The position numbers and the translations under genes were made by a program. A stretch of 64,000 bases of DNA from Streptomyces lunaelactis (lineage in GTDB: Bacteria > Actinomycetota > Actinomycetes > Streptomycetales > Streptomycetaceae), in the NCBI RefSeq assembly GCF_003054555.1, contig NZ_CP026304.1, forward strand, positions 7,006,001-7,070,000, in the 5' to 3' direction. Under the pieces are notes generated by a model. The model was not told where the DNA came from. It did no database searches and worked only from the letters and a program-made list of their open reading frames with translations. Positions 1-64,000 of the stretch are shown piece by piece; the stretch's first letter is position 1, and each line of letters starts with the position of its first letter.

Positions 1-1097
1 GCTTGCCGCGCGTGAAGTTCGGAGCGGATGAGTTCAAGGAGGCGGCCGTTCCAGTTACGGCCGCGGCCGGCGTTGTCGCCCCAGAAACCGGAGTCGGCGT
101 CGTCGTAGATCAGGGTCGCGTCGCCGGTCGTCACAAGGACCTCGGCCAGGTGCGGGTGCTGGGTGTACTTGGCCCGCAGCAGGCTGGTCATGACCGAGGC
201 GCGGGCCTGCTCCCAGCCGTCGCGGCGGGTGGCATCGGCGGCGAGCCCGCGGGGGATGGGGGTATCGGCGCCTGTGACGGCGGCCCGCGCGTCGGGGTCG
301 GTGGTGGACAGGGCCCAGTACGCGTGGGTGACGGTGGGGTAGATGACGCCGTCGACGTCGATCGGCGCAGGATAGTCGTTGCGCAGCCCCTGCTTTCCCG
401 GGTCGTCCGACGGCTTCAGCGGATACGAGTGGGGCAGATGGACGGCCGGTGCGACCGGGGTCGTCGGTCCGTCCGCCGGGGCCCGGGAGGGCCGTTCGGC
501 GATCCACTTCGCCCGGTCCTCGAAGTAGGCGACCGCCTCGTCGTAGTCCTCTTGCGTGACGGGCTCGTCCGGCCAGTCCTCGACCTGCCCGCCCGGCCCG
601 GCCACCAGGACCTGGAGCGGCCAGTCCTTCCGGTCCATGTCGCCGAGCGCGTAGTGGCGCTGGGTCTCCGGGATGGCGAGATACGCCGCGCGGGCGGCCG
701 CCCGCTTCTCCTCGGTCCGGTCGGCGAGGAACGCGTCAACGGCGTCCAGGCATCGGTCGGTTGAATCGGGGCGGCCGTTCAGCTGGTCGATGGTGTCCCG
801 CACCTCGGCGAGCAGCAGTTCGGGGGTGAGCCAGGTGCGCGGCTTGCTGAACGTCCAGCCGGCCAGCTCGTGGCCGGACGCCCTGCCGCCCTCCGGGAGC
901 TCGGTGGCGACCCAGCCGGAGCGCAGCTTCCTCTCGAACTCGTCGAGGGTGACCAGGCCCCAGCAGTTGATGAGCCCGTCCGCGTAGATGAACAGGTCGG
1001 TGAGGTGGTAGTCGCCGTTGCGGATGAAGGCGTGCCGCCAGGTCCCGGGTACGCGTATGCCGTCCGCCATGCGATGGGTGATCCGGTTGCCGATCAT
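1..1097 (-). CDS. NADAR-domain protein with N-terminal extension (3' end outside window)
   Basis: About 365 residues are visible and the frame is still open at the window edge. The last ~140 residues read as a NADAR (YbiA-like) domain: a buried LLRAKY segment, then ...TGDATLIYDDADSGFWGD, and N-rich GRGRNWNG before the final helix. NADAR enzymes are N-glycosidases that act on riboflavin-pathway intermediates or on ADP-ribose attached to nucleotides or guanine bases. About 150 residues precede it, starting MIGNRITHRMADGIRV, with a conserved-looking W-rich block (GTWRHAFIRNGDYHLTDLFI) and an acidic linker. That part I do not recognise as a named fold. The ATG at 1097 is the first good in-frame start. 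No partner toxin such as a DarT-like protein is visible on this side. The domain call is fairly secure; the substrate is not. Confidence 0.8.
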   Translation of the reverse strand, partial: MIGNRITHRMADGIRVPGTWRHAFIRNGDYHLTDLFIYADGLINCWGLVTLDEFERKLRSGWVATELPEGGRASGHELAGWTFSKPRTWLTPELLLAEVRDTIDQLNGRPDSTDRCLDAVDAFLADRTEEKRAAARAAYLAIPETQRHYALGDMDRKDWPLQVLVAGPGGQVEDWPDEPVTQEDYDEAVAYFEDRAKWIAERPSRAPADGPTTPVAPAVHLPHSYPLKPSDDPGKQGLRNDYPAPIDVDGVIYPTVTHAYWALSTTDPDARAAVTGADTPIPRGLAADATRRDGWEQARASVMTSLLRAKYTQHPHLAEVLVTTGDATLIYDDADSGFWGDNAGRGRNWNGRLLELIRSELHARQ

Positions 1098-1343
1098 CGC
1101 GCCATTGTGCCGGACCCGTTCGGCGCGTCGCCGGTGCATAAGCTGGGGGTCTAAGCGGTGTCGGGGAAGTCCGGGTGGGTGAAGGTGGGGGTACCCCCGT
1201 GCCCGAAGGGCTACGGGGGAGGGTCGAGGGCCGAGTCTGGCAAGGCGGAGGAAGGAGTCCACGCGGAGCGTCGGCGACTGACGACAACGCAGCCGGGCGA
1301 CAGCCATCGGCCCGCGACGCCGCCCGGACTTCCCCGGGGCCGC
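1098..1343. other. intergenic spacer with GC palindrome
   Basis: No gene with coding-type third-position bias is visible here. The stretch carries a perfect GGGGGTACCCCC palindrome at 1187-1198 followed by a weaker GC-rich inverted repeat, a pattern common between Streptomyces genes. It may terminate transcripts arriving from the small gene at 1344-1505. Confidence 0.4.
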
Positions 1344-1505
1344 TTAGCTGTACGCCCGGGCCGGGCGCACATCGCTGAAGTCCATGGCCCGGCCCACTTC
1401 CCGCCAGGCCTGCTCAGCCGTCCGGCGAACATCGGCGGGGACGTCCCCGCGCTCCTCTATGAGGCCGGCGTAGATCGGTGCGTCGGCTTGATCTGTGGAG
1501 CTCAC
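1344..1505 (-). CDS. small conserved-looking protein, 53 aa
   Basis: A GTG start at 1505 opens a 53-residue frame, VSSTDQADAPIYAGLIEERG...VRPARAYS, with strong G/C third-position bias. It is acidic to neutral, has no membrane segment and is mostly predicted helix. A GGAAAGG ribosome-binding site lies upstream. The GTG overlaps the TGA of an upstream frame (GTGA, 1505-1502), so its translation was coupled to that frame, which is now only a stump of an HATPase-type regulator. Small genes in this position often belong to ATP-binding/regulator modules of actinomycetes, but I do not recognise a named family. Confidence 0.6.
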   Translation of the reverse strand: MSSTDQADAPIYAGLIEERGDVPADVRRTAEQAWREVGRAMDFSDVRPARAYS

Positions 1506-1675
1506 GTCGAAAGTGCCTTTCCCGGACGGTTACGTACCGCTTCCCGCCGGCGGCCGGAATCGGTGACCGAGTCTACGGGGTCGGGTGTGTCGATTCTGTG
1601 TTCGGCCCAGACGGTCTCGCCGGGTGCGGTCGGACGTGGGCTGACCCCCCAGCGGGTGGCAGTCGAGCGCGGTAC
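1502..1675 (-). pseudogene. C-terminal remnant of an RsbW/SpoIIAB-like HATPase
   Basis: The frame ends in ...ATRWGVSPRPTAPGETVWAEH. This matches the end of the histidine-kinase-like ATPases of the anti-sigma (RsbW/SpoIIAB) family, where an A-x-RWGV stretch and a GxTVWAE strand close the domain. The N-box, G1 and G2 ATP-binding motifs are absent, and the frame upstream of about 1675 is unrelated. The stump keeps its stop codon overlapping the start of the next gene. It is best read as a deletion remnant of an ATP-binding regulator. Confidence 0.55.
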
Positions 1676-1801
1676 CGCTTGAGGACTGGGTAGCCCCCGC
1701 CGACCGCCGCCGTCGCGGAAAAACCCGGCTCCGATCACCGGAACGGGTACCACCGGCCCGACGACCACCCCAGTACCGCCGCCGTTTCCTACGCTGTATA
1801 C

Positions 1802-3973
1802 GTGACCACAAGCCTCAAGCCCAACGTCGGCCTCGACCTCTTCCTCCACGAGACCAAGGGTTTCGACAGCCCTGCCTCCGCCCGGATTGCCGACGCCGTA
1901 CTGACTCTTCTCTCACTCCGAGGCGCGGATCGCCGGACCGGCCTGCCCGAACCGACCCCCGAGCTGGTCCGGCAGGTCCTCCACCTGGATGTTCCGGTTC
2001 TCGTCTGCATGACGGAGGCCGAGCTGCCCGTCGCCCCCGGCGTCCTGAGCGCGCTCGCCGACCTCGTACGGGCCAAGGGCAGGCTGAACGCGAAGCGTCA
2101 CGCCCGGTTGCTGGCCGCGATCGACGAGGCCGTACCGGAATATCGGCGGGCCATGACCGACCCGGGCAACCTGACCTGGCCGCGGTGGTACGCGTCCCTG
2201 ATGCGGGCCGACGGCACACCCGTCGACGACCCCGAGGCGGTGCTGCGCCGGCTCGCCGCTCACGACCGTACGCCGAGGGCCGATCGTCCCGTGCTGCCGG
2301 ACGGGGTGGAGCGGGCGGACGTCACGGGACGGACCGTCGGCATGCAGATCCTCCTGACCGAGACCCTGCTGCGGGCCTTCGCCCGTGATCTCGAGCAGCC
2401 CTCGCCCGCCGGGCCCCTGCTGCCCGGTCTCCCGCTGGAGGCGGCGGACGAGGAGGATCCGGAGGAAGGGCTCCCGGGCGAAATGCGGCTCGTCGCCGCC
2501 GAGTTGACCGACCGCTGGACCGCGGCCGGGCTGTCCGATGCCTTCTCGGGGCCGTACGCGCATCTCGCTCCCGGCCCCGAGGACTCGCCCCACCTCGTCC
2601 TCGCCGACGCACTGCTCGACCAGCACCTGAGCTACTTCGGGTACTCCGGCATCCCGCTCCCTCCGCCGCCCGCGCTGCCCGCGCCGCAGGAGATGCGCGG
2701 TCTGCTCCACGGCGCCCCGCTGCCCGCCCTGCTCTCGGCGGCCGTCGAGGGCCCGGATGTGGTGGACGAGGAGGTACGCCACCTTGCCGTTGCCTGCGGC
2801 CTGCTCCGCCAGGACGGCATGCTGACCACGCCGGGCCCGGGCGCCGGAATCTGGACCGAAGGCACCCCGCAGGATCTCACCGAACTCGCCGCGGACATCC
2901 TCGCGACGGCCGTCGGACGTCTTTCGGAGGCCCCTGAGATGGACTCGGAGTACGCCGACGACGCGGCGCATCTGCTGTACGTCCTGTACGAGCGCGGCTG
3001 CACCGCCGACTCCGTGGCGCGCAAGGCCGCCGAGTATGCCGACTGGCTGGTCGACCCGGCCGTGGAGAGCATGCCCGTGCCGGTCCCGGACAGCGCCCCG
3101 ACCGAGTACGCGACACCGACTCCGCGAGAGCTGTCCGCCTTGCTCGGCCTCCCCGGCCTGGACGATGAGGACCGGTCGGAGCTCGAGGCTCCCGCCCGGG
3201 CGCTCGCCGCGGTCGTCGACCGGCTCGCTGCCACCGGCGCGATCTTCCGGACCGGCGACGCCTTCGGCCTCACGCCGCTCGGTACCGCTGCGGTCCGCTA
3301 CGCGCTGAAGGCCGGTGCCGTCGCCGCGCCCGACAGGGAAACGGTCACGGGCTGGGACGCCGCCACCCTCGTCGATGCGGCCCGGTCCTGGATCCGGGAG
3401 GCCGCCACCCGCGGCCTTACGGACTGGCTGACCACCCGCGAGAACACCGCCGAGGCATGGGACGACCTGCTCGGTGCCATTGCTTCCACAAAGCCCGGCA
3501 CCGAGGATGCGGGCCCCACCCGCCTTCTGTTCACCTATCTGGACACGGCTGTCGCACCGCCCGAGCCCCTGCGAGGTCTGCTTGCCGACCCCGCCCTCGG
3601 CGCGTACGCCCTCCAGGCACTGCGCACCCGGGGCGACCGGGCGGATGAGCAGCAGGTTCCGCTGAGCGCGCGGGCGACTCTCGTCCTCGACGACCTGGAT
3701 GCGTGCCGCCGCGACGACCGGCGGGCCGAGGCCTTTGCCCCGCTCGCCGTGGCGGCCTCCCTGGTGAGCGCGTTCGATGCCGCCGCCACGACCTGGCCGG
3801 GCGGCCCTCAGGCCCTGATCGCCGCGCTCGCCGACGCCGATGCCCACCGTGCCAATGGGGTGTTGGCTCACCTGAGCGGCCGTCACTCCGACCCCCGTGT
3901 CGCGGCCGTCGCCCGGCGCGTGACGGGCGCACCGAGTCGTCGCCGGGCCGGGAGGAAGGCTCGCCACCGCTGA
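1802..3973 (+). CDS. hypothetical protein, 723 aa
   Basis: The GTG at 1802 starts a long frame with consistent actinomycete codon bias. The protein is soluble, Leu/Ala-rich and acidic, with a very basic tail (PSRRRAGRKARHR). The N-terminus (KPNVGLDLFLHETKGFDSP) looks conserved. Around residues 475-500 a segment (AAVVDRLAATGAIFRTGDAF, then GLTPLGTAAVRYAL) resembles a winged-helix, in which a short helix pair is followed by a beta wing ending in a Leu-Thr-Pro-Leu-Gly turn. No catalytic motif, signal peptide or membrane span is evident. It stands alone between the HATPase stump and the FN3 lipoprotein. I assign no function. Confidence 0.75.
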   Translation: MTTSLKPNVGLDLFLHETKGFDSPASARIADAVLTLLSLRGADRRTGLPEPTPELVRQVLHLDVPVLVCMTEAELPVAPGVLSALADLVRAKGRLNAKRHARLLAAIDEAVPEYRRAMTDPGNLTWPRWYASLMRADGTPVDDPEAVLRRLAAHDRTPRADRPVLPDGVERADVTGRTVGMQILLTETLLRAFARDLEQPSPAGPLLPGLPLEAADEEDPEEGLPGEMRLVAAELTDRWTAAGLSDAFSGPYAHLAPGPEDSPHLVLADALLDQHLSYFGYSGIPLPPPPALPAPQEMRGLLHGAPLPALLSAAVEGPDVVDEEVRHLAVACGLLRQDGMLTTPGPGAGIWTEGTPQDLTELAADILATAVGRLSEAPEMDSEYADDAAHLLYVLYERGCTADSVARKAAEYADWLVDPAVESMPVPVPDSAPTEYATPTPRELSALLGLPGLDDEDRSELEAPARALAAVVDRLAATGAIFRTGDAFGLTPLGTAAVRYALKAGAVAAPDRETVTGWDAATLVDAARSWIREAATRGLTDWLTTRENTAEAWDDLLGAIASTKPGTEDAGPTRLLFTYLDTAVAPPEPLRGLLADPALGAYALQALRTRGDRADEQQVPLSARATLVLDDLDACRRDDRRAEAFAPLAVAASLVSAFDAAATTWPGGPQALIAALADADAHRANGVLAHLSGRHSDPRVAAVARRVTGAPSRRRAGRKARHR

Positions 3974-4072
3974 TCATCCGGAACACGAAAGGGCGGGCGC
4001 GCGGTCTTGTTGTCGGCCGCCGATCGTGCCATACAGGTCTGGACCATTGCCGTAGTCCGCGGAGGTCCGACC

Positions 4073-5026
4073 GTGCAACGTCCCCCCACACTCGCTGCGT
4101 TGGCCTGCGCCGCCGCCCTACTCCTCACCGCCTGCGGTGGCGACGACAAGGACACCGAGAGCCCCACGACACCCGCCGGTGTGACCGCGCAAGCGGGTAG
4201 CGCCACATCCGTCCACGTCATGTGGGACCAGGCCACCGACAACAAGGCGGTCACCGGCTACGAGGTGTTCCAGAAGGGCGCCAAGGTCAAGGCGGTGCCC
4301 GCCACGAAGAGCATGGTCGATATCGACCGGCTGAGCCCGAAGACCGCGTACAGCTTCACGGTGCGGGCGCGGGATGCCGCCGGGAATCTCTCCAAGCCCA
4401 GCCCCGCGACAGCCGTCACCACCCCGGCCCCCACACCGGAGGACAAGCAGGCGCCCGCGCGGCCGGCCGAGCTGCGGGGCAAGGTCGACGGAGGCCGGGC
4501 GGTCACCCTCGGCTGGGGGAAGGCGGCCGACAACATCGGGATCACCTCGTACGACATCTACCAGGAGGACTCCCGCATCCACAGCGTCAGCGGCACCGAG
4601 ACCACGGCACGTGTCACCGGCCTGCGGCCCGGCACCGTCTATACCTTCACCGTGCGGGCCCGGGATGCCGCCGAGAACTCCTCGCCCGACAGTAACTCCG
4701 TTGACCTCACTACGGCTTCGGCACCGGGCAACGACGCGCCGAGCACCGCGCCCACCGACCTGAAGGCGACCGCGCGCAAGGGGAACGTCGACCTGAGCTG
4801 GACCCCGCCCCGGACGGGCGGCCCGGTCAAGGAGCATCAGCTGTTCCTGAACGGGAAGTTGGCCACGACCATCGTCTGGGGAGCGGCGCCGCCCGCCGGG
4901 ACGGCGGCGTACACCATCATGATCACGGACAAGCCGGGCACCCGCTACAGCGTGAAGCTCCGGGCGAAGCTGCCGGACGGGAAGTGGGGCGACTTCTCGG
5001 CACAGCGCACGGTGGTGGTCCGCTAG
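4073..5026 (+). CDS. fibronectin type III lipoprotein
   Basis: I start this gene at the GTG at 4073 because GGAGGT lies 7 bases upstream. It gives a standard lipoprotein signal (VQRPPTLAALACAAALLLTAC) with the lipobox LTAC and Cys21 as the lipidated residue. Three fibronectin III modules follow, roughly residues 35-120, 128-218 and 228-317. The first two share the typical ...VTGYEVFQ / ITSYDIYQ strand and the ...YTFTVRARDAA(G/E)N(L)S ending. The third is more diverged. The product (317 aa) should sit on the outer face of the membrane and bind partner proteins or glycans; no enzyme domain is attached. A short hairpin at 5028-5043 follows the stop. Confidence 0.85.
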   Translation: MQRPPTLAALACAAALLLTACGGDDKDTESPTTPAGVTAQAGSATSVHVMWDQATDNKAVTGYEVFQKGAKVKAVPATKSMVDIDRLSPKTAYSFTVRARDAAGNLSKPSPATAVTTPAPTPEDKQAPARPAELRGKVDGGRAVTLGWGKAADNIGITSYDIYQEDSRIHSVSGTETTARVTGLRPGTVYTFTVRARDAAENSSPDSNSVDLTTASAPGNDAPSTAPTDLKATARKGNVDLSWTPPRTGGPVKEHQLFLNGKLATTIVWGAAPPAGTAAYTIMITDKPGTRYSVKLRAKLPDGKWGDFSAQRTVVVR

Positions 5027-5133
5027 AGCGCTGACGCCAGCGCGGCCGCATCGCGCAAAACCGCGGCTGAAACGGTTTGTTGAACGCCTGCCCGTCGTAA
5101 CAGACCTCAGCGCGTGCGCAGTTCGCGACAGCG

Positions 5134-5168
5134 CGACGCCCCCGGTGCTGTGCGGTACGGGGGCGTCG
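5134..5168. terminator. hairpin terminator after aceB
   Basis: An 11-bp perfect inverted repeat, CGACGCCCCCG (5134-5144) and CGGGGGCGTCG (5158-5168), is separated by 13 bases. It lies just beyond the aceB stop on the minus strand and probably also stops transcripts from the FN3 gene. Confidence 0.65.
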
Positions 5169-5198
5169 GCTGGAACGGGCTGGGCGGCTGCTGTGCGG

Positions 5199-6821
<1,623 letters not shown>

Positions 6822-6955
6822 GAGCTGTCACTTCCTTCAGCGGGCGGTGCCTTGCGGCCGCCGGGCGTTCAGATACGGCACTCGGTGCCGCAAGAGCCGA
6901 GGTGCGGTCGCGGGCGCTTCTGTGGAGTCGGGCGCTTCTGACCAGTGGATAGTAG

Positions 6956-6990
6956 TTTCCTCATGGTGGAAGTTCAATGGTTTGTTGATA
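6956..6990 (-). promoter_or_regulatory. predicted AllR operator in the aceB promoter region
   Basis: The palindrome TTCAATGGTTTGTTGAT (6974-6990) closely matches TTCAACAGTTCGTTGAA in front of allB (32131-32147). Next to it is an IclR-like element, TTTCCTCATGGTGGAAG (6957-6973). It lies about 140 bases before the aceB start, so a promoter downstream of it would leave a leader. The role is inferred from sequence sharing and from AllR being the local IclR regulator. Confidence 0.55.
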
Positions 6991-7037
6991 TCGAGATTCT
7001 CTGGCTCGACAGACCATGGCGCTGAGTGCCACGCCGT

Positions 7038-7652
7038 TCACTCAAGGTGCGCCAGATCCTCCGCCGTGTCGATGTCGTACGCCTCGGCGATGTCGCCGCA
7101 CTCGATCAGCGCGAGCGAGGACTCGTGCTCCTTGAGAAAAGCGCGCGCCCCGCGGTCGCCGACCGCGCTCGCCGCGATGTCTGTCCAGTGGTGCGCGCCG
7201 AACAGGACGGGATGCCCGCGCTCACCTCCGTACGCCGCGGCCGCGAGCGAATCGGGGGAGCGGTACGCGGCGCGGATCCGGGCCACCGCCGCTGCGCCGA
7301 TGCCCGGCTGGTCCACGAGAGAGACGAGCGCCGCGTCCGCCGTCGTCGCGGCCAGGGACTCCAGACCCGCGCGCAGCGAGGAGCCCATGCCCTCCTCCCA
7401 CTCCGGGTTGTCGACCAGTACGCAGCCGGAGAGCTCGGCCTCCTTCCGTACCCGGTCTGACGCCGCTCCGAGCACCACATGCACCGGGTCGCAGCCGCCC
7501 TCGCGCAGCACCCGCACCGCGTGCTCGACCAGCGGGCGGCCCCGGTGCGTCAGCAGCGCCTTCGGGCGTCCGCCGAGTCGACGCCCGCCGCCCGCCGCGA
7601 GCAGCAGTCCGGCGACGATCGGTTCCTTCGGCGGTTGTGCCAGGTGCGTCAT
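7038..7652 (-). CDS. MobA/MocA-like nucleotidyltransferase
   Basis: The protein has 204 residues, the usual length for MobA-like NTP transferase enzymes, which join CTP or GTP to molybdopterin or similar substrates. The nucleotide-binding signature is at residues 14-32 (GLLLAAGGGRRLGGRPKAL), followed by DNPEWEEGMGSSLRAGL and the metal-site motif SLVDQPG. The C-terminus ends YDIDTAEDLAHLE, typical of this family. Purine catabolism needs molybdoenzymes, so a link with the nearby ureide genes is plausible but unproven. The ATG at 7652 has an AAGGAG site upstream. Confidence 0.85.
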   Translation of the reverse strand: MTHLAQPPKEPIVAGLLLAAGGGRRLGGRPKALLTHRGRPLVEHAVRVLREGGCDPVHVVLGAASDRVRKEAELSGCVLVDNPEWEEGMGSSLRAGLESLAATTADAALVSLVDQPGIGAAAVARIRAAYRSPDSLAAAAYGGERGHPVLFGAHHWTDIAASAVGDRGARAFLKEHESSLALIECGDIAEAYDIDTAEDLAHLE

Positions 7653-7819
7653 AAGGACTCCTTACCTCAAATCCGGGCGAAGCGCTGCGCAAATCGTGGT
7701 CCGTCCGCGAGGCTCTGCAACCGCCTGGGGTACGAGGGTCGTCCGACCTGGAGAGTGAGGCGTGAGCTTGGATAAGGTGCACCTCCGATACTGAAGTTCG
7801 CCATGGGGGACGAGAGTCG

Positions 7820-9727
7820 ATGAGTGGGCGCGCACACGATGGAACGGTCTTCCAGCCGCTGGGCGAAGAGGATCCGCAGCACGTCGCCGGATACCGGCTG
7901 GCCGCCAGGCTCGGCGCCGGCGGCATGGGCAAGGTGTACCTGTCGTACACGCCCGGCGGCCGCCCCATCGCCATCAAGGTGATCAGGCCCGACTTCGCCC
8001 AGGACGCCGAATTCCGCCGCCGCTTCGCGCAGGAGGTGCAGGCCGCACAGCGCGTGCAGGGCCTGTACACCGCGCCGGTCATAGACGCCGATGTCGAGGC
8101 CAAGCAGCCCTGGCTCGCCACCGCTTACGTCCCGGGGCCCTCGCTCGCCGACGCCGTCATCCAGCACGGCAAGCTGCCGGTGGACACCGTGCTGCTGCTG
8201 GTCGCCGGGATCGCCGAGGCGCTGCACGTCATCCATGGCGCGGGCATCGTCCACCGCGACCTCAAGCCGGCCAACGTGCTGCTCGCATCGGACGGGCCGC
8301 GCGTCATCGACTTCGGCATTGCCCGCGCCGCCGACGCCACGTCGCTCACCAGCAGCGGCGTCACCATCGGCACGCCGTCCTTCATGGCCCCCGAGCAGGC
8401 GGCCGGCAGCACGGTCACCGCGGCGACCGACATCTTCGCGCTCGGCCAGATCGCGGCGTACGCGTCGACCGGCAAGGCGGCCTTCGGTGAAGGCACTTCG
8501 CACGGCGTGCTCTACCGGATCGTGCACGAGGAGCCGGACCTCACCGGACTGCCCGAGCAGCTGCGGGAGTTGGTGACCCGCTGCCTGGCCAAGGACCCCG
8601 AGGCCCGGCCTTCGGTCGCCGACCTCCTCGCCATCTGCCAGTCCGCCAATGGGGAAACGGTGCTGCGCCGTCCCGAGGAGTGGCTGCCGGGCGCCGTCGC
8701 CGCGGAGATCACCACGCGCAAGGCGGCCCCCGCGCCGCCGGTGACCCCGCCGGCCGGTCAGGCCCCGGCTCCGGTGCAGCCTCCGGCTCACCCGCCGACG
8801 CAGGCGGCTACTCAGGCGCCCGTCCAGCCTCCGGGGCAGCAGCCGCCGCATTACGAGCCGACGCAGACCGCCGGCCAGGCCCAGCTGCAGTCGCCCGCTC
8901 CGGTTACGCCGCCCACCGTGGCCTCCGCCCCGGCGACCCCGCCGCCCGGCTTCGGCCCGCCGCCCCAGAACCCGACCTACGGCTACCCGCAGGCGCATGC
9001 CACTCCGTACGGGCAGACGGCACCCCAGCACGTGCGGCCCCCGCAGCCGTACCCGCCGCAGCCGTACCAAATGGTCTCGGGGCCCCGCCCGCCCGGCGCG
9101 CCCAAGAAGAACAGCCGAAGCGCCGCCATCGGCGTCGTCATCGCGGTGGTGGCGCTCGGCGGGCTCGTCGGCGGCGGCATCTATCTGTCGGGCAAGGACA
9201 AGGACAAGGGAAACCAGTCCCAGGGCCAGGACAACCCCGGCAGCACGCCGGACGCGAGCGGGGGCGGCGCCACCGACAGCCCGGGCGGCGACAAGTCCTC
9301 CAAGCCCGGCGAACCGGTCAAGGACCCGACGCCCAAGACGTACAACGGCCTCAACGTCACGGACGACTACGGCATCAACCTCGGAGACGAGCCGGTCAAG
9401 CCGATTTCGGCTGAGAGCAGCGACGCCGTGGACTTCGAGCACGAGTACTACATCGGCAACATCGCTGCCAAGAACAGCAAGATCGTGCTGCTGCGCACGG
9501 ATCAGCAGGCCGACCTGGCGACGTGCAAGAGCGAGACACGGTTCGCCCCCTTGCTCACTATCAAGAACCTGTCGAAGGGCGCGAAGTTCTGCGTGCTGAG
9601 CGAGACGGGGAACGTCGGCCTGGTGACCTACCAGGGCAGGGCGCCCGAATCGGATCCCAGCCACTACATCACCGTCGATGTGACGGTCTGGCGCGGTGCG
9701 ATCGACTCCGTTCAGCCCTCCTACTGA
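7820..9727 (+). CDS. PknB-type serine/threonine protein kinase, membrane-bound
   Basis: The Hanks-type kinase domain covers about residues 20-280. It shows the glycine loop LGAGGMGKVYL, the lysine in IAIKVI, the catalytic loop IVHRDLKPANVLL, DFG in VIDFGIARA, and GTPSFMAPEQ in the activation segment. A Pro/Gln-rich linker of about 140 residues leads to one transmembrane helix near residues 434-457 (IGVVIAVVALGGLVGGGIYL). The outer ~175 residues form a small domain after a Gly/Ser/Lys-rich stalk, with two Cys. It has no PASTA repeats, so its ligand differs from that of PknB itself. A following DUF5955 gene lies in the same direction. I chose the ATG at 7820, which follows GGGGGACGAGAG. Confidence 0.93.
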   Translation: MSGRAHDGTVFQPLGEEDPQHVAGYRLAARLGAGGMGKVYLSYTPGGRPIAIKVIRPDFAQDAEFRRRFAQEVQAAQRVQGLYTAPVIDADVEAKQPWLATAYVPGPSLADAVIQHGKLPVDTVLLLVAGIAEALHVIHGAGIVHRDLKPANVLLASDGPRVIDFGIARAADATSLTSSGVTIGTPSFMAPEQAAGSTVTAATDIFALGQIAAYASTGKAAFGEGTSHGVLYRIVHEEPDLTGLPEQLRELVTRCLAKDPEARPSVADLLAICQSANGETVLRRPEEWLPGAVAAEITTRKAAPAPPVTPPAGQAPAPVQPPAHPPTQAATQAPVQPPGQQPPHYEPTQTAGQAQLQSPAPVTPPTVASAPATPPPGFGPPPQNPTYGYPQAHATPYGQTAPQHVRPPQPYPPQPYQMVSGPRPPGAPKKNSRSAAIGVVIAVVALGGLVGGGIYLSGKDKDKGNQSQGQDNPGSTPDASGGGATDSPGGDKSSKPGEPVKDPTPKTYNGLNVTDDYGINLGDEPVKPISAESSDAVDFEHEYYIGNIAAKNSKIVLLRTDQQADLATCKSETRFAPLLTIKNLSKGAKFCVLSETGNVGLVTYQGRAPESDPSHYITVDVTVWRGAIDSVQPSY

Positions 9728-9842
9728 ATTCCGTCCGCGGAGTGGCGCGTACCGCACCGGATGGCGTAGCTTTCCCGCGACCCTCAGTGTCTGACTGACC
9801 GCTGACGGTCGTCGAACCCAAGGGCGTGCGAGGGGGAAGGCT

Positions 9843-10166
9843 TTGTTGCGGAGCGTTGGGCAGACGCGGGTGACAGGGAGCGGCGAGGACCCGAGGGAGA
9901 CGGCGCTGAGAGCCGCCGTCTCCCGGCTCCGCCGCCAACTCGCGGGGCATCCGGCCGAGTTCCCCGACCGCGGCATCGCGGAGGACGAACTGGCGGTGCT
10001 GGCGGCCATGGTAGCGGCGGGTGACCCCGAAATCCCGCGGATGCGGCGCTCGTTACTGCTGATCGCGGGGGCGATCGGGTCGGTGAGCGCGCTGGGGCCG
10101 GCGCTGATGGGGGTACGGGACGCGGTGGACCTGTTCGGTGAGGTGCCGCCGCGACGTCAGGTGTGA
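9843..10166 (+). CDS. DUF5955-like small protein
   Basis: The protein has 107 residues from the TTG at 9843, or 98 from the GTG at 9870; both are in frame and the sequence does not decide between them. It has a charged N-terminal helix (ALRAAVSRLRRQL), a middle segment (FPDRGIAEDELAVLAAMVAAG) and a hydrophobic stretch (LLLIAGAIGSVSALGPAL) that could be a membrane or amphipathic helix. I recognise this arrangement as the Streptomyces DUF5955 family, from memory. Function is unknown. It sits 115 bases after the kinase gene. Confidence 0.65.
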   Translation: MLRSVGQTRVTGSGEDPRETALRAAVSRLRRQLAGHPAEFPDRGIAEDELAVLAAMVAAGDPEIPRMRRSLLLIAGAIGSVSALGPALMGVRDAVDLFGEVPPRRQV

Positions 10167-10194
10167 GCGGGGGTGGCTGTTCCCCTACCCGCCC

Positions 10195-10370
10195 CTTCCC
10201 ACAACTGGGGCAAGCCCCGGACCCCGTACGGCCTTCGGCCGTGTCCTCAATCGCCGGACCGGCTGAGATTTTCCGCCCTGCGGGCGAGAAGTCCAGCCCG
10301 CCAAAGGGGAGTCCAGCCTCGCCGGGCACAATTCAGCCTCGCCGGCGTTTGAGGCACGGGGGCTGGGGTG
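10195..10370. repeat. Streptomyces intergenic repeat block
   Basis: This GC-rich mosaic contains TACGGCCTTCGGCCGT, CCTCAATCGCCGG and the partner CCGGCGTTTGAGG. Related blocks occur at 34640-34745 and 51506-51580 in this window. The arms can pair and probably terminate transcription from both sides, since the neighbouring genes converge here. Confidence 0.6.
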
Positions 10371-10441
10371 GAGCCCCAACGCGAGCCTCGTCGGTACCGG
10401 AGGCGCCGGGCCTGGCGGCAGCGCACCCCAGGGCACCGGTC

Positions 10442-11092
10442 TCAGCCGCGGATCAGGCGGCGCGACCTCGCCGCTGCCAGCGCCGACGTGCGCGAGTCCG
10501 CGCCCAACTTCGCGTAGACGTGCACCAGATGGGACTTCACCGTCGCCTGGCTGAGGAACAGCTCCTTGCTGATCTGCAGATTGGACAGGCCGTCGCCCAC
10601 CAGTTGCAGCACCTCCAGCTCCCGCTTCGTCAGCGCCGCCGCAGGCGTCCGTATCCGGTCCATCAGCCGGTGCGCGACCGCCGGGGCGAGTGCCGAGCGG
10701 CCGGACGCCGCCGTGCGGACCGCCGTGGACAGTTCCTCCGGCGGGGCGTCCTTGAGCAGATATCCGGCCGCTCCCGCCTCCACCGCCGCCAGGATGTCCG
10801 CGTCCGTGTCGTACGTCGTGAGGACGAGCACGCGGGGCGCGTCCGGCAGGGCGGTGATCGACGCCGTCGCCTCCGAGCCGTGCATCCCCTCGGGGCCGAA
10901 CTGAAGGTCCATCAGCACCACGTCGACGGCCTCGGACGCGGCCAGTTCCACGGCCCGTTCGGCGGTCGCCGCCTCCGCCACGACGGCGAAGTCCGCCTCG
11001 GTGTCCAGGACGGCCCGCAGACCGGCCCGTACGACGGGATGGTCGTCGGCGAGCAGCAGCCGTATCGGCGGCAGCGGTATCGGCGTACTCAT
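10442..11092 (-). CDS. NarL/FixJ-family response regulator
   Basis: The protein has 216 residues. The receiver domain occupies residues 1-130, with the acidic pocket LLLADDHPVV, the phosphorylated Asp in VVLMDLQFGP, Thr in LVLTTYD and Lys in GYLLKD. A LuxR-type helix-turn-helix follows (LTKRELEVLQLVGDGLSNLQ, then ISKELFLSQATVKSHL). The ATG at 11092 overlaps the stop of the upstream kinase (ATGA), so the two are translated together. It lies divergent from an FtsX-type ABC pair that it probably controls, as is usual for such arrangements. Confidence 0.92.
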   Translation of the reverse strand: MSTPIPLPPIRLLLADDHPVVRAGLRAVLDTEADFAVVAEAATAERAVELAASEAVDVVLMDLQFGPEGMHGSEATASITALPDAPRVLVLTTYDTDADILAAVEAGAAGYLLKDAPPEELSTAVRTAASGRSALAPAVAHRLMDRIRTPAAALTKRELEVLQLVGDGLSNLQISKELFLSQATVKSHLVHVYAKLGADSRTSALAAARSRRLIRG

Positions 11093-12267
11093 ACGGCGCT
11101 CCTCGACGGCAAGGACAGAGGCAGCGGCAGCGTGATCGCCACCGCCGTGCCCTGCCCCGGTGCCGACTCGACGCTCAGCGTGCCGCCCAGGGCGTCGGCC
11201 CGGGAGCGCATCGCGGACAGTCCGAAGCCGCCCTGGGCGCGCGGCGCGTCGAAGCCCGAGCCGTCGTCCACGACGTCCAGCGCCACCGAGGTGTCCATAT
11301 AGCTGAGGGTGATCTCGGCTCGGCGGGCGTCCGCGTGCCGGACCGTGTTCGCGAGTGCGGACTGCGCGATCCGCAGCAGGGTCACTTCGTACGGGGTGGG
11401 CAGCTCGAACGGGGTTCCGCTGATCCCGAACCGCACCGCGGGCCCCGGAGCCGTTGCGCACAACCGCTCCAGCGCCGCGGTCAGCGAGCCGCGTTCCAGG
11501 TCGGGCGGCGACAGCTCCCGTACGAAACGGCGGGCCTCCGCCAGATTGTCCTGGGCGGCCTGCCGGGCCCGGCGGACATGGGCGGCGGCCGGGGCGTCGT
11601 CGGGCAGGGTCCGTTCGGCGGCGCGCAGCAGCAGTTGGATGCTGGACAGGCCCTGGGCGAGAGTGTCGTGGATCTCCCGCGCGAGCCGTTCCCGCTCGGC
11701 GAGCACACCGGCCTGGTGCTCCGCGTCGGCGAGGTCCGCGCGCGTGGAGACCAGTTCCTCGATGAGCTCGCGCCGGCTCTCGCTCTCGCGGTACAGCGCC
11801 TGGTAGCCGAGCACGGTGGCCACGGCGACGGCCGCGCCGAGCAGCGGCCCGATGAAGGTCCCGGGGCTGACCGTCTGCCCGTGCAGCAGGAAACTCCCGA
11901 TGGCGGCGGCAGCGGTCGCGGCGACGGCGGGCAGCCCCCAGCGCACCGGCAGCAGATGCAGCTGCAGGAAGTAGAGCGGGAAGGCCGCCCACAGGCCGTC
12001 GGGGGAGAGGGCGAGCAGCGCCGGCCAGCACGCGCCGAGGGCCGCGAGCCAGAGCGCGGCGGCACGCGGGGAGCGGTGTACGGCGGGGCTGAGCACGCCC
12101 GCGGCGTACACGGCGACCGTCAGCGCGGCGGCCGCCACGACGGCGTACGCATGCGGGGCGCCGTCCGCCACGGCCCGTACCGCGGCGAGTGCCAGCAGCC
12201 CGGCCAGCAGGGCGTGCAGGCACAGGCCCAGCACGCGCGGTACGGGAGTGAGGGGGCGGGAATCCAT
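11089..12267 (-). CDS. sensor histidine kinase (HisKA_3 type)
   Basis: The preferred ATG at 12267 gives MDSRPLTPVPRVLGLCL and about 392 residues. Five or so hydrophobic spans cover residues 10-150. The dimerisation/phosphoacceptor helix carries the motif EREIHDTLAQGLSS (phospho-His within it), and the HATPase domain has the N-box ALANTVRHADA and G-box DDGSGFD. This fold pairs with NarL-type regulators, here the overlapping downstream gene. An ATP-binding domain ends near GTAVAITLPL. The signal it senses is unknown; the divergent ABC pair suggests membrane or peptide stress. Confidence 0.9.
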   Translation of the reverse strand: MDSRPLTPVPRVLGLCLHALLAGLLALAAVRAVADGAPHAYAVVAAAALTVAVYAAGVLSPAVHRSPRAAALWLAALGACWPALLALSPDGLWAAFPLYFLQLHLLPVRWGLPAVAATAAAAIGSFLLHGQTVSPGTFIGPLLGAAVAVATVLGYQALYRESESRRELIEELVSTRADLADAEHQAGVLAERERLAREIHDTLAQGLSSIQLLLRAAERTLPDDAPAAAHVRRARQAAQDNLAEARRFVRELSPPDLERGSLTAALERLCATAPGPAVRFGISGTPFELPTPYEVTLLRIAQSALANTVRHADARRAEITLSYMDTSVALDVVDDGSGFDAPRAQGGFGLSAMRSRADALGGTLSVESAPGQGTAVAITLPLPLSLPSRSAV

Positions 12268-12378
12268 GGTCCGTCCAGCGTAAGCGGGGTCCGTGGGAGC
12301 GCCGTCAATCAAAAGGTTGATGTGTGGACGCACTGCCGCGCGATGTCTGCGCGGGCCGCGCGCACCACGCTGGGAGGC

Positions 12379-13458
12379 ATGTTCGTCGCATGGAGAGATC
12401 TACGGTTCGCCAAGGGGCGGTTCGCGCTCATGGGCACGGTCGTCGTGCTGATCACCCTGCTTGTGGGGCTGCTGTCCGGGCTGACCGCCGGGCTTGCCCG
12501 GGAGAACACCTCGGCCGTCACCGGGCTGCCCGCCGACCACCTCGTCTTCGCGGCCCCGCCCGGCGGCCGGTCCGTCTCCTTCGCCAACTCCACGGTGAAG
12601 GAGGGCGATTGGCGCGCGTGGGCCGGGCGGCCGGGGGTCACCGGAGCCCATCCGCTGGGGATCCGCACGCTCAACGCCGGCGCCGGGGACCGTACGGCCG
12701 CGGTGTCGTCCTTCGGTGTCGAGCCGGACTCCGGCCTCGCGCCGGAGGCCGTGACGCCCGGCCGCGTCGTGCTGTCCGAGCAGGCGGCCGAGGATCTGGG
12801 GCTCGCGGCGGGCGACTCGGTACGGATCGGGAGCCTGGAGGAGACCGTGGCTGCCGTCGCGGGCGACGCCTCGTACAGCCACACGCCGGTGGTGTGGACG
12901 GCCCTCGACGACTGGCAGCGCATCGGGCACAGCGGCACCACCCCGGAGGAACAGGCCACTGTTATCGCGCTGACGACGGACGGCGGGGCGGATCTCGCGG
13001 CGGGCGACAAGGCCATCGGTACGAATACGCTCACCGTGGACCAAGCGCTGACCGCGATCGGCTCGTACCAGGCGGAGAACGGCTCGCTGCAGCTGATGCG
13101 CGGCTTCCTCTTCGTCATCTCCGCGCTGGTCATAGGGGCCTTCTTCACCGTGTGGACGATCCAGCGCAGCGGCGATGTCGCGGTACTGAAGGCGCTCGGT
13201 GCCTCCACTCCGTATCTCCTGCGCGACGCGCTCGGGCAGGCGGTGGTGATGCTGGCCGCGGGGACGCTGCTCGGCACCGGCGTGGCGGTCGGCGTCGGCG
13301 CGCTGATCAGTGGCGGGGACGTGCCGTTCGTACTGGATCCGCCGACCGTGCTGGTGCCCGCTGCCGTGATGATCGCGCTGGGCGCGGTCGGCGCCGGTCT
13401 GTCCATCAGGCGGATCACCGCCGTCGACCCCCTCACCGCCCTCGGGAGCGCCCGATGA
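12379..13458 (+). CDS. FtsX/MacB-like ABC transporter permease
   Basis: About 359 residues from the ATG at 12379; an alternative ATG at 12343 would add 12 residues. The topology is one N-terminal span (MGTVVVLITLLVGLLSGLTA), a ~200-residue outer domain, then three spans near the C-terminus. The FtsX-type core ...GDVAVLKALGASTPYLLRDA lies in the region of residues 265-290. Such permeases form mechanotransmission ABC complexes for lipoprotein or peptide handling. The stop overlaps the ATPase start (ATGA). The divergent two-component genes are likely its regulators. Confidence 0.88.
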   Translation: MFVAWRDLRFAKGRFALMGTVVVLITLLVGLLSGLTAGLARENTSAVTGLPADHLVFAAPPGGRSVSFANSTVKEGDWRAWAGRPGVTGAHPLGIRTLNAGAGDRTAAVSSFGVEPDSGLAPEAVTPGRVVLSEQAAEDLGLAAGDSVRIGSLEETVAAVAGDASYSHTPVVWTALDDWQRIGHSGTTPEEQATVIALTTDGGADLAAGDKAIGTNTLTVDQALTAIGSYQAENGSLQLMRGFLFVISALVIGAFFTVWTIQRSGDVAVLKALGASTPYLLRDALGQAVVMLAAGTLLGTGVAVGVGALISGGDVPFVLDPPTVLVPAAVMIALGAVGAGLSIRRITAVDPLTALGSAR

Positions 13459-14153
13459 CCTCGGCGAAGCTCGTACTCGACGACCTCACGCTCACCTACC
13501 CGGACGGCGTAGGACGGCTCACCGCGCTCGACCGGGTCTCCCTCGATGTGCCCGCGGGCTCGCTCGCCGCGGTGGTCGGCCCGTCCGGATCGGGCAAGTC
13601 CAGCCTGCTCGCCGTCGCCGCGACGCTCGTGACCCCGGACCGCGGCCGGGTCGTCGTCGACGGTACGGACACGGGCGGGCTGACCCCCGCGGCGAGGGCC
13701 GCCCTGCGCCGGGAGCACATCGGCATCGTCTTCCAGCAGCCCAATCTGCTGCCCTCGCTGACCGCGGCCGAGCAGCTTCAGGTGATGACGCATCTCTCGG
13801 GCAGGGCAGCCCGACAGGCCAGGGCTCGTGCGCTCGAGCTGCTCGAAGCGGTCGGTTTGACCCGCGAGGCCGGCCGCCGTCCCCACCAACTGTCGGGCGG
13901 CCAGCGCCAGCGAGTGAACATCGCCCGCGCGCTGATGAACGAGCCCGCGGTGCTGCTCGTCGACGAGCCGACGAGCGCGCTCGACCATGAACGGGGCGCG
14001 GCGGTCCTGGACTTGCTGGTGACCCTGACGCGCGAGCGGTCCACGGCGACGGTGCTGGTCACCCACGACTGGGCGCACCTGGAGCGGACGGACCGCACGG
14101 TGACGATGTCGGACGGGCGGCTCGCGGCGGTGCCGGTGCCGGTGCCGGGCTGA
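13455..14153 (+). CDS. MacB/LolD-type ABC transporter ATPase
   Basis: The protein has 232 residues with all ABC signatures: Walker [13 protein letters not shown]-loop VFQQPNLLPSLT, signature LSGGQRQRVNIARAL, Walker [13 protein letters not shown] and the H-loop LVTHDW. The Leu-Asn-pattern of the family that serves FtsX-like permeases fits with the overlapping upstream gene. The start ATG at 13455 sits inside the permease stop. Confidence 0.93.
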   Translation: MTSAKLVLDDLTLTYPDGVGRLTALDRVSLDVPAGSLAAVVGPSGSGKSSLLAVAATLVTPDRGRVVVDGTDTGGLTPAARAALRREHIGIVFQQPNLLPSLTAAEQLQVMTHLSGRAARQARARALELLEAVGLTREAGRRPHQLSGGQRQRVNIARALMNEPAVLLVDEPTSALDHERGAAVLDLLVTLTRERSTATVLVTHDWAHLERTDRTVTMSDGRLAAVPVPVPG

Positions 14154-14160
14154 GGCGGTC

Positions 14161-14598
14161 TCAGATGGCGATGCGGCGTTCGTCCGGTGCGATGGGGAAG
14201 TCGTTGATGCTCGCGTACCGGCGCCGCATCAGGCCGTGCTCGTCGAACTCCCAGTTCTCGTTGCCGTAGCTGCGGAACCACCTGTCCTCGTCGTTGCGCC
14301 ACTCGTACTCGAAGCGGACCGCGATGCGGTTGTCGGTGAAGGCCCACAGCTCCTTGCGCAGGCGGTAGTCCAGCTCGTACTCCCACTTGCCGCGCAGGAA
14401 GTCGACGATCTCCGCGCGCCCGCTGAGGAACACATCGCGGTTGCGCCACTCCGAGTCCTCGGTATAGCCGAGGGCGACGCGCTCGGGGTCCCGGCTGTTC
14501 CAAGCGTCCTCGGCCGCCCTGACCTTCTGCAGGGCGGTCTCGGCGGTGAACGGCGGGAATGGAGGCCTGGGCCTGTGGGCGGGGTCCTGGGTGGACAT
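14161..14598 (-). CDS. NTF2-like protein, DUF1348 family
   Basis: The protein has 145 residues. The sequence ...[20 protein letters not shown], then [10 protein letters not shown] and [20 protein letters not shown], matches the DUF1348 branch of the SnoaL/NTF2 fold, which binds small hydrophobic ligands in a cone-shaped pocket. It is divergent from a TetR regulator, and the 118-bp gap holds two copies of a GAGAAC-N4-type palindrome, so it is very likely the regulator's target. The ATG at 14598 follows GGGGAGAG. Confidence 0.88.
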
Positions 14599-14633
14599 GA
14601 CTCTCCCCTTCGTGATGGCGAGTTCGCGATGGC

Positions 14634-14685
14634 GAGAACGTGCGTTCTCCCCGGTGTGCCGTAGCGTAGGAGAACGGTGATTCTC
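14634..14685. promoter_or_regulatory. two palindromic operators for the TetR regulator
   Basis: GAGAACGTGCGTTCTC (14634-14649) is a perfect palindrome with 6-bp arms. GAGAACGGTGATTCTC (14670-14685) is nearly the same, with one arm mismatch. They are spaced 36 bases centre to centre, between two divergent genes, which fits TetR-type autorepression and control of the NTF2-like gene. Confidence 0.7.
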
Positions 14686-14715
14686 ACGCAAGGCGTACCC
14701 GAGGCGAGGGCTGGG

Positions 14716-15294
14716 ATGGAAGCAGTGCCGGAGATGCGCGTCCTCGACGCGGCCGAGAAGCTCCTGTACGGGCGGGGGCTGCAGGCGGTCGGCATGGACG
14801 CGATCCGGAACGAGTCGGGGGTGTCCCTCAAGCGCCTCTATCAGCTCTTCCCGTCCAAGGAGCGCCTGGTGGAGGCCTATTTGCGCCGACGTGATGTGCG
14901 CTGGCGCGCGTCGCTGGCGGGCTATGTGGATGCCCGGCCCGCCGAGGAGAACCGGATCCTCGCGGTCTTCGACTGGCTGGAGTCGTGGTTCGAGGAGCCC
15001 GACTTCCGGGGCTGTGCCTTCGTCAACTCGTTCGGGGAGCTGGGCGCCACATCGGAGGGCGTCGCGAGCGCCGCCCGCGATCACGCCGATGCGCTGAAGC
15101 GGTATCTCGCGGGGCTGGTGGACGCGGAGGGCCACGCCGCCTGGTTGCCGGAGCCCCTCTTCCTGCTCATGGAGGGGGCGATCACGACCGCCGCCATCTC
15201 TGGGAGCAGCGCGCCCGCCGGTCAGGCGCGGGAGGCGGCCCGCAGGCTGCTGGACGCGGATGAGGTCGCGGATGATGAGGTCAAGGCGCCGTGA
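14716..15294 (+). CDS. TetR-family transcriptional regulator
   Basis: I start it at the ATG at 14716 because an upstream GTG at 14677 would place the coding region over an operator. The resulting 192-residue protein has the TetR helix-turn-helix at residues 8-50 ([20 protein letters not shown], ..., [22 protein letters not shown]) and a ligand domain with the [13 protein letters not shown] pattern seen in reactive-electrophile or xenobiotic sensors. It is divergent from the DUF1348 gene and ends in a strong hairpin. Confidence 0.9.
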
Positions 15295-15337
15295 ACACAC
15301 TGCGCCGGCGACCATGGGCCGCCGGCGCAGTGTGTTC
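15293..15337. terminator. long perfect hairpin, shared terminator
   Basis: An 18-bp perfect inverted repeat, GAACACACTGCGCCGGCG (15293-15310) and its complement (15320-15337), surrounds a 9-base loop. It overlaps the stop of the TetR gene. If the 15.7-kb insertion that begins 26 bases further on is removed, this hairpin lies directly after the allR stop codon, so it was probably a bidirectional terminator for the TetR gene and allR. Confidence 0.8.
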
Positions 15338-15366
15338 TTGGGAAGTGACGGTCAGGCACGGCCTAG

Positions 15367-15382
15367 GAGATTTCTGAAGATG
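15367..15382 (+). repeat. left inverted end of IS1182-type element
   Basis: GAGATTTCTGAAGATG follows CTAG. It matches the complement of 31051-31066 at 14 of 16 positions. It marks the left border of the composite insertion. Confidence 0.65.
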
Positions 15383-15392
15383 TAGTGCTGTC

Positions 15393-15878
15393 ATGATCGG
15401 CCTGTCCCTCCTCATGGGCAGTCTCGTCCTGGCCGGTGCGGTGTGCATCATGGGCATGGACGCCTCTCATCTGCCCCTGCTGTGGCTGTTCTCGGTGTGC
15501 ACCATCGCGGTCGTCGGCATCGGCGCGCTCGGCCTGCTCGCCGTGTTCGGTACGCCCGGGATGCTGTTCATCACGGTCTTCTACATCGCCATGGCGGTCC
15601 CGACGTCCGGCGCCACGGTGCCCCTTCAGGCGCTGCCCGACTTCTACCGCGTCCTCGGCGAGTTCGAGCCCCTGCGCCAGATCACCGGCGCCGTCCGCTC
15701 GATCCTCTACTACGACGCCCAGGGTGACGCCGGTCTGACCCGGGGCTGGGTGATGCTGGGCGTGGGCCTGGCGGTCGCTTGCCTCTTCGGCTTCGGCGTG
15801 ACCCGGTTCTACGACCGGAAGGGCCTGCACCGCATCCCTGCCGACGAAGAGCCGGAGCCGGTGCCCGCTCACGCATAG
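15393..15878 (+). pseudogene. YhgE/DUF3533 membrane protein, C-terminal half
   Basis: The frame encodes 161 residues with four membrane spans (for example LLMGSLVLAGAVCIMGM, VCTIAVVGIGALGLLAVF, MLFITVFYIAMAVPTSGA and LGVGLAVACLFGFGVT), plus a conserved soluble loop (VPLQALPDFYRVLGEFEPLR, then QITGAVRSILYYDAQ). This is the end of DUF3533/YhgE-type ABC-2-like proteins. No leader, promoter or N-terminal domain precedes it; 26 bases upstream is an IS end. The missing N-terminal half lies at 28575-29394, and its last residues (AISSTVL) would join directly to MIGLSLLMG here. Confidence 0.8.
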
Positions 15879-16000
15879 ACCGGCGGGTGGTTGCTAGCGG
15901 ACAGGGCGTGGGGTCTCGGCGAGGGGCTCGGCTGGTCCGTGGCAGCCCCTCCTCGTACCCCCTTTGTTGATTAATCGCGTCAGGCGGGTTGGCCGTTGAG

Positions 16001-16576
16001 CTAGCCGTTGGCTCGGGGAACGGCCGCACGCTGATCGAGCCTGCGGAGCGCCATGTCCCCCCACTGGAGGTTCTCCCGTTCGAACGACATCCCGCGCACC
16101 AGGGTGAGGTACGGGCCGATGCGCTCGGCCTCGGCGAAGTACACCTCCTCCGAGCGCCCGTCGAGCAGGCGCTGCCGGAGCTTCTCGTAGCGGGCGAGCT
16201 TGGCGGTGGCCCACTCCATGCGCTCGGTGATGGATTTCCGGACCGCCTCGATGTCGCCCGCGTCCAGGCACTGCACCTTGACCAGCAGTTCGTCGCGGAT
16301 CACGGCCGGTTTGCCCAACGGCTCTGCGGTGTAGGCGTATACGGCCTCGCGCCCGGCCTCCGTCAGGGAGAACAGTCGCTTGTTGGGGCGGCGCTCCTGC
16401 TCGACGACGCGGGCCGTGACCAGTCCTTCGGCTTCCATGCGCTCCAGCTCCCGGTAGAGCTGCTGGGGCGTCGACATCCAGAAGTTGGCGACCGTCGCGT
16501 CGAACCCCTTCGCGAGGTCGTACCCGGACGCCTCGCCCTCCAACAGTGCGGCCATCACCGCGTTCCGCAAAGCCAT
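16001..16576 (-). CDS. PadR-family transcriptional regulator
   Basis: The protein has 191 residues from the ATG at 16576 (MALRNAVMAALLEGEASGYD). The winged helix is at residues 1-90, with GYDLAKGFD, QLYRELERMEAEGL and the KRLFSLTEAGREA wing; the C-terminal helical dimerisation domain (family 4-like) follows. It is divergent from the SnoaL/oxidoreductase operon, with TGACTAGTCA in the gap, so it probably represses that operon and itself. PadR proteins usually release DNA on binding aromatic or amphipathic ligands. Confidence 0.9.
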   Translation of the reverse strand: MALRNAVMAALLEGEASGYDLAKGFDATVANFWMSTPQQLYRELERMEAEGLVTARVVEQERRPNKRLFSLTEAGREAVYAYTAEPLGKPAVIRDELLVKVQCLDAGDIEAVRKSITERMEWATAKLARYEKLRQRLLDGRSEEVYFAEAERIGPYLTLVRGMSFERENLQWGDMALRRLDQRAAVPRANG

Positions 16577-16598
16577 GGGCCACACGCTAACACTGCTG

Positions 16599-16608
16599 TG
16601 ACTAGTCA
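16599..16608. promoter_or_regulatory. palindrome, candidate PadR operator
   Basis: TGACTAGTCA is a perfect 10-bp palindrome 23 bases upstream of the padR start. A second dyad, TTCAATTTGTTGA (about 16681-16693), lies just before the SnoaL gene. Assignment to PadR is positional. Confidence 0.4.
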
Positions 16609-16709
16609 ACGAGGTGACTGATAGTTCGCCTCCATCCCATGGACAAGGCATCTTTTCCCCTCTACTCTCCACTTCACCTATTCAATTTGTTGAGTATGAG
16701 AGGTGGCTC

Positions 16710-17102
16710 ATGCACCCGTTCCGCAAGGCCGTCGAGAGCGGCGACATGGACGGCGTGGCCGCCCTGCTGGCCGACGACGTCGTCTTCACCAGCCCGGTCG
16801 CCTTCAAGCCGTACCCAGGCAAGGCGATCACCGCCGCGATCCTGCGTGGCGTGTCCCGCGTCTTCGAGGACTTCACGTACATCCGTGAGATCGCCAACCC
16901 GGACGGAGGCGACCACGCCTTCGTCTTCACCGCCACCGTCGCCGGCAAGAAGCTCCAGGGCTGCGACTTCCTGCACTTCGACGAGGACGGCAGGATCGAC
17001 GAGTTCACGGTGATGGTGCGCCCGCTCTCGGCCGCCCAGGCGCTGTCCGAGGCCATGGGCGCCCAGTTCGAGCAGATCGCACGAGAGGCCGCTGAACAGT
17101 GA
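16710..17102 (+). CDS. SnoaL-like (NTF2 fold) protein
   Basis: The ATG at 16710 with GAGAGGTGG upstream gives MHPFRKAVESGDMDGVAALL and 130 residues. The pattern ...ADDVVFTSPVAFKPYPGKAI...GCDFLHFDEDGRIDEFTVMV is typical of the SnoaL-like branch of the NTF2 fold. These are cyclases, isomerases or ligand-binding helpers. Its stop overlaps the GTG of the FAD oxidoreductase (GTGA), so they are coupled. It heads a three-gene operon controlled from the PadR intergenic region. Confidence 0.88.
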   Translation: MHPFRKAVESGDMDGVAALLADDVVFTSPVAFKPYPGKAITAAILRGVSRVFEDFTYIREIANPDGGDHAFVFTATVAGKKLQGCDFLHFDEDGRIDEFTVMVRPLSAAQALSEAMGAQFEQIAREAAEQ

Positions 17103-18592
17103 CCGCGACGACCGACTTCGACGCGGTGGTCATCGGCGCGGGCAACGCCGGACTGACCGCCGCCGCCACCCTGCAACGCGCCGGACTGCGCACCCTCCTG
17201 GTGGAGCGCCACAACATCCCCGGCGGTTGCGCGACTTCCTTCCGACGCGGCCGCTTCGAGTTCGAGACGGCGCTGCACCAGCTGTCCGGCGTCGGCATGG
17301 AGGGCCAGCAGTACACGCTGCGCTCGCTGTTCGACCGGCTGGGTGTCGCCGACTCGCTGGAGTTCGTCCAGGAGCACGACCTGTACCGCGCCGTGGTGCC
17401 CGGTCAGTACGACGTGACCCTGCCCGCCGACTGGTCCGGCGCCGTGGCCGCGCTGGAGGACGCCTTCCCCGGCAACCGCGCCCGCGTCGAACGGTTCTTC
17501 GCGCTCGTGCGGGACGTGACGTTCTGGTACATCGCCGCCCTGCGCAGGACACCGGCTGCCGACATCGACCCCGTGCTCTTCCGTCAGGCGCTGCGCCCGC
17601 TGAAGGACGTCCTGGACGAGCACTTCGACGATCCCGGCCTCAAGTCGGTCCTCGGCACGTACTGGCCGTACATCGGCCAGCCGCCCTCCCGGCTCGCGTT
17701 CCAGGAGATGGCGCTCATGCTCTATGGCTACATCGAGTTCAAGCCCTGGCACATCAGGGGCGGCTCGCAGGCCATGTCGAGCGCGCTGCTGGACTCCTTC
17801 GTCGCGGCGGGTGGCCAGGTCCGCTTCAACACGGCGGTCGAGGCGATCCTGACCGAGCGTGGCCGTGCGGTGGGCGTCCGACTCGACGATGGCCAGGAGG
17901 TGTCCGCCCGCGATGTGGTCTCCAACGCCTCGCTCCCCGTCACCTACGCGATGCTCGGCGACGACGCCGTCCCGACGGCCGTACGCGACGACCTGGCCAC
18001 CAGGCGCGTCGGCGTCTCGGCCTTCGCCCTGCACATGGGCCTCGACGCCACCCCCGCCGACCTGGGCTTCACCACCAGCACCACCTTCGTCGGCGTGGAC
18101 CTGGACGACGACCGCACCTACGCCGTCTGGCGCTCGCTGGAGCCCGCCCGCGGCATCTGCGTCTCCTCCTACGACGTCGCCCCGATCGGTTTCGCCCCGT
18201 CGGGCGCGAGCCACGTCAGCCTGCTGACGCTGCAGTACGGCGACGTCTGGGAGAAGGTCCCGCCCGCTGAGTACGCGCGCACCAAGTTCGCCTACGCCGA
18301 AACCCTGCTCGACCTGGCCGAGAGGGCCATGCCCGGTATCCGCGATGCCATCGAGGAGGTCGACGTCGCCACCCCGCTGACCGTCGCCCGCTACCTCGGC
18401 CACCCCGGCGGCGCGATCTACGGCTACGACCAGGACCGCGCCGAGAGCTGGCTGTTCCGCGACAGCGAACGAGAGACGCACGTACCCGGCCTGCACCTGG
18501 CGGGCGCCTGGGTCGGCCCCGGCGGCTTCCAGCCCACCCTCGAAGCCGGCCACCGCGTCGCCCGGCGCCTGCTGCGCACCAAGGCCGCCTGA
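17099..18592 (+). CDS. CrtI-like FAD-dependent oxidoreductase
   Basis: The protein has 497 residues and resembles the phytoene-desaturase/carotenoid-isomerase family (COG1233). The dinucleotide-binding motif VVIGAGNAGLTAAATLQRAG (residues 10-29) is followed by LLVERHNIPGGCATSF, and the C-terminal FAD contact reads GLHLAGAWVGPGGFQPTLEA. These enzymes desaturate, isomerise or saturate polyenes. No phytoene synthase or lycopene cyclase is present, so a carotenoid role is unlikely; the partner reductase and SnoaL-like protein point to another substrate. The GTG start overlaps the upstream stop. Confidence 0.85.
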   Translation: MTATTDFDAVVIGAGNAGLTAAATLQRAGLRTLLVERHNIPGGCATSFRRGRFEFETALHQLSGVGMEGQQYTLRSLFDRLGVADSLEFVQEHDLYRAVVPGQYDVTLPADWSGAVAALEDAFPGNRARVERFFALVRDVTFWYIAALRRTPAADIDPVLFRQALRPLKDVLDEHFDDPGLKSVLGTYWPYIGQPPSRLAFQEMALMLYGYIEFKPWHIRGGSQAMSSALLDSFVAAGGQVRFNTAVEAILTERGRAVGVRLDDGQEVSARDVVSNASLPVTYAMLGDDAVPTAVRDDLATRRVGVSAFALHMGLDATPADLGFTTSTTFVGVDLDDDRTYAVWRSLEPARGICVSSYDVAPIGFAPSGASHVSLLTLQYGDVWEKVPPAEYARTKFAYAETLLDLAERAMPGIRDAIEEVDVATPLTVARYLGHPGGAIYGYDQDRAESWLFRDSERETHVPGLHLAGAWVGPGGFQPTLEAGHRVARRLLRTKAA

Positions 18593-18617
18593 CCGCCCGA
18601 CCCGACAGGGAGAACCC

Positions 18618-19757
18618 GTGAAACACCCGCTCGCCCCGCTCTTCGACGGCCACGACGCCGTCCAGGCCGACATCGACAGCCGCCCCGCCGACACCACGGA
18701 CCACCTCTCCGAGGTCCGCCGCACGGTGGACACGTACCACCCCAGGCGGCTCACCCTCACGGTCACCGAGGTCATCACGGAGACCGCCACCACGAAGACC
18801 TTCCGACTGCGTCGCCCCGACGGAGCGGACCTGCCGCCCTTCCTGGCCGGCCAGTACGTGGGCGTGTTCGCGGACGGCACCAACCGCCCCTACGCCTTGT
18901 CCTCCAGCCCCGCACGCCTGGACCACTGGGACCTGACGATCCGCCGGGTCCCCGGCGGCCGGATCAGCAACCACCTGATCGACACCGTGACGCCGGGCGA
19001 CACCCTCACCACGACCGGCCCCATGGGCACCTTCCACCACAACCCGCTCTTCCACGGCGACGACGTCGTCTTCCTCGCCGGCGGCTCCGGCGTCGTCCCG
19101 GCGATGAGCATGATCCGCGACATCGTCGACCACGGACTCAACCGCCGCCTCCACCTCGTCTACGGCTCCCGCACCGACGACGACGTCATCTTCCGCGACG
19201 AACTCGACGCCCTCGCCGCAGACCACCACCCGAACATCTGCATCGACCACGTCATCGCCGAGCCCGGCCCCGGCTGGGCCGGCCCCACCGGTTTCCTGAC
19301 CTCGTCCCTCATCAAGACGCTCGCCGGACCGTTGAACGCCCGCACGGTCTACGTGTGCGGCCCGCAGGCCCTCTACCCGTACGCCCTCCAGCAGCTCCTC
19401 GACCTCGGACACCCCCGTCGTCGTATCCGCTTCGAGGCGAACGGCGCTCCCGCCGATCCCACCCGCCAGGCGCACTGGCCCGCCGACGCGGCCCCCGACG
19501 GTGAAGTCACCGTCACCGCCGCCGGACGCACCTTCCGCACCCGCAGGGACCGCCCGCTCCTGGACGCCCTGGAGGACGAGGGCATCCGTCCCGAGGCCGC
19601 CTGCCGCTCCGGCGAGTGCAGCCTGTGCCGCGTCCGCGTCCTCAAGGGCACTCTGCACACTGCCGAGGAGGCCAAGCTCCGCATGTCCGACGCCCGCTTC
19701 GGCTACACCCACTCCTGCGTCGCGTACCCGATCACCGATGTGGAGCTTGACGCGTAG
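18618..19757 (+). CDS. ferredoxin-NAD(P) reductase with C-terminal 2Fe-2S domain
   Basis: The protein has 379 residues. An FNR-type FAD domain contains RPYALSSSP, followed by the GTFHHNPLF region and the NAD-binding part (VVFLAGGSGVVPAMSMIRDI). At the end sits a plant-type ferredoxin domain with CRSGECSLC and the fourth Cys in HSCVAYP. It would pass electrons from NAD(P)H through FAD to the iron-sulfur cluster. The N-terminal ~40 residues before the FAD domain are not recognised. It lies 25 bases after the CrtI-like gene and is the likely electron supplier in this operon. The GTG start follows a CAGGGAGAACCC site. Confidence 0.9.
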   Translation: MKHPLAPLFDGHDAVQADIDSRPADTTDHLSEVRRTVDTYHPRRLTLTVTEVITETATTKTFRLRRPDGADLPPFLAGQYVGVFADGTNRPYALSSSPARLDHWDLTIRRVPGGRISNHLIDTVTPGDTLTTTGPMGTFHHNPLFHGDDVVFLAGGSGVVPAMSMIRDIVDHGLNRRLHLVYGSRTDDDVIFRDELDALAADHHPNICIDHVIAEPGPGWAGPTGFLTSSLIKTLAGPLNARTVYVCGPQALYPYALQQLLDLGHPRRRIRFEANGAPADPTRQAHWPADAAPDGEVTVTAAGRTFRTRRDRPLLDALEDEGIRPEAACRSGECSLCRVRVLKGTLHTAEEAKLRMSDARFGYTHSCVAYPITDVELDA

Positions 19758-19829
19758 ACCGCCGCTTCCTGCCCGGGGGCGGGCGGCTCGGGAACCCGCC
19801 CCCGATGCGGAACGACGCGTGAACACCGT

Positions 19830-20242
19830 CTGATCGATCTCAGCGAGGCCGGATCCGCACAGCGTGTGGGCCCGCGTCGGCCTGGTGCCGCAGGACTACA
19901 CCCGCTGGTCCATGGACTTGCGCGCCAACATCCACCTCGGCCAGCCCCGCACCGAAGACGACGCCCAACTGGTGGACGCGGCGAAGGCGGCCGGCGCGGA
20001 CAGCGTCATCGCGAAGGTCCCCCACGGCCTCGACACCCTGGTCGCCAGCTCGAACTGGGGCGGCACCGACCTGTCCGGCGGGCAGTGGCAGAGAATCGCG
20101 GTAGCCAGAGCGTTCTACAGGGAGGCTGCCATGCTGATGCTGGATGAGGCGACGTCCGCGATGGACCCGCGCGCCGAGCACCTGGTGATCCGCAGCTTCA
20201 AGGAGCTCGCCGCGAGCAAGGCCGCCGTGTTCGTCGGAGCGC
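19830..20242 (+). pseudogene. fragment of an ABC exporter ATPase
   Basis: The text runs from LIDLSEA through VWARVGLVPQDYTRW, the signature LSGGQWQRIAVARAFYR and Walker B MLMLDEATSAMDPRAEH to AAVFV, where similarity stops. This is the last third of a fused permease-ATPase exporter. One extra G in GCCGGATCCG (about 19850) shifts the frame. Walker A and the membrane domain are absent, and the H-loop is cut off. It is a remnant in the composite insertion. Confidence 0.8.
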
Positions 20243-20404
20243 GCGGATCTCACTGACCGGCCCCTGAACCTGGTCACACAGCTTGACCAGGTCAGAGGTC
20301 GAACGGCAGGACTCGGCCCGACGCAGCTGCTTCCTGGCGGCGAGCAGATGGAGCGTGGCCATCGCCAGCTCGTGCGACACATCGATCGCTGCATCTCCGC
20401 TGGC

Positions 20405-20795
20405 GTCGCGGTCCACCGCGCCCTCCGGCAGGTCCGCGTTCGCGTACACCGCCTTGCGCCAGTGCGGCGGCACCAGCTTCTCGTCGACCTCGCGCGGCAG
20501 CAGCGGCTTCTCCGACACCTTCCGCCGGGAGAGCGCCGGGAGCCGCTTCACCCCGGTCAGGATGCGCATCCCGCCGGTCGCCGCATCCAGCGCCTTCGGC
20601 TCGCCCAACAGAGACAGGAACGGCTTGACGGTGTTGTAGCGCAGCGCCAGCGCACCCCGCAACGCGGTCTCCGCCGTGCTGTCGTCCTCCGCCACCAGGC
20701 TCACCACCATGGCGGGCGCGCTGGAGAGCGCTGCCCGGGGCGCGACCTCCTCCAGCGCCCGCCACAGCGCCGCAACGTCCCCAAGGCCGTTTATG
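20405..20795 (-). pseudogene. Tn3-family transposase fragment
   Basis: On the minus strand the frame reads LGDVAALWRALEEVAPRAAL, ..., LRYNTVKPFLSLLGEPKALD, ..., PREVDEKLVPPHWRKAVYAN. This matches the central part of Tn3-type transposases. It is followed by unrelated helical sequence (DVSHELAMATLHLLAARKQL) up to about 20285. The catalytic DDE part is missing. Confidence 0.6.
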
Positions 20796-20915
20796 CAGGC
20801 ATGAGCTGCTTACTGTATCCGCCGGAACAGCAGGCCATTGAAGCTGTCGATCCGAGCGTTGTCGGGGAAGTACGGCTCTTAGAAGTCGAATGCCATCTGC
20901 GCGTTCAGGCGGAGG

Positions 20916-21535
20916 TCAGGTGAGGCACACGCGGTCAGGTGACTGTCCGGCGAGGTACTCGGAGCGTTCTTTCGCGGTGAGATCTCGGCCGACGGCCTGG
21001 CAGATCCTTCTGATTGCTGCGGTCTCGTCAGGCATGTCTGCATTCCACAGCCGCACCGTGCCGTCTTCGCTGGCGGTGGCGACGGTGTGGCCATCGGGGC
21101 TGAACGCCACCGAATACACGGTGCCTGTGTGGCCGGTGAGGATGGTGCGGGTGCGGCCGGTCTTGGTGTCCCACAGCCGCACCGTTCTGTCGTCGCCGGC
21201 GGTGGCGAGAGTGTGCCCGTCGGGGCTGAACGCCACCGAATACACGGTGTCCTTGTGGCCGGTGAGGCGGCGGTGGAGGGGGAGTTCTGCTGCCGCATAG
21301 AGGCTGGCGGTGGCTTCGTTGGTGGCTCTGGTCCGGTAGGCGTGGACGGCCAGTAGGGAAGCCAGGTCGGGGTTGGTGTCGATGAGCGCGTCGGACTGGG
21401 CGGCGAGTTGCTTGGACAGCCCCTGTTGCTGGGCGGCGAGTGCGGTTTCGCGTTGCCGGTAGGCCACTGAGGCGGCGGCCATGGCAAGGACGAGCAGGAT
21501 CGTGAGGGCTGTGGTGAAGGCGTGTCTTCTCCGAA
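20916..21535 (-). pseudogene. C-terminal remnant of an nSTAND/WD40 protein
   Basis: One transmembrane helix ([21 protein letters not shown]) is followed by a coiled linker ([20 protein letters not shown]), a segment of [17 protein letters not shown], and two WD repeats ([20 protein letters not shown] and [20 protein letters not shown]). The tail ([20 protein letters not shown]) is the natural end of the family. Intact members have an XRE or peptidase domain, an nSTAND NTPase and many more WD repeats, so the NTPase half and most propeller blades are lost. The frame is interrupted upstream at about 21535. Confidence 0.75.
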
Positions 21536-22337
21536 CAGGCGGCCTGGCTGGCGCCGTCGCGCTGGGCTATCGCCGCGGAGAGCGTGACACTCGATCTCGG
21601 ACAGCTGCTCGGTCCGATGGACAAAATGGCCACTGACCCTCTGTGGGATCACACGCTCAGTCAGTGGCTGACCGACACGGGCGTACTTCTCGGCACGTCG
21701 ATGGTCTGCTACGTGCTCACGATCCGATTCCTACGGCGCCAGGAGCCGGAGGTCGTGCGAGAAACGTGAGACAGCAATTAGTCCAGGGCTTTGCGGACCG
21801 CGGACAGGCGAGCAGCGACAGCGACGGAACGGTCAGCGTGAGCGGAACCAGCCCCTTGGCCACCCCCAGGATCGGCAGACAGTTGGCCGCCATCGGCAGG
21901 GTCGCCCGCAGCAGAACGATCAGACCCGAAACGTCGACGAGCGACGGAGCGGAGCCATCCACCGCGACGGGAGGCGCGGGCATGGCGACTCCAGGGGACG
22001 TTGTGCGGGAGCTGGCATGCCTTCCGCACTCGCGTACGTATCCGTGTTTCAGGGCTACGGATAGCTGATTGCCGGTGCGCTCTCTAGGGTCGCTGGGCAG
22101 GAAAGGCCGCCTGCCGAGTGTGTGGGTCGAGCGACGAAGTGCCCGTGCATGTGAGCCGTACGCGGAAGCCCTCAACGGGCCACATCTCGGCTCGGCGTGG
22201 GCATTGGTCATCCCTCGCCCGTGGCCAGTGGTCGTGACCGTGGCGGGCGGGCGGGCGCGATCGGGGTAACGGGGCTTCGGCCGCGATTTGACCATAGTGG
22301 CGTCAACCAATCACAGACAGAAGGAAGGGCTTTCGCG
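21536..22337. other. gene-poor stretch upstream of the protease
   Basis: No convincing complete gene is visible. A 50-residue frame from the ATG at 21617 (MDKMATDPLWDHTLSQWL) ends in a membrane-like segment (GVLLGTSMVCYVLTIRFL) and could be a broken gene's end. A minus-strand frame around 21780-21985 encodes a hydrophobic text (LIVLLRATLPMAANCLPILG) with no family I know. The DNA between looks like decayed coding sequence. Confidence 0.35.
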
Positions 22338-23387
22338 ATGGGCAAACACAGGAGGACTTCCGCCTTGGGCAGACACAGAAAACCTTCCGCGAAGGGCCGC
22401 CCAGGACTGGCATCCGCCACGGCGGGAGGGCTGCTGTATGGTGCGCTGTTCGTCTCCGGCGCGTCGGCAGTTGAACAACCTAGCGATGCACAGTCCACCA
22501 GCACGGAGGACATACAGCCGGGCACCACCGAGCAGCCGTCTGGGGATGCGGAGTCCGGAACAGAAGACTGGCAGCCCACCGAGGACTCTGAAGCCGCGCA
22601 GGTGAACGAGGTCGACGAGGAACCGGATTTCCAGATCACCGAAGGCACCGACACAGCCCAACCGGACCCGGCAGAACAGCCCGAAGAAGGGCAGTCCGGC
22701 GGAGAGGGGCAGCAGCCGTCTAGCGAAGTACCGCCCGGCACGGATGACCAGGAGCCAGTCGACGAAGCACAGCCCAGCACGGAGGACCTGACCCTCCCCC
22801 GCGGCGCCAAAATCATCCCAAGGGAGAACTTCGACAAGGAAATACAAGGATTCTGCACAGCCGGAATCCACGTCACCGATGGGCAGGACAACGGATTCCT
22901 GACCGCAGGACACTGCAAGACGGATGACGTCTGGGTTGATGAGGATCGCCGGGAGATCGGCAAGACCCAAAGGCTCGGAGACGGCGATACCGACTGGAGC
23001 TTTGTGGAAACCGATCGCGGACCCGGCCCCAAGGATCGATTCTCCGGGGTCGGCTTGCCCTATGTCGGTCGGGAGGTCTGCAAGTCCGGCGCGAAGACCG
23101 GAGAGCAAAGGTGCGGCAAGATCACCAAGACCGACGAGACGATCCCTTACGACGATGGAACCTCCGTGCGTGACCTCATCGTCACCGACATCGAGTCCCA
23201 CGGGGGAGACAGCGGCGGACCGCTCTACGACAAGAACCATCCCGAGATAGCCATTGGAACGCTCAGCGGTGGAAACGGCGACATGAAAGCGGCGAACGAG
23301 CCGTACCTGAGCTATTACGTTCCCGCCATCGACGTGATGGTAAAGGAAGGCTTCACCCTGCCGCGTGCTCCGGAAACCGGTCCGTGA
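22338..23387 (+). CDS. secreted trypsin-like serine protease (S1) with acidic pro-region
   Basis: The ATG at 22338 has GAAGGAAGGG upstream and gives 349 residues. A basic N-terminus (GKHRRTSALGRHRKPSAKGR) and hydrophobic GGLLYGALFVSGASA form a signal peptide. About 110 low-complexity residues follow, rich in Glu, Asp, Gln, Pro and Thr, with repeated STED-type blocks. The protease domain then has all catalytic motifs: His in FLTAGHCK, Asp in GDTDWSFVE and Ser in HGGDSGGPLY, with two probable disulfides (C...GHC and CKSGAKTGEQRC). It resembles the streptogrisin/alpha-lytic group but lacks their usual pro-domain. It stands alone within the composite insertion. Confidence 0.88.
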   Translation: MGKHRRTSALGRHRKPSAKGRPGLASATAGGLLYGALFVSGASAVEQPSDAQSTSTEDIQPGTTEQPSGDAESGTEDWQPTEDSEAAQVNEVDEEPDFQITEGTDTAQPDPAEQPEEGQSGGEGQQPSSEVPPGTDDQEPVDEAQPSTEDLTLPRGAKIIPRENFDKEIQGFCTAGIHVTDGQDNGFLTAGHCKTDDVWVDEDRREIGKTQRLGDGDTDWSFVETDRGPGPKDRFSGVGLPYVGREVCKSGAKTGEQRCGKITKTDETIPYDDGTSVRDLIVTDIESHGGDSGGPLYDKNHPEIAIGTLSGGNGDMKAANEPYLSYYVPAIDVMVKEGFTLPRAPETGP

Positions 23388-23639
23388 CCCTCTCGTGCCA
23401 GGGCTCTGCCGACGACGTGCGCACGCGTTCAGAACATACGTCTTCGGCAGAAGCTGCCACTGGTCAGCCGGGGTTCGGCAGTGCGGCGAGCCGGACCGGG
23501 GCGTCAGTGGTCATCGGTCCAGGGTCCGTGTGACGCGCTGCTTTCCATGCGGCGGCGAGGAACGATCGTGTCCCTTGTGGTGGTGTAGGGGATCAATCCT
23601 CGGTGGTTTTCTGGGAGTTGGTGAGTGCGCGGGTGGTGA

Positions 23640-23890
23640 GGTCGTGAGCGTCCTGCGCGACGTCGTCGGCGCGGAGGCGGCCAGCGAGCGCGGTTGCCCG
23701 GGCCCGTTCTCCGTCTTCGCGGCCGAGAGCGACCGGGTGGTACCGCGCGCGTCCGCGCAGGGCGCCTTCCCCGACTGCGCGGCCCTGCCCGGCGATCACT
23801 TCAGCGTCGTGCAGCCCCGCTCCCGCGAGGACACCGCGTATGTGACGCTGAGCCACCTGCTGCGGGAGGAGGTGAGCGGCAGTGATCCAC
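23640..23890 (+). pseudogene. C-terminal fragment of an alpha/beta-hydrolase
   Basis: The text GPFSVFAAESDRVVPRASAQ, then AFPDCAALPGDHFSVVQPRS and EDTAYVTLSHLL, is the C-terminal end of an alpha/beta-hydrolase, with the acid residue in ESDRVV and the catalytic His in GDHFSVV. The nucleophile elbow is missing and the frame runs out into unrelated sequence. The opposite strand also has coding-like bias near 23593-23700 (...LTTRALTNSQKTTED), so two decayed genes may overlap here. Confidence 0.45.
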
Positions 23891-24042
23891 CGGGCGTGCC
23901 GCCCGTGACGGTGCCGCGTGCTACGCATCGGCCGTGGGACACGCGTCGTCACCGTGTCGTTGCTCCGCGTAATCGAAAGCGGAGAGCCGGAGTGCAACGG
24001 TGCCACGCCGGACACTGCACGCCGTCGTGACCCCGCCGCGCT

Positions 24043-24076
24043 CGAACCCCCGCCGGAGCAAACCGGCGGGGGTTCG
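24043..24076. terminator. strong GC hairpin
   Basis: CGAACCCCCGCCG (24043-24055) pairs with CGGCGGGGGTTCG (24064-24076) across an 8-base loop. A 13-bp stem of this composition is a standard Streptomyces terminator. No intact gene now ends just upstream, so it belonged to a lost gene. Confidence 0.6.
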
Positions 24077-24199
24077 TCGTCTCACGCGCTCTCACACAGG
24101 TCTCACAAACTGTGCGGACTCCCCCGGACCGTTAGCCCTGACCTGGCACTAAGCACCTGCCCTGGAGCAGCTGGACGCCTCGGGACGCTCGCTACGACC

Positions 24200-24482
24200 T
24201 GTGCCATGTAGTACCGAGGGAGGGTCCCAAGATCAGGACCGGTGCGTCTTCTGGCCCGTCAAGGCGGTATTGCAGGGTCTCATCCGTCGTCTCACTCACC
24301 CGCTCACGCTCCCACATCTCACAATTTCTCACGGGAGGGGGTCGGGAGAGCTCGCCAGACCTCCCCATGTATCCGCCGCCGGACGAAGGTCCTCCACGTT
24401 CGGTTTCACATACCAGCGCTTCGTGGTCTTGACGTTGGTGTGCCCCGCCCACAGGGCAAGGAGGTGATCCGGCACCCCGTTG
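24200..24482 (-). repeat. copy of the integrase-tail/pcaL-head junction
   Basis: Read on the minus strand, this stretch matches 57857-58138 almost throughout, with roughly 15 differences and one inserted base. It contains the end of a tyrosine integrase (GVPDHLLALWAGHTNVKTTK, then RWYVKP) and the first ~30 codons of pcaL (ETLQYRLDGPEDAPVLILGP). It breaks off at ATGGCACA, exactly where similarity to the pcaL copy ends. The one-base insertion gives the integrase tail a different ending. Confidence 0.8.
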
Positions 24483-24485
24483 AGC

Positions 24486-24945
24486 GACGCGTACCGGTAT
24501 CCGACCGGCCTCGCCTCCGGGCAGCCGCTCCGCTCCGCCGCCTTCCGGTGGTTCCTGGTCGGCCAGTCGATCTCCATGGCTGGCAGCGCCATGGCGCCTG
24601 TCGCCCTGGCCTTCGGTGTCCTGGAGGTCACCGAAAGCGCGGCCTGGCTGTCCGCCGTCACCACTGCGGCGTTGGTCCCGATGGTCGCGACGCTTCTCCT
24701 CGGCGGCGGTATCGCCGACCACTACCGGCGCGACACCGTCCTGTTCCTTACCAGCCTGGGCGCCGGCCTCACCCAGGCCGGCGTCGCGTTCGTGCTCCTG
24801 GCTCATCAGCACCCGGTGTTCCTGCTGCCGCTGGCTGCCCTCAACGGCGTCTTTCAGGGCCTGACCAAGCCCGCGTTGCGCGGCATCGTCTCGAATCTGG
24901 CCGCGGGACGCGGCCTCCAGCAGGCTAGTTCCGTACTTCGCGAGT
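24486..24945 (+). pseudogene. N-terminal fragment of an MFS transporter
   Basis: The text PLRSAAFRWFLVGQSISMAG through HYRRDTVLFLTSLGAGLTQA to KPALRGIVSNLAAGRGLQQA is the first third of an MFS_3-type (EntS-like) exporter, with four membrane spans and the cytoplasmic HYRRD loop. Similarity ends near GLQQASSVL. The rest of the frame is unrelated and runs into a response-regulator remnant. No start codon with a binding site is visible. Confidence 0.75.
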
Positions 24946-25033
24946 CACCCGATCGTGAAGATCGATCGATCATGACCGCCCCTGCGGCGACCCGAATCGG
25001 TGACGTGCGAAGTACAAAGCTAGGGTGTGCGGC

Positions 25034-25706
25034 GTGCGAGTGCTGTTGGTCGAGGACGACGACAATCTGCGATTCGGGATCGCCGCCGCACTGCGTGCCC
25101 GCCGGACTCGCCGTCGACGCGGCCGCCGACCTGCCGCAGGCCGACGAGGCGCTGTTCGTCACCGCGTACGACTGCGCCGTCTTCGACCGGATGCTCCCGT
25201 CCGGGGACGCCGCCACCTACGTGGAGACGATGCGCCGGGGCGGCCGGGAGGTCCCGGTGCTCTTCCTCACCGCCCGCGACTCTGTCGCCGACCGGGTCGA
25301 GGGCTTCGCGAGCGGCGGTGACGACTACCTGATCAAGCCGTTCGCCGTCCCGGAGCTGGTCGCCCGGGTACGCAGTCTGTGCCGGCGCTCCGCGGTCGTC
25401 CGCCCGCCCGTCCATCAGGTCGGCGAGCTGGAGATCGACACCGCCCGCCGGCGCGTGCACCGCGCCGGTGTGCTGCTCACCCTGACGAGCCGGGAGTTCG
25501 CGGTCCTGGAAATGCTAGCCACACGCGCCGATCAGGCCGTTTCCCGCTCGGAGTTGCTGGAGAGCTGCTGGGACGAGATGGCCGAGCCACAGTCGAACGT
25601 CCTGGACGTCCTCATCTCCCAGCTCCGCCGCAAGCTGGGCGAGCCGCCGCTCATCCACACCGTCCGGGGCGTCGGCTACCGCCTCGCCGCGGACGGCTCT
25701 CCGTGA
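25034..25706 (+). pseudogene. OmpR-family response regulator with frameshift
   Basis: It starts VRVLLVEDDDNLRFGIAAAL at the GTG at 25034. After that the frame breaks near 25098, where CTGCGTGCCC carries one extra base. The other frame continues AGLAVDAAADLPQADEALFV with the phospho-Asp in CAVFDRMLPSGD, Lys in DDYLIKPF and a complete winged-helix (LTSREFAVLEMLATRADQAV, ending IHTVRGVGYRLA). The downstream kinase gene begins at an overlapping GTG (25703) but is cut after about 14 codons. One base repair would restore the regulator; the kinase is lost. Confidence 0.85.
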
Positions 25707-25929
25707 GCCGGCGGCGGGCGGCGGGTTCCGCGTTGCGGGCGTACTGCCGTACGGGCCTCAGGGGCCCCACGCGCGGGACCAGCAGTTGGGGTCCGGGCGG
25801 CCCGAGGAGACCCTCGTCGATGCGGGGGACAACTTTCGGGAGCAGAACGCCCGGGCACTGCTCGGCGACGGTGGAGCAGTCATCGACTGGTCCGGTCCGC
25901 CGCTGAGGCAGAAGGAATTCGACAACGTA

Positions 25930-26307
25930 ATGGGACACAAACACACGAAGGGCATTGCGATCGGGTGCGGCATCTCACTGTTGATCACAGTGGGACTTGT
26001 GGCGGCGGCTTTCGTGGGGCTCGCCATGCTGGTGGACGAGGCCCGCAAGGACCTGATCGAACCGTCGGTCTACAACTCGGTGAAGGCCGGCGACGCCGAG
26101 GCAGAGGTGCGGGACAAACTGCCGGACGGGGACTCGTTCTTCACCGAGGGCCTGGACGACAAGGGGTCCGGTAAGCCGACGGGCGCGGAGTGCCTCTCCC
26201 TCATGTCGACGGAGGACATGGACGACCAGGGCAGGGATCACGTCTTCCGCTTCTGTTTCAAGGACGGGAAGCTGATCGAGAAGCGGTCCTACTGGATTGT
26301 GACGTAG
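25930..26307 (+). CDS. small membrane-anchored protein, 125 aa
   Basis: From the ATG at 25930 (MGHKHTKGIAIGCGISLLIT) the protein has one N-terminal membrane helix (residues 8-33) and an outer domain with SVYNSVKAGDAEAEVRDKLP. That part recalls the SmpA/BamE-like or PepSY-type small folds that begin with a lipoprotein or membrane anchor, but similarity is only a general pattern. Two Cys (in GAECLS and FRFCFK) may pair. Upstream is GAAGGA at a long spacing. Function is unknown; the gene looks intact, unlike its neighbours. Confidence 0.65.
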   Translation: MGHKHTKGIAIGCGISLLITVGLVAAAFVGLAMLVDEARKDLIEPSVYNSVKAGDAEAEVRDKLPDGDSFFTEGLDDKGSGKPTGAECLSLMSTEDMDDQGRDHVFRFCFKDGKLIEKRSYWIVT

Positions 26308-26329
26308 TCGGCTTCCGCCAGCGGCCCGC

Positions 26330-27166
26330 GCAGGGCGCGTCACCGTCCTGCCGAGCGTGGAGTCGCACGTCTCGCCGAGCACGGTCAACCGGAAGCTCGC
26401 CGCGGTCTCCGCCTTCTATCAGCATCAGTCCCGGCACGGGGAGGATATCGGTGAGCTGCTGACCACCTGGCAGACCGGCGGGCGGGGCGGCTGGAAGCCG
26501 TTCCTGCACCACATCACCAAGGGCACGCCGCATGCCGGGCGGGCCATCGTGCTGAAGGCGCCGAAGAAACTGCCCCGGGTCCTGGCCGCTGGCGAGGTCC
26601 AGGCGATCCTGGACGCCTGCACCCGCCTGCGGGACCGGTTCCTGTTCGCCCTGCTCTACGACACCGGCATCCGGATCGGCGAGGCTCTGGGGCTGCGGCA
26701 CGAGGACATCGCCGCCGCGAAGTCGGAGGTCACCGTCGTTCCCCGGCTGAACGCCAACCGGGCCCGCAGCAAGTCCCAGCGGCGCCGGTCCATCCCCGTC
26801 AGCGCCTCGCTGATCCGCCTCTACGGCGACTACATGCACAGCGAGTACGGCGACCTCGACTCCGACTACGTGTTCGTGAACCTCTTCGCCGAACCGCGCG
26901 GCCAGGCTCTTTCCTACCCGGCGGTCTACGGCCTTGTGAAACGGATACGGCGCCGCACCGGACTCGACTTCGACCCGCACTGGTGCCGGCATTCGGCAGC
27001 CACCCGGATGCTCCGCGACGGCATCCCGATCGAGACCGTGTCCCTGCTGCTCGGGCACAGCTCGGTGACTGTGACGCTGTCGGTCTACGGCCACCTCACC
27101 GCCGCCGATGCCCGCAAGGCCATGGAAGCCGCAGGCTGGTTCACCGGGAACGAGGTGACCTGGTGA
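26330..27166 (+). pseudogene. tyrosine recombinase, N-terminally truncated
   Basis: The core-binding end (TVNRKLAAVSAFYQHQSRHG) and complete catalytic domain are present: Arg in YDTGIRIGEALGLR, His-x-x-Arg in HWCRHSAATRML, His in LLLGHSS and the nucleophile Tyr in LSVYGHLT. Readable similarity begins near 26330 (VTVLPSVESHVS), and roughly 60 N-terminal residues of the family are missing. It resembles the first of the paired recombinases of Tn554-like systems in actinomycetes. Its TGA overlaps the GTG of a second recombinase (27163), in the usual coupled arrangement. A GTG at 26357 could still give a shortened protein. Confidence 0.75.
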
Positions 27167-27600
27167 CCGGCGAACACGCCCAGCAGAACCATGGGTTGGG
27201 GACAACGGGGGCGCCCCGGGGGTTGCGGGAGAAGCTGCTGGCGGCGACCCGGCCCGAGTTCCGCGGTGACGAGATCGTCTTCCCCGTTGACGACCCGGTC
27301 TTCGGCTCCTCATCACTGTGCTAGGTGTCCAGCTGCCCGCGCGGCGCGCACTCCCGGGGGCTCTGCACGGCCCACCACACCCGCTGGATCTACATCGGGC
27401 GGCCCGACCTGGAACAGTTCACAGCGACCGCTGTCCCGATTGGGCATACAGAGCCCGGGGATACCTGCGCGGTCGCCGACTGCTCCTTCGCCACCTTCCA
27501 TCCTGCAGCTGCGTCCCAGGTAGCTGCACGGGAACAGGGGCGACTCCGGGTGGTCCGCCTCATCGATTTTGCCGGGCGCTCGACCCAACGCTATCTTTAT
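27163..27600 (+). pseudogene. second recombinase, N-terminal fragment with in-frame TAG
   Basis: The GTG at 27163 starts VTGEHAQQNHGLGTTGAPRG and reaches FGSSSLC, where an in-frame TAG (27321-27323) interrupts. The same frame continues SSCPRGAHSRGLCTAHHTRW, a zinc-ribbon-like C-x4-C-...-GLC-x2-HH pattern seen at the N-terminus of TnpB-type recombinases. It stops being recognisable by about 27590. The catalytic domain is absent. Confidence 0.6.
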
Positions 27601-27603
27601 AGT

Positions 27604-27629
27604 CAACAATGCACATAGGTGCGTAGTTG
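27604..27629. promoter_or_regulatory. imperfect palindrome in the SGNH gene promoter
   Basis: CAACAATGCAC (27604-27614), ATAG, and GTGCGTAGTTG (27619-27629) form an 11-bp dyad with two mismatches. A possible -10 box, TATAGT (27598-27603), directly precedes it, so a bound repressor would block the start site. The half TAGTCAAC also occurs near the padR palindrome at 16602-16609. Confidence 0.35.
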
Positions 27630-27686
27630 TCGATCAGTGGTCGGTGGCCACTGCCACCAGCAGCGTTGACGGAAGGCGGTCGGGCC

Positions 27687-28493
27687 GTGTCAGGCAGTGC
27701 GTATCTGCGCTACGTCGCCCTGGGCGACAGTCAGACAGAGGGTCTCGGGGACGGCGACGATGTCCGTGGTCTGCGGGGATGGGCGGACCGGCTCGCCGAG
27801 CAGGTCGCCCGTCACAGTCCCGGCCTGCGCTATGCCAACCTCGCCGTGCGCGGTCGTAAGGCCGGTCAGGTGCGTGCCGAGCAGCTCGCCCCGGCTCTGG
27901 CGATGCGGCCTGACCTGGCCACCGTGGTGGCCGGGGTCAATGACGTGCTGCGTCCGAGCGTCGATCTCGACGAGGTGGTCGGCCACCTGGAGGCGATGTT
28001 CGCCGCTCTCACCGCGCAGGGTGCCACGGTCGCGACGCTCATGTTTCCCGACGTGGGGCGCATCACGCCGTTGGCCCGCCCGGTCGGGCGCAGGGTGCTT
28101 GCGCTCAACGAGCGCATCCGGGAGGCCGCCGGGCGCTACGACGTGGTGGTGGCGGAGACGGCCGCGCACCCGGTGGCGACCGATCCGCGGTTGTGGAGTG
28201 CCGACCGGTTGCATGCCGGCCCGCTAGGGCACGCCCGCATCGCGGCCGCCGTCGCCCAGTCGCTCGGCCTGCCTGACAGCGACGACAGCTGGACCCGGCC
28301 CCTGCCAGTCGACGGGGCCCGGGCTTCGGCCCTGCGGGTCGTGGGCGCCGAACTGCGTTGGGCCGGCACCTTCCTCGGCCCCTGGCTCGGCCGTCGCCTG
28401 CGCGGCCGCTCCTCCGGTGACGGCCGCCAGGCCAAACGGCCCACCCTGCTTCCGGTGGCCTCGTCCACCGGGTATACCTCCCCAGCCGTGTGA
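27687..28493 (+). CDS. SGNH/GDSL-type hydrolase
   Basis: The GTG at 27687 with GGAAGG upstream gives 268 residues. Block I is GDSQTEG (nucleophile Ser at about residue 14; Gln replaces the common Leu). Gly is in LAVRGRKAGQ, Asn in VAGVNDVLRP, and the catalytic Asp/His in SADRLHAGPLGHARIA. There is no signal peptide; about 70 basic, proline-rich residues follow the domain. These enzymes hydrolyse esters of lipids, sugars or polymers. It precedes the yhgE N-terminal half by 81 bases in the same direction and may have formed one operon with it. Confidence 0.9.
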   Translation: MSGSAYLRYVALGDSQTEGLGDGDDVRGLRGWADRLAEQVARHSPGLRYANLAVRGRKAGQVRAEQLAPALAMRPDLATVVAGVNDVLRPSVDLDEVVGHLEAMFAALTAQGATVATLMFPDVGRITPLARPVGRRVLALNERIREAAGRYDVVVAETAAHPVATDPRLWSADRLHAGPLGHARIAAAVAQSLGLPDSDDSWTRPLPVDGARASALRVVGAELRWAGTFLGPWLGRRLRGRSSGDGRQAKRPTLLPVASSTGYTSPAV

Positions 28494-28574
28494 GTCAGCA
28501 GTGTGAGGCACCGGCCCGCGACGACGTCGACGGCTCCTCCCGCTGTGCCCCTCTTCTACTTACCGGAGTTGGAA

Positions 28575-29394
28575 ATGAGTAATGTCCACCCCTTCCGCGT
28601 TCTGCGCGCGAAGCGTCTGTGGATCGTCAACGGCATGGTCGTGGGCTTCGTGGCCCTGCTGTTCGCGGTGTTCTACGTCGGCGCCAACATCGACCCCGCC
28701 GGTCACCTGCACAAGCTGCCCGTCGGCCTGGTCAGCGCCGACAAGGGGGTGAATGCCGGCGGCAAACAGACCGACCTCGGCGCGCAGATCGTCCAGTCGA
28801 TCAAGAAGTCGTCCCAGGGCGAGGACAAGATCGACTGGAGGGTGATGGACGAGAAGGAGATGAAGGAGGAGCTCAGCAAGGGCAAGCTGTTCGGCGCGCT
28901 CGTCGTCCCCAGCGACTTCACCTCCTCCGTCGCCGCACTCGCCGGCACCGAGGCGTCGGGCGACGCCGTCCGCCCGACGCTCACCGTGCTTACCAACCAG
29001 TCCGCCGGCAGCGTGGGTTCGAGCATGGCGCGGCAGGCGGCGACGACGGCGGCACAGTCGGCCTCCGCGCAGGTGGGCAAGCAGCTGACCACTCAGGCCA
29101 AGGCCACGCAAGCCGAACTGCCCGCCGCCACACTCCTGCTGCTGGCCGATCCCGCCGAGGTGCAGATCGAGGACGGGCATCCGCTCGACTCGCACAGCGG
29201 CCTGGGCCTGAGCGCCTTCTACTACTCGCTCGTCCTCGTCGTCTGCGGCATGCTCGCCGCCAACGTCATCAGCGGCCAGGTGGACCACGCTCTCGGCTAC
29301 ACCCACAACGACATGGGCCCGCTGCGGATCCACAACCCGCTGCTGCGGGCGACCCGCGTGCAGACTCTCGCCATCAGCAGCACCGTTCTGGCCC
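28575..29394 (+). pseudogene. YhgE/DUF3533 membrane protein, N-terminal half
   Basis: It starts MSNVHPFRVLRAKRLWIVNG at the ATG at 28575. There is one span (VVGFVALLFAVFYVGA), the outer domain of ~190 residues (GALVVPSDFTSSVAALAGTE, LTVLTNQSAGSVGSSMARQA) and the first spans of the C-terminal membrane block (FYYSLVLVVCGMLAANVI). The family text ends at RVQTLAISSTVL, after which the frame enters the IS1182 body. The complement at 15393-15878 supplies the rest. YhgE-type proteins serve in export or as phage receptors in other bacteria; the function here is unknown and the gene is broken. Confidence 0.85.
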
Positions 29395-29427
29395 GGGATC
29401 ATGTGGTCCGGGGCCAGAGTTGTAGGC

Positions 29428-31007
29428 ATGTTGGGGCGGCGGCCGAAGGAGCCGGTCGGGCCTGATGTGTGGGCCACGTGCCGGGAGTTGATTCCGTCCG
29501 GGAGCGTGTTCGCGTTCCTGGCCGAGCACCGGGATGCATTGTTCCCGGAGGAGATGTTCGCTGATCTGTATCCGTCGGCGAACGGGCGGCCGTCGGTGCC
29601 GCCGCAGGTGCTGGCCTGTGCGACGGTGTTACAGGTGCTGGAGAACCGCACGGATCATGACGCGGTGGCCGAGTTGCGGTGTGACCTGCGGTGGAAGGCA
29701 GCCTGTGGGCTGGGCCTGTATGACACGGGGTTCGATCCGTCGCTGTTCATCTACTTCCGGCGCCGCCTGGCCATATCCGGTGACCGGGACCGGATCTTCA
29801 GCCGGGTGAGGGAGATCATCAACGAGACCGGTGTGCTGAAGGGACGGCGCCGGCGGGCACTTGACTCGACGGTGTTCGAGGACGCGGTGGCCACCCAGGA
29901 CACCGTCACCCAGCTGATCGCCGCGATCCGCCGGGTGATCCGCCAGGTGCCCGGTGCGGCCGAGGTCGCCGCCGTCCAGTGCACCGCGCACGACTACCGC
30001 GATCCGGGCAAGCCCCGGATCGCCTGGGACGACGAAGCGGCCCGTGACGTGCTGGTGGATGCCCTGGTGTCCGATGCGCTGCGGCTGCTGGGCCATCTGC
30101 CCGAACAGGACCTGGGTGAGCAGGCCGCGGACGCGGTGGGCATCCTGGCCCTGGTGGCGGGGCAGGATGTGGAGCTCGCCGAGGACTCCGATGGCACCGA
30201 CGGCCGCTGGCGCATCGCCCGCAAGACCGCCGAGGGCCGCATCGTCTCCACCGTCGACCCCGAGGCGAGGCACATCCACAAGACCCGCCATCAGCGCACC
30301 GACGGCTACAAAGGCCACATCGCGCTGGAGCCGGAGACCGGCCTGTTCACCGCCGTCGCCCTGCGGCGTGGTGACGGTGCGGACAACCATGAGGCTGCCG
30401 TCGCCGACGACCTGCTCGCCGACGAGGAAGGGGCGCTGACGGTGCTGGGCGATACCGCCTATGGCACCGGCGAGGCCCGCAGCCATCTGGCCGCCGCGGG
30501 GCACACCCCCGTCGTCAAGCCCCCGCCGCTGCGGCCGGCCGTTCCCGGTGGCTTCACCCTGGACGACTTCCGCATCGACACAACGGCCGGGGCAGTGACC
30601 TGCCGGCCGGGCACACCGTGCCGCTGACTCCCGAGTCCGGCCGCCGCCGGCAACGACGTGCCTACTTCAACCAGTTATGCACCGGCTGCCCGTTGCGCGG
30701 GCGGTGCACCAAGGGCAAGGCCGGGCGGATCGTGACCATCCGTCCCCACCACGACGCGCAGGCCAACGCCCGACACCAGGCCGCCACCGACCCCGCCTGG
30801 CAGAACGAATACCGCCACTGGCGCCCCCTCGTCGAACGCGGCATAGCCTGGCTCACCCGCCACAGCCGCAGACTCCGCTACCGCGGCACCCTGAAGAACG
30901 ACGCCTGGCTCCACCACCGGGCCGCCGCCCTCAACCTCCGCCGACTGATCAACCTCGGACTCCACGTCACCCACGGCACCTGGACGATCAAGCCCGGAAC
31001 CACATAG
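29428..31007 (+). pseudogene. IS1182-family transposase with frameshift
   Basis: The start MLGRRPKEPVGPDVWATCRE is typical of Streptomyces IS1182 transposases. The N-terminal half (NRTDHDAVAELRCDLRWKAA), the DDE elements ALDSTVFEDAVA and HKTRHQRTDGYKGHIALEPE, and the C-terminal end (RHSRRLRYRGTLKNDAWLHH) are all present. One missing C in TGCCGGCCGGGC (about 30603) shifts the frame, so the final ~130 codons are in another frame from 30618. The right inverted end follows at 31051-31066. The element should not transpose on its own. Confidence 0.9.
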
Positions 31008-31050
31008 CCAGAGGTGCCGTCCGCCCTGCACCCAGACAGCCCCACACAAA

Positions 31051-31066
31051 GATCTTCAGAAGTCTC
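31051..31066 (-). repeat. right inverted end of IS1182-type element
   Basis: The minus strand reads GAGACTTCTGAAGATC. It is followed directly by CTAG (31067-31070), which also supplies the TAG stop codon of allR. Confidence 0.7.
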
Positions 31067-31867
31067 CTAGGCCTGGGCCGCCGTGCTGGCCAGCGCCGCC
31101 GAGAGGTCCCGGGCGACCTCCTGGAGGATCGGGACGATCTTCTCCGTGGCCTCCTCGGTGACCCGGCCCGCCGGGCCGGAGATCGAGACCGCCGCCGCCG
31201 TCGGGGAGTTGGGCACCGAGACCGCCAGGCAGCGGACCCCGATCTCCTGCTCGTTGTCGTCGACCGCGTAGCCCGCGCGCCGCACCTGTTCCAGTGCGTC
31301 GAGGAAGCCCTCGGGCGTCGTGATCGTCTTCTCGGTGGCGGCCGGCATGCCGGTCCGGGCGAGCAGGGCCCGTACCTCCTCCGGCGGGGTGTGCGCGAGC
31401 AGCGCCTTGCCCACGCCCGTGGAGTGCGGCAGCACCCGCCGGCCGACCTCGGTGAACATCCGCATGGAGTGCTTGGACGGCACCTGAGCGACGTACACGA
31501 TCTCGTCACCGTCGAGCAGCGCCATGTTCGCCGTCTCGCCGGTCTCCTCGACCAGGCGGGCGAGGTACGGGCGGGCCCAGGTGCCGAGCAGCCGCGATGC
31601 GGACTCGCCCAGCCGGATCAGACGGGGGCCGAGCGCGTAGCGACGGTTGGACTGCTGGCGTACGTAGCCGCAGGCCACGAGGGTGCGCATGAGGCGGTGG
31701 ATCGTGGGCAGCGGCAGGCCGCTGCTGGCGGAGAGCTCACTCAGCCCGACCTCGCCACCGGCGTCGGCCATTCTCTCGAGCAGGTCGAATGCGCGCTCCA
31801 GGGACTGCACGCCACCGCTGGGAGCGGTCTTGGCGGTGTCGGTGGTGCTGGCGCTGGACGTCGGCAC
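31067..31867 (-). CDS. allR: IclR-family regulator of allantoin catabolism
   Basis: The protein has 266 residues from a GTG with AAAGGA upstream. The winged helix is at residues 18-80 (SLERAFDLLERMADAGGEVG, then LSELSASSGLPLPTIHRLMR), and the IclR effector domain follows (MALLDGDEIVYVAQVPSKHS, then GKALLAHTPPEEVRAL and SGPAGRVTEEA). It is divergent from allB and alc and matches AllR, the repressor that releases DNA in response to allantoate or glyoxylate. Its TAG stop is part of the CTAG target of the inserted element, so the protein is intact, but its presumed terminator now lies 15.7 kb away at 15293-15337. Confidence 0.9.
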   Translation of the reverse strand: MPTSSASTTDTAKTAPSGGVQSLERAFDLLERMADAGGEVGLSELSASSGLPLPTIHRLMRTLVACGYVRQQSNRRYALGPRLIRLGESASRLLGTWARPYLARLVEETGETANMALLDGDEIVYVAQVPSKHSMRMFTEVGRRVLPHSTGVGKALLAHTPPEEVRALLARTGMPAATEKTITTPEGFLDALEQVRRAGYAVDDNEQEIGVRCLAVSVPNSPTAAAVSISGPAGRVTEEATEKIVPILQEVARDLSAALASTAAQA

Positions 31868-32050
31868 GTCAACGGTCCTTTCGGGCAGGCGGGCAAGTCA
31901 GCAGCCTACCGGGCGCCTGCGCCCGGCACACTGCTCTCGTCAAGGCGTCTCTGCCGGTCAGGGCCCCTTTGTCCCCGGGTCGGCAGCCACCTCCGGCCAT
32001 CTCTTGCCGGTCTCTTCGGTCAAATCTACCTTCTGCTCAGCGAAATTCCA

Positions 32051-32068
32051 GTTTCACTTTGTGGAAAC
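32051..32068. promoter_or_regulatory. IclR-like element between allR and allB
   Basis: GTTTCACTTTGTGGAAAC has GTTTC/GAAAC outer arms. It resembles TTTCCTCATGGTGGAAG before aceB and TTTCGCTGTACGGAAT at 32148-32163. It may be a second AllR contact or a separate promoter element. Confidence 0.4.
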
Positions 32069-32130
32069 GTTCAGGCGGGCAGCATGGATCGGGAGGGTCT
32101 TGACGGAGAGGACTCCGGAGTGAAGACTCC

Positions 32131-32147
32131 TTCAACAGTTCGTTGAA
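32131..32147. promoter_or_regulatory. predicted AllR operator before allB
   Basis: TTCAACAGTTCGTTGAA is a perfect palindrome with 6-bp arms and a 5-base spacer, 33-49 bases before the likely allB start. It matches 13 of 17 bases at 6974-6990 before aceB. Both genes consume allantoin-derived carbon, so common control by AllR is the simplest reading. Confidence 0.6.
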
Positions 32148-32179
32148 TTTCGCTGTACGGAATGGAAGTGAGGGCACGG

Positions 32180-33523
32180 GTGTCCGACAGGGACGTGAAC
32201 CTGGTTCTGCGCTCGACACGCGTCATCACCCCGGAGGGGACGTGCGCCGCATCGGTCTCCGTCGCCGCCGGGAAGATCGTGGCGGTACAGCCGTACGCCG
32301 CCCAGGTGCCGGCCGGGGCCCGGCTCGAGGACTTCGGGGACGATGTCGTACTCCCCGGCCTCGTCGACACCCATGTCCATGTGAACGACCCCGGCCGCAC
32401 CGAGTGGGAAGGCTTCTGGACCGCCACCCGCGCGGCCGCAGCCGGCGGCATCACAACCCTGCTCGACATGCCCCTCAACTCCCTCCCGCCGACCACCACG
32501 GTCGGCAACCTGCGCACCAAGCAGGACGTGGCGCGGCCCAAGGCGCACGTCGACACCGGCTTCTGGGGCGGCGCGATCCCGTCCAATGTGAAGGACCTGC
32601 GACCGCTGTACGACGCCGGCGTCTTCGGCTTCAAGTGCTTCCTCTCGCCGTCCGGCGTGGAGGAGTTCCCGGAGCTCGACCAGGAGCAGCTCGCCCGCTC
32701 CATGGCCGAGATCGCCGGCTTCGGCGGGCTGCTGATCGTGCACGCCGAGGACCCGCACCAGCTGGCAGCCGCGCCCCAGGAGTCCGGGCCCAAGTACGCC
32801 GACTTCCTCGCGTCCCGGCCGCGCGACGCCGAGAACACGGCGATCGAGGGCCTGATCGCGGCGGCCAAGCGGCACGGCGCGCGCGTGCACGTACTGCATC
32901 TGTCCTCCTCCGACGCGCTGCCGCCGATCGCCGCCGCCAAGCGTGAGGGCGTCAGGATCTCGGTCGAGTCCTGCCCGCACTTCCTCACCCTCACGGCGGA
33001 GGAAGTCCCCGACGGGGCAACGGAGTTCAAGTGCTGTCCGCCGATCCGTGAGGCCGAGAACCAGGACGCGCTGTGGGAGGGCCTGGCCGACGGGACGATC
33101 GACTGCATCGTCTCCGACCACTCACCCTGCACCACCGATCTGAAGACCCCCGATTTCGCCTCCGCCTGGGGCGGCATCTCCTCGCTCCAGCTGGGCCTCC
33201 CGGCGATCTGGACCGAGGCCCGCAAGCGCGGCCACACCCTGGAGGACGTCGTCCGCTGGATGTCGGCGGCTCCCGCGGAGCTCGCCGGGCTCGACCAGAA
33301 GGGCGCGATCGAGGCAGGCCGGGACGCGGACTTCGCGGTCCTGGCGCCGGACGAGACCTTCACCGTCGACCCGGCCGAACTCCACCACCGCAACCAGGTG
33401 ACGGCCTACGCGGGCAAGACCCTGCACGGAGTCGTCAGGTCGACGTGGCTGCGCGGCGAACGCATCGTGGAGAACGGCACCCTGGCCGAGCCGACCGGCC
33501 GGCTGCTCGAAAGGAACATCTGA
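32180..33523 (+). CDS. allB: allantoinase
   Basis: AllB opens the hydantoin ring of allantoin to give allantoate. The GTG at 32180 ([20 protein letters not shown]) is preferred over the ATG at 32162, which overlaps an IclR-like element. The amidohydrolase motifs are complete: metal ligands in [11 protein letters not shown], the carboxylated Lys in FKCFLSPSG, His in [10 protein letters not shown] and [10 protein letters not shown], and Asp in IVSDHSPC. The length of about 447 residues is normal. It is transcribed with alc, which starts 3 bases after its stop. Confidence 0.95.
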
Positions 33524-33526
33524 ATC

Positions 33527-34639
33527 GTGTCCATCCCTTCCTTCACCGGTGACGCCGGCCCGTTCGGCGGCGGTGACCCGTACGCCGACTACCGCACGGC
33601 CGACTTCCCGTTCGCGCACCACGCCGACCTCGCCGACCGGCGGCTCGGCGCGGGCGTCATCGCCGCCAACGACGAGTTCTTCGCCGAGCGCGAGAACATG
33701 CTCAAGCCCGAGGCCGCGGAGTTCGACCCGGAGCACTTCGGCCACAAGGGCAAGATCATGGACGGCTGGGAGACCCGCCGTCGCCGCGGCATCTCGGCCG
33801 AGCAGCCGCACCCGACCGCCGACGACCACGACTGGGCGCTGGTACGGCTCGGTGCGCCCGGCGTCGTACGCGGCATCGTGATCGACACGGCCCACTTCCG
33901 CGGCAACTACCCGCAGGCGGTGTCGGTCGAGGCCGCGTCGGTGGCCGGATCCCCCTCGCCCGAGGAACTGCTCGCCCCCGACGTGAAGTGGGCGACGCTC
34001 GTCCCCCGTACGGCCATCGGCGGCCACGCGGCGAACGGCTTCGCCGTCGACGTCGAACAGCGCTTCACGCACCTGCGCGTCAACCAGCACCCCGACGGCG
34101 GCATCGCCCGCCTGCGGGTCTACGGCGAGGTCGCGCCCGACCCGGCGTGGCTCGGCGTGCTGGGCACGTTCGACGTCGTGGCGCTGGAGAACGGCGGCCA
34201 GGTCGAGGACGCGTCCGACCGCTTCTACTCCCCGGCCACCAACACCATCCAGCCGGGCCGCTCCCGCAAGATGGACGACGGCTGGGAGACCCGCCGCCGC
34301 CGGGACAAGGGCAACGACTGGATCCGCTACGAGCTGGTGGAGCAGGCGTCGATCCGCGCGGTGGAGATCGACACGGCGTATCTGAAGGGCAACAGCGCGG
34401 GCTGGGCGTCGCTGTCCGTCCGCGACGGCGAGTCCGGTGAGTGGGCCGAGGCGCTGCCGCGTACGCGCCTCCAGCCGGACACCAACCACCGCTTTGTGCT
34501 GGGGGCGGGGGCGGTGGGTACGCATGTGCGGGTGGACATTTACCCGGACGGCGGGATTTCGCGGCTGCGGCTGTTCGGTTCGCTGACGGAGGTCGGCGCG
34601 ACGAGGCTGGCCGCGCGCCACCAGGAACTGGGCGGCTGA
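33527..34639 (+). CDS. alc: allantoicase
   Basis: Alc hydrolyses allantoate to ureidoglycolate and urea. The 370 residues hold two similar halves, each with the conserved KIMDGWETRRRRG or RKMDDGWETRRRRDKG motif and a partner block (VVRGIVIDTAHFRGNYP or SIRAVEIDTAYLKGN), followed by NQHPDGGIARLRVYG or DIYPDGGISRLRLFG. That two-jelly-roll pattern defines the family. The GTG at 33527 lies 3 bases after the allB stop and has GAAAGGA upstream. A 22-bp hairpin terminates the operon. Confidence 0.95.
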   Translation: MSIPSFTGDAGPFGGGDPYADYRTADFPFAHHADLADRRLGAGVIAANDEFFAERENMLKPEAAEFDPEHFGHKGKIMDGWETRRRRGISAEQPHPTADDHDWALVRLGAPGVVRGIVIDTAHFRGNYPQAVSVEAASVAGSPSPEELLAPDVKWATLVPRTAIGGHAANGFAVDVEQRFTHLRVNQHPDGGIARLRVYGEVAPDPAWLGVLGTFDVVALENGGQVEDASDRFYSPATNTIQPGRSRKMDDGWETRRRRDKGNDWIRYELVEQASIRAVEIDTAYLKGNSAGWASLSVRDGESGEWAEALPRTRLQPDTNHRFVLGAGAVGTHVRVDIYPDGGISRLRLFGSLTEVGATRLAARHQELGG

Positions 34640-34751
34640 CCCAGGGGACCCTGTACGGCCTTCGGCCGTTTCCTCGATCGCCGGCGGGGCTGGAGTTTCC
34701 AGCCCCGCCTGCGATCGAGGCGCGGGGAGTCCGGGGGCCGAGGCCCCCCGG
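34640..34751. repeat. intergenic repeat with terminator hairpin
   Basis: The block contains TACGGCCTTCGGCCG and a near-perfect 22-bp stem (34672-34720): CCTCGATCGC plus GGCGGGGCTGGA on the left, and the complements on the right with one unpaired base on each side. It terminates alc. Its right border, at GGCCCCCCGG, joins directly to a 5'-truncated IS630 transposase. Confidence 0.7.
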
Positions 34752-35774
34752 GTGCCGGTCATCGCCCAGCTTGTGGCGGCCGACGAGGACACTGTGCGCG
34801 ATGTCATCCACCGCTTCAACGAGATCGGCCTGGCCTGCTTGGACCCCAAGTGGGCGGGAGGCCGTGCCCGCCTGCTCAGCGCTGACGACGAGGACTTCGT
34901 CGTCGTGACGGCCACCACCCGCCCGACCAAACTCGACCAGCTCTTCACCCGTTGGTCCATCCGCAAACTGGCCGCCTACCTGCGCAAAGTCCACGGACGC
35001 GTGATCCGCATTGGCCGCGAAGCCCTGCGCTGCCTCCTGTCGCGACGCGGCATCACTTTCCAACGCACCAAGACCTGGAAGGAGTCCACCGACCCGCAAC
35101 GAGACGCCAAGCTCGACCGCATCGAGCACGTCCTGGAGCACTTACCCGACCGCGTTTTCGCGTTCGACGAGTTCGGGCCACTCGGCATCCGCCCCACCGC
35201 AGGATCCTGCTGGGCGCCGCAGAACCGACCCCAACGGATCCCGGCGACCTACCACCGCACCCACGGCGTCACCTACTTCCACGGCTGCTATTCGATCGGT
35301 GACGACACCAGGTGGGGCGTCAACCGCCGGCACAAGGGCGCCGCACAGTCCCTGGCCGCGCTGAAAGTCGATCCGGGTCGCCCGCCCCGACGGCGCCCCC
35401 ATCTACGTGATCACGGACAACCTGTCCGCTCACAAGGGCGCCAAGATCCGGACCTGGGCGAAGAAGCACCGGGTTGAACTGTGCTTCACCCCGACTAATG
35501 CCTCCTGGGCGAATCCGATCGAGGCCCACTTCGGGCCCTTGAGACAGTTCACCCTGGCCAACTCCCCCCACCCCAACCACACCGTCCAGACCCTCGCAGT
35601 CCATGCATACCTGCGCTGGCGCAACGCCAACACTCGCCACCCCGACGTCCTCACAGCTCAGCGACGAGAGCGCGCCCGAATCCGCAGCGAGGAGGGCATG
35701 CGATGGGGAGGCCGCCCCCCTCGCCAACGCAGCATGACCCGCAACCCGGTAAACCCACGCGGTCAGAGCACTAG
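34752..35774 (+). pseudogene. IS630-family transposase remnant
   Basis: The text PVIAQLVAADEDTVRDVIHR (helix-turn-helix end), then WSIRKLAAYLRKVHGRVIRI, the DDE motifs VFAFDEFGPLGIRP, VITDNLSAHKGAKI and ASWANPIEAHFGPLRQF, is a typical Streptomyces IS630 transposase. The first ~40 residues are missing. One extra A in CTGAAAGTCG (about 35363) shifts the frame, so the last catalytic part is in another frame from 35407. The right end (35742-35774) ends in CTAG, which is also the stop codon of the next gene. Confidence 0.85.
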
Positions 35775-36973
35775 AGACCGAGTGGCCTCGCTTCGGTGAT
35801 GCTTGCCCAGTCGTTCTCGGGATTCGCCCAGAACGAGATCTTGAGGTATCGGGCGTCCAGGGCGCCCGAGGTGAAGTGCACCGTCTCCGGCGCCGTGGTC
35901 GTCCCGGAGCTGCGGCCCTCCCACACCTTGGTGTACGAGACGCCGTCCTGTGAAGCGTGGATGGTGTAGTCGTTCCACCGCAGGTCACCGCGATGCCAGG
36001 CCACGGTGGCGCCGCAGAGCTGGCGGGGTGCGCCCGTGTCGAGGATCAGTGCGGCGCCGAATCCCTGGCCGGACCAGCGGGTCGTCAGGTTGCTGTCGAT
36101 GGCGTTGGAGGGTGGGTTCGCCGGTTCGTACGTGGTGGCGGACGCGGCGGCGACCGCTGGGGCTCGCGCACAGGTTCGCTGGGGCGCGATGTCCCTGTGG
36201 ACGGCGCGTTCGTCACCCAGACGCAGAGCGTCGTAGTACATCACCCGCTGCGTGGTGCTGGAGGGAGCTCCGGTGTTCCAGTCCCACTTGTAGATACCGA
36301 ACTTGAAGTAGGGCGACCGTGGTCCCCCGTCGTGGGTGGCGCCGGTCTGGTGCACGACGCGTTCGCCGTTCTTCCACACCTGCAGGAGGCCGGTGCTGTC
36401 CGTCCTCCAGGTCACGTGGAAGACCCAGTCCACCCAGGTCCCCGTGGTGTAGGCACCCAGATCGATGGGCTCACCGCGGAAGTCGATCTTCCAGCGCCCT
36501 TCGTCGGTCAGAAGTGCCAAGGGGGGAGAGGTGCCCGGGCAGCCGACGTCGCAGTGGTGCCACTGGCTCACGATCTCGGCCGAGGTGTCGTGGGTCCATG
36601 TGGTCGCGAGGTTGATGCTGAAGCCGTACCACCGGTCGGCGCCTGCGGGTTGCTCGTCGCGCTGCGAGATCTCCGCCCGCTTGCTGCTGGAGACGACCGG
36701 ATCGGATTTGCGCAGCTCGAAGCGGGCTGCGTGGGAGCCGTCGCGTGTGGGGCTGGTGACGTTGGTGGCGCCGTACGAAGTGGCCCACTGCTTGTTGAGG
36801 TTGGCGGGTGCCGCGGCGGGGAGGGTCCGGTCAGCCGACTGCTCCCAGTCGAGGGTGCGTTGCACGCCGGCGGGATCGGCCATGGCTGTCTGCACGGGTG
36901 CCAGCGCCACCCCCGCGGCCAGCATCGTCGAGCTCACTGCGACGATCCATGCTCTGATACGTGACCTTTTCAT
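35771..36973 (-). CDS. secreted polysaccharide-lyase-like protein with F5/8C (CBM32) domain
   Basis: The ATG at 36973 with GAAGGAGC upstream gives a signal peptide (RIRAWIVAVSSTMLAAGVAL...AMA). The next ~220 residues form a concanavalin-like beta-jelly roll of the heparin-lyase-I/PL20 type: RAEISQRDEQPAGADRWYGF, IVSQWHHCD, and YFKFGIYKWDWNT. The final ~130 residues are an F5/8 type C module (NPPSNAIDSNLTTRWSGQGF...WNDYTIHASQDGVSYTKVWE, then GALDARYLKISFW). It should act outside the cell on acidic polysaccharides. It is followed by a small secreted gene and a two-component pair transcribed in the same direction. Confidence 0.88.
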   Translation of the reverse strand: MKRSRIRAWIVAVSSTMLAAGVALAPVQTAMADPAGVQRTLDWEQSADRTLPAAAPANLNKQWATSYGATNVTSPTRDGSHAARFELRKSDPVVSSSKRAEISQRDEQPAGADRWYGFSINLATTWTHDTSAEIVSQWHHCDVGCPGTSPPLALLTDEGRWKIDFRGEPIDLGAYTTGTWVDWVFHVTWRTDSTGLLQVWKNGERVVHQTGATHDGGPRSPYFKFGIYKWDWNTGAPSSTTQRVMYYDALRLGDERAVHRDIAPQRTCARAPAVAAASATTYEPANPPSNAIDSNLTTRWSGQGFGAALILDTGAPRQLCGATVAWHRGDLRWNDYTIHASQDGVSYTKVWEGRSSGTTTAPETVHFTSGALDARYLKISFWANPENDWASITEARPLGL

Positions 36974-37125
36974 GCTCGAGCTCCTTCGTAGGACGCCAAG
37001 CGAATGGTTTCGTTCGTTCTGCCCCGAGGGCGGGGCGCCGGCTTTCACGCGCCTCCGGAAAGCCCAGGGGGGTCTCCGGAGCGACAAGCGGCTGGTATAC
37101 AGGACCAGAACCGTGGCCCCGCTCC

Positions 37126-37542
37126 TCAGCTGGCCGTGACGGTCAGCCGGCTGTAGGTGATGTTCATCGCGTTGACCGGGAACCCGCCCCACCACCTCTC
37201 AACACAACGCGTCTGGCCCGCTCCTACGGAGACGTACTCAGGAGCCGCAAGGGGCGCTCTGCTCTGCACCCTTGCGGTGCCCGGGGCCGAGTAGCCGGCT
37301 GTGACACACAGCCGCGTCTTCCCGAAGACCCACGTCGGAAAGTTGTAGTCGTCGTGGTAGTAGAGGGCCGGTGATTGCGTTGCTGCTGCCCGAACGGGAG
37401 CCGAGAGGACGTGCTGTGCCGCGGCGACCGTCGCCGGCCGTGGCGATGCCTGGGCAAGGCCGGCCGGTCCCAGGCCCAGACCTGACACGACGCTGATGGC
37501 CGACAGGGTGACGGCAAGGCGCCGAAGCGACGCTCGAGTCAT
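37126..37542 (-). CDS. small secreted protein, 138 aa
   Basis: A signal peptide is clear (SLRRLAVTLSAISVVSGLGL...LAQA), with the same GAAGGAGC ribosome site as the lyase-like gene. The mature ~105 residues contain two Cys (TRLCVTAGYSAPG and QTRCVERWWG) that likely form one disulfide, and aromatic beta-strand patterns (LYYHDDYNFPTWVFGKT). I do not recognise a family; the size and pattern recall small beta-barrel or lectin-like exoproteins. The gene lies 150 bases upstream of the lyase-like gene, and a joint transcript is possible. Confidence 0.75.
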   Translation of the reverse strand: MTRASLRRLAVTLSAISVVSGLGLGPAGLAQASPRPATVAAAQHVLSAPVRAAATQSPALYYHDDYNFPTWVFGKTRLCVTAGYSAPGTARVQSRAPLAAPEYVSVGAGQTRCVERWWGGFPVNAMNITYSRLTVTAS

Positions 37543-37696
37543 GCGATGCTCCTTCAATCTGGTGTCCAGGCGGCCTTGGAGAAGTGGTTCTTCTCTCTGC
37601 TGCTCCCGGCCGAATCGGAGTACTGAGCCGATGCATCCCATGCTCGGCTCCCGGGTGTCCCGGGAGCACTCCCTGATCAGTCCTCGATTCTCCCGG

Positions 37697-38365
37697 TCAC
37701 GGGTCACCCGGCCTGGAACCGGAACCGTTCCCCAAGCCGTGGGCTCGCGCTACTTCTGCGGCCTCATTGCGCCCGGCCACACCGAGCTTGCGAACGACGG
37801 ACGACAGGTAGTTGTGCACCGTGTGAGGGTCGAGGAAGAGCTCACGGGCAATTCGGGACGGCTCCTTGCCCTGGGCGAGCAGGGTCAGCACCTGACGTTC
37901 CCGCCCGCTGAGGGAGGGGAAGGGACTGGCCGCCGGCGTCCGTGCCGCCTCCAGGGCACCGAAGAGGTGGCTGCGCGCAGTGTGGTCGAGCACGGTCAGT
38001 CCTCGGGCGGCCGCACCGAGAGCCGCCAGCAGAGCGGGTGCTGAACACGTCTTCAGTACGAATCCGGCGGCACCGGCGCGCAGCGCGTCGCTGACCCGGG
38101 AACCCTCGTCGTAGCCCGACACGACGACGACCGGCAGGTCCGGCCGTTCACCGGCCAAGGCGCGGATCGCTGTCAGCCCGTCGCCTCCCGCCATCTCCAA
38201 GTCCATCACCACGACGTCCGGTTCCGTGTCCAGAACGACGTCCACCGCTTCCGCGGCATTGCCGGCCTCACCCACCACATGCATGCCCGCCACCTCCGCG
38301 TAGTCGCGCAGACCGTTGCGGAAGACTTCGTGATCATCGACGATGACCATCCGGATCGGTGTCAA
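37697..38365 (-). CDS. NarL-type response regulator
   Basis: The protein has 222 residues from a TTG (38365) that overlaps the kinase stop (TTGA); the ATG at 38350 is an alternative. The receiver shows VIVDDHEVFR, the phospho-Asp in VVVMDLEMAGG, Ser in VVVSGYD and Lys in FVLKTCS. The LuxR helix-turn-helix is PSLSGRERQVLTLLAQGKEP...HTVHNYLSSVVRKLG. It is coupled to the upstream kinase and directed toward the two secreted genes, which it may control. Confidence 0.92.
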   Translation of the reverse strand: MTPIRMVIVDDHEVFRNGLRDYAEVAGMHVVGEAGNAAEAVDVVLDTEPDVVVMDLEMAGGDGLTAIRALAGERPDLPVVVVSGYDEGSRVSDALRAGAAGFVLKTCSAPALLAALGAAARGLTVLDHTARSHLFGALEAARTPAASPFPSLSGRERQVLTLLAQGKEPSRIARELFLDPHTVHNYLSSVVRKLGVAGRNEAAEVARAHGLGNGSGSRPGDP

Positions 38366-40332
38366 CTCGGGCTCCCCAGCGGAAGGCGCGCCACCACAGT
38401 GAGACCGCGCTCCTGCTTCGTGTCGAGCAACAGCTCGCCGCCCAGCTCCTCCGCCCGCTCACGCATGGAGGTCAGCCCCACTCCCGGGCGACGCTGCGCC
38501 CTCAGCCCCTTTCCGTTGTCGGCGACACTCAGTTCGAGAATGTCGGACACCCGCACGGTCACGACGCACTGCGTGGCGGCTGCATGCCGGACGACGTTGG
38601 TCATGGCCTCTGTAGCGATGAGGTACGCGGCGGCGTCCACTGCTGCGGGCAGTTCCGCTGCGTCCCCTTCAGCCTCCACGGTGATGCGGATGCTGTCGGG
38701 GGAGGACAGCCGCTCCGCGTACAGACGCAGAGCCTCGATCAGACCTTCGTCGTCGAGAGCGGCGGGGCGCAGGCCCACCACCGCCTGGGAAACATCGGAC
38801 GTGATGCCGTCCACCAGGACCTGCAGGGCCTGGAGCCGTTCGCGCAGGTGCTCCGCGCTGCCCTCAGCCAGGTGCTCGGCTGCCGCGAGCCGCAGGCGGA
38901 GCCCCACGAGGGAGGGCCCGACGCCGTCGTGCAGGTCCCGGCGCAGACGCCGACGCTCTTCCTCGCGTGCACGTACCACACGTTCACGTGATTCCCTCAG
39001 GTCGGCGGTGAGCCTGGCGGTCTCCACGGCCATCGCCGCCAGTCCGGCTGTCTGGTTGAGCAGCTCTCTGTCGGCGGAGGAAAGGTCGTCTCCCGGCAGT
39101 CGGGGGCTGACCATCAGCCGGCCGATGACCGCGTTCCGGTATTCCAGCGGAAGGGTCAGTACGGTGCCGGTGGGCGCACCATGACGCACGCGGGGTCCCG
39201 CGGGCGTCTCGATGGCTACGTACGACAGGCGCAGCGCGTCTGCCAGAGTGCTGGCCACCATGGGCAGGGCGGCGTCCGGCTCGACCGAGGACCGCAGACG
39301 TGCGGTCAGACGGGCGATGACGGTGTGGGGTTCGTCCCGGTCACCGAAGAAGATCCGGTTCACGGCACGCTGACTGCGCTGGTGCAGCGGCTGAAGAGCC
39401 ACCGCGACCACGCCGGTCGCCAGCACGGAGGCCGCGAAGGTGGACCTCCGGTGGAGAACACCGTTGACCGACCACATCACACCCGCATACAGGACAACCA
39501 CGCCCGCAGTGAGCCCCGCATAGGCAAGCGAGCGCCGAATGATCAGATCAATGGCCCACAGCCGGTAACGCAGTACCGCGACGGCCACGGCGGCGGGGAC
39601 GCCGGCATCGAGGCAGAAGCCGATCCCATGCAGCACCACGGGCGAGTACGGGACGAGGTCAAGCGCGACCTGCCCGCCTATGGCCAGCGCGACGGCGAAG
39701 GCCAGCCACTTCAACTGGTCGCGCTCCAGCCGCGCTCCTCTTCGCCACCGTGTCACGACCGAGATCAGGGCAATCAGGAGACATACCTGCAAAGCGATGA
39801 ACGTGACCCGGTTCACGGGAAAGAGGGGGCTCTGCCCGATGTCCTCGGGATCCACCACGCCGGCCGTGGGATGGATGGCCCCGACCACTGCGAGGGTGGC
39901 GGTTGGCAGAACCACCAGAGCCGAGAAGATGAGGCCGGTCAGGCGCCAGCGCGGCGAAGGCAGGCGTCCCGTGGGGTACAGCAGAAGAGCCAGGGGAAGC
40001 GCGCCGAAGGCCGGCCACCACACCCACGCCGTCATCCAGCCGAGAACACTTGTGCCGGGCATCCGTGCTGCTGACGCCAGCGGCCACACCTGGTGGATCA
40101 GGCATCCGAGCGAACCGCTCTGCGCCATCAGGAGCATGAGCCAGCCCAGCGGGTGGCGCGGCAGCCGATGCGCCAGCAATCCTCCGACGGCCGCGAAAGA
40201 CACCGAGACCCCGGCATCGCCCCAGTACAGGTCCTGCAGTCGCCCTTCGTAGGCCGCGATGCACACCGCCGCGGCCACACCACACAGAGCACCCGCTGCC
40301 ACCGGATAAGCCCACCGCCGGTATCTCTCCAT
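38362..40332 (-). CDS. multi-span sensor histidine kinase with GAF-like domain
   Basis: The protein has 656 residues. Some ten membrane spans fill residues 10-310, a GAF-like sensor region follows (about 330-440, with LPLEYRNAVIGRLMV), and then a long coiled segment. The HisKA_3 helix has ARLTADLRESRERVVRAREE, with RRDLHDGVGPSLVG carrying the phospho-His, and the HATPase part shows TEAMTNVVRHAAAT and VADNGKGL. Proteins with this layout pair with NarL regulators, here the overlapping downstream gene. The ligand is unknown. Confidence 0.92.
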   Translation of the reverse strand: MERYRRWAYPVAAGALCGVAAAVCIAAYEGRLQDLYWGDAGVSVSFAAVGGLLAHRLPRHPLGWLMLLMAQSGSLGCLIHQVWPLASAARMPGTSVLGWMTAWVWWPAFGALPLALLLYPTGRLPSPRWRLTGLIFSALVVLPTATLAVVGAIHPTAGVVDPEDIGQSPLFPVNRVTFIALQVCLLIALISVVTRWRRGARLERDQLKWLAFAVALAIGGQVALDLVPYSPVVLHGIGFCLDAGVPAAVAVAVLRYRLWAIDLIIRRSLAYAGLTAGVVVLYAGVMWSVNGVLHRRSTFAASVLATGVVAVALQPLHQRSQRAVNRIFFGDRDEPHTVIARLTARLRSSVEPDAALPMVASTLADALRLSYVAIETPAGPRVRHGAPTGTVLTLPLEYRNAVIGRLMVSPRLPGDDLSSADRELLNQTAGLAAMAVETARLTADLRESRERVVRAREEERRRLRRDLHDGVGPSLVGLRLRLAAAEHLAEGSAEHLRERLQALQVLVDGITSDVSQAVVGLRPAALDDEGLIEALRLYAERLSSPDSIRITVEAEGDAAELPAAVDAAAYLIATEAMTNVVRHAAATQCVVTVRVSDILELSVADNGKGLRAQRRPGVGLTSMRERAEELGGELLLDTKQERGLTVVARLPLGSPS

Positions 40333-40457
40333 GGACCAGCCCCCCCGCAGAAGGCCGCCACCAGAGCGGCTCGCGAGGAGCCTAAAGAGCTACCCGCCGG
40401 TCATCACCCTGCGTTACCGAGTCGATACCTGGTGTGCGAGCGGGGCGGCTCCAGCGG

Positions 40458-40950
40458 CTACTGCGTCCTCGTGAACGTACGGCGGTAGGTGCGGGGTGGC
40501 ACGCCCCGGCGGCGGACGAACTGTTCGCGCAGGACGGCCGCGGAGCCGTAGCCGACCGAGCGGGCGATCTCCTCGACGGACAGGTCCGTGGTCTCCAGGC
40601 TCCTCCGCCCGGCCGAGCCGCAGGCCGAGCACCCAGGCGTGCGGCGTCGTGCCGGTCGCGGCGGTGAACCGGCGGGCGAAGGAGCGGCGGCTCATCAGGG
40701 CGCGCCGCGCCAACTCCGCGACGGGCAGCGGTTCGTGGAGGTGCTCGCGGGCCCAGGCGAGTACGTCCGCGCGGCGCTCGTCCTCGCCGTCCTCGGGGAC
40801 GGGCGCCGCCAGGTACTGGGCCTGCCCGCCGTCCCGGTGCGGCGGCAGGACGAGGTCGCGGGCCACGGCGTTGGCGGCAGCGGCGCCGTACTCGCGGCGC
40901 AGCAGGTGCAGGCAGACGTCGAGAAGACCTTCCACGCCGCGTGTGGCCCT
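40458..40950 (-). pseudogene. AraC-family regulator fragment
   Basis: The frame holds the end of a GATase-1-like domain (VCLHLLRREYGAAAANAVAR, then DLVLPPHRDGGQAQYL) and the AraC DNA-binding part (LARRALMSRRSFARRFTAAT, then GTTPHAWVLGLRLGRAE). A two-base loss after that point shifts the frame. In the other frame it continues VEEIARSVGYGSAAVLREQF to a normal end (TYRRTFTRTQ, stop 40458). The N-terminal GATase region is missing, and the left-over DNA runs into an IS630 end at 41033-41066. Both defects suggest long decay. Confidence 0.8.
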
Positions 40951-41032
40951 GGAAACCTCACCGAGGCCCTCACGCCTTTCCGTAACTGGGCGACCACGAC
41001 CGCTCTCTGAGCGGGCACAGAGCAAGAGACCT

Positions 41033-41066
41033 CAACCCGGTGAACCTATGCGGTCAATACACCTAG
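41033..41066. repeat. solitary IS630 right end
   Basis: CAACCCGGTGAACCTATGCG followed by GTCAATACACCTAG corresponds to 35742-35774 next to the IS630 transposase, with about eight differences. No transposase text accompanies it. It ends in CTAG, which forms the TAG stop of the SDR gene. Confidence 0.65.
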
Positions 41067-41791
41067 GCCGCGTGGCCGCCGTCCACCGACAGTTCCGCGC
41101 CCGTGATGTAGGCCGCCTCGTCGCTCGCCAAGTACGCCACCAGCGACGCCACTTCCTCCGGCCTGCCGAACCGGCCCAGCGCCGTCCCCGCCCGCTGGGG
41201 CTCGGCGTACGGGCCGTCCGCCGGGTTCAGGTCCGTGTCGATCGGGCCCGGGTGGACCAGGTTCGCCGTGATGCCGCGCTCGCCCAGCTCACGGGCCAGC
41301 GCCTTGGTCAGGCCGGTCAGCGCGGACTTGCTCATCGCATAGAGGGTGCCGCCGGGGCCCGGCACGTACTTCGTCATGCAGGTGCCGATCGAGACGATCC
41401 GGCCGCCGCGCTCCATCCGGGCGGCCGCCGCCTGCGAGGCGAGGAACGCCGCCCGTACGTTCACATCGAGCACCCGCTCCAGATCGCCCGCGGACAGGCT
41501 GTCGAGGGGGCCGAGCACGCCGACGCCGGCGTTGTTGACCAGGATGTCGAGCCGCCCCAGCCGGTCCGTGGCCGTGACGACGGCCGCCCCGGGCGCCTCG
41601 GCGTCGGCCGCGTCCGCCCGCAGCGCGAGGCCCCGCTGCCCCGTCGCCTCGATCTTGCGGACCACCTCGTGAGCGGCGTCCTCGCCCCGTACATACGTGA
41701 TCGCCACATCGACGCCCTCCTGCGCCAGCCGCAGGGCGATCGCCGCCCCGATACCGCGGCTGCCACCTGTCACCAAAGCCGTCCTCGACAT
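41063..41791 (-). CDS. short-chain dehydrogenase/reductase
   Basis: The protein has 242 residues with the classical SDR motifs: TGGSRGIG near the N-terminus, NNAG in DILVNNAGVGV, the catalytic Ser in IVSIGT, Tyr-x-x-x-Lys in YAMSKSALTG, and PGPIDTDL after it. It belongs to the FabG-like group, reducing or oxidising small alcohols with NAD(P). The substrate cannot be named. The AIM24 gene lies divergent, 109 bases away. Confidence 0.9.
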   Translation of the reverse strand: MSRTALVTGGSRGIGAAIALRLAQEGVDVAITYVRGEDAAHEVVRKIEATGQRGLALRADAADAEAPGAAVVTATDRLGRLDILVNNAGVGVLGPLDSLSAGDLERVLDVNVRAAFLASQAAAARMERGGRIVSIGTCMTKYVPGPGGTLYAMSKSALTGLTKALARELGERGITANLVHPGPIDTDLNPADGPYAEPQRAGTALGRFGRPEEVASLVAYLASDEAAYITGAELSVDGGHAA

Positions 41792-41900
41792 GTCGTATCC
41801 CTCGTGTCCGTAACTGGTTCTGACGGAAAGTGGTCAGGGCCTCAAGGAAATCGGCCCTGCCTCCTCGGGTCTGGCGGCAAACGGACGTTGAATCTCTGCC

Positions 41901-42743
41901 GTGACCCTCCAGCAAGAGATCGTCGGGACCGCCATGCAGATGGCGGTCGTCTCCCTCCAGCCCGGCCGGACCGTCTACTGCGAGGCCGGGAAGTTCCTGT
42001 TCAAGACCTCCAACGTGACGATGGAGACCCGGCTGTCGGGTCCACCGGGCGGTAGCGGCGGTCAGGCCGCGGGCGCCGGGGACGGCGGGGGCGGCGGATC
42101 CGGTACGAGCGGCATGAGCGGCATGCTGCGCCAGGCCATGGGCACGGCCATACAGGCCGGCCAGCGCGCCCTCGCCGGTGAGTCCCTCGCCTTCCAGTAC
42201 TTCACCTCCACCGGCGGCGAGGGCACCGTCGGCTTCGCGGGCGTACTCCCCGGCGAGATGCGCGCACTCGAACTCGACGGCTCTCGCGCCTGGTTCGCCG
42301 AGAAGGACGCCTTCGTCGCCGCCGAGTCCAGCGTCGTCTTCGGTATCGCCTTCCAGGGCGGAAAGACCGGCCGCAGTGGCGGCGAGGGCTTCATCCTGGA
42401 GAAGTTCACCGGCCTCGGAACCGTCATCATCTGCGGCGCCGGCAATTTCATCGACCTCAACCCCGCCGATTTCGGCGGCCGCATCGAGGTCGACACCGGC
42501 TGCATCGTCGCCTTCGAGGAGGGCATCCAGTACGGAGTCCAGCGCGTCGGCGGCCTCAACCGCCAGGGCCTGATGAACGCCGTCTTCGGTGGCGAGGGAC
42601 TCTCGCTCGCCACCTTGGAGGGCAACGGGCGGGTGATCCTCCAGTCGCTGACCATCGAGGGCCTCGCCAACGCACTAAGGAAGGCCCAGGGCGGCGACAA
42701 GCAGGGCCCGACCGGCGGGCTCTTCTCCACCAACGCGGGCTGA
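41901..42743 (+). CDS. AIM24-family (TIGR00266-like) protein
   Basis: About 280 residues. The C-terminal two thirds show the repeating beta-strand pattern of AIM24 proteins: ...FAGVLPGEMRALELDGSRAW, AEKDAFVAAESSVVFGIAFQ, GEGFILEKFTGLGTVIICGA, and AFEEGIQYGVQRVGGLNRQG. Between residues 45 and 75 lies a Gly-rich insertion. The GTG at 41901 is used; the N-terminal strands appear shorter than in other family members. No enzymatic role is established for the family. It is divergent from the SDR gene. Confidence 0.75.
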   Translation: MTLQQEIVGTAMQMAVVSLQPGRTVYCEAGKFLFKTSNVTMETRLSGPPGGSGGQAAGAGDGGGGGSGTSGMSGMLRQAMGTAIQAGQRALAGESLAFQYFTSTGGEGTVGFAGVLPGEMRALELDGSRAWFAEKDAFVAAESSVVFGIAFQGGKTGRSGGEGFILEKFTGLGTVIICGAGNFIDLNPADFGGRIEVDTGCIVAFEEGIQYGVQRVGGLNRQGLMNAVFGGEGLSLATLEGNGRVILQSLTIEGLANALRKAQGGDKQGPTGGLFSTNAG

Positions 42744-42842
42744 CCGCCCGCCCCTCGCCCTGCCGACCGATGAATTCCCGGCGCGGCCGGGGTCTCAGCT
42801 CATGAACGGAACACCGCACACTCCCGGAAGCAGGTATCTCCC

Positions 42843-43451
42843 ATGGCACAGCTCTCGATCACCTCTTTTGTCACCCTCGACGGCGTGATGCAGGCCCCCG
42901 GCGGGCCGGCCGAGGACCCCAGCGGCGGCTTCGAACTGGGCGGCTGGTCCGTGCCCTACGGGGACGACGACTTCGGCCGCTTCATCAGCGAGGTCTTCGA
43001 GCGGGCCGGAGCCTTTCTGCTCGGCCGCCGTACGTACGAGATCTTCGCCGGCTACTGGCCCAAGGTGACGGACCCCGCCGACCCGGTCGCCTCCCGGCTC
43101 AACTCCCTGCCGAAGTACGTTGTCTCGACCACGCTCGAAAAGGCCGACTGGGAAGGCACCACCATCGTCAGAGGTGACCTCGCCAAGGAGATCGCCGCGC
43201 TCAAGGAGCGCACGGACGGGGAGCTGCAGGTTCACGGCAGCGGCGCCCTCGCCCACTTCCTCATGGCGCACGACCTGATCGACACATTCAACGTACTCAC
43301 GTTCCCCGTCGTCCTGGGCACGGGCCGCCGCCTCTTCGCGAACGGCGCGGTACCGACGGCCTTCCGGCACACAGGGGGCCGCACTACGGCCGCGGGCGTG
43401 GCCATCAACACCTACGAACTGGCGGGCCGTCCCGAGTACGGCACCTACTAG
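42843..43451 (+). CDS. RibD C-terminal/dihydrofolate reductase-like protein
   Basis: The protein has 202 residues. The fold shows the DHFR-like strand ITSFVTLDGVMQAPG, the GRRTYEIFAGYWPKV helix, STTLEKADWEGTTIV, and HGSGALAHFLMAHDLID with VLGTGRRLF. This is the RibD-C branch common in actinomycetes, for which true folate reduction is seldom shown. A GGAAGCAGGTATCTCCC stretch precedes the ATG at 42843. Confidence 0.9.
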   Translation: MAQLSITSFVTLDGVMQAPGGPAEDPSGGFELGGWSVPYGDDDFGRFISEVFERAGAFLLGRRTYEIFAGYWPKVTDPADPVASRLNSLPKYVVSTTLEKADWEGTTIVRGDLAKEIAALKERTDGELQVHGSGALAHFLMAHDLIDTFNVLTFPVVLGTGRRLFANGAVPTAFRHTGGRTTAAGVAINTYELAGRPEYGTY

Positions 43452-43547
43452 GCAAGCTGAAGCGAGCGGCACCCACGCGCCCCGTCCCACGCGCCCCGCC
43501 CCAGGCGCCTCAAGCCCGTCGCGGTCGTGGGTACCCTCGCCGTCGCT

Positions 43548-43673
43548 ATGAGCGTGCCGACCGTCAAGACGCACGTCTCGCGCATCCTGGCCAAGCTGGG
43601 CCTCAACAACCGTGTCCAGATAGCACTGTTGGCGCACGACGCCGGGCTGCTCGACGAGGAGGAGCCGACGTAG
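43548..43673 (+). pseudogene. C-terminal helix-turn-helix of a LuxR-type regulator
   Basis: The text MSVPTVKTHVSRILAKLGLN, then NRVQIALLAHDAGLLDEEEP, is the recognition end of a LuxR/NarL DNA-binding domain. The receiver domain and the first half of the helix-turn-helix are missing. It ends 10 bases before the P450 start. Confidence 0.75.
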
Positions 43674-43682
43674 GCTGACGCG

Positions 43683-44861
43683 ATGACAATCGTCGATCTT
43701 GGGGAGTACGGGGCGGACTTCGTCGCGAACCCGTATCCGTACTACGCACGGCTCCGCGATTCGGGGCCCGTTCATGAGGTGCGACTGCCGAACGGCGAGG
43801 AGATCTGGCTGATCGTCGGCCATGAGGAGGCGCGGGCCGCGCTCGCCGACCCACGGCTGTCCAAGTCGCCCGCCACGGTGGGCGGGACGATGCTCGACGA
43901 GCGGGTCATCGGCCCGAATCTGCTGGTCCTGGACCCGCCGGACCACACCAGGCTGCGCAGGCTCGTCGCCCGTGAGTTCACCGCGCGCCGGGTGGAGGGC
44001 CTGCGCCCGCGCATCCAGCAGATCACCGACGGGCTGCTCGACGCGATGCTGCCGGCCGGTCACGGGGACCTGGTGGACGCGCTGGCCTTCCCGCTGCCCA
44101 TCATCGTCATCTGCGAGCTGCTGGGCGTTCCGGCCGCGGACCGCGAGGCCTTCCGGAAGTGGTCCAACGAGGTCGTGGCCCCGACGGGCGTGGCGGCCGA
44201 AGAGAGCGCCATCCATGAACTGGCCGCGTACCTCAACGAACTCATCGAGGACAAACGCTGCGCCGGCCCCACGGACGATCTGCTCTCCGCCCTCATCCGC
44301 ACCCGCGCGGAGGACGACGACCGGCTCTCCGCTGCCGAACTGCGCGCCCTGGCCTATCTGTTGCTGATCGCCGGCCATGAGACCACCGTCAATCTGATCT
44401 CCAACGGCGTACGCGCCCTGCTCGCACATCCCGGCCAACTGGCCGCCCTGCGCGCCGACTTCGGCCTCCTGGACGGGACGATCGAGGAGATGCTGCGCTA
44501 CGACGGCCCGGTGGAGACCGGCACCGTGCGCTTCACGGCGGCACCCGTCCCTGTCGGCGACACCGTGATCCCGGCCGGCGAGGCGGTCCTGGTCGGCATC
44601 GCCGCGGGCGACCACGACCCGGACCGCTATCCGTCCCCGGACCGTTTCGACATCAGGCGCGACACCCAGGGGCACCTCGCGTTCGGGCACGGCATCCACT
44701 ACTGCCTGGGCGCCCCGCTGGCCCGGCTCGAGGCGCGGATCGCGCTCCGCTCGCTGCTGGAGCGCTGCCCGGACCTTGCCCTGGACGCCTCGGCGGGAAC
44801 GCTCGACTGGCTGCCCGGCATGCTGATGCGCGGAGTGCGCCGGCTCCCGGTGCGGTGGTAG
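43683..44861 (+). CDS. cytochrome P450
   Basis: The protein has 392 residues, typical for the soluble bacterial P450 (CYP107-like) group. The I-helix oxygen site is LLLIAGHETTVNLI, the ExxR motif lies in EEMLRYDGPVETGTVRF (E and R in the K-helix area), and the haem loop is FGHGIHYCLGAPLAR with Cys as ligand. It is a monooxygenase using ferredoxin electrons. No ferredoxin gene is adjacent. It may be coupled in transcription with the following thioesterase gene. Confidence 0.93.
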   Translation: MTIVDLGEYGADFVANPYPYYARLRDSGPVHEVRLPNGEEIWLIVGHEEARAALADPRLSKSPATVGGTMLDERVIGPNLLVLDPPDHTRLRRLVAREFTARRVEGLRPRIQQITDGLLDAMLPAGHGDLVDALAFPLPIIVICELLGVPAADREAFRKWSNEVVAPTGVAAEESAIHELAAYLNELIEDKRCAGPTDDLLSALIRTRAEDDDRLSAAELRALAYLLLIAGHETTVNLISNGVRALLAHPGQLAALRADFGLLDGTIEEMLRYDGPVETGTVRFTAAPVPVGDTVIPAGEAVLVGIAAGDHDPDRYPSPDRFDIRRDTQGHLAFGHGIHYCLGAPLARLEARIALRSLLERCPDLALDASAGTLDWLPGMLMRGVRRLPVRW

Positions 44862-44926
44862 CGGAGCCGTCGCCGAACTCGCTGCGAACCTGTCAACGCC
44901 CCTCCGAACGCGCAAGGAGCCCGACC

Positions 44927-45346
44927 ATGCCCGGACTTGACCTCGACACGGCCCAGAAGGTCCTCGACAGCCAGCCCTTCAGCCGGCTGCTCCAGGCGCG
45001 GATCACCGCGTTCGGTGACGGGCGGGCCGTGCTCGAGGTGGACATCCGGGAGGAGCTGCAACAGCAGAACGGCTATCTGCACGGGGGAGTCCTCGCGTAC
45101 GCCGCCGACAACTCCATCACCTTCGCCGCCGGTACGGCGCTCGGGGCCGCCGTGCTGACCAGTGGCTTCTCCGTGCAGTACGTCCGCCCGGCGACCGGGC
45201 ACGCCCTGGTCGCCCGGGCCGCAGTCGTGCACACCGGACGTCGGCAGGCCGTCGTCCGATGCGATCTGTTCACGGTGAACGCGGACGGCGACGAGACGCT
45301 CTGTGCCGTCGCGCAGGGCACCGTACTGTCCGCCCAGCAGTCCTGA
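44927..45346 (+). CDS. PaaI-like hotdog thioesterase
   Basis: The ATG at 44927 with AAGGAG upstream gives 139 residues. The hotdog pattern is clear: QNGYLHGGVLAYAADNSITF (helix with the catalytic region HGG), then SGFSVQYVRPATG and ARAAVVHTGRRQAVVRCDLF. Such enzymes cleave acyl-CoA or aryl-CoA thioesters. It follows the P450 with a short gap and converges with the oxidoreductase on the other strand. Confidence 0.88.
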   Translation: MPGLDLDTAQKVLDSQPFSRLLQARITAFGDGRAVLEVDIREELQQQNGYLHGGVLAYAADNSITFAAGTALGAAVLTSGFSVQYVRPATGHALVARAAVVHTGRRQAVVRCDLFTVNADGDETLCAVAQGTVLSAQQS

Positions 45347-45349
45347 GAG

Positions 45350-46354
45350 TCAGCCGCCGGGGATCTCCTCGAGCCGCACCGGACGTCGCTCCCGCCGAGA
45401 CACCTCGCACGCCTCCGCGATCCGCAGCGCCGCCAGCGCCTCGCGCCCGTCGCACGGGTTCTCGCTCTCGCCCTGCACCATGCGTACGAACGCGTCCAGC
45501 TCCGCCTCGTACGCCGGGGCGAACCGCTCCAGGAAGCCCGGCCACGGCTTGTCCGCCGCGGGCGGGCCCTTGGGCTCGGTCGAGCTGATCGGGGTGCGGT
45601 CGTCCAGGCCGACCGCGACCTGGTCGAGCTCGCCCGCCAGCTCCATCCGTACGTCGTAGCCCGCGCCGTTGCAGCGGGTGGCCGTCGCGGTGGCCAGCGT
45701 CCCGTCGTCCAGGGTGAGCAGCGCCGCCGCCGTGTCGACGTCGCCCGCGTCGCGGAACATCGAGGGCCCGGCGTCCGAACCGGTCGCGTACACCTCGACG
45801 ACCTCGCGGCCCGTGACCCAGCGCAGGATGTCGAAGTCATGGACCAGGCAGTCCCGGTACAGGCCGCCGGAGAGCGGCAGATACGCGGCGGGAGGCGGGG
45901 CGGGGTCGGAGGTGATGGCACGTACGGTGTGCAGCCGGCCGAGCGCACCCGACCGTACGATCTCGCGGGCCTTCGTGTACCCCGCGTCGAACCGGCGCAT
46001 GAAGCCCAGCTGGAGCAGGGTGCCCGCCGACTCGACCTCGCGCAGCGCGCCGAGCGTGCGCGGCAGGTCCAGCGCGATGGGTTTCTCGCAGAAGGCGGGG
46101 AGGCCGGCCCGGGCCGCGCGGGCGATGAGGTCGGCGTGGGAGGAGGTCGCGGAGGCGATCACCACGGCGTCCACGCCCCAGGCGAAGATCTCGGCCACGC
46201 CGGGCGCGGCGGTGGAGCCGGTGCGCTCGGCGACCTCGGCCGCCCGCGCCGCGTCCGCGTCCGCCACGACCAGTGAACCCACCTCCCGATGGCGGCTGAG
46301 CACGCCCGCGTGGAAAGTGCCGATTCGTCCCGTCCCGATGAGTCCGATGCGCAT
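45350..46354 (-). CDS. Gfo/Idh/MocA oxidoreductase, inositol 2-dehydrogenase-like
   Basis: The protein has 334 residues from the ATG at 46354 (MRIGLIGTGRIGTFHAGVLS). The NAD-binding turn is GLIGTGRIG. The catalytic EKP is in FCEKPIALDL, and the substrate-side motif is DCLVHDFDILRW with the conserved Asp and His. The pattern fits myo-inositol or related sugar-polyol dehydrogenases. It is divergent from a UTRA-GntR gene and a sugar ABC operon, and all share a 15-base element, so it likely handles the imported sugar or polyol. Confidence 0.88.
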   Translation of the reverse strand: MRIGLIGTGRIGTFHAGVLSRHREVGSLVVADADAARAAEVAERTGSTAAPGVAEIFAWGVDAVVIASATSSHADLIARAARAGLPAFCEKPIALDLPRTLGALREVESAGTLLQLGFMRRFDAGYTKAREIVRSGALGRLHTVRAITSDPAPPPAAYLPLSGGLYRDCLVHDFDILRWVTGREVVEVYATGSDAGPSMFRDAGDVDTAAALLTLDDGTLATATATRCNGAGYDVRMELAGELDQVAVGLDDRTPISSTEPKGPPAADKPWPGFLERFAPAYEAELDAFVRMVQGESENPCDGREALAALRIAEACEVSRRERRPVRLEEIPGG

Positions 46355-46385
46355 GGCCCAAAGGTGATGCCGGGCCCGCCACCAT

Positions 46386-46400
46386 GTCAAGACTTTGTCC
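46386..46400. promoter_or_regulatory. shared 15-mer near the oxidoreductase/gntR promoters
   Basis: GTCAAGACTTTGTCC is the exact complement of GGACAAAGTCTTGAC at 47335-47349. On the oxidoreductase strand its end provides TTGACA, a good -35 box. Its presence in both gaps next to the GntR gene makes it the likely operator. Confidence 0.6.
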
Positions 46401-46455
46401 TGACAACCGAACTTCACGACTTCCCGTCAACATTCCCTGCGACTACGCTCGCTCC

Positions 46456-47229
46456 GTGCCCAAGCAGCCCAGACACGTGACGGACCCGTCCCTGTCTCTC
46501 CAGCTGAGCGTGGACCGCACCAGTCCGGTCCCGCTCTACTTCCAGCTGTCGCAACAGCTGGAAGCGGCCATCGAGAGAGGGACCCTCACCCCCGGCAGCC
46601 TGCTCGGCAACGAGATCGAGCTGGCCGGCCGGCTCGGGCTGTCCCGCCCCACCGTCCGCCAGGCCATCCAGTCCCTCGTCGACAAGGGCCTCCTCGTACG
46701 CCGCAGGGGCGTCGGCACCCAGGTCGTGCACAGCCAGGTCAAGCGCCCGCTGGAGCTCAGCAGCCTCTACGACGACCTGGAGTCGGCCGGTCAGCGGCCG
46801 GCCACCATCGTGCTGACCAACCGCATCGAGCCCGCGAGCGCCGAGGTCGCGGCCGCACTCGGCGTGCCGGAGGGCAGCGACGTCCGGCTGATCGAGCGGC
46901 TGAGATTCGCCCACGGCGAGCCGATGGCCCGGCTGCGCAACCATCTGCCGTCCGGCCTCCTCGAATGCGACACCGAGCGGCTCGAGGCCACTGGCCTGTA
47001 CCGGATGATGCGGGCCGCGGGGATCACGCTGCACAGCGCCCGGCAGTCGGTCGGGGCGCGGGCCGCCAGCGAGCTGGAGGCCGAGCTGCTGACCGAGGAG
47101 ACCGGCGCACCGCTGCTGACCATGGAGCGCACCACCTTCGACGACACCGGCCGCGCGATCGAGTTCGGCTCGCACATCTACCGTGCATCGCGCTACGCCT
47201 TCGAGTTCCAGCTCCTCGTCCGGCCATAG
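46456..47229 (+). CDS. GntR/HutC-family regulator with UTRA domain
   Basis: The GTG at 46456 is used, though a GTG at 46477 would also fit; the protein is about 257 residues. The winged helix is at residues 12-80 (PVPLYFQLSQQLEAAIERGT, then ELAGRLGLSRPTVRQAIQSL, VRRRGVGTQVV). The UTRA ligand domain follows (LERLRFAHGEPMARLRNHLP, ..., LLTMERTTFDDTGRAIEFGS). HutC-type members sense sugars or their phosphates. It lies between the oxidoreductase and the ABC operon, which share its predicted operator. Confidence 0.92.
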   Translation: MPKQPRHVTDPSLSLQLSVDRTSPVPLYFQLSQQLEAAIERGTLTPGSLLGNEIELAGRLGLSRPTVRQAIQSLVDKGLLVRRRGVGTQVVHSQVKRPLELSSLYDDLESAGQRPATIVLTNRIEPASAEVAAALGVPEGSDVRLIERLRFAHGEPMARLRNHLPSGLLECDTERLEATGLYRMMRAAGITLHSARQSVGARAASELEAELLTEETGAPLLTMERTTFDDTGRAIEFGSHIYRASRYAFEFQLLVRP

Positions 47230-47304
47230 CCCACCCGGCCCGTCCGCGGCTCACCTGGGACCGGCTCACCTGGACGCGACGTAGCGGCCCGCACGATCAG
47301 GTCA

Positions 47305-47349
47305 CGTAAGAATGTCAGTCGCGTAAGAATGTTCGGACAAAGTCTTGAC
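47305..47349 (+). promoter_or_regulatory. operator and promoter region of the sugar ABC operon
   Basis: Two direct copies of CGTAAGAATGT (47305-47315 and 47322-47332) are 17 bases apart. They are followed by the 15-mer GGACAAAGTCTTGAC (47335-47349), which overlaps a -35 box TTGACG; a -10-like TAAAAA follows after 18 bases. The ABC operon starts at 47421. Confidence 0.55.
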
Positions 47350-47420
47350 GAGGTCCCCGCGACCGCCGTAAAAACTCACCCAGCCGCAACCGGGCGGCCG
47401 GGAGAGAAGGCGGACCCACC

Positions 47421-48419
47421 ATGCGTACCAACCGCAAGGCAGCAGCCCTGCTCGCCGCATGTGCCCTGGTCGTCGTCGCCGGATGCAGCAGTTCCGGTGG
47501 CAAGGAGGCGAAGGAGACCCCCTCCAAGGGCGGCGGTGGCGGCGAGGCCGCCACCACCCAACGGCTGAAGATCGCGATGGTGACGCACTCCGGCGAGGGC
47601 GACACCTTCTGGGACATCGTCCAGAGCGGCGCCAAGGTCGCGGCACGCAAGGACAACGTCGAGTTCCTCTACGCCGCCAACAAGGAGGGCAAGGAGCAGG
47701 CCCAGCTCGTCCAGACCTACATCGACCAGAAGGTCGACGGCATCATCGTGACCCTGGCCAAGCCCGAAGCCGTCCAGGACGTCGTCAAGAAGGCCGTCGC
47801 GGCCGGCATACCCGTCGTCACGATCAACTCCGGCGCCGAGTTCTCGAAGGCGGTCGGCGCGCTCAGCCATATCGGCCAGGACGAGTCCGTGGCCGGCGAG
47901 GCCGTCGGCGAGGAGCTCAACAAGCGCGGCAAGAAGAAGGCCGTCTGCGTCATCCACGAGCAGGGCAATGTCTCGCTCGAAGCCCGCTGCGCCGGCGTGA
48001 AGAAGACGTTCAAGGGGACCGTCGAGAACCTCAACGTCGAGGGCACCAACATGCCCGCCTCCACCTCCTCCATCGAGGCGAAGCTGCAGAGCGCCAAGGA
48101 CATCGACGCCATCGTCACCCTCGGCGCGCCCTTCGCCGCGGCCTCCGTCAAGGCCAAGGAGGGCGCGGGCTCCAGCGCCGAGGTCAACACCTTCGACCTC
48201 AACGCCGAGGTGGTCAAGCAGCTCAAGGCCAAGCAGATCGGCTTCGCCGTGGACCAGCAGCCCTACCTCCAGGGCTATCTCGCCGTCGACGAGCTCTGGC
48301 TCAACAAGATCAACGGTAATGTGATCGGCGGCGGCAAGCCGATCCTCACAGGCCCCGCGCTCGTCACCGAGAAGGACGTGCCCGCGCTGGAGAAGCTCAC
48401 CGCCGACGGCACCCGATGA
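47421..48419 (+). CDS. sugar ABC transporter substrate-binding lipoprotein (first copy)
   Basis: The protein has 332 residues. The lipobox is VVAGC (Cys22) and a Gly/Lys-rich stalk follows. The periplasmic-binding-protein type 1 (Peripla_BP_4) fold shows LKIAMVTHSGEGDTFWDIVQ, VDGIIVTLAKPEAVQDVVKK and GQDESVAGEAVGEELNKRGK. These proteins deliver ribose-, xylose- or inositol-like sugars. The frame is closely similar to the next gene, with which it shares most motifs. The ATG at 47421 follows a GGGAGAAGG site. Confidence 0.93.
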   Translation: MRTNRKAAALLAACALVVVAGCSSSGGKEAKETPSKGGGGGEAATTQRLKIAMVTHSGEGDTFWDIVQSGAKVAARKDNVEFLYAANKEGKEQAQLVQTYIDQKVDGIIVTLAKPEAVQDVVKKAVAAGIPVVTINSGAEFSKAVGALSHIGQDESVAGEAVGEELNKRGKKKAVCVIHEQGNVSLEARCAGVKKTFKGTVENLNVEGTNMPASTSSIEAKLQSAKDIDAIVTLGAPFAAASVKAKEGAGSSAEVNTFDLNAEVVKQLKAKQIGFAVDQQPYLQGYLAVDELWLNKINGNVIGGGKPILTGPALVTEKDVPALEKLTADGTR

Positions 48420-48547
48420 CCTACGCGGCGCACCCGCTGCCCAGCCTCCGACCTGCCGTGACACATACTTGGGCGGCCGGGGCGCGCCATCACGCCCCCC
48501 GGCCGCACCGGGAAGCACAGCGAGTACGGCAAGAAGGGCACGGCTTC

Positions 48548-49561
48548 GTGGCTAGGGCAAGGACAGGGGTACGCGCGATCGGCGCGCTGCTGGCAGCGGT
48601 ACTCGGAGCCTCTCTGGCGGGTTGCAGCAGCACCGGCGGCAAGCGCGCGGAGGACGCCCGCAAGGCGCAGACCGCCGCGGGCAAGGCCGCCGTGAACACC
48701 CCCCGATGGACCTTCGCCATGGTCACCCACTCGGGCGACGGCGACACCTTCTGGGACATCGTCCAGAACGGCGCCGAGCAGGCCGCCGTCAAGGACAACA
48801 TCAACTTCCTCTACTCCCACAGCGACGAGGGCCAGCAGCAGGCCCAGCTCGTCCAGGCGGCCATCGACAAGAAGGTCAACGGCCTGATCGTCTCGCTCGC
48901 CAAGCCCGACGCGATGAAGGACGTCATCGCCAGGGCCGAGAAGGCCGGCATCCCGGTGATCACCGTCAACTCGGGATCCGAGCAGTCCAAGGCGTACGGC
49001 GCGCTCACCCACATCGGCCAGGACGAGACCATCGCGGGCGAGGCCGTCGGCGACGAGCTCGACAAACGGGGCAAGAAGAAGGCCCTGTGCGTGCTGCACG
49101 AACAGGGCAACGTCGGTCATGAGCAGCGCTGCGCCGGAGTGAAGAAGGCCTTCGGCGGCCAGTTGCAGAACCTCTACGTCGACGGCACCAACATGCCCGA
49201 CGTCCAGGCTTCCATCGAGGCGAAGCTCCAGTCCGACCGTTCCATCGACTCCGTCGTCACGCTCGGCGCGCCCTTCGCGGACGCCGCCGTCCAGGCGAAG
49301 AGGACCGCGGAGAGCAAGGCCGAGATCGACACCTTCGACCTCAACGCCAAGGTCGCCACCGCCCTGACGGCGGGCACGCTCGGCTTCGCCGTCGACCAGC
49401 AGCCCTACCTCCAGGGGTACCAGGCCGTGGATCTGCTGTGGCTCTACAAGTACAACGCCGATGTCCTCGGCGGCGGGCGGCCCGTCCTCACAGGACCGCA
49501 GATCATCTCCCAGAAGGACGCCGCCGAGCTGCGGATATACACGGAGCGGGGGACCCGATGA
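48548..49561 (+). CDS. sugar ABC transporter substrate-binding lipoprotein (second copy)
   Basis: The GTG at 48548 gives 337 residues with lipobox LAGC and a short charged stalk. It is a tandem paralogue of the preceding gene: WTFAMVTHSGDGDTFWDIVQ, VNGLIVSLAKPDAMKDVIAR, GQDETIAGEAVGDELDKRGK and FDLNAKVATALTAGTLGFAV align step by step. Two binding proteins in front of a single permease would widen the substrate range or affinity. Its stop overlaps the permease start (ATGA). Confidence 0.92.
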   Translation: MARARTGVRAIGALLAAVLGASLAGCSSTGGKRAEDARKAQTAAGKAAVNTPRWTFAMVTHSGDGDTFWDIVQNGAEQAAVKDNINFLYSHSDEGQQQAQLVQAAIDKKVNGLIVSLAKPDAMKDVIARAEKAGIPVITVNSGSEQSKAYGALTHIGQDETIAGEAVGDELDKRGKKKALCVLHEQGNVGHEQRCAGVKKAFGGQLQNLYVDGTNMPDVQASIEAKLQSDRSIDSVVTLGAPFADAAVQAKRTAESKAEIDTFDLNAKVATALTAGTLGFAVDQQPYLQGYQAVDLLWLYKYNADVLGGGRPVLTGPQIISQKDAAELRIYTERGTR

Positions 49562-50625
49562 GTACGACCGCACCACCTGCCACACCGGACAGGACGCCGG
49601 ACAGGGCGACCGACGAGCGGCTGCTGCGCACCTCGCCCCTGCGCAGGCTGATGGGTCGGCCCGAACTGGGATCGGTCGTCGGCGCCGTGGCGGTCTTCAT
49701 CTTCTTCTCGATCATCGCGGACTCCTTCCTGCAGGCGTCCAGCCTCTCCACCGTCATGTACGCGGCATCGACCCTCGGCATCATGGCCGTACCGGTCGCG
49801 CTCCTGATGATCGGCGGCGAGTTCGACCTCTCGGCCGGCGTCCTGGTGACCAGCTCCGCGCTGATCTCCTCGATGGTCAGCTACCAGATGACGGCGAACG
49901 TCTGGGCCGGCATCTTCGTCTCGCTGCTCGTCACGCTCGCGGTCGGGGTCTTCAACGGCTTCATGCTGACCCGTACGAAGCTTCCGAGCTTCATCATCAC
50001 GCTCGGTACGTTCCTGATGCTGACCGGCCTCAACCTCGGCTTCACCAAGCTGATCAGCGGCACGGTCTCGACGAAGTCCATCGGCGACATGGAGGGCTTC
50101 GCGTCCGCCAAGAAGGTCTTCGCCTCCGAGCTCACCCTCGGTGACGTCACCCTCAAGGTGACCATCCTGTGGTGGTTCGTCCTGGTCGCCCTGGCCACCT
50201 GGATTCTGCTGCGTACGCGCTTCGGCAACTGGATCTTCGCGGTCGGCGGCGGCGCGGACGCGGCCCGCGCGGTCGGTGTCCCGGTCAACAAGACCAAGAT
50301 CGGCCTCTATATGGGCGTCGCCTTCGCCGCCTGGGTCTCCGGCCAGCATCTGCTGTTCTCCTTCGACGTGGTGCAGTCCGGCGAAGGCGTCGGCAACGAG
50401 CTGACGTACATCATCGCGGCCGTCATCGGCGGCTGTCTGATCACCGGCGGCTACGGCTCCGCGATCGGGTCCGCGGTCGGCGCGTTCATCTTCGGTATGA
50501 CCAGCAAGGGCATCGTGTACGCGGAGTGGAACCCGGACTGGTTCAAGTTCTTCCTCGGAGCGATGCTCCTTCTGGCCACCCTGCTCAACGCATGGGTCCG
50601 CAAGCGTGCGGAGGCAAGCAAGTGA
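49558..50625 (+). CDS. sugar ABC transporter permease (RbsC-type)
   Basis: The protein has 355 residues. About eight to ten membrane spans include [38 protein letters not shown] with the conserved GGEFDLSAG motif of ribose/xylose permeases, and [20 protein letters not shown] near the C-terminus, the coupling loop of this family. It starts inside the stop of the second binding protein and ends overlapping the ATPase GTG. A single permease gene implies a homodimer. Confidence 0.93.
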
Positions 50626-51425
50626 CAGCCCTCGTCGAGCTCGACAACGTCAGTAAGTACTACGGCAACATCCGCGCCCTGGAGGGCGTCTCGCTCGAGG
50701 TGCACGCCGGGGAGATCTCCTGCGTGCTGGGCGACAACGGCGCCGGCAAGTCCACCCTGATCAAGATCATCGCGGGCCTGCACCGGCACGACGCGGGCAC
50801 CTTCCTGATCGAGGGCGAGGAGACGAGCCTGGCCAGTCCGCGCGAGGCCCTGGACCGGGGCATCGCCACCGTTTACCAGGACCTCGCCGTCGTACCGCTG
50901 ATGCCGGTCTGGCGGAACTTCTTCCTCGGCTCCGAGCCGACCAAGGGGGCCGGCCCCTTCAAGCGTCTCGACGTCGAGAAGATGCGCGAGACAACCCGCG
51001 CCGAGCTGCTGCGCATGGGCATCGACCTGCGCGATGTCGACCAGCCCATCGGGACGCTGTCGGGCGGTGAGCGCCAGTGTGTGGCGATCGCCCGGGCCGT
51101 CTACTTCGGTGCGAAGGTCCTGGTCCTGGACGAGCCGACCGCCGCGCTCGGAGTCAAGCAGTCCGGCGTCGTGCTGAAGTATGTGGCGGCGGCACGCGAC
51201 GCGGGCCTTGGTGTCGTGCTGATCACCCACAACCCGCACCACGCGTATCTGGTCGGCGACCGCTTCGTGCTGCTCAAGCGCGGCACGATGTCCGCCAGCC
51301 ACACCAAGAACTCGGTGACGCTCGATGAGCTCACCCGCCAGATGGCGGGCGGCAGCGAGCTGGAGGACCTGCGCCACGAACTGGAGCGCGCCCCGACGCC
51401 GACGCACTTGGGCGGCCATGACTAG
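50622..51425 (+). CDS. sugar ABC transporter ATPase (single-domain)
   Basis: The protein has 267 residues: Walker [15 protein letters not shown]-loop [12 protein letters not shown], signature [17 protein letters not shown], Walker [13 protein letters not shown], and H-loop [14 protein letters not shown]. It is one domain long, whereas RbsA-type ATPases of this group usually have two. The TAG stop sits in a CTAG target of a 76-bp MITE. Confidence 0.93.
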
Positions 51426-51501
51426 GTTCTTTCGTTTGGATCAGGCCGGATGAGCGTGCGTGCCAGGGCACGCGAGCCCGGCAAGATCCAAACGAGAGGC
51501 C
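51426..51501. mobile_element. 76-bp MITE-like element flanked by CTAG
   Basis: CTAG at 51422-51425 and 51502-51505 flank 76 bases whose ends are inverted: left GTTCTTTCGTTTGGATC, right (complement) GGCCTCTCGTTTGGATC. The inner part is also self-complementary (GCGTGC...GCGAGC type arms). There is no coding capacity. Terminal repeats and a 4-bp target copy match IS5/IS427-type MITEs that use CTAG. It could also act as a terminator for the ABC operon. Confidence 0.7.
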
Positions 51502-51505
51502 CTAG

Positions 51506-51580
51506 AGCCTGATTTTCAGCCCCTTTGGCGTTTGAGGAGCGGGGCCCGGGGCGGAGCCCCGGCTCGGGCCCGGCCGCGGC
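51506..51580. repeat. intergenic repeat, partial
   Basis: The stretch contains GGCGTTTGAGG and GGGGCCCGGGGCGGAGCCCC, related to the blocks at 10195-10370 and 34640-34751. It likely forms a terminator hairpin for the ABC operon. Confidence 0.5.
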
Positions 51581-51643
51581 GGGGCATACCGGATGGCAGA
51601 ATCGGTCTCCTGACAGCGACCGCCCCCGAGACCCCGCAGGGAC

Positions 51644-52804
51644 ATGAGCACCTACCGCGACTTCGCGTACCGCGGCTCCGCCCGCGCCACCGTCCTGAAG
51701 ACCGTCGGCACCCGTGAGCGGCGCTCGCACCTCACCGCGCCCCGCGTCCCCACCGTCGGCATCGACATCGGCGGTACGAAGGTGATGGCGGGTGTCGTCG
51801 ACGCCGACGGGATCATCCTCGAGAAGATCCGTACCGAGACGCCGGACAAGTCCAAGAGCCCCAAGGTCGTCGAGGACACCATCTGCGAGCTGGTGCTCGA
51901 CCTCTCCGACCGGCACGATGTGCACGCCGTGGGCATCGGAGCGGCCGGCTGGGTCGACGCGGACCGCTCCAAGGTCCTCTTCGCGCCCCATCTGGCCTGG
52001 CGCAACGAGCCCCTGCGCGACGCCCTCTCGGGCCGCCTCGCCGTTCCCGTACTGGTCGACAACGACGCCAACACCGCCGCCTGGGCGGAGTGGCGCTTCG
52101 GCGCCGGCCGCGGCGAGGACCACCTCGTGATGATCACCCTCGGTACCGGCATCGGCGGGGCGATCCTCGAGGACGGGAAGGTCAAGCGCGGCAAGTACGG
52201 AGTCGCCGGCGAATTCGGCCATATGCAGGTTGTGCCCGGCGGTCACCGCTGTCCGTGCGGCAACCGCGGCTGCTGGGAGCAGTACAGCTCCGGCAACGCC
52301 CTGGTCCGTGAGGCCCGCGAGCTCGCCGCCGCCGACTCCCCGGTCGCCCACAGCCTCATCGAGCGCGTCGGCGGCAATGTCCACGAGATCACCGGACCGG
52401 TCATCACCGAGCTCGCCCGCGAGGGCGACGCGATGTGCATCGAGCTCTTCCAGGACATCGGCCAGTGGCTCGGCGTCGGCATCGCCAACCTCGCCGCCGC
52501 CCTCGACCCCTCCTGTTTCGTCATCGGCGGCGGCGTCAGCGCCGCCGACGACCTCCTCATCGGCCCCGCCCGGGACGCCTTCCGCCGCCATCTCACCGGC
52601 CGCGGCTACCGCCCGGAGGCCCGGATCGTGAAGGCCCAGCTCGGCCCCGAGGCGGGTATGGTCGGTGCCGCGGACTTGGCGCGTCTCGTGGCGCGCCGCT
52701 TTCGCCGGGCCAACCGGCGCCGTGTGGAGCGCCATGAGCGGTACGAGCGCTATGCGCAGGCCATTCGTAACTCCAGCCCCACCCGCCCCACCCAGGAACC
52801 GTAG
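51644..52804 (+). CDS. ROK-family sugar kinase
   Basis: The protein has 386 residues. The phosphate-binding motif is VGIDIGGTKVMAGVVD, the catalytic Asp lies in VLVDNDANTAAWAEWRF, the glycine loop is ITLGTGIGGAIL, and the ROK zinc motif is GHRCPCGNRGCWEQYSSG (C-x-C-G-x2-G-C). It most resembles Streptomyces glucokinase-like ROK proteins. It lacks a DNA-binding N-terminus, so it is an enzyme, not a repressor. Its place after a sugar ABC operon suggests that it phosphorylates the imported sugar. About 35 extra residues at each end surround the core. Confidence 0.9.
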   Translation: MSTYRDFAYRGSARATVLKTVGTRERRSHLTAPRVPTVGIDIGGTKVMAGVVDADGIILEKIRTETPDKSKSPKVVEDTICELVLDLSDRHDVHAVGIGAAGWVDADRSKVLFAPHLAWRNEPLRDALSGRLAVPVLVDNDANTAAWAEWRFGAGRGEDHLVMITLGTGIGGAILEDGKVKRGKYGVAGEFGHMQVVPGGHRCPCGNRGCWEQYSSGNALVREARELAAADSPVAHSLIERVGGNVHEITGPVITELAREGDAMCIELFQDIGQWLGVGIANLAAALDPSCFVIGGGVSAADDLLIGPARDAFRRHLTGRGYRPEARIVKAQLGPEAGMVGAADLARLVARRFRRANRRRVERHERYERYAQAIRNSSPTRPTQEP

Positions 52805-52806
52805 CG

Positions 52807-53385
52807 ATGACCCTGCCCCGACAGTCCACGTCCCCGGACGAGAGCGTCCGCCCCCCTGAGAGCAGGCGGCACATGCTCTTCCGCCGGTGGCTGACGGCGA
52901 TCACCATCGTGCTGCTCGTCGGTATCCCGGCCGGCTATCTGGTGATCTCCGCCGAGCAGAGCCGGGACAGCGGCCGGGACAAGGAGGCGGAGTCCTCGGC
53001 CACCGGTCTGCAGGAGACCTGGCCGTCCCAGATGAAGCGCCGCGTCTTCGAGGTGCCGATCCCCCCGAAGTCCAAGCACGTCGCCTACTACGAGACCAGC
53101 AACTGGAAGACCAGCCGGCTGTTCGTGCAGTTCCGCACCACGTCCGCCGGGCTCGACCGGTTCCTGGAGGGTGTCGGGACGAGCCGCGCCCAGCTGGAGG
53201 ACGGCGAGGTCACCATCAGCACGCGTGACGCCGACACGGTCGGCTGGGACTTCGGCGCGGGGCCGGGCGACTGGGCCGGCGTCAGCCATGCGCAGAAGGA
53301 CCCGCGGCCCAGCCAGGACATCACTGTGAACCTCGCGGACGAGGCCCGTCCCGTGGTGTTCGTCGTCTCGACTGCGACCCCCTGA
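52807..53385 (+). CDS. membrane-anchored hypothetical protein, 192 aa
   Basis: It starts 2 bases after the ROK stop. One transmembrane helix (LTAITIVLLVGIPAGYLVIS) lies near residues 30-49, with an outer domain of about 140 residues (KSKHVAYYETSNWKTSRLFV, then QFRTTSAGLDRFLEGVGTSR). That domain has a simple alpha/beta look without cysteines or known motifs. Co-transcription with the kinase is likely because of the spacing. I do not recognise a family. Confidence 0.7.
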   Translation: MTLPRQSTSPDESVRPPESRRHMLFRRWLTAITIVLLVGIPAGYLVISAEQSRDSGRDKEAESSATGLQETWPSQMKRRVFEVPIPPKSKHVAYYETSNWKTSRLFVQFRTTSAGLDRFLEGVGTSRAQLEDGEVTISTRDADTVGWDFGAGPGDWAGVSHAQKDPRPSQDITVNLADEARPVVFVVSTATP

Positions 53386-54223
53386 CCGCAGGACTCGGGT
53401 CCACTCACCCGCCGGGGGCGGTTGCGGGTGCTGCCGAGGCGGGTACGTTGGCCCGCATCTGCCGCACTGGGCCGTGGCCACCGCAACCACATTCGCCCTC
53501 GTGCGCACGCGATAGATCATGCACGGTTACGGCGGCCGAAAATCGATTGAGCACCCCACGTGGTGCGCCTTCCGTACGCATCGCGCCCATTCCCGTATCG
53601 GAGGCGGCGAGCTGACCGGATGGTCCGACTGCAATATGCATAACTCGCTCTATATGGAGCTTACTTGAAGAAAGCCGGCGGAGCTCCGGACGACAGCCTT
53701 CGCCACACTTGAGTCAACGGGCAAGCGAGGGAGTGCGGTTCTCTGGCGCTCCGAAATCGCGAGGTCGACGCCCCATACTCCCCAACTTTGCAGATTCGTT
53801 CGAGATTAGCGAATCAGAGCGAGACTGAAATCGGCTATTCTCGCAATCCCGCTCTGAGGGGGTTGTGCCCAGACCGGCGCTGATGGGTCAATAGAAGCAG
53901 CTGAGCTGCACGATAGGCCCACTCCCACGACTGGGCCGGCGGCGGCGCGGCACGTTCGAACGGCCAGGCTCCGCCATCGGCGGTGGCATCTCCCTTCCCT
54001 CACCTACTCCTTGACGCCCCGCGTTCAGGGGCGCGCATTCGACTCCGGGCCGACCAGCCGTCGACTCCACGGAATTCGAGCTCATTCAGGGAGCACCTAG
54101 TTTCCCCCTGTGTACCGCCAATTCCAGCGCGGTGCATGCGTTGCTGACGAGCAACGACGACTGACCCGCCGGGCAGAACAACACCTCACCCAAACCCTCG
54201 GTTTGCCCTCTAGGAGGTACACC
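53386..54223. other. gene-free stretch of lower GC
   Basis: No frame with convincing codon bias is present. GC content falls visibly between about 53530 and 53880, and a small dyad (GATTCG...CGAATC near 53790-53815) occurs. The region ends in a promoter-like section before the IPT genes, with TAGGAGGTACACC as a very strong ribosome site. It may mark the border of acquired DNA. Confidence 0.45.
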
Positions 54224-54964
54224 ATGCCCATCTCCCCGAACCAGGGATCCACTGGCGGCGGCACCACCGTCACCATCACCGGTACCAACCTCGGCAGCGC
54301 CACTGCCGTGAAGTTCGGTAGCAAGCCGGCCACAATCACCTCCAATACCCCGACTTCCGTGACCGTCACCTCCCCGTCGGGCAGCGGTACGGCCCCAGTC
54401 ACGGTGACCACGGCCGCAGGCGCAAGCAACCCCCTGAACTTCTATTACATCGGCGCACCGTTCAAGGCCTCGCTGAGTGCTGCTTCGGGACCCTCCGCCG
54501 GCGGTAACACCGTCACCATCAGCGGCATCGGTCTCGCAACCGCCTCTTCTGTCGCCTTCGGGGGCAACAACGCAACCCCGACCGTCACCTCCGACAGCCT
54601 GCTGAACGTCACCGTTCCTGCCGGCACCAGTGGCTCAGTCGGCGTGAGCGTCACCACCACGGGTGGTACGAACAACGGCTTCTCCTACACCTACGTGGAT
54701 GTGCCCACGATCATCGAGCTGGCACCGACGTCAGGGTCGACTTCCGGCGGCACCGCGGTCACGATCACCGGAACCGAGCTCGCCACCACCGAGTCGGTCA
54801 CCTTCGACGGCGTAACCGCGCCTTTCGCGGTGGTCAACAGCACCACGCTGTCAGTGGTCACACCGCCGGGCACGGCGGGCGCGGTCGACGTCGTCGTCAA
54901 CACGACCGGCGGAAGCGCCACCGCATCGGGCGGTTTCACCTACGTGGCGAGCCCCGGCATCTGA
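54224..54964 (+). CDS. IPT/TIG-domain protein, three modules
   Basis: The ATG at 54224 follows AGGAGGT and gives 246 residues with no signal peptide. It opens directly with a TIG strand (MPISPNQGSTGGGTTVTITG). Three IPT/TIG immunoglobulin-like modules of about 80 residues follow, each with the pattern P-x-SG-x-x-(A/S)GG-(T/N)-x-VTI-(T/S)G and an ending such as VTTTGGTNNGFSYTYVD. IPT repeats act in adhesion or assembly at the surface. Without an export signal it may be released by lysis or another route, or act within the cell. It is followed by a similar four-module gene. Confidence 0.88.
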   Translation: MPISPNQGSTGGGTTVTITGTNLGSATAVKFGSKPATITSNTPTSVTVTSPSGSGTAPVTVTTAAGASNPLNFYYIGAPFKASLSAASGPSAGGNTVTISGIGLATASSVAFGGNNATPTVTSDSLLNVTVPAGTSGSVGVSVTTTGGTNNGFSYTYVDVPTIIELAPTSGSTSGGTAVTITGTELATTESVTFDGVTAPFAVVNSTTLSVVTPPGTAGAVDVVVNTTGGSATASGGFTYVASPGI

Positions 54965-55083
54965 TCGACGTTCCCGGCACCTGCCGGGCGAGCAGGCGGC
55001 CCGGGCACCTCCGGAAGGCGCCCAGGCCGTCACCGTGCCCCACCCCCTATGGCCGTATCCGTCCACCGCTGTAAAGAGGCACC

Positions 55084-56097
55084 ATGACGACACCTGCCCT
55101 GACAGGCCTGTCTCCCAATCAAGGACCGACCGCGGGCGGCACCACGGTGACACTCACCGGAACCAACCTCGGCGACGTGACAACAGTCCGCTTCGGCACC
55201 ACAGCAGCTGCGTTCACGATCGTGTCCGCCACACAGATCGCCGCCACCGCCCCTCCCGGATCCGTGGGGCCTGTTCAGGTCACCGCCACCAGCCCCGGCG
55301 GCACCAGTGGAGGGCTGGCCTTCTACTACGTCGCCCTGCCGGTCCTGACGGGCGTGTCTCCCGGTCAAGGACCGACCGCGGGCGGCACCGCGGTGACACT
55401 CACCGGAAGCAACTTCAGCCAAGTGACGACAGTCCGCTTCGGCACCACAACAGCCGCGTTCTCGGTCCTGTCCGCCACACAGATCAACTCCATCGCCCCC
55501 TCGGCCCCTGCCGGATCCCCGGGACCTGCCCAGGTGACCGTCACCAGTCCCGGCGGCACCAGCGGCGGGCTGGCCTACTACTACGTCGCTCTGCCGGTCC
55601 TGACGGGCGTGTCTCCCGGTCAAGGACCCATTGCGGGCGGCGCCGCGGTGACACTCACCGGAGCCAACCTGCTCAATGCCACGAGTGTCCGCTTCGGCAC
55701 CACAGCAGCTGCGTACTCGGTCGTGTCCGCCACACAGATCACCGCCACCGCCCCTCTCGGATCCACGGGGTTCGCCCAGGTCACCGTCATCACACCCGGC
55801 GGCACCAGCGGAGGGGTGGGCTACCAATATGTCGCTCTGCCGGTCCTGACGGGCGTGTCTCCCGGTGAAGGACCGACCGCGGGCGGCACCACGGTGACAC
55901 TCACCGGAACCAACCTCGGCGACGTGTCAGCAGTCCGCTTCGGCACGACAGCGGCTGCGTTCTCGGTCGTGTCCGCCACACAGATCACCGCCACCGCCCC
56001 CACCGGATCCGCGGGAGCCGTCCAGGTCACCGTCATCAGCGCCGGCGGCACCAGCGCGGGACTTACCTACACCCGGATCCAACTCCCCAGTATCTGA
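55084..56097 (+). CDS. IPT/TIG-domain protein, four tandem modules
   Basis: The protein has 337 residues made of four close copies of an ~84-residue module. Each opens LTG(L/V)SP(N/G)(Q/E)GP, contains TVRFGTT(A/T)AAF, and closes with SPGGTSGGLA(F/Y)YYVALPV. The four modules are very similar at DNA level, so recent amplification is likely. There is no signal peptide, and the start (MTTPALTGLSPNQGPTAGGT) enters the first module at once, as in the upstream gene. The ATG at 55084 has AAAGAGG nearby. Both IPT genes point away from a collagen-like gene on the opposite strand. Confidence 0.88.
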   Translation: MTTPALTGLSPNQGPTAGGTTVTLTGTNLGDVTTVRFGTTAAAFTIVSATQIAATAPPGSVGPVQVTATSPGGTSGGLAFYYVALPVLTGVSPGQGPTAGGTAVTLTGSNFSQVTTVRFGTTTAAFSVLSATQINSIAPSAPAGSPGPAQVTVTSPGGTSGGLAYYYVALPVLTGVSPGQGPIAGGAAVTLTGANLLNATSVRFGTTAAAYSVVSATQITATAPLGSTGFAQVTVITPGGTSGGVGYQYVALPVLTGVSPGEGPTAGGTTVTLTGTNLGDVSAVRFGTTAAAFSVVSATQITATAPTGSAGAVQVTVISAGGTSAGLTYTRIQLPSI

Positions 56098-56407
56098 GTG
56101 AGCGCAGTACCACCCAGCCGTTGACGCTCGCTGGGAGACCGCCAATTCTCCGGTGTAAAACCGAGATTGGGTGCCGAGCCAGATCTGCTCGCTGGTGAGG
56201 CGGCCGCCGAAGGCGATGCCGAACGCCTGCGGAGCCGGCTCCCAGCGAGTGGTCCGGCGTTCGCGCCGACTGGGGGGCTCACAACCCCGCACACCAAGGC
56301 TGAGAGCGCCGGGCAGGAAGTCACGGCGGTCGCCCGCGTGACACCTCCCGGCCGCGTCTCCTCTCATACGGGCACGCCACAGTTCGGCCGGTACGAGCCG
56401 CACCGTC
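56098..56407. other. spacer between convergent IPT and collagen-like genes
   Basis: No conserved gene is identified. A minus-strand frame with some bias (AFGIAFGGRLTSEQIWLGTQ) passes through it, but I cannot place it in a family. A typical terminator hairpin is not obvious. Confidence 0.3.
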
Positions 56408-57457
56408 TTACGGCGCGCAAACCGCGTAGACAGTCACGAAGGTGTCCGCGACTTGGGCGTCGGCGTTGACGAATTGCCATCCGCTGGAAGGCCCTCCCAC
56501 CGGACCTACCGGAGTAGAAAGCACGGGACCGGTGACGTTGCCCGGACCGATCGGGGATGCGGTGTGTGCCACCGCGCTACCGCCCGTGGCAAACGTGTCA
56601 GTTGGGCAATCCACCGTAAACGTGCTGTCGGCTGCTTGAGGGCCGGCAACTTCCAGGGAGACCACGACGCTCTGCGCGCCGCTCGCGACGCCCTGCGACC
56701 CCTGCACACCCTGCGACCCCTGCACACCCTGCGCACCCTGCGCTCCGGCAGTGCCTTGTGGTCCCTGGCCGCCGGTGTCGCCCTGTGTGCCTTGTGGTCC
56801 CTGGCCGCCGGTGTCGCCCTGTGTGCCTTGTGGTCCCTGGCCGCCGGTGTCGCCCTGTGTGCCTTGTGGTCCCTGGCCGCCGGTGTCGCCCTGTGTGCCT
56901 TGTGGTCCCTGGCCGCCGGTGTCGCCCTGTGTGCCTTGTGGTCCCTGGCCGCCGGTGTCGCCCTGCGTGCCCTGCGGACCCTGGCCGCCGACTTCACCCT
57001 GCGACCCCTGCGAGCCCTGCGGACCCTGGTCTCCGACTTCGCCCTGCGAGCCCTGCGGACCCTGAGCACCCTGGGAACCTCCCGGGTCACCCGGCACACC
57101 TTGATTGCCCTGGACACCCTGCGGGCCTTGGGAGCCATCCACTCCGTCCTGGCCCGGAACACCCTGCGGGCCCTGGGCGCCCGGCCTTCCCTGCGGGCCA
57201 CGGTCCCGGTCCCGGTCCCGGTCCCGGTCCCGATCGGGGTCAGTGCCCGCCACCGGGACCATCCGCATCGCGCGGAACTCCTCACTAGTAGCGCCGTTCG
57301 GCCCTGGCGCTCTCTGGCTGGACCCCGCCCCTGGCCCATGGACAGCGTCAGCGACCGCTTGCACGGTCGGTAGAGCATTGAGCAACACGGCCAGCGTCCC
57401 AACCGACACCATCGCCGCAGTCTTCAAACGTGCATCCCGATTCCCTTTACGGCCCAC
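56408..57457 (-). CDS. secreted collagen-like protein
   Basis: The GTG at 57457 with AAAGG upstream gives 349 residues. A signal peptide ([20 protein letters not shown]...AVADA) is followed by a linker with an (Asp-Arg)n run, then ~150 residues of Gly-x-y triplets: [19 protein letters not shown] and a 12-residue unit [12 protein letters not shown] repeated six times. The C-terminal ~100 residues form a globular domain ([20 protein letters not shown], ..., [10 protein letters not shown]) with two Cys. It resembles bacterial collagen-like exosporium or adhesion proteins. Its Gln-rich triplets are unusual. It is convergent with the IPT genes, so a joint surface structure is possible. Confidence 0.88.
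56754..56969. repeat. six tandem 36-bp repeats in the collagen-like gene
   Basis: GCCTTGTGGTCCCTGGCCGC plus CGGTGTCGCCCTGTGT recurs about six times, nearly without change, and the flanking units are diverged. Each copy encodes 12 residues in frame. There are no spacers, so this is not a CRISPR array. The pattern suggests slippage or unequal crossing-over. Confidence 0.85.
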
Positions 57458-57590
57458 CGAACAACCTTTCTCACAGAACGAACGGCGACCCTCTGGAAGT
57501 GGCGAACTCACCCACAGTTCCAGACGCGCCAAAGTGTCAGAAACCGTTCTAGACCCAGGACGGTAGGAAATACGCAACAAAGCACGAAAT

Positions 57591-58019
57591 ATGACGAAGG
57601 GTCACCCGAACGGTAGTCGCCACCCGAACCCACTCGCAGGCATGGCCACCAGGGGTTGTGGCACCCGGGGGAATCGGGTGTGGCTTTTCAAGCAGCTCTG
57701 CTCCCACCCGGTTTGGCAGGGAAACCTCGTCCCTTGGCCAGGGGACAGCAGCGGGCGGCATCTGCGCGTGCGGGCGTACAAGGTCATGGCCGAGAACGCG
57801 CTTCGGAGGGTCCGCTTGTACGATGCCCGCGCGAGTTGCTTCACGTACCTCGCGAACAACGGGGTGCCGGATCACCTCCTTGCCCTGTGGGCGGGGCACA
57901 CCAACGCCAGGACCACGAAGCGCTGGTATGTGAAACCGAACGTGGAGGACCTTCGCCCGGCGGCGGAAACATGGGGAGGAATGGCGAGTCTCCCGACCCC
58001 CTCCCGTGAGAAATTGTGA
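57591..58019 (+). pseudogene. tyrosine integrase C-terminal fragment
   Basis: The recognisable part is RLYDARASCFTYLANNGVPD, HLLALWAGHTNARTTKRWYV and KPNVEDLRPAAETWG. It corresponds to the last ~80 residues of phage-type integrases: Arg in RLYDAR, the His-Thr motif LWAGHTN and the nucleophile Tyr in RWYVKP. The usual His of box II is Ala here (DARASC), and the text before about 57740 is not integrase-like. The stop at 58017-58019 lies 20 bases before pcaL. It is the left neighbour of an apparent attachment site inside pcaL. Confidence 0.75.
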
Positions 58020-58138
58020 GATATGGGAGCGTGAGCGGGTGAGTGAGACGACGACTAAGACCCTGCAATACCGCCTTGACGGGCCAGAAGACGCACCGGT
58101 CCTGATCTTGGGACCCTCGCTTGGTACCACATGGCACA
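57857..58138 (+). repeat. integrase-tail/pcaL-head junction, plus-strand copy
   Basis: It matches 24200-24482 in inverted orientation. The shared part starts at CAACGGGGTGCC and ends at ATGGCACA, about 33 codons into pcaL. The natural reading is the attachment region of an integrative element in which the gene 5' end is reconstituted by the element. Confidence 0.75.
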
Positions 58139-59337
58139 TGTGGGACCGGCAGATAGCCGAGCTGTCCCGCCAGTGGCGGGTGTTCCGGTTCGATCTGCCG
58201 GGCCACGGCGGCGCGCCCGCCCACCCGGCAGCGGCCGTCGGCGAGCTCGCCGACCGGCTGCTGATGACGCTCGACGAGCTGGGCATCCACCGCTTCGGGT
58301 ACGCGGGCTGCTCGATCGGCGGCGCTGTCGGCATCGAGCTGGCGCTGCGGCAGCCGCAGCGTGTCGCCTCCCTGGCGCTGGTCGCGGCCTCGCCCCGGTT
58401 CGGGACCGCGGACGAGTTCCGCCAGCGCGGCGTGATCGTCCGCACCAACGGGCTGGACCCGGTGGCCCGTACCGCCCCCGAACGCTGGTTCACGCACGGC
58501 TTCGCCGCCGCCCAGCCCGCGATCGTCGAGTGGGCCGTCCAGATGGTCCGCACCACCGACCCCGGCTGTTACATCGCCGCCTGCGAGGCGCTCGCGGCCT
58601 TCGACGTCCGCGCCGAACTCGGCCTCGTGGGCGTCCCCACGCTGGTCCTGGTCGGCTCCGAGGACCAGGTCACCGGGCCCGCCGAGGCCCGCACCCTGGT
58701 CGCCGGGATACCCGACGCCCGGCTCGCGCTGGTGCCGGGCGCCTCGCACCTCGCGCCCGTCGAGCAGCCCGCCGCCGTCACCGACCTGCTCGTACGCCAC
58801 TTCTCCCTGGCCTGGCAAACCGCATCTGATTCGACCACGGGTCTTTCGGCCATTCCCGCGCCCCCGGCCGTGCCCGCGATCTCCGCCCCGGTGACACCCG
58901 TCGCCGAGCTCACCTCCGCCTCGCCCGAGCAGCCGCGAGCCGTGCACACCGGGCGCCCCGATCCGTACGAAGCGGGGATGAAGGTACGCCGCGAGGTACT
59001 CGGCGACGCGCATGTGGACCGGGCGACGGACGCCGCCGACGACTTCACCGGCGACTTCCAGGAGCTGATCACCCGCTACGCCTGGGGCGAGGTCTGGACC
59101 CGCGAGGGCCTGGACAGACGCACCCGCAGCGTGGTGACGCTGACCGCGCTGGTCGCGGGCGGACACCTGGACGAGCTGGCCTTCCACACCCGCGCCGCCC
59201 TGCGCAACGGACTGACCCCCGCCGAGATCAAGGAAGTCCTGATCCACGCGGCCGTCTACTGCGGCGTCCCGGCGGCGAATTCCGCCTTCAGGGTGGCCCA
59301 CGCCGTCATTCAGGAGGAGACCACCCCCAGGACGTAA
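58039..59337 (+). CDS. pcaL: 3-oxoadipate enol-lactonase / 4-carboxymuconolactone decarboxylase fusion
   Basis: PcaL carries two steps of the protocatechuate branch of the beta-ketoadipate pathway. The GTG at 58039 (VSETTTKTLQYRLDG) with GGGAG upstream gives 432 residues. The N-terminal alpha/beta-hydrolase has the oxyanion region GPSLGTTWHMWD, the nucleophile elbow GCSIGGAVG, and Asp/His near GSEDQVTGP and GASHLAPVEQP. After a Pro/Thr-rich linker the C-terminal ~125 residues are the CMD fold: VRREVLGDAHVDRATDAADD, ..., LVAGGHLDELAFHTRAALRN. Other pca genes are not visible here. The 5' end carries an integrase junction, so its native promoter was replaced. Confidence 0.92.
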   Translation: MSETTTKTLQYRLDGPEDAPVLILGPSLGTTWHMWDRQIAELSRQWRVFRFDLPGHGGAPAHPAAAVGELADRLLMTLDELGIHRFGYAGCSIGGAVGIELALRQPQRVASLALVAASPRFGTADEFRQRGVIVRTNGLDPVARTAPERWFTHGFAAAQPAIVEWAVQMVRTTDPGCYIAACEALAAFDVRAELGLVGVPTLVLVGSEDQVTGPAEARTLVAGIPDARLALVPGASHLAPVEQPAAVTDLLVRHFSLAWQTASDSTTGLSAIPAPPAVPAISAPVTPVAELTSASPEQPRAVHTGRPDPYEAGMKVRREVLGDAHVDRATDAADDFTGDFQELITRYAWGEVWTREGLDRRTRSVVTLTALVAGGHLDELAFHTRAALRNGLTPAEIKEVLIHAAVYCGVPAANSAFRVAHAVIQEETTPRT

Positions 59338-59356
59338 CCGGATGCAGGATGGAGGT

Positions 59357-59989
59357 ATGAGGCTCACGAAGAAGACGCATGCCTGCATCCGGCTGGAGAA
59401 GGACGGGCGGACGCTCGTCATCGATCCCGGCACCTTCAGTGAGGAGGATGCCGCTGTCGGAGCGGACGTCATCCTCGTCACCCACGAGCATCTCGACCAC
59501 TTCAACGAGGACCGGCTGCGGGCCGCCATGGAGGCTAACCCGGGCGCCGGGATCTGGACCCTGCGGAGCGTCGCCGAGAAGATCTCGGCGGCCTTCCCGG
59601 GCCGCGTCCACACCGTCGGCCACGGCGACACCTTCACCGCGGCCGGCTTCGACGTACAGGTCCACGGCGAGCTGCACGCCGTGATCCACCCGGACATCCC
59701 CCGGATCACCAACGTCGGCTATCTGGTGGACGGTTCGCTCTTCCACCCCGGCGACGCCCTCACCGTCCCCGACCATCCGGTCGAGACGCTGATGCTCCCG
59801 GTGCACGCCCCGTGGAGCAAGATCTCCGAGGTCATCGACTACGTACGCGAGGTGAAGCCGCAGCGCGCCATCGACGTCCACGACGCCCTGCTCACGGATC
59901 TCGCGAGGCCCATCTACGACACGCAGATCGGCGCGCTCGGCGGGGCCGACCACAACCGGCTGACCCCGGGCGAGAGCACCGACCTGTGA
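59357..59989 (+). CDS. MBL-fold metal-dependent hydrolase (UlaG-like)
   Basis: The protein is about 210 residues from the ATG at 59357 (MRLTKKTHACIRLEKDGRTL). The metallo-beta-lactamase motif is HEHLDHFN in VILVTHEHLDHFNEDRL, an Asp in FHPGDALTVP, and a further His near VHDALLTD. It resembles the L-ascorbate-6-phosphate lactonase-like (UlaG) group. The start codon follows GGAGG with only one base between, so translation may begin slightly upstream at 59342. It is placed 19 bases after pcaL. An 8-bp hairpin follows its stop. Confidence 0.85.
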   Translation: MRLTKKTHACIRLEKDGRTLVIDPGTFSEEDAAVGADVILVTHEHLDHFNEDRLRAAMEANPGAGIWTLRSVAEKISAAFPGRVHTVGHGDTFTAAGFDVQVHGELHAVIHPDIPRITNVGYLVDGSLFHPGDALTVPDHPVETLMLPVHAPWSKISEVIDYVREVKPQRAIDVHDALLTDLARPIYDTQIGALGGADHNRLTPGESTDL

Positions 59990-60010
59990 CAGCCGAACCC
60001 CCGGCTGTCA
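59987..60010. terminator. hairpin after the MBL-fold gene
   Basis: TGACAGCC (59987-59994) and GGCTGTCA (60003-60010) form an 8-bp perfect stem, overlapping the stop codon of the hydrolase gene. Confidence 0.55.
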
Positions 60011-60034
60011 GACCGCCCGGCTAGGCTTCTTCGC

Positions 60035-60814
60035 ATGCGCATCGCCACGTGGAACGTCAACTCGATCACCGCCCGGCTGCCCCGCCTGCTGGCCTGGCTG
60101 GAGAGCAGCGGCACGGACGTGCTGTGCATCCAGGAGACCAAGACCACCGAGCAGCAGTTCCCCTCCGACGAGCTGCGCGATCTCGGCTACGAGTCCGCGG
60201 TCCACGCGACCGGCAGGTGGAACGGCGTGGCCCTGGTCTCCCGGGTCGGCCTCGACGACGTCGTCAAGGGCCTTCCCGGCGGCCCGGAGTACGAGGGCGT
60301 GCAGGAGCCGCGGGCGATCTCCGCGACCTGCGGCCCGGTCCGCGTCATGTCGGTGTACGTGCCGAACGGCCGTGAGCCCGGCCACGCGCACTACGCGTAC
60401 AAGCTGCAGTGGTTCGATGCCCTGAAGGCGGCCGTCGCCTCCGACGCGGGGGCCGCTCGCCCCTTCGCGGTCCTCGGTGACTTCAATGTCGCCCCCACCG
60501 ACGACGACGTCTGGGACCGGGAGTTCTTCGAGGGACAGACGCATGTCACCCCGGCCGAGCGGGCGGCGCTGGAGGCGCTGCGCCAGGCCGGGCTCTCGGA
60601 CGTGGTACCCCGGCCCCTCAAGTACGACCACCCCTTCACCTACTGGGACTACCGCCAGCTGGGCTTCCCCAAGAACCGCGGCATGCGCATCGACCTGGTC
60701 TACGGCAACGAGGCCTTCGCCAAGGCGGTCAAGGACAGCTATGTCGACCGGGAGGAGCGCAAGGGCAAGGGCGCTTCGGACCACGCGCCTGTTGTTGTCG
60801 ATCTCGACATCTGA
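60035..60814 (+). CDS. xth: exodeoxyribonuclease III
   Basis: The protein has 259 residues, typical for Xth/ExoA apurinic endonuclease and 3'-5' exonuclease of base-excision repair. All EEP-fold motifs are present: MRIATWNVNSITARL, the metal-binding Glu in CIQETKTT, Tyr in VYVPNGREPG, Asp/Asn in VLGDFNVAPTDDDVWD, and the catalytic Asp-His in GASDHAPVVVDLDI. It appears to be its own transcription unit between hairpins. Confidence 0.95.
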   Translation: MRIATWNVNSITARLPRLLAWLESSGTDVLCIQETKTTEQQFPSDELRDLGYESAVHATGRWNGVALVSRVGLDDVVKGLPGGPEYEGVQEPRAISATCGPVRVMSVYVPNGREPGHAHYAYKLQWFDALKAAVASDAGAARPFAVLGDFNVAPTDDDVWDREFFEGQTHVTPAERAALEALRQAGLSDVVPRPLKYDHPFTYWDYRQLGFPKNRGMRIDLVYGNEAFAKAVKDSYVDREERKGKGASDHAPVVVDLDI

Positions 60815-60872
60815 CGTCGGTTGACGCGCGCCCAGTGGTGCGTTCAGCCGCAGGGATGCGAGGCTGAGCGGT

Positions 60873-61325
60873 ATGAACATCCCTTTCTTGGACAACTGGC
60901 TCAAGCGGCACGGCGGTGAGCACGAGGAGAACGCGCTCACCGCGGGAAGCGAGAACGACCCGGAGAGAGCGGCAGCCGTCGCCGAGTTGCTCTCCGAGTG
61001 CGAGCTGCTGCGTGTCCGGGCAGGGCAGGCCGGGCTCGAACTGGACGACTCCCCGGCCTCGTTGGGCGCGCTCGACCAGCTGCCCCCGCGCTGGCGCGAC
61101 GACCCGGAGGAGCTGCCCTGGCTGGGCAACGACGCGGGTCTCTACCTCGGCACCGTGATCGTCCGTACGGTCCCGGGCGCGACCTGGCACATCTGGCCCG
61201 GCGGCCATCCGGTCGTCCGGCTCGTCTCGGGCCGGGAGATCGGCGTGGTGGAGGCGGGACTCGACTGGGCGGGCACCGGCGCGCCCCAGCTCTCCCAGGT
61301 CTACGCGGAAGCGGCCGAAGCCTGA
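60873..61325 (+). CDS. DUF6278-like protein, 150 aa
   Basis: The start MNIPFLDNWLKRHGGEHEEN and the central ...PPRWRDDPEELPWLGNDAGL, then YLGTVIVRTVPGATWHIWPG, are a pattern I know from a Streptomyces family (DUF6278, from memory). It has no signal peptide, no cysteines in a motif and no known role. The arrangement, a helix hairpin plus a beta domain, is soluble. It follows xth by 58 bases in the same direction. Confidence 0.7.
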   Translation: MNIPFLDNWLKRHGGEHEENALTAGSENDPERAAAVAELLSECELLRVRAGQAGLELDDSPASLGALDQLPPRWRDDPEELPWLGNDAGLYLGTVIVRTVPGATWHIWPGGHPVVRLVSGREIGVVEAGLDWAGTGAPQLSQVYAEAAEA

Positions 61326-61352
61326 GCCGAGCCCGGCTCGTGCCTGACGGCT

Positions 61353-61369
61353 GCCGTTATTAATACGGC
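61353..61369. promoter_or_regulatory. AT-rich dyad before the glutamate ABC ATPase gene
   Basis: GCCGTTATTAATACGGC has 5-bp arms around a TATTAAT core. It is followed by TTATGCCC and TTTATGCG. It stands out from the GC-rich surroundings and may be a promoter with regulator site, 96-112 bases before the ATPase gene. Confidence 0.45.
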
Positions 61370-61464
61370 TTATGCCCTATTTATGCGTGTCGAGTGTGAA
61401 GTCCCTTATCGGGCTGGATAGTTTGCGCTGACCTCGACACGGCTGAGAGTGGGTAGGGCAGCGT

Positions 61465-62208
<744 letters not shown>

Positions 62209-62269
62209 CCGGGGGATTGCTGGACTCATGATGCGTACGAGACCCACTGAAGTGCCATGGAGTCGCCGG

Positions 62270-62404
62270 ATGACCGATCCTCCTGACCTCTACGACATCC
62301 CGGGGCCCGACACCCGCAATCCGAGAACAGAGGCCGTGGAAAGTGCCCCGGCCCAACCAGGGACGCTGCTGCCAACAGGTCCCCCCACGCCCGCCAGGGC
62401 ATAG
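62270..62404 (+). pseudogene. possible stump of an amino-acid ABC permease
   Basis: The frame MTDPPDLYDIPGPDTRNPRT resembles the N-terminus of GluD-type permeases, which begin with a LYDxPGP motif before the first membrane span. No membrane segment follows, and the frame ends at 62404. The place right after the ATPase supports the reading, but the match is short. Confidence 0.35.
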
Positions 62405-62481
62405 GGGGAGAGCGCAGCAGCTCGTGGGGCACGGCCCTCCCCCTGCCTTCGGTGGGGGGACCACCTGGCGGTAGCCGGTGA

Positions 62482-64000
62482 TCACTTCTCGCGCAGCGGG
62501 ACCGACAGATACGACGGGTCGGCTGCGGACGAGGAGAAGGTCAGCTGCGCGCCGGACGGGTTGTGCTCGATGTAGAGCGGGTCGACGGTGTCGACGACCA
62601 GGGCGAGACGGTGGCCGGCCGGTACGTCGTAGGCGGTGGAGAACAACTCCAGGTCGACGGCGAACGGCTTGCCGGGCGTCTTGTCGTGGAAGGTGTACGG
62701 CGCGTTGCTGACCAGCTTGCCGAGGCCGAGCGGGCCCACGTCGTAGAGATACGCGACGAGGGTGCCGCTCTCCTTGGTGCTGGTGACCGTGGTGTGCAGC
62801 TTCGTGGTGCCGCGCACAGGCTGCTCGGAGCCGTACCGCTCGGACTGCCAGACCGCGGCGAACGAGCGCGGCAGCAAGGGGATCGACGCCATCGGGGGCA
62901 GCTTGGCGAACTGGTCCAGGATGCTGGAGAGGAAGATGATCCCGCCGTTGGCGCCCGAGTCGATGTTGGCGAAGATCTTCTTGGTACCGTCCAGGTCGAT
63001 CTTCCGCTCCGTCGCCGCCACCGACTTCCAGTCCGGATAGCTTTCGTACGCGCCGGTGGAACGGGACTTGAGGCGGACGGGCTGCTCGCGCTCCACGCCG
63101 TTGTCGACGCCCTTGAGGTAGTGGTCCAACCACCGGTGGGCGCTGGTCCAGGTGTCGTTGGGCAGCCCGAGCAGTCCGGTTCCTTCGGCCGTGGCGTGGT
63201 CGCCGGGGCGCAGCTCCAGCCGCTTGGGGCCGGTGAGCTTCTCGTAGAAGTCCGCGTACTGGTTGGGCGGGAAGATCGTGTCGCCCCAGGCGTTGCCGAG
63301 CATGATGGCGGCGCCGTTGGCGTTGATCCGGTCCAGATAGGTGATGGGGGAGCGCTTCTTTCCCCAGGCGATCAACTCCTGCTCCTTGGCGAGGTTGGAG
63401 GAGAAGAAGTCCGCCGTGATCCGCTGGAACTCCTCGCTCGGCCGGCCGGTGACATACCCCGCCCCGGCGAGCATCGCCGTGGCCTGCACATGCTGGGTGC
63501 GGCCGCTGTAGATGGACTCGACGAGGTCGGCCCAGCCGCTGAGCGCCGCGACCGCCTTGATCCGTTTGTCATGGCCGGCGGCCAGCAGGCAGATGCCCGC
63601 GCCGTAGGAGACCCCCGCCATGCCGACCTTGCCGGGGTCGGCGGGGGTGTTGGCGAGCGCCCAGTCGATCACCTTGGAGGCGTCGGCGATGTCGGGAGGC
63701 CCGGCCACCTCGATCTTGCCGCCGGACTGCCAGAAGCCGCGGGTGTTGTAACTCACCACGACGTAGCCCGAGTCAGCGAGCTGCCTGGCCTGGGCGATGT
63801 ATTCGATCTGGGGCAGGCCCCAGCTCGTGGGCAGCACGATCACGGGGTACTTGTGCGTGCCGTCCGAGCCTGAGGGCGTGATGACATTGGCCTTGAGTAC
63901 GGTGCCGCCGTCACCCTCGATGTCGACGAACCGTATACCGGTGGCGGTGGATTGGGCCTGGATGCCGACCGCCGGGGCGGCGGGTGCCACGCCGACGGCC
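62482..64000 (-). CDS. CocE/NonD-family (X-Pro dipeptidyl-peptidase-like) hydrolase, 5' end outside window
   Basis: About 505 residues are visible and the frame is open to the window edge. The alpha/beta-hydrolase core has GVSYGAGICLLAA (nucleophile Ser), the cap region and metal-free acid/base elements near GNAWGDTIFPP and GDHATAEGTG. The C-terminal ~170 residues are the jelly-roll domain of X-Pro dipeptidyl-peptidases: GTLVAYLYDVGPLG...AYDVPAGHRLALVVDTVDPL, then NPSGAQLTFSSS. The first visible residues (VAPAAPAVGIQAQSTATGIR) look like the end of a signal peptide, so the enzyme is probably secreted. Confidence 0.87.
   Translation of the reverse strand, partial: AVGVAPAAPAVGIQAQSTATGIRFVDIEGDGGTVLKANVITPSGSDGTHKYPVIVLPTSWGLPQIEYIAQARQLADSGYVVVSYNTRGFWQSGGKIEVAGPPDIADASKVIDWALANTPADPGKVGMAGVSYGAGICLLAAGHDKRIKAVAALSGWADLVESIYSGRTQHVQATAMLAGAGYVTGRPSEEFQRITADFFSSNLAKEQELIAWGKKRSPITYLDRINANGAAIMLGNAWGDTIFPPNQYADFYEKLTGPKRLELRPGDHATAEGTGLLGLPNDTWTSAHRWLDHYLKGVDNGVEREQPVRLKSRSTGAYESYPDWKSVAATERKIDLDGTKKIFANIDSGANGGIIFLSSILDQFAKLPPMASIPLLPRSFAAVWQSERYGSEQPVRGTTKLHTTVTSTKESGTLVAYLYDVGPLGLGKLVSNAPYTFHDKTPGKPFAVDLELFSTAYDVPAGHRLALVVDTVDPLYIEHNPSGAQLTFSSSAADPSYLSVPLREK

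Follow-up and report, generated by a model that had tools for sequence, protein, structure and literature searches.

The window analysed here, a stretch of 64,000 nucleotides from Streptomyces lunaelactis (NZ_CP026304.1, positions 7,006,001 to 7,070,000), carries the two halves of a yhgE/DUF3533 gene in permuted order within an insertion sequence of the IS1182 family. The pieces concerned are the following.

15363..15388, plus strand: IS1182 left end (CTAG flank and left terminal repeat), severed from the body; found by pattern and by alignment to locus L009 and other relatives
15389..29383, plus strand: inserted segment of 13,995 bp, putatively one circle unit opened in yhgE; from alignments to relatives
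15391..15878, plus strand: yhgE/DUF3533 C-terminal half; alignment to relatives and profile match
28575..29383, plus strand: yhgE/DUF3533 N-terminal half; alignment to relatives and profile match
29384..31070, plus strand: remainder of IS1182, with leader hairpin, two-frame transposase and right terminal repeat; alignment and profiles
29401-30627 and 30618-31007, plus strand: the transposase frames, as overlapping open reading frames

An earlier note on this DNA had taken the outer borders for IS1182-type inverted ends beside CTAG, and they are: the window has no further match to the termini at 15363-15381 (plus) and 31052-31070 (minus) when up to 3 mismatches are allowed (0 matches in 100 shuffles), CTAG flanks the terminal inverted repeats, and in relatives the outer bases vary beside CTAG. 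The IS lies in a CTAG within which an IclR-type gene has its stop codon. The left yhgE half is joined to a short IS end and the right half to the IS body, as had also been noted; the left remnant is now set at 26 bp, or at most 29 bp if the joint is put at an equivalent position. In L009, the left end and the body are contiguous and 90% identical to those of the window, over the first 835 bases only, this copy being truncated at its 3' end. Other IS copies likewise read end and leader as one piece. The leader, from CTAG to the transposase start, measures 68 nt in L009 and 70 nt in the window once the pieces are joined. An end motif lies at 67-74 nt in 45 of the 74 transposase loci scanned, a count that includes repeat copies and places fetched twice, and no recognisable end motif occurs within 200 nt in the remaining 29. 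The first transposase fragment alone scores 231 bits against the family model NF033551 (cut-off 270) and the second frame carries a C-terminal DDE domain; in four relatives the transposase is a single frame of 544-564 codons, stop to stop. The exact IS-leader pattern gave 0 matches in genome_contigs and 0 in viral_contigs, and a protein-seeded scan returned 53 loci, none above 77% identity. Judged by these alignments, the two pieces are one IS, split without loss. A composite transposon with an IS copy at each end was rejected, the 26 bp on the left and the body on the right making up a single IS.

The yhgE halves show the same relationship. Against the DUF3533 profile (380 positions), the N-terminal half covers positions 1-237 and the C-terminal half 248-378, so that the two are complementary. 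A single gene in each of the relatives L065, L066 and L067 covers both halves and reads through the joint, with amino-acid identities of 84-86% for the N-terminal half and 93% for the C-terminal half. In the L065 alignment, window position 29383 corresponds to L065 position 13490 and window position 15391 to L065 position 13493, with 2 bases between them. When the 13,995-bp segment is closed on itself, a 432-codon yhgE frame is restored, the same length as the intact L065 protein; the proposal that circularising about 14 kb would give back an intact gene thus holds. The junction had been read as AISSTVL followed by MIGLSLLMG; the halves do adjoin at this place in relatives, while the last L of AISSTVL is already IS sequence. 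Homologues in which the halves belong to different paralogues were looked for, and an origin from two paralogues was discarded: one gene matches both halves in L065, L066 and L067, and the diverged YhgE paralogue of the same genome (C1:637680-638456), 48% identical to the N-terminal half, lies elsewhere, distant from both halves. By the same kind of comparison, the halves are one gene in permuted order from which nothing was lost at the split.

The ends of the segment are ambiguous by up to 3 bp, and its length is 13,995 bp at every equivalent placement of the joint. No base was lost or gained on either the IS or the yhgE side, and the IS leader and yhgE share about 2 bp (GT) at the crossover. 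In the L009 leader, the crossover position lies at most 3 nt from the 5' foot of the leader hairpin. The similarity between the IS leader, yhgE and the att core described below is no greater than that of shuffled sequence, which removes integrase action at a pseudo-att site in yhgE or the IS from consideration. The searches made brought up no other genome that carries this event.

An independent mark of circularity lies inside the segment, where the following features were recognised together with their counterparts near pcaDC.

24063..24196: distal end as in islands at pcaDC, abutting the att core; edge class as in 12 of 29 fetched loci
24197..24322: att core of 126 bp, equal to the pcaDC 5' end; it and the adjoining pieces form an attP arrangement
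24323..24482, minus strand: C-terminal remnant of the tyrosine integrase belonging to the att site; similarity to the L226 integrase
57749..57990, plus strand: integrase relic beside pcaDC, attL-type, on the same chromosome
58016..58141, plus strand: the other att core copy, here as the start of pcaDC, the presumed attB gene

The two core copies are about 34 kb apart, and core plus integrase end at the pcaDC locus are 95% identical to those of the segment. In L226, a full-length tyrosine integrase adjoins the core; the remnant at 24323-24482 shares 70% protein identity with it, with one stop inside the alignment. At 24196|24197 the edge belongs to the distal-end class, seen in 12 of the 29 fetched loci, and not of the pcaDC-body class, seen in 14; these loci were the best-scoring ones rather than a random sample, and 3 of them had no usable core. 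Among the 14 body-class loci, 13 carry the integrase C-terminus at the opposite edge of the core, 4 of them over just 19-32 residues. In other Streptomyces genomes, islands lie at pcaDC between two core copies. For four of them (G124, G144, G234 and G117) both ends were covered by the sequence read, and each has one core copy of either class, in direct orientation and 12.5-26.3 kb apart, with 117-124 of the 126 core positions identical. No relative of the segment's integrase was detected in these four islands at E 1e-4. A core match occurs in 161 of 246 genomes; this is not an island count, as the pcaDC gene by itself gives such a match. Taken together, these features suggest that islands in Streptomyces use the 5' end of pcaDC as a site; no description of it as such turned up among the papers listed by literature searches, judged by titles and the starts of abstracts. 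The segment shares the att core and the conserved distal end with these islands. Beside the core it has a C-terminal integrase remnant instead of an intact gene, and it sits in the IS, some 29-43 kb from pcaDC, rather than at pcaDC between direct core repeats.

The remaining genes of the segment are listed below.

16001..16672, minus strand: PadR-type regulator; profile match; follows yhgE in three relatives as well
16710..17102, plus strand: SnoaL-like protein; profile match; after PadR in L065 and L067, displaced in L066
17099..18592, plus strand: FAD-dependent oxidoreductase, phytoene-desaturase-like; match below the cut-off of that model
18618..19757, plus strand: flavin/NAD-binding reductase with 2Fe-2S domain; profile match
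26357..27166, plus strand: tnpA of a tnpA/tnpB/tnpC-like set, 5'-truncated, about 99 codons missing
27163..27618, plus strand: tnpB fragments, decayed
27687..28493, plus strand: SGNH/GDSL-type hydrolase; upstream of yhgE in three relatives as well

The uninterrupted neighbourhood that the earlier note had suggested looking for was recovered, with SGNH-yhgE-PadR in all three relatives and SnoaL next in two of them. Genome G073 matches 17110-19752 at 81%. A plasmid origin was dismissed, as none of the 13 plasmid records matching the segment covers 80% of it (best coverage, 5%); no phage record matches 23400-24700. The tnpA/tnpB/tnpC-like set is of the kind that we take to be Tn554, with GATGTA presumably as its core. 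GATGTA is present in the IS left end. Where a Tn554-like element would have intact tnpA, tnpB and tnpC, here tnpA is short by about 99 codons and tnpB is fragmented; with this decay, and with the leaders of relatives varying at the GATGTA bases, a Tn554-type insertion was also rejected.

Our preferred explanation, which we consider quite probable, is that the segment is a pcaDC-site island in its excised, circular state, which one conservative exchange away from attP linked to a resident copy of IS1182. An island with its usual home at the 5' end of pcaDC would have been excised as a circle in which distal end, att core and integrase end were joined as attP and yhgE was whole. This circle, opening within yhgE, would then have inserted at the hairpin foot of the IS leader, the two parents sharing about 2 bp. 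That a circle opened in yhgE was captured inside an IS, as first suggested in the earlier note, is supported by the contiguity of both IS and yhgE in relatives and by the attP-type joint; the duplication followed by deletion offered there instead is unlikely, since yhgE would have to break twice, independently, at one and the same point. The molecule would have been physically free and excised by its cognate integrase. Of that integrase only the C-terminal part is left, and the genome yielded no close copy that is intact, so excision would have depended on a helper or on the integrase having once been whole. Of the joining routes, end joining is the likeliest, both molecules having been broken. 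The genome contains a Ku gene. In S. ambofaciens, repaired breaks carried insertions of 30 bp to 18.8 kb, and the scars, screened for marker loss, mostly had deletions (PMC5869714). The clean joints seen here differ in this respect, which counts against the explanation, as do the remnant-only integrase, the lack of an integrase relative in the four islands, the fact that the searches found the event in one genome only, and an attP-like order elsewhere.

This last point concerns L224, L229, L235 and L237, which also show the order distal end-core-integrase. Some of them may be tandem islands, so that a tandem array could be the source here too: a unit cut from two head-to-tail islands at pcaDC, or from an amplified unit, would have moved to the IS as a linear piece with no free circle. 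S. ambofaciens survivors of induced breaks had amplified units of 14.2-32.8 kb (PMC5869714). A linear piece, however, presupposes that two yhgE copies broke separately at one identical position, whereas a single break suffices for a circle, and no tandem copy remains in the genome itself; we regard this origin as unlikely. Improbable, too, is the joining of circle and IS at the 2-bp crossover GT by a site-specific recombinase, for instance an off-target serine recombinase. The exchange was conservative and reciprocal, both parents have GT, serine integrases cross over at 2 bp (PMC12924846) and the genome has two genes with a PF07508 domain; both of these genes, however, lie outside the window, and IS leader, yhgE and att core resemble one another at shuffled-sequence level only.

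A chimeric join in the assembly would account for the layout as an artefact, and the transposase frame broken near 30620 could be a sequencing error. Both joints nevertheless agree to the base, in an 8.4 Mb contig of a 3-contig genome with an estimated completeness of 100%, which makes this very improbable. Hardly credible is a homologous cointegrate between an IS copy on the circle and the chromosomal IS1182, one copy having later decayed. Its precedent is IS1272, an IS1182-family element that generally flanks the integrated 11.7-kb plasmid TnSha2 in staphylococci (PMC4923244). Here, the left remnant stops where the body starts, yhgE abuts the IS interior and not an IS end, and 0 IS bases are missing or doubled, so that the joints already contradict it.

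The capture of the excised pcaDC-site island away from att, which remains the most likely reading, has partial parallels. In mycobacteriophage BPs, integration-dependent immunity reportedly relies on a gene that is whole in the circle and broken by integration; there the break is made at attP by the integrase, and here it lies outside attP. Decayed Streptomyces integrative elements (AICE remnants) similarly combine a partial integrase, cargo genes, direct-repeat att sites and accretion at one gene (PMC9513070), but the present segment is not between its att repeats; it is found elsewhere, in circular order and inside an IS. The NHEJ insertions of S. ambofaciens resemble it in size (up to 18.8 kb, at breaks) and in the 1-6 nt microhomology of half of the central-site scars, although they arose from laboratory breaks, usually with deletions, and whole-circle inserts are not described in the available part of that report (PMC5869714). 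In TnSha2, too, a circular replicon has integrated at a member of the IS1182 family, generally with an IS1272 copy on either side (PMC4923244), whereas here a single IS is split internally.

To our knowledge, excised island circles are usually known only through PCR or att sites. If our reading holds, this locus would record in sequence a rarely seen event, the arrival of such a circle at a site not its own; the circle is seemingly preserved in full, opened off att and with both parents traceable almost to the base. It suggests a possible route by which islands settle away from attB, even without a working integrase. The IS terminal repeats now carry a 14-kb passenger. A more speculative and decidedly unlikely idea is that IS1182-family transposases cut at the foot of the conserved hairpin in their own leader and that the open IS takes up free circles, giving a large transposable unit with its passenger in the leader and both terminal repeats kept. 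It leans on the crossover near the hairpin foot in L009 and on IS1272, which reportedly targets hairpins with blunt-end deletions (PMC4923244).

The two halves of yhgE lie in permuted order on a 13,995-bp segment inside a split IS1182 element of the 8.57-Mb genome (3 contigs; window at G000:C1:7006001-7070000). The relevant features are as follows.

15363-15381 (+), left inverted IS end
15389-29383, segment carrying the yhgE halves
15391-15878 (+), C-terminal half of yhgE (DUF3533)
24197-24322, att core of 126 bp, corresponding to the 5' end of pcaDC
28575-29383 (+), N-terminal half of yhgE
31052-31070 (-), right inverted IS end
31067-31867, IclR-type gene
58016-58141, second copy of the att core

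In a pattern search allowing up to three mismatches, the two IS ends were the sole matches within the window. The closest relative of the IS, locus L009 of genome G218, is 90% identical across 835 bp, in the 5' half only. Its left end continues without a gap through the leader to the start of the transposase; along this stretch L009 matches the left 26 bp of the window element and then the window from 29384 onward, so that IS end and IS body are contiguous, a point the earlier note had proposed to check. The L009 leader reads AGTGCCGTTCTGG at the crossover place. Once joined, the window leader measures 70 nt and the IS 1,713 bp, both CTAGs counted. The distance from CTAG to start was 67-74 nt in 45 of 74 scanned transposase loci, a number that includes repeat copies and places fetched twice; in the other 29 the end motif was not recognisable within 200 nt. 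A single IS has thus been split without missing bases. The window transposase is spread over two frames, while in four checked relatives it spans 544-564 codons from stop to stop. The frame change lies at 30600-30627 and reflects either the loss of one base or an error in the sequencing. The best model for the first transposase fragment was IS1182 family NF033551 (231 bits, cut-off 270).

The yhgE halves cover complementary parts of the DUF3533 profile and also match the YhgE N- and C-terminal models, the C-terminal half with 36 bits, under the cut-off of 102. Intact yhgE was found in three loci of relatives (L065, L066 and L067), all with the uninterrupted order SGNH-yhgE-PadR; SnoaL follows PadR in L065 and L067 and is displaced in L066. 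By Blastn, the gap between the halves is two bases. Close relatives have AGCAC, two bases and TCATG at this site, and more distant relatives differ. The joints in the window are AGTGC-TG-TCATG (left) and AGCAC-CG-TTCTGG (right), with about 2 bp shared at the crossover, and the segment measures 13,995 bp under every equivalent crossover placement. Circularisation gives a 432-codon frame, the same length as the intact L065 protein. The genome lacks a further close copy of this locus and has only a 48% paralogue of yhgE.

Region 24197-24482 is 95% identical, in inverted orientation, to 57857-58141 of the same genome, which carries a C-terminal integrase relic and the gene start of a bifunctional PcaDC (NCBIfam, 569 bits, cut-off 390). 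Next to this relic, ORF 56408-57580 (-) presumably encodes collagen-like repeats, and 54.1-56.1 kb holds what we take to be IPT/TIG-like repeats. The query 23560-24500 was matched in 161 of 246 genomes (E up to 1e-15), mostly by the pcaDC gene start alone, and many matches start exactly at 24197. Same-genome pairs of such matches were listed at spacings up to about 68 kb, beyond the four islands read. From other genomes, 29 loci were fetched and classed by a rule on the sequence at the core edge. The edge runs into the pcaDC body in 14 and into a different conserved sequence, the island distal end, in 12 (12 genomes); three lacked a usable core, among them L227, which shows the distal end together with 25 bp of the core. 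At the protein level, an integrase C-terminus lies on the opposite side of the core in 13 of the 14 body-class loci, over just 19-32 residues in four. It was clear in 4 of the 12 distal-class loci (L224, L229, L235 and L237), with L233 matching over 17 residues only. In L226, a full-length tyrosine integrase adjoins the core. The four islands read at both ends (G124, G144, G234 and G117) each have two direct core copies, one per edge class, identical at 117-124 of 126 positions and spaced 12.5-26.3 kb; no relative of the segment's integrase was found in them. In other Streptomyces genomes, islands thus occupy the 5' end of pcaDC, with direct copies of the 126-bp core.

The window segment combines a distal-class core edge with an integrase C-terminus. 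Such a combination arises on excision (attP), and also where two islands lie in tandem. As the yhgE halves abut on the opposite side of the 13,995-bp unit that contains this joint, the simplest source of the unit is a circle. The genome lacks a close, intact copy of the integrase belonging to the island. Taken together, the earlier note's observation of permuted halves within the IS and its main interpretation, a circle captured inside an IS, stand. The analysis adds a likely identity for the circle, as an excised island, and a likely usual site, the 5' end of pcaDC.

Circle and IS might have been joined by a break in each molecule followed by end joining, which would give a conservative join with almost no homology. 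The near-absent homology and the conservative join fit this route, and a Ku gene is present in the genome. In S. ambofaciens, inserts measuring 30 bp to 18.8 kb accompanied break repair, half of the scars at the central site showed microhomology of 1-6 nt, and the marker-loss clones that were screened as a rule carried deletions (PMC5869714). That the present joints have no deletion speaks somewhat against end joining. Alternatively, the two molecules could have been joined by a serine recombinase that uses a crossover of 2 bp; two PF07508 genes exist in the genome, both outside the window, but site similarity was not found against shuffles, the likeness of the IS leader to yhgE being no greater than that of shuffled sequence. 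The crossover place in the leader of L009 is at most 3 nt from the 5' foot of a hairpin (z-score -1.81; 10 of 200 shuffles fold equally well). This proximity is a post hoc observation that may reflect chance.

The IS sits at a CTAG (31067-31070) in which the IclR-type gene has its stop codon; the gene therefore retains its reading frame and stop. This gene was present in 194 of 199 genomes searched. Both IS flanks were matched in 23 of 30 fetched IclR-type loci, the window's own among the 30; the left-flank match covered window 12.7-14.1 kb in 13 and window 9.3-10.2 kb only in 10. The flanks are thus adjacent in relatives, without IS or island in the matched stretches. The SnoaL-like/TetR pair adjoining the IS on the left (14.16-15.29 kb) had its matches at other loci and none at the fetched IclR-type ones. 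A self-match revealed an inverted repeat (15293-15337), probably a terminator, in the stretch that separates the TetR-type gene from the IS.

Within the segment, SGNH, yhgE, PadR and SnoaL form the block common to relatives, followed by FAD and 2Fe-2S reductase genes, whose matches in other genomes occur together. The decayed part comprises ABC and WD40 fragments, a trypsin-like protein, an MFS fragment, a response regulator, a truncated tnpA, tnpB fragments and an integrase remnant; one piece carries a Tn3 transposase annotation in plasmid matches. The WD40-repeat gene fragment (20785-21529) is 90-91% identical to a repeat-rich region of the same chromosome (G000:C1:8209568-8211813). The decayed tnpA/tnpB at 26357-27618 belong to a three-gene tyrosine-recombinase set; plasmid NZ_CP108735 (L119) has an annotated set of two recombinases and a DUF6262 protein.
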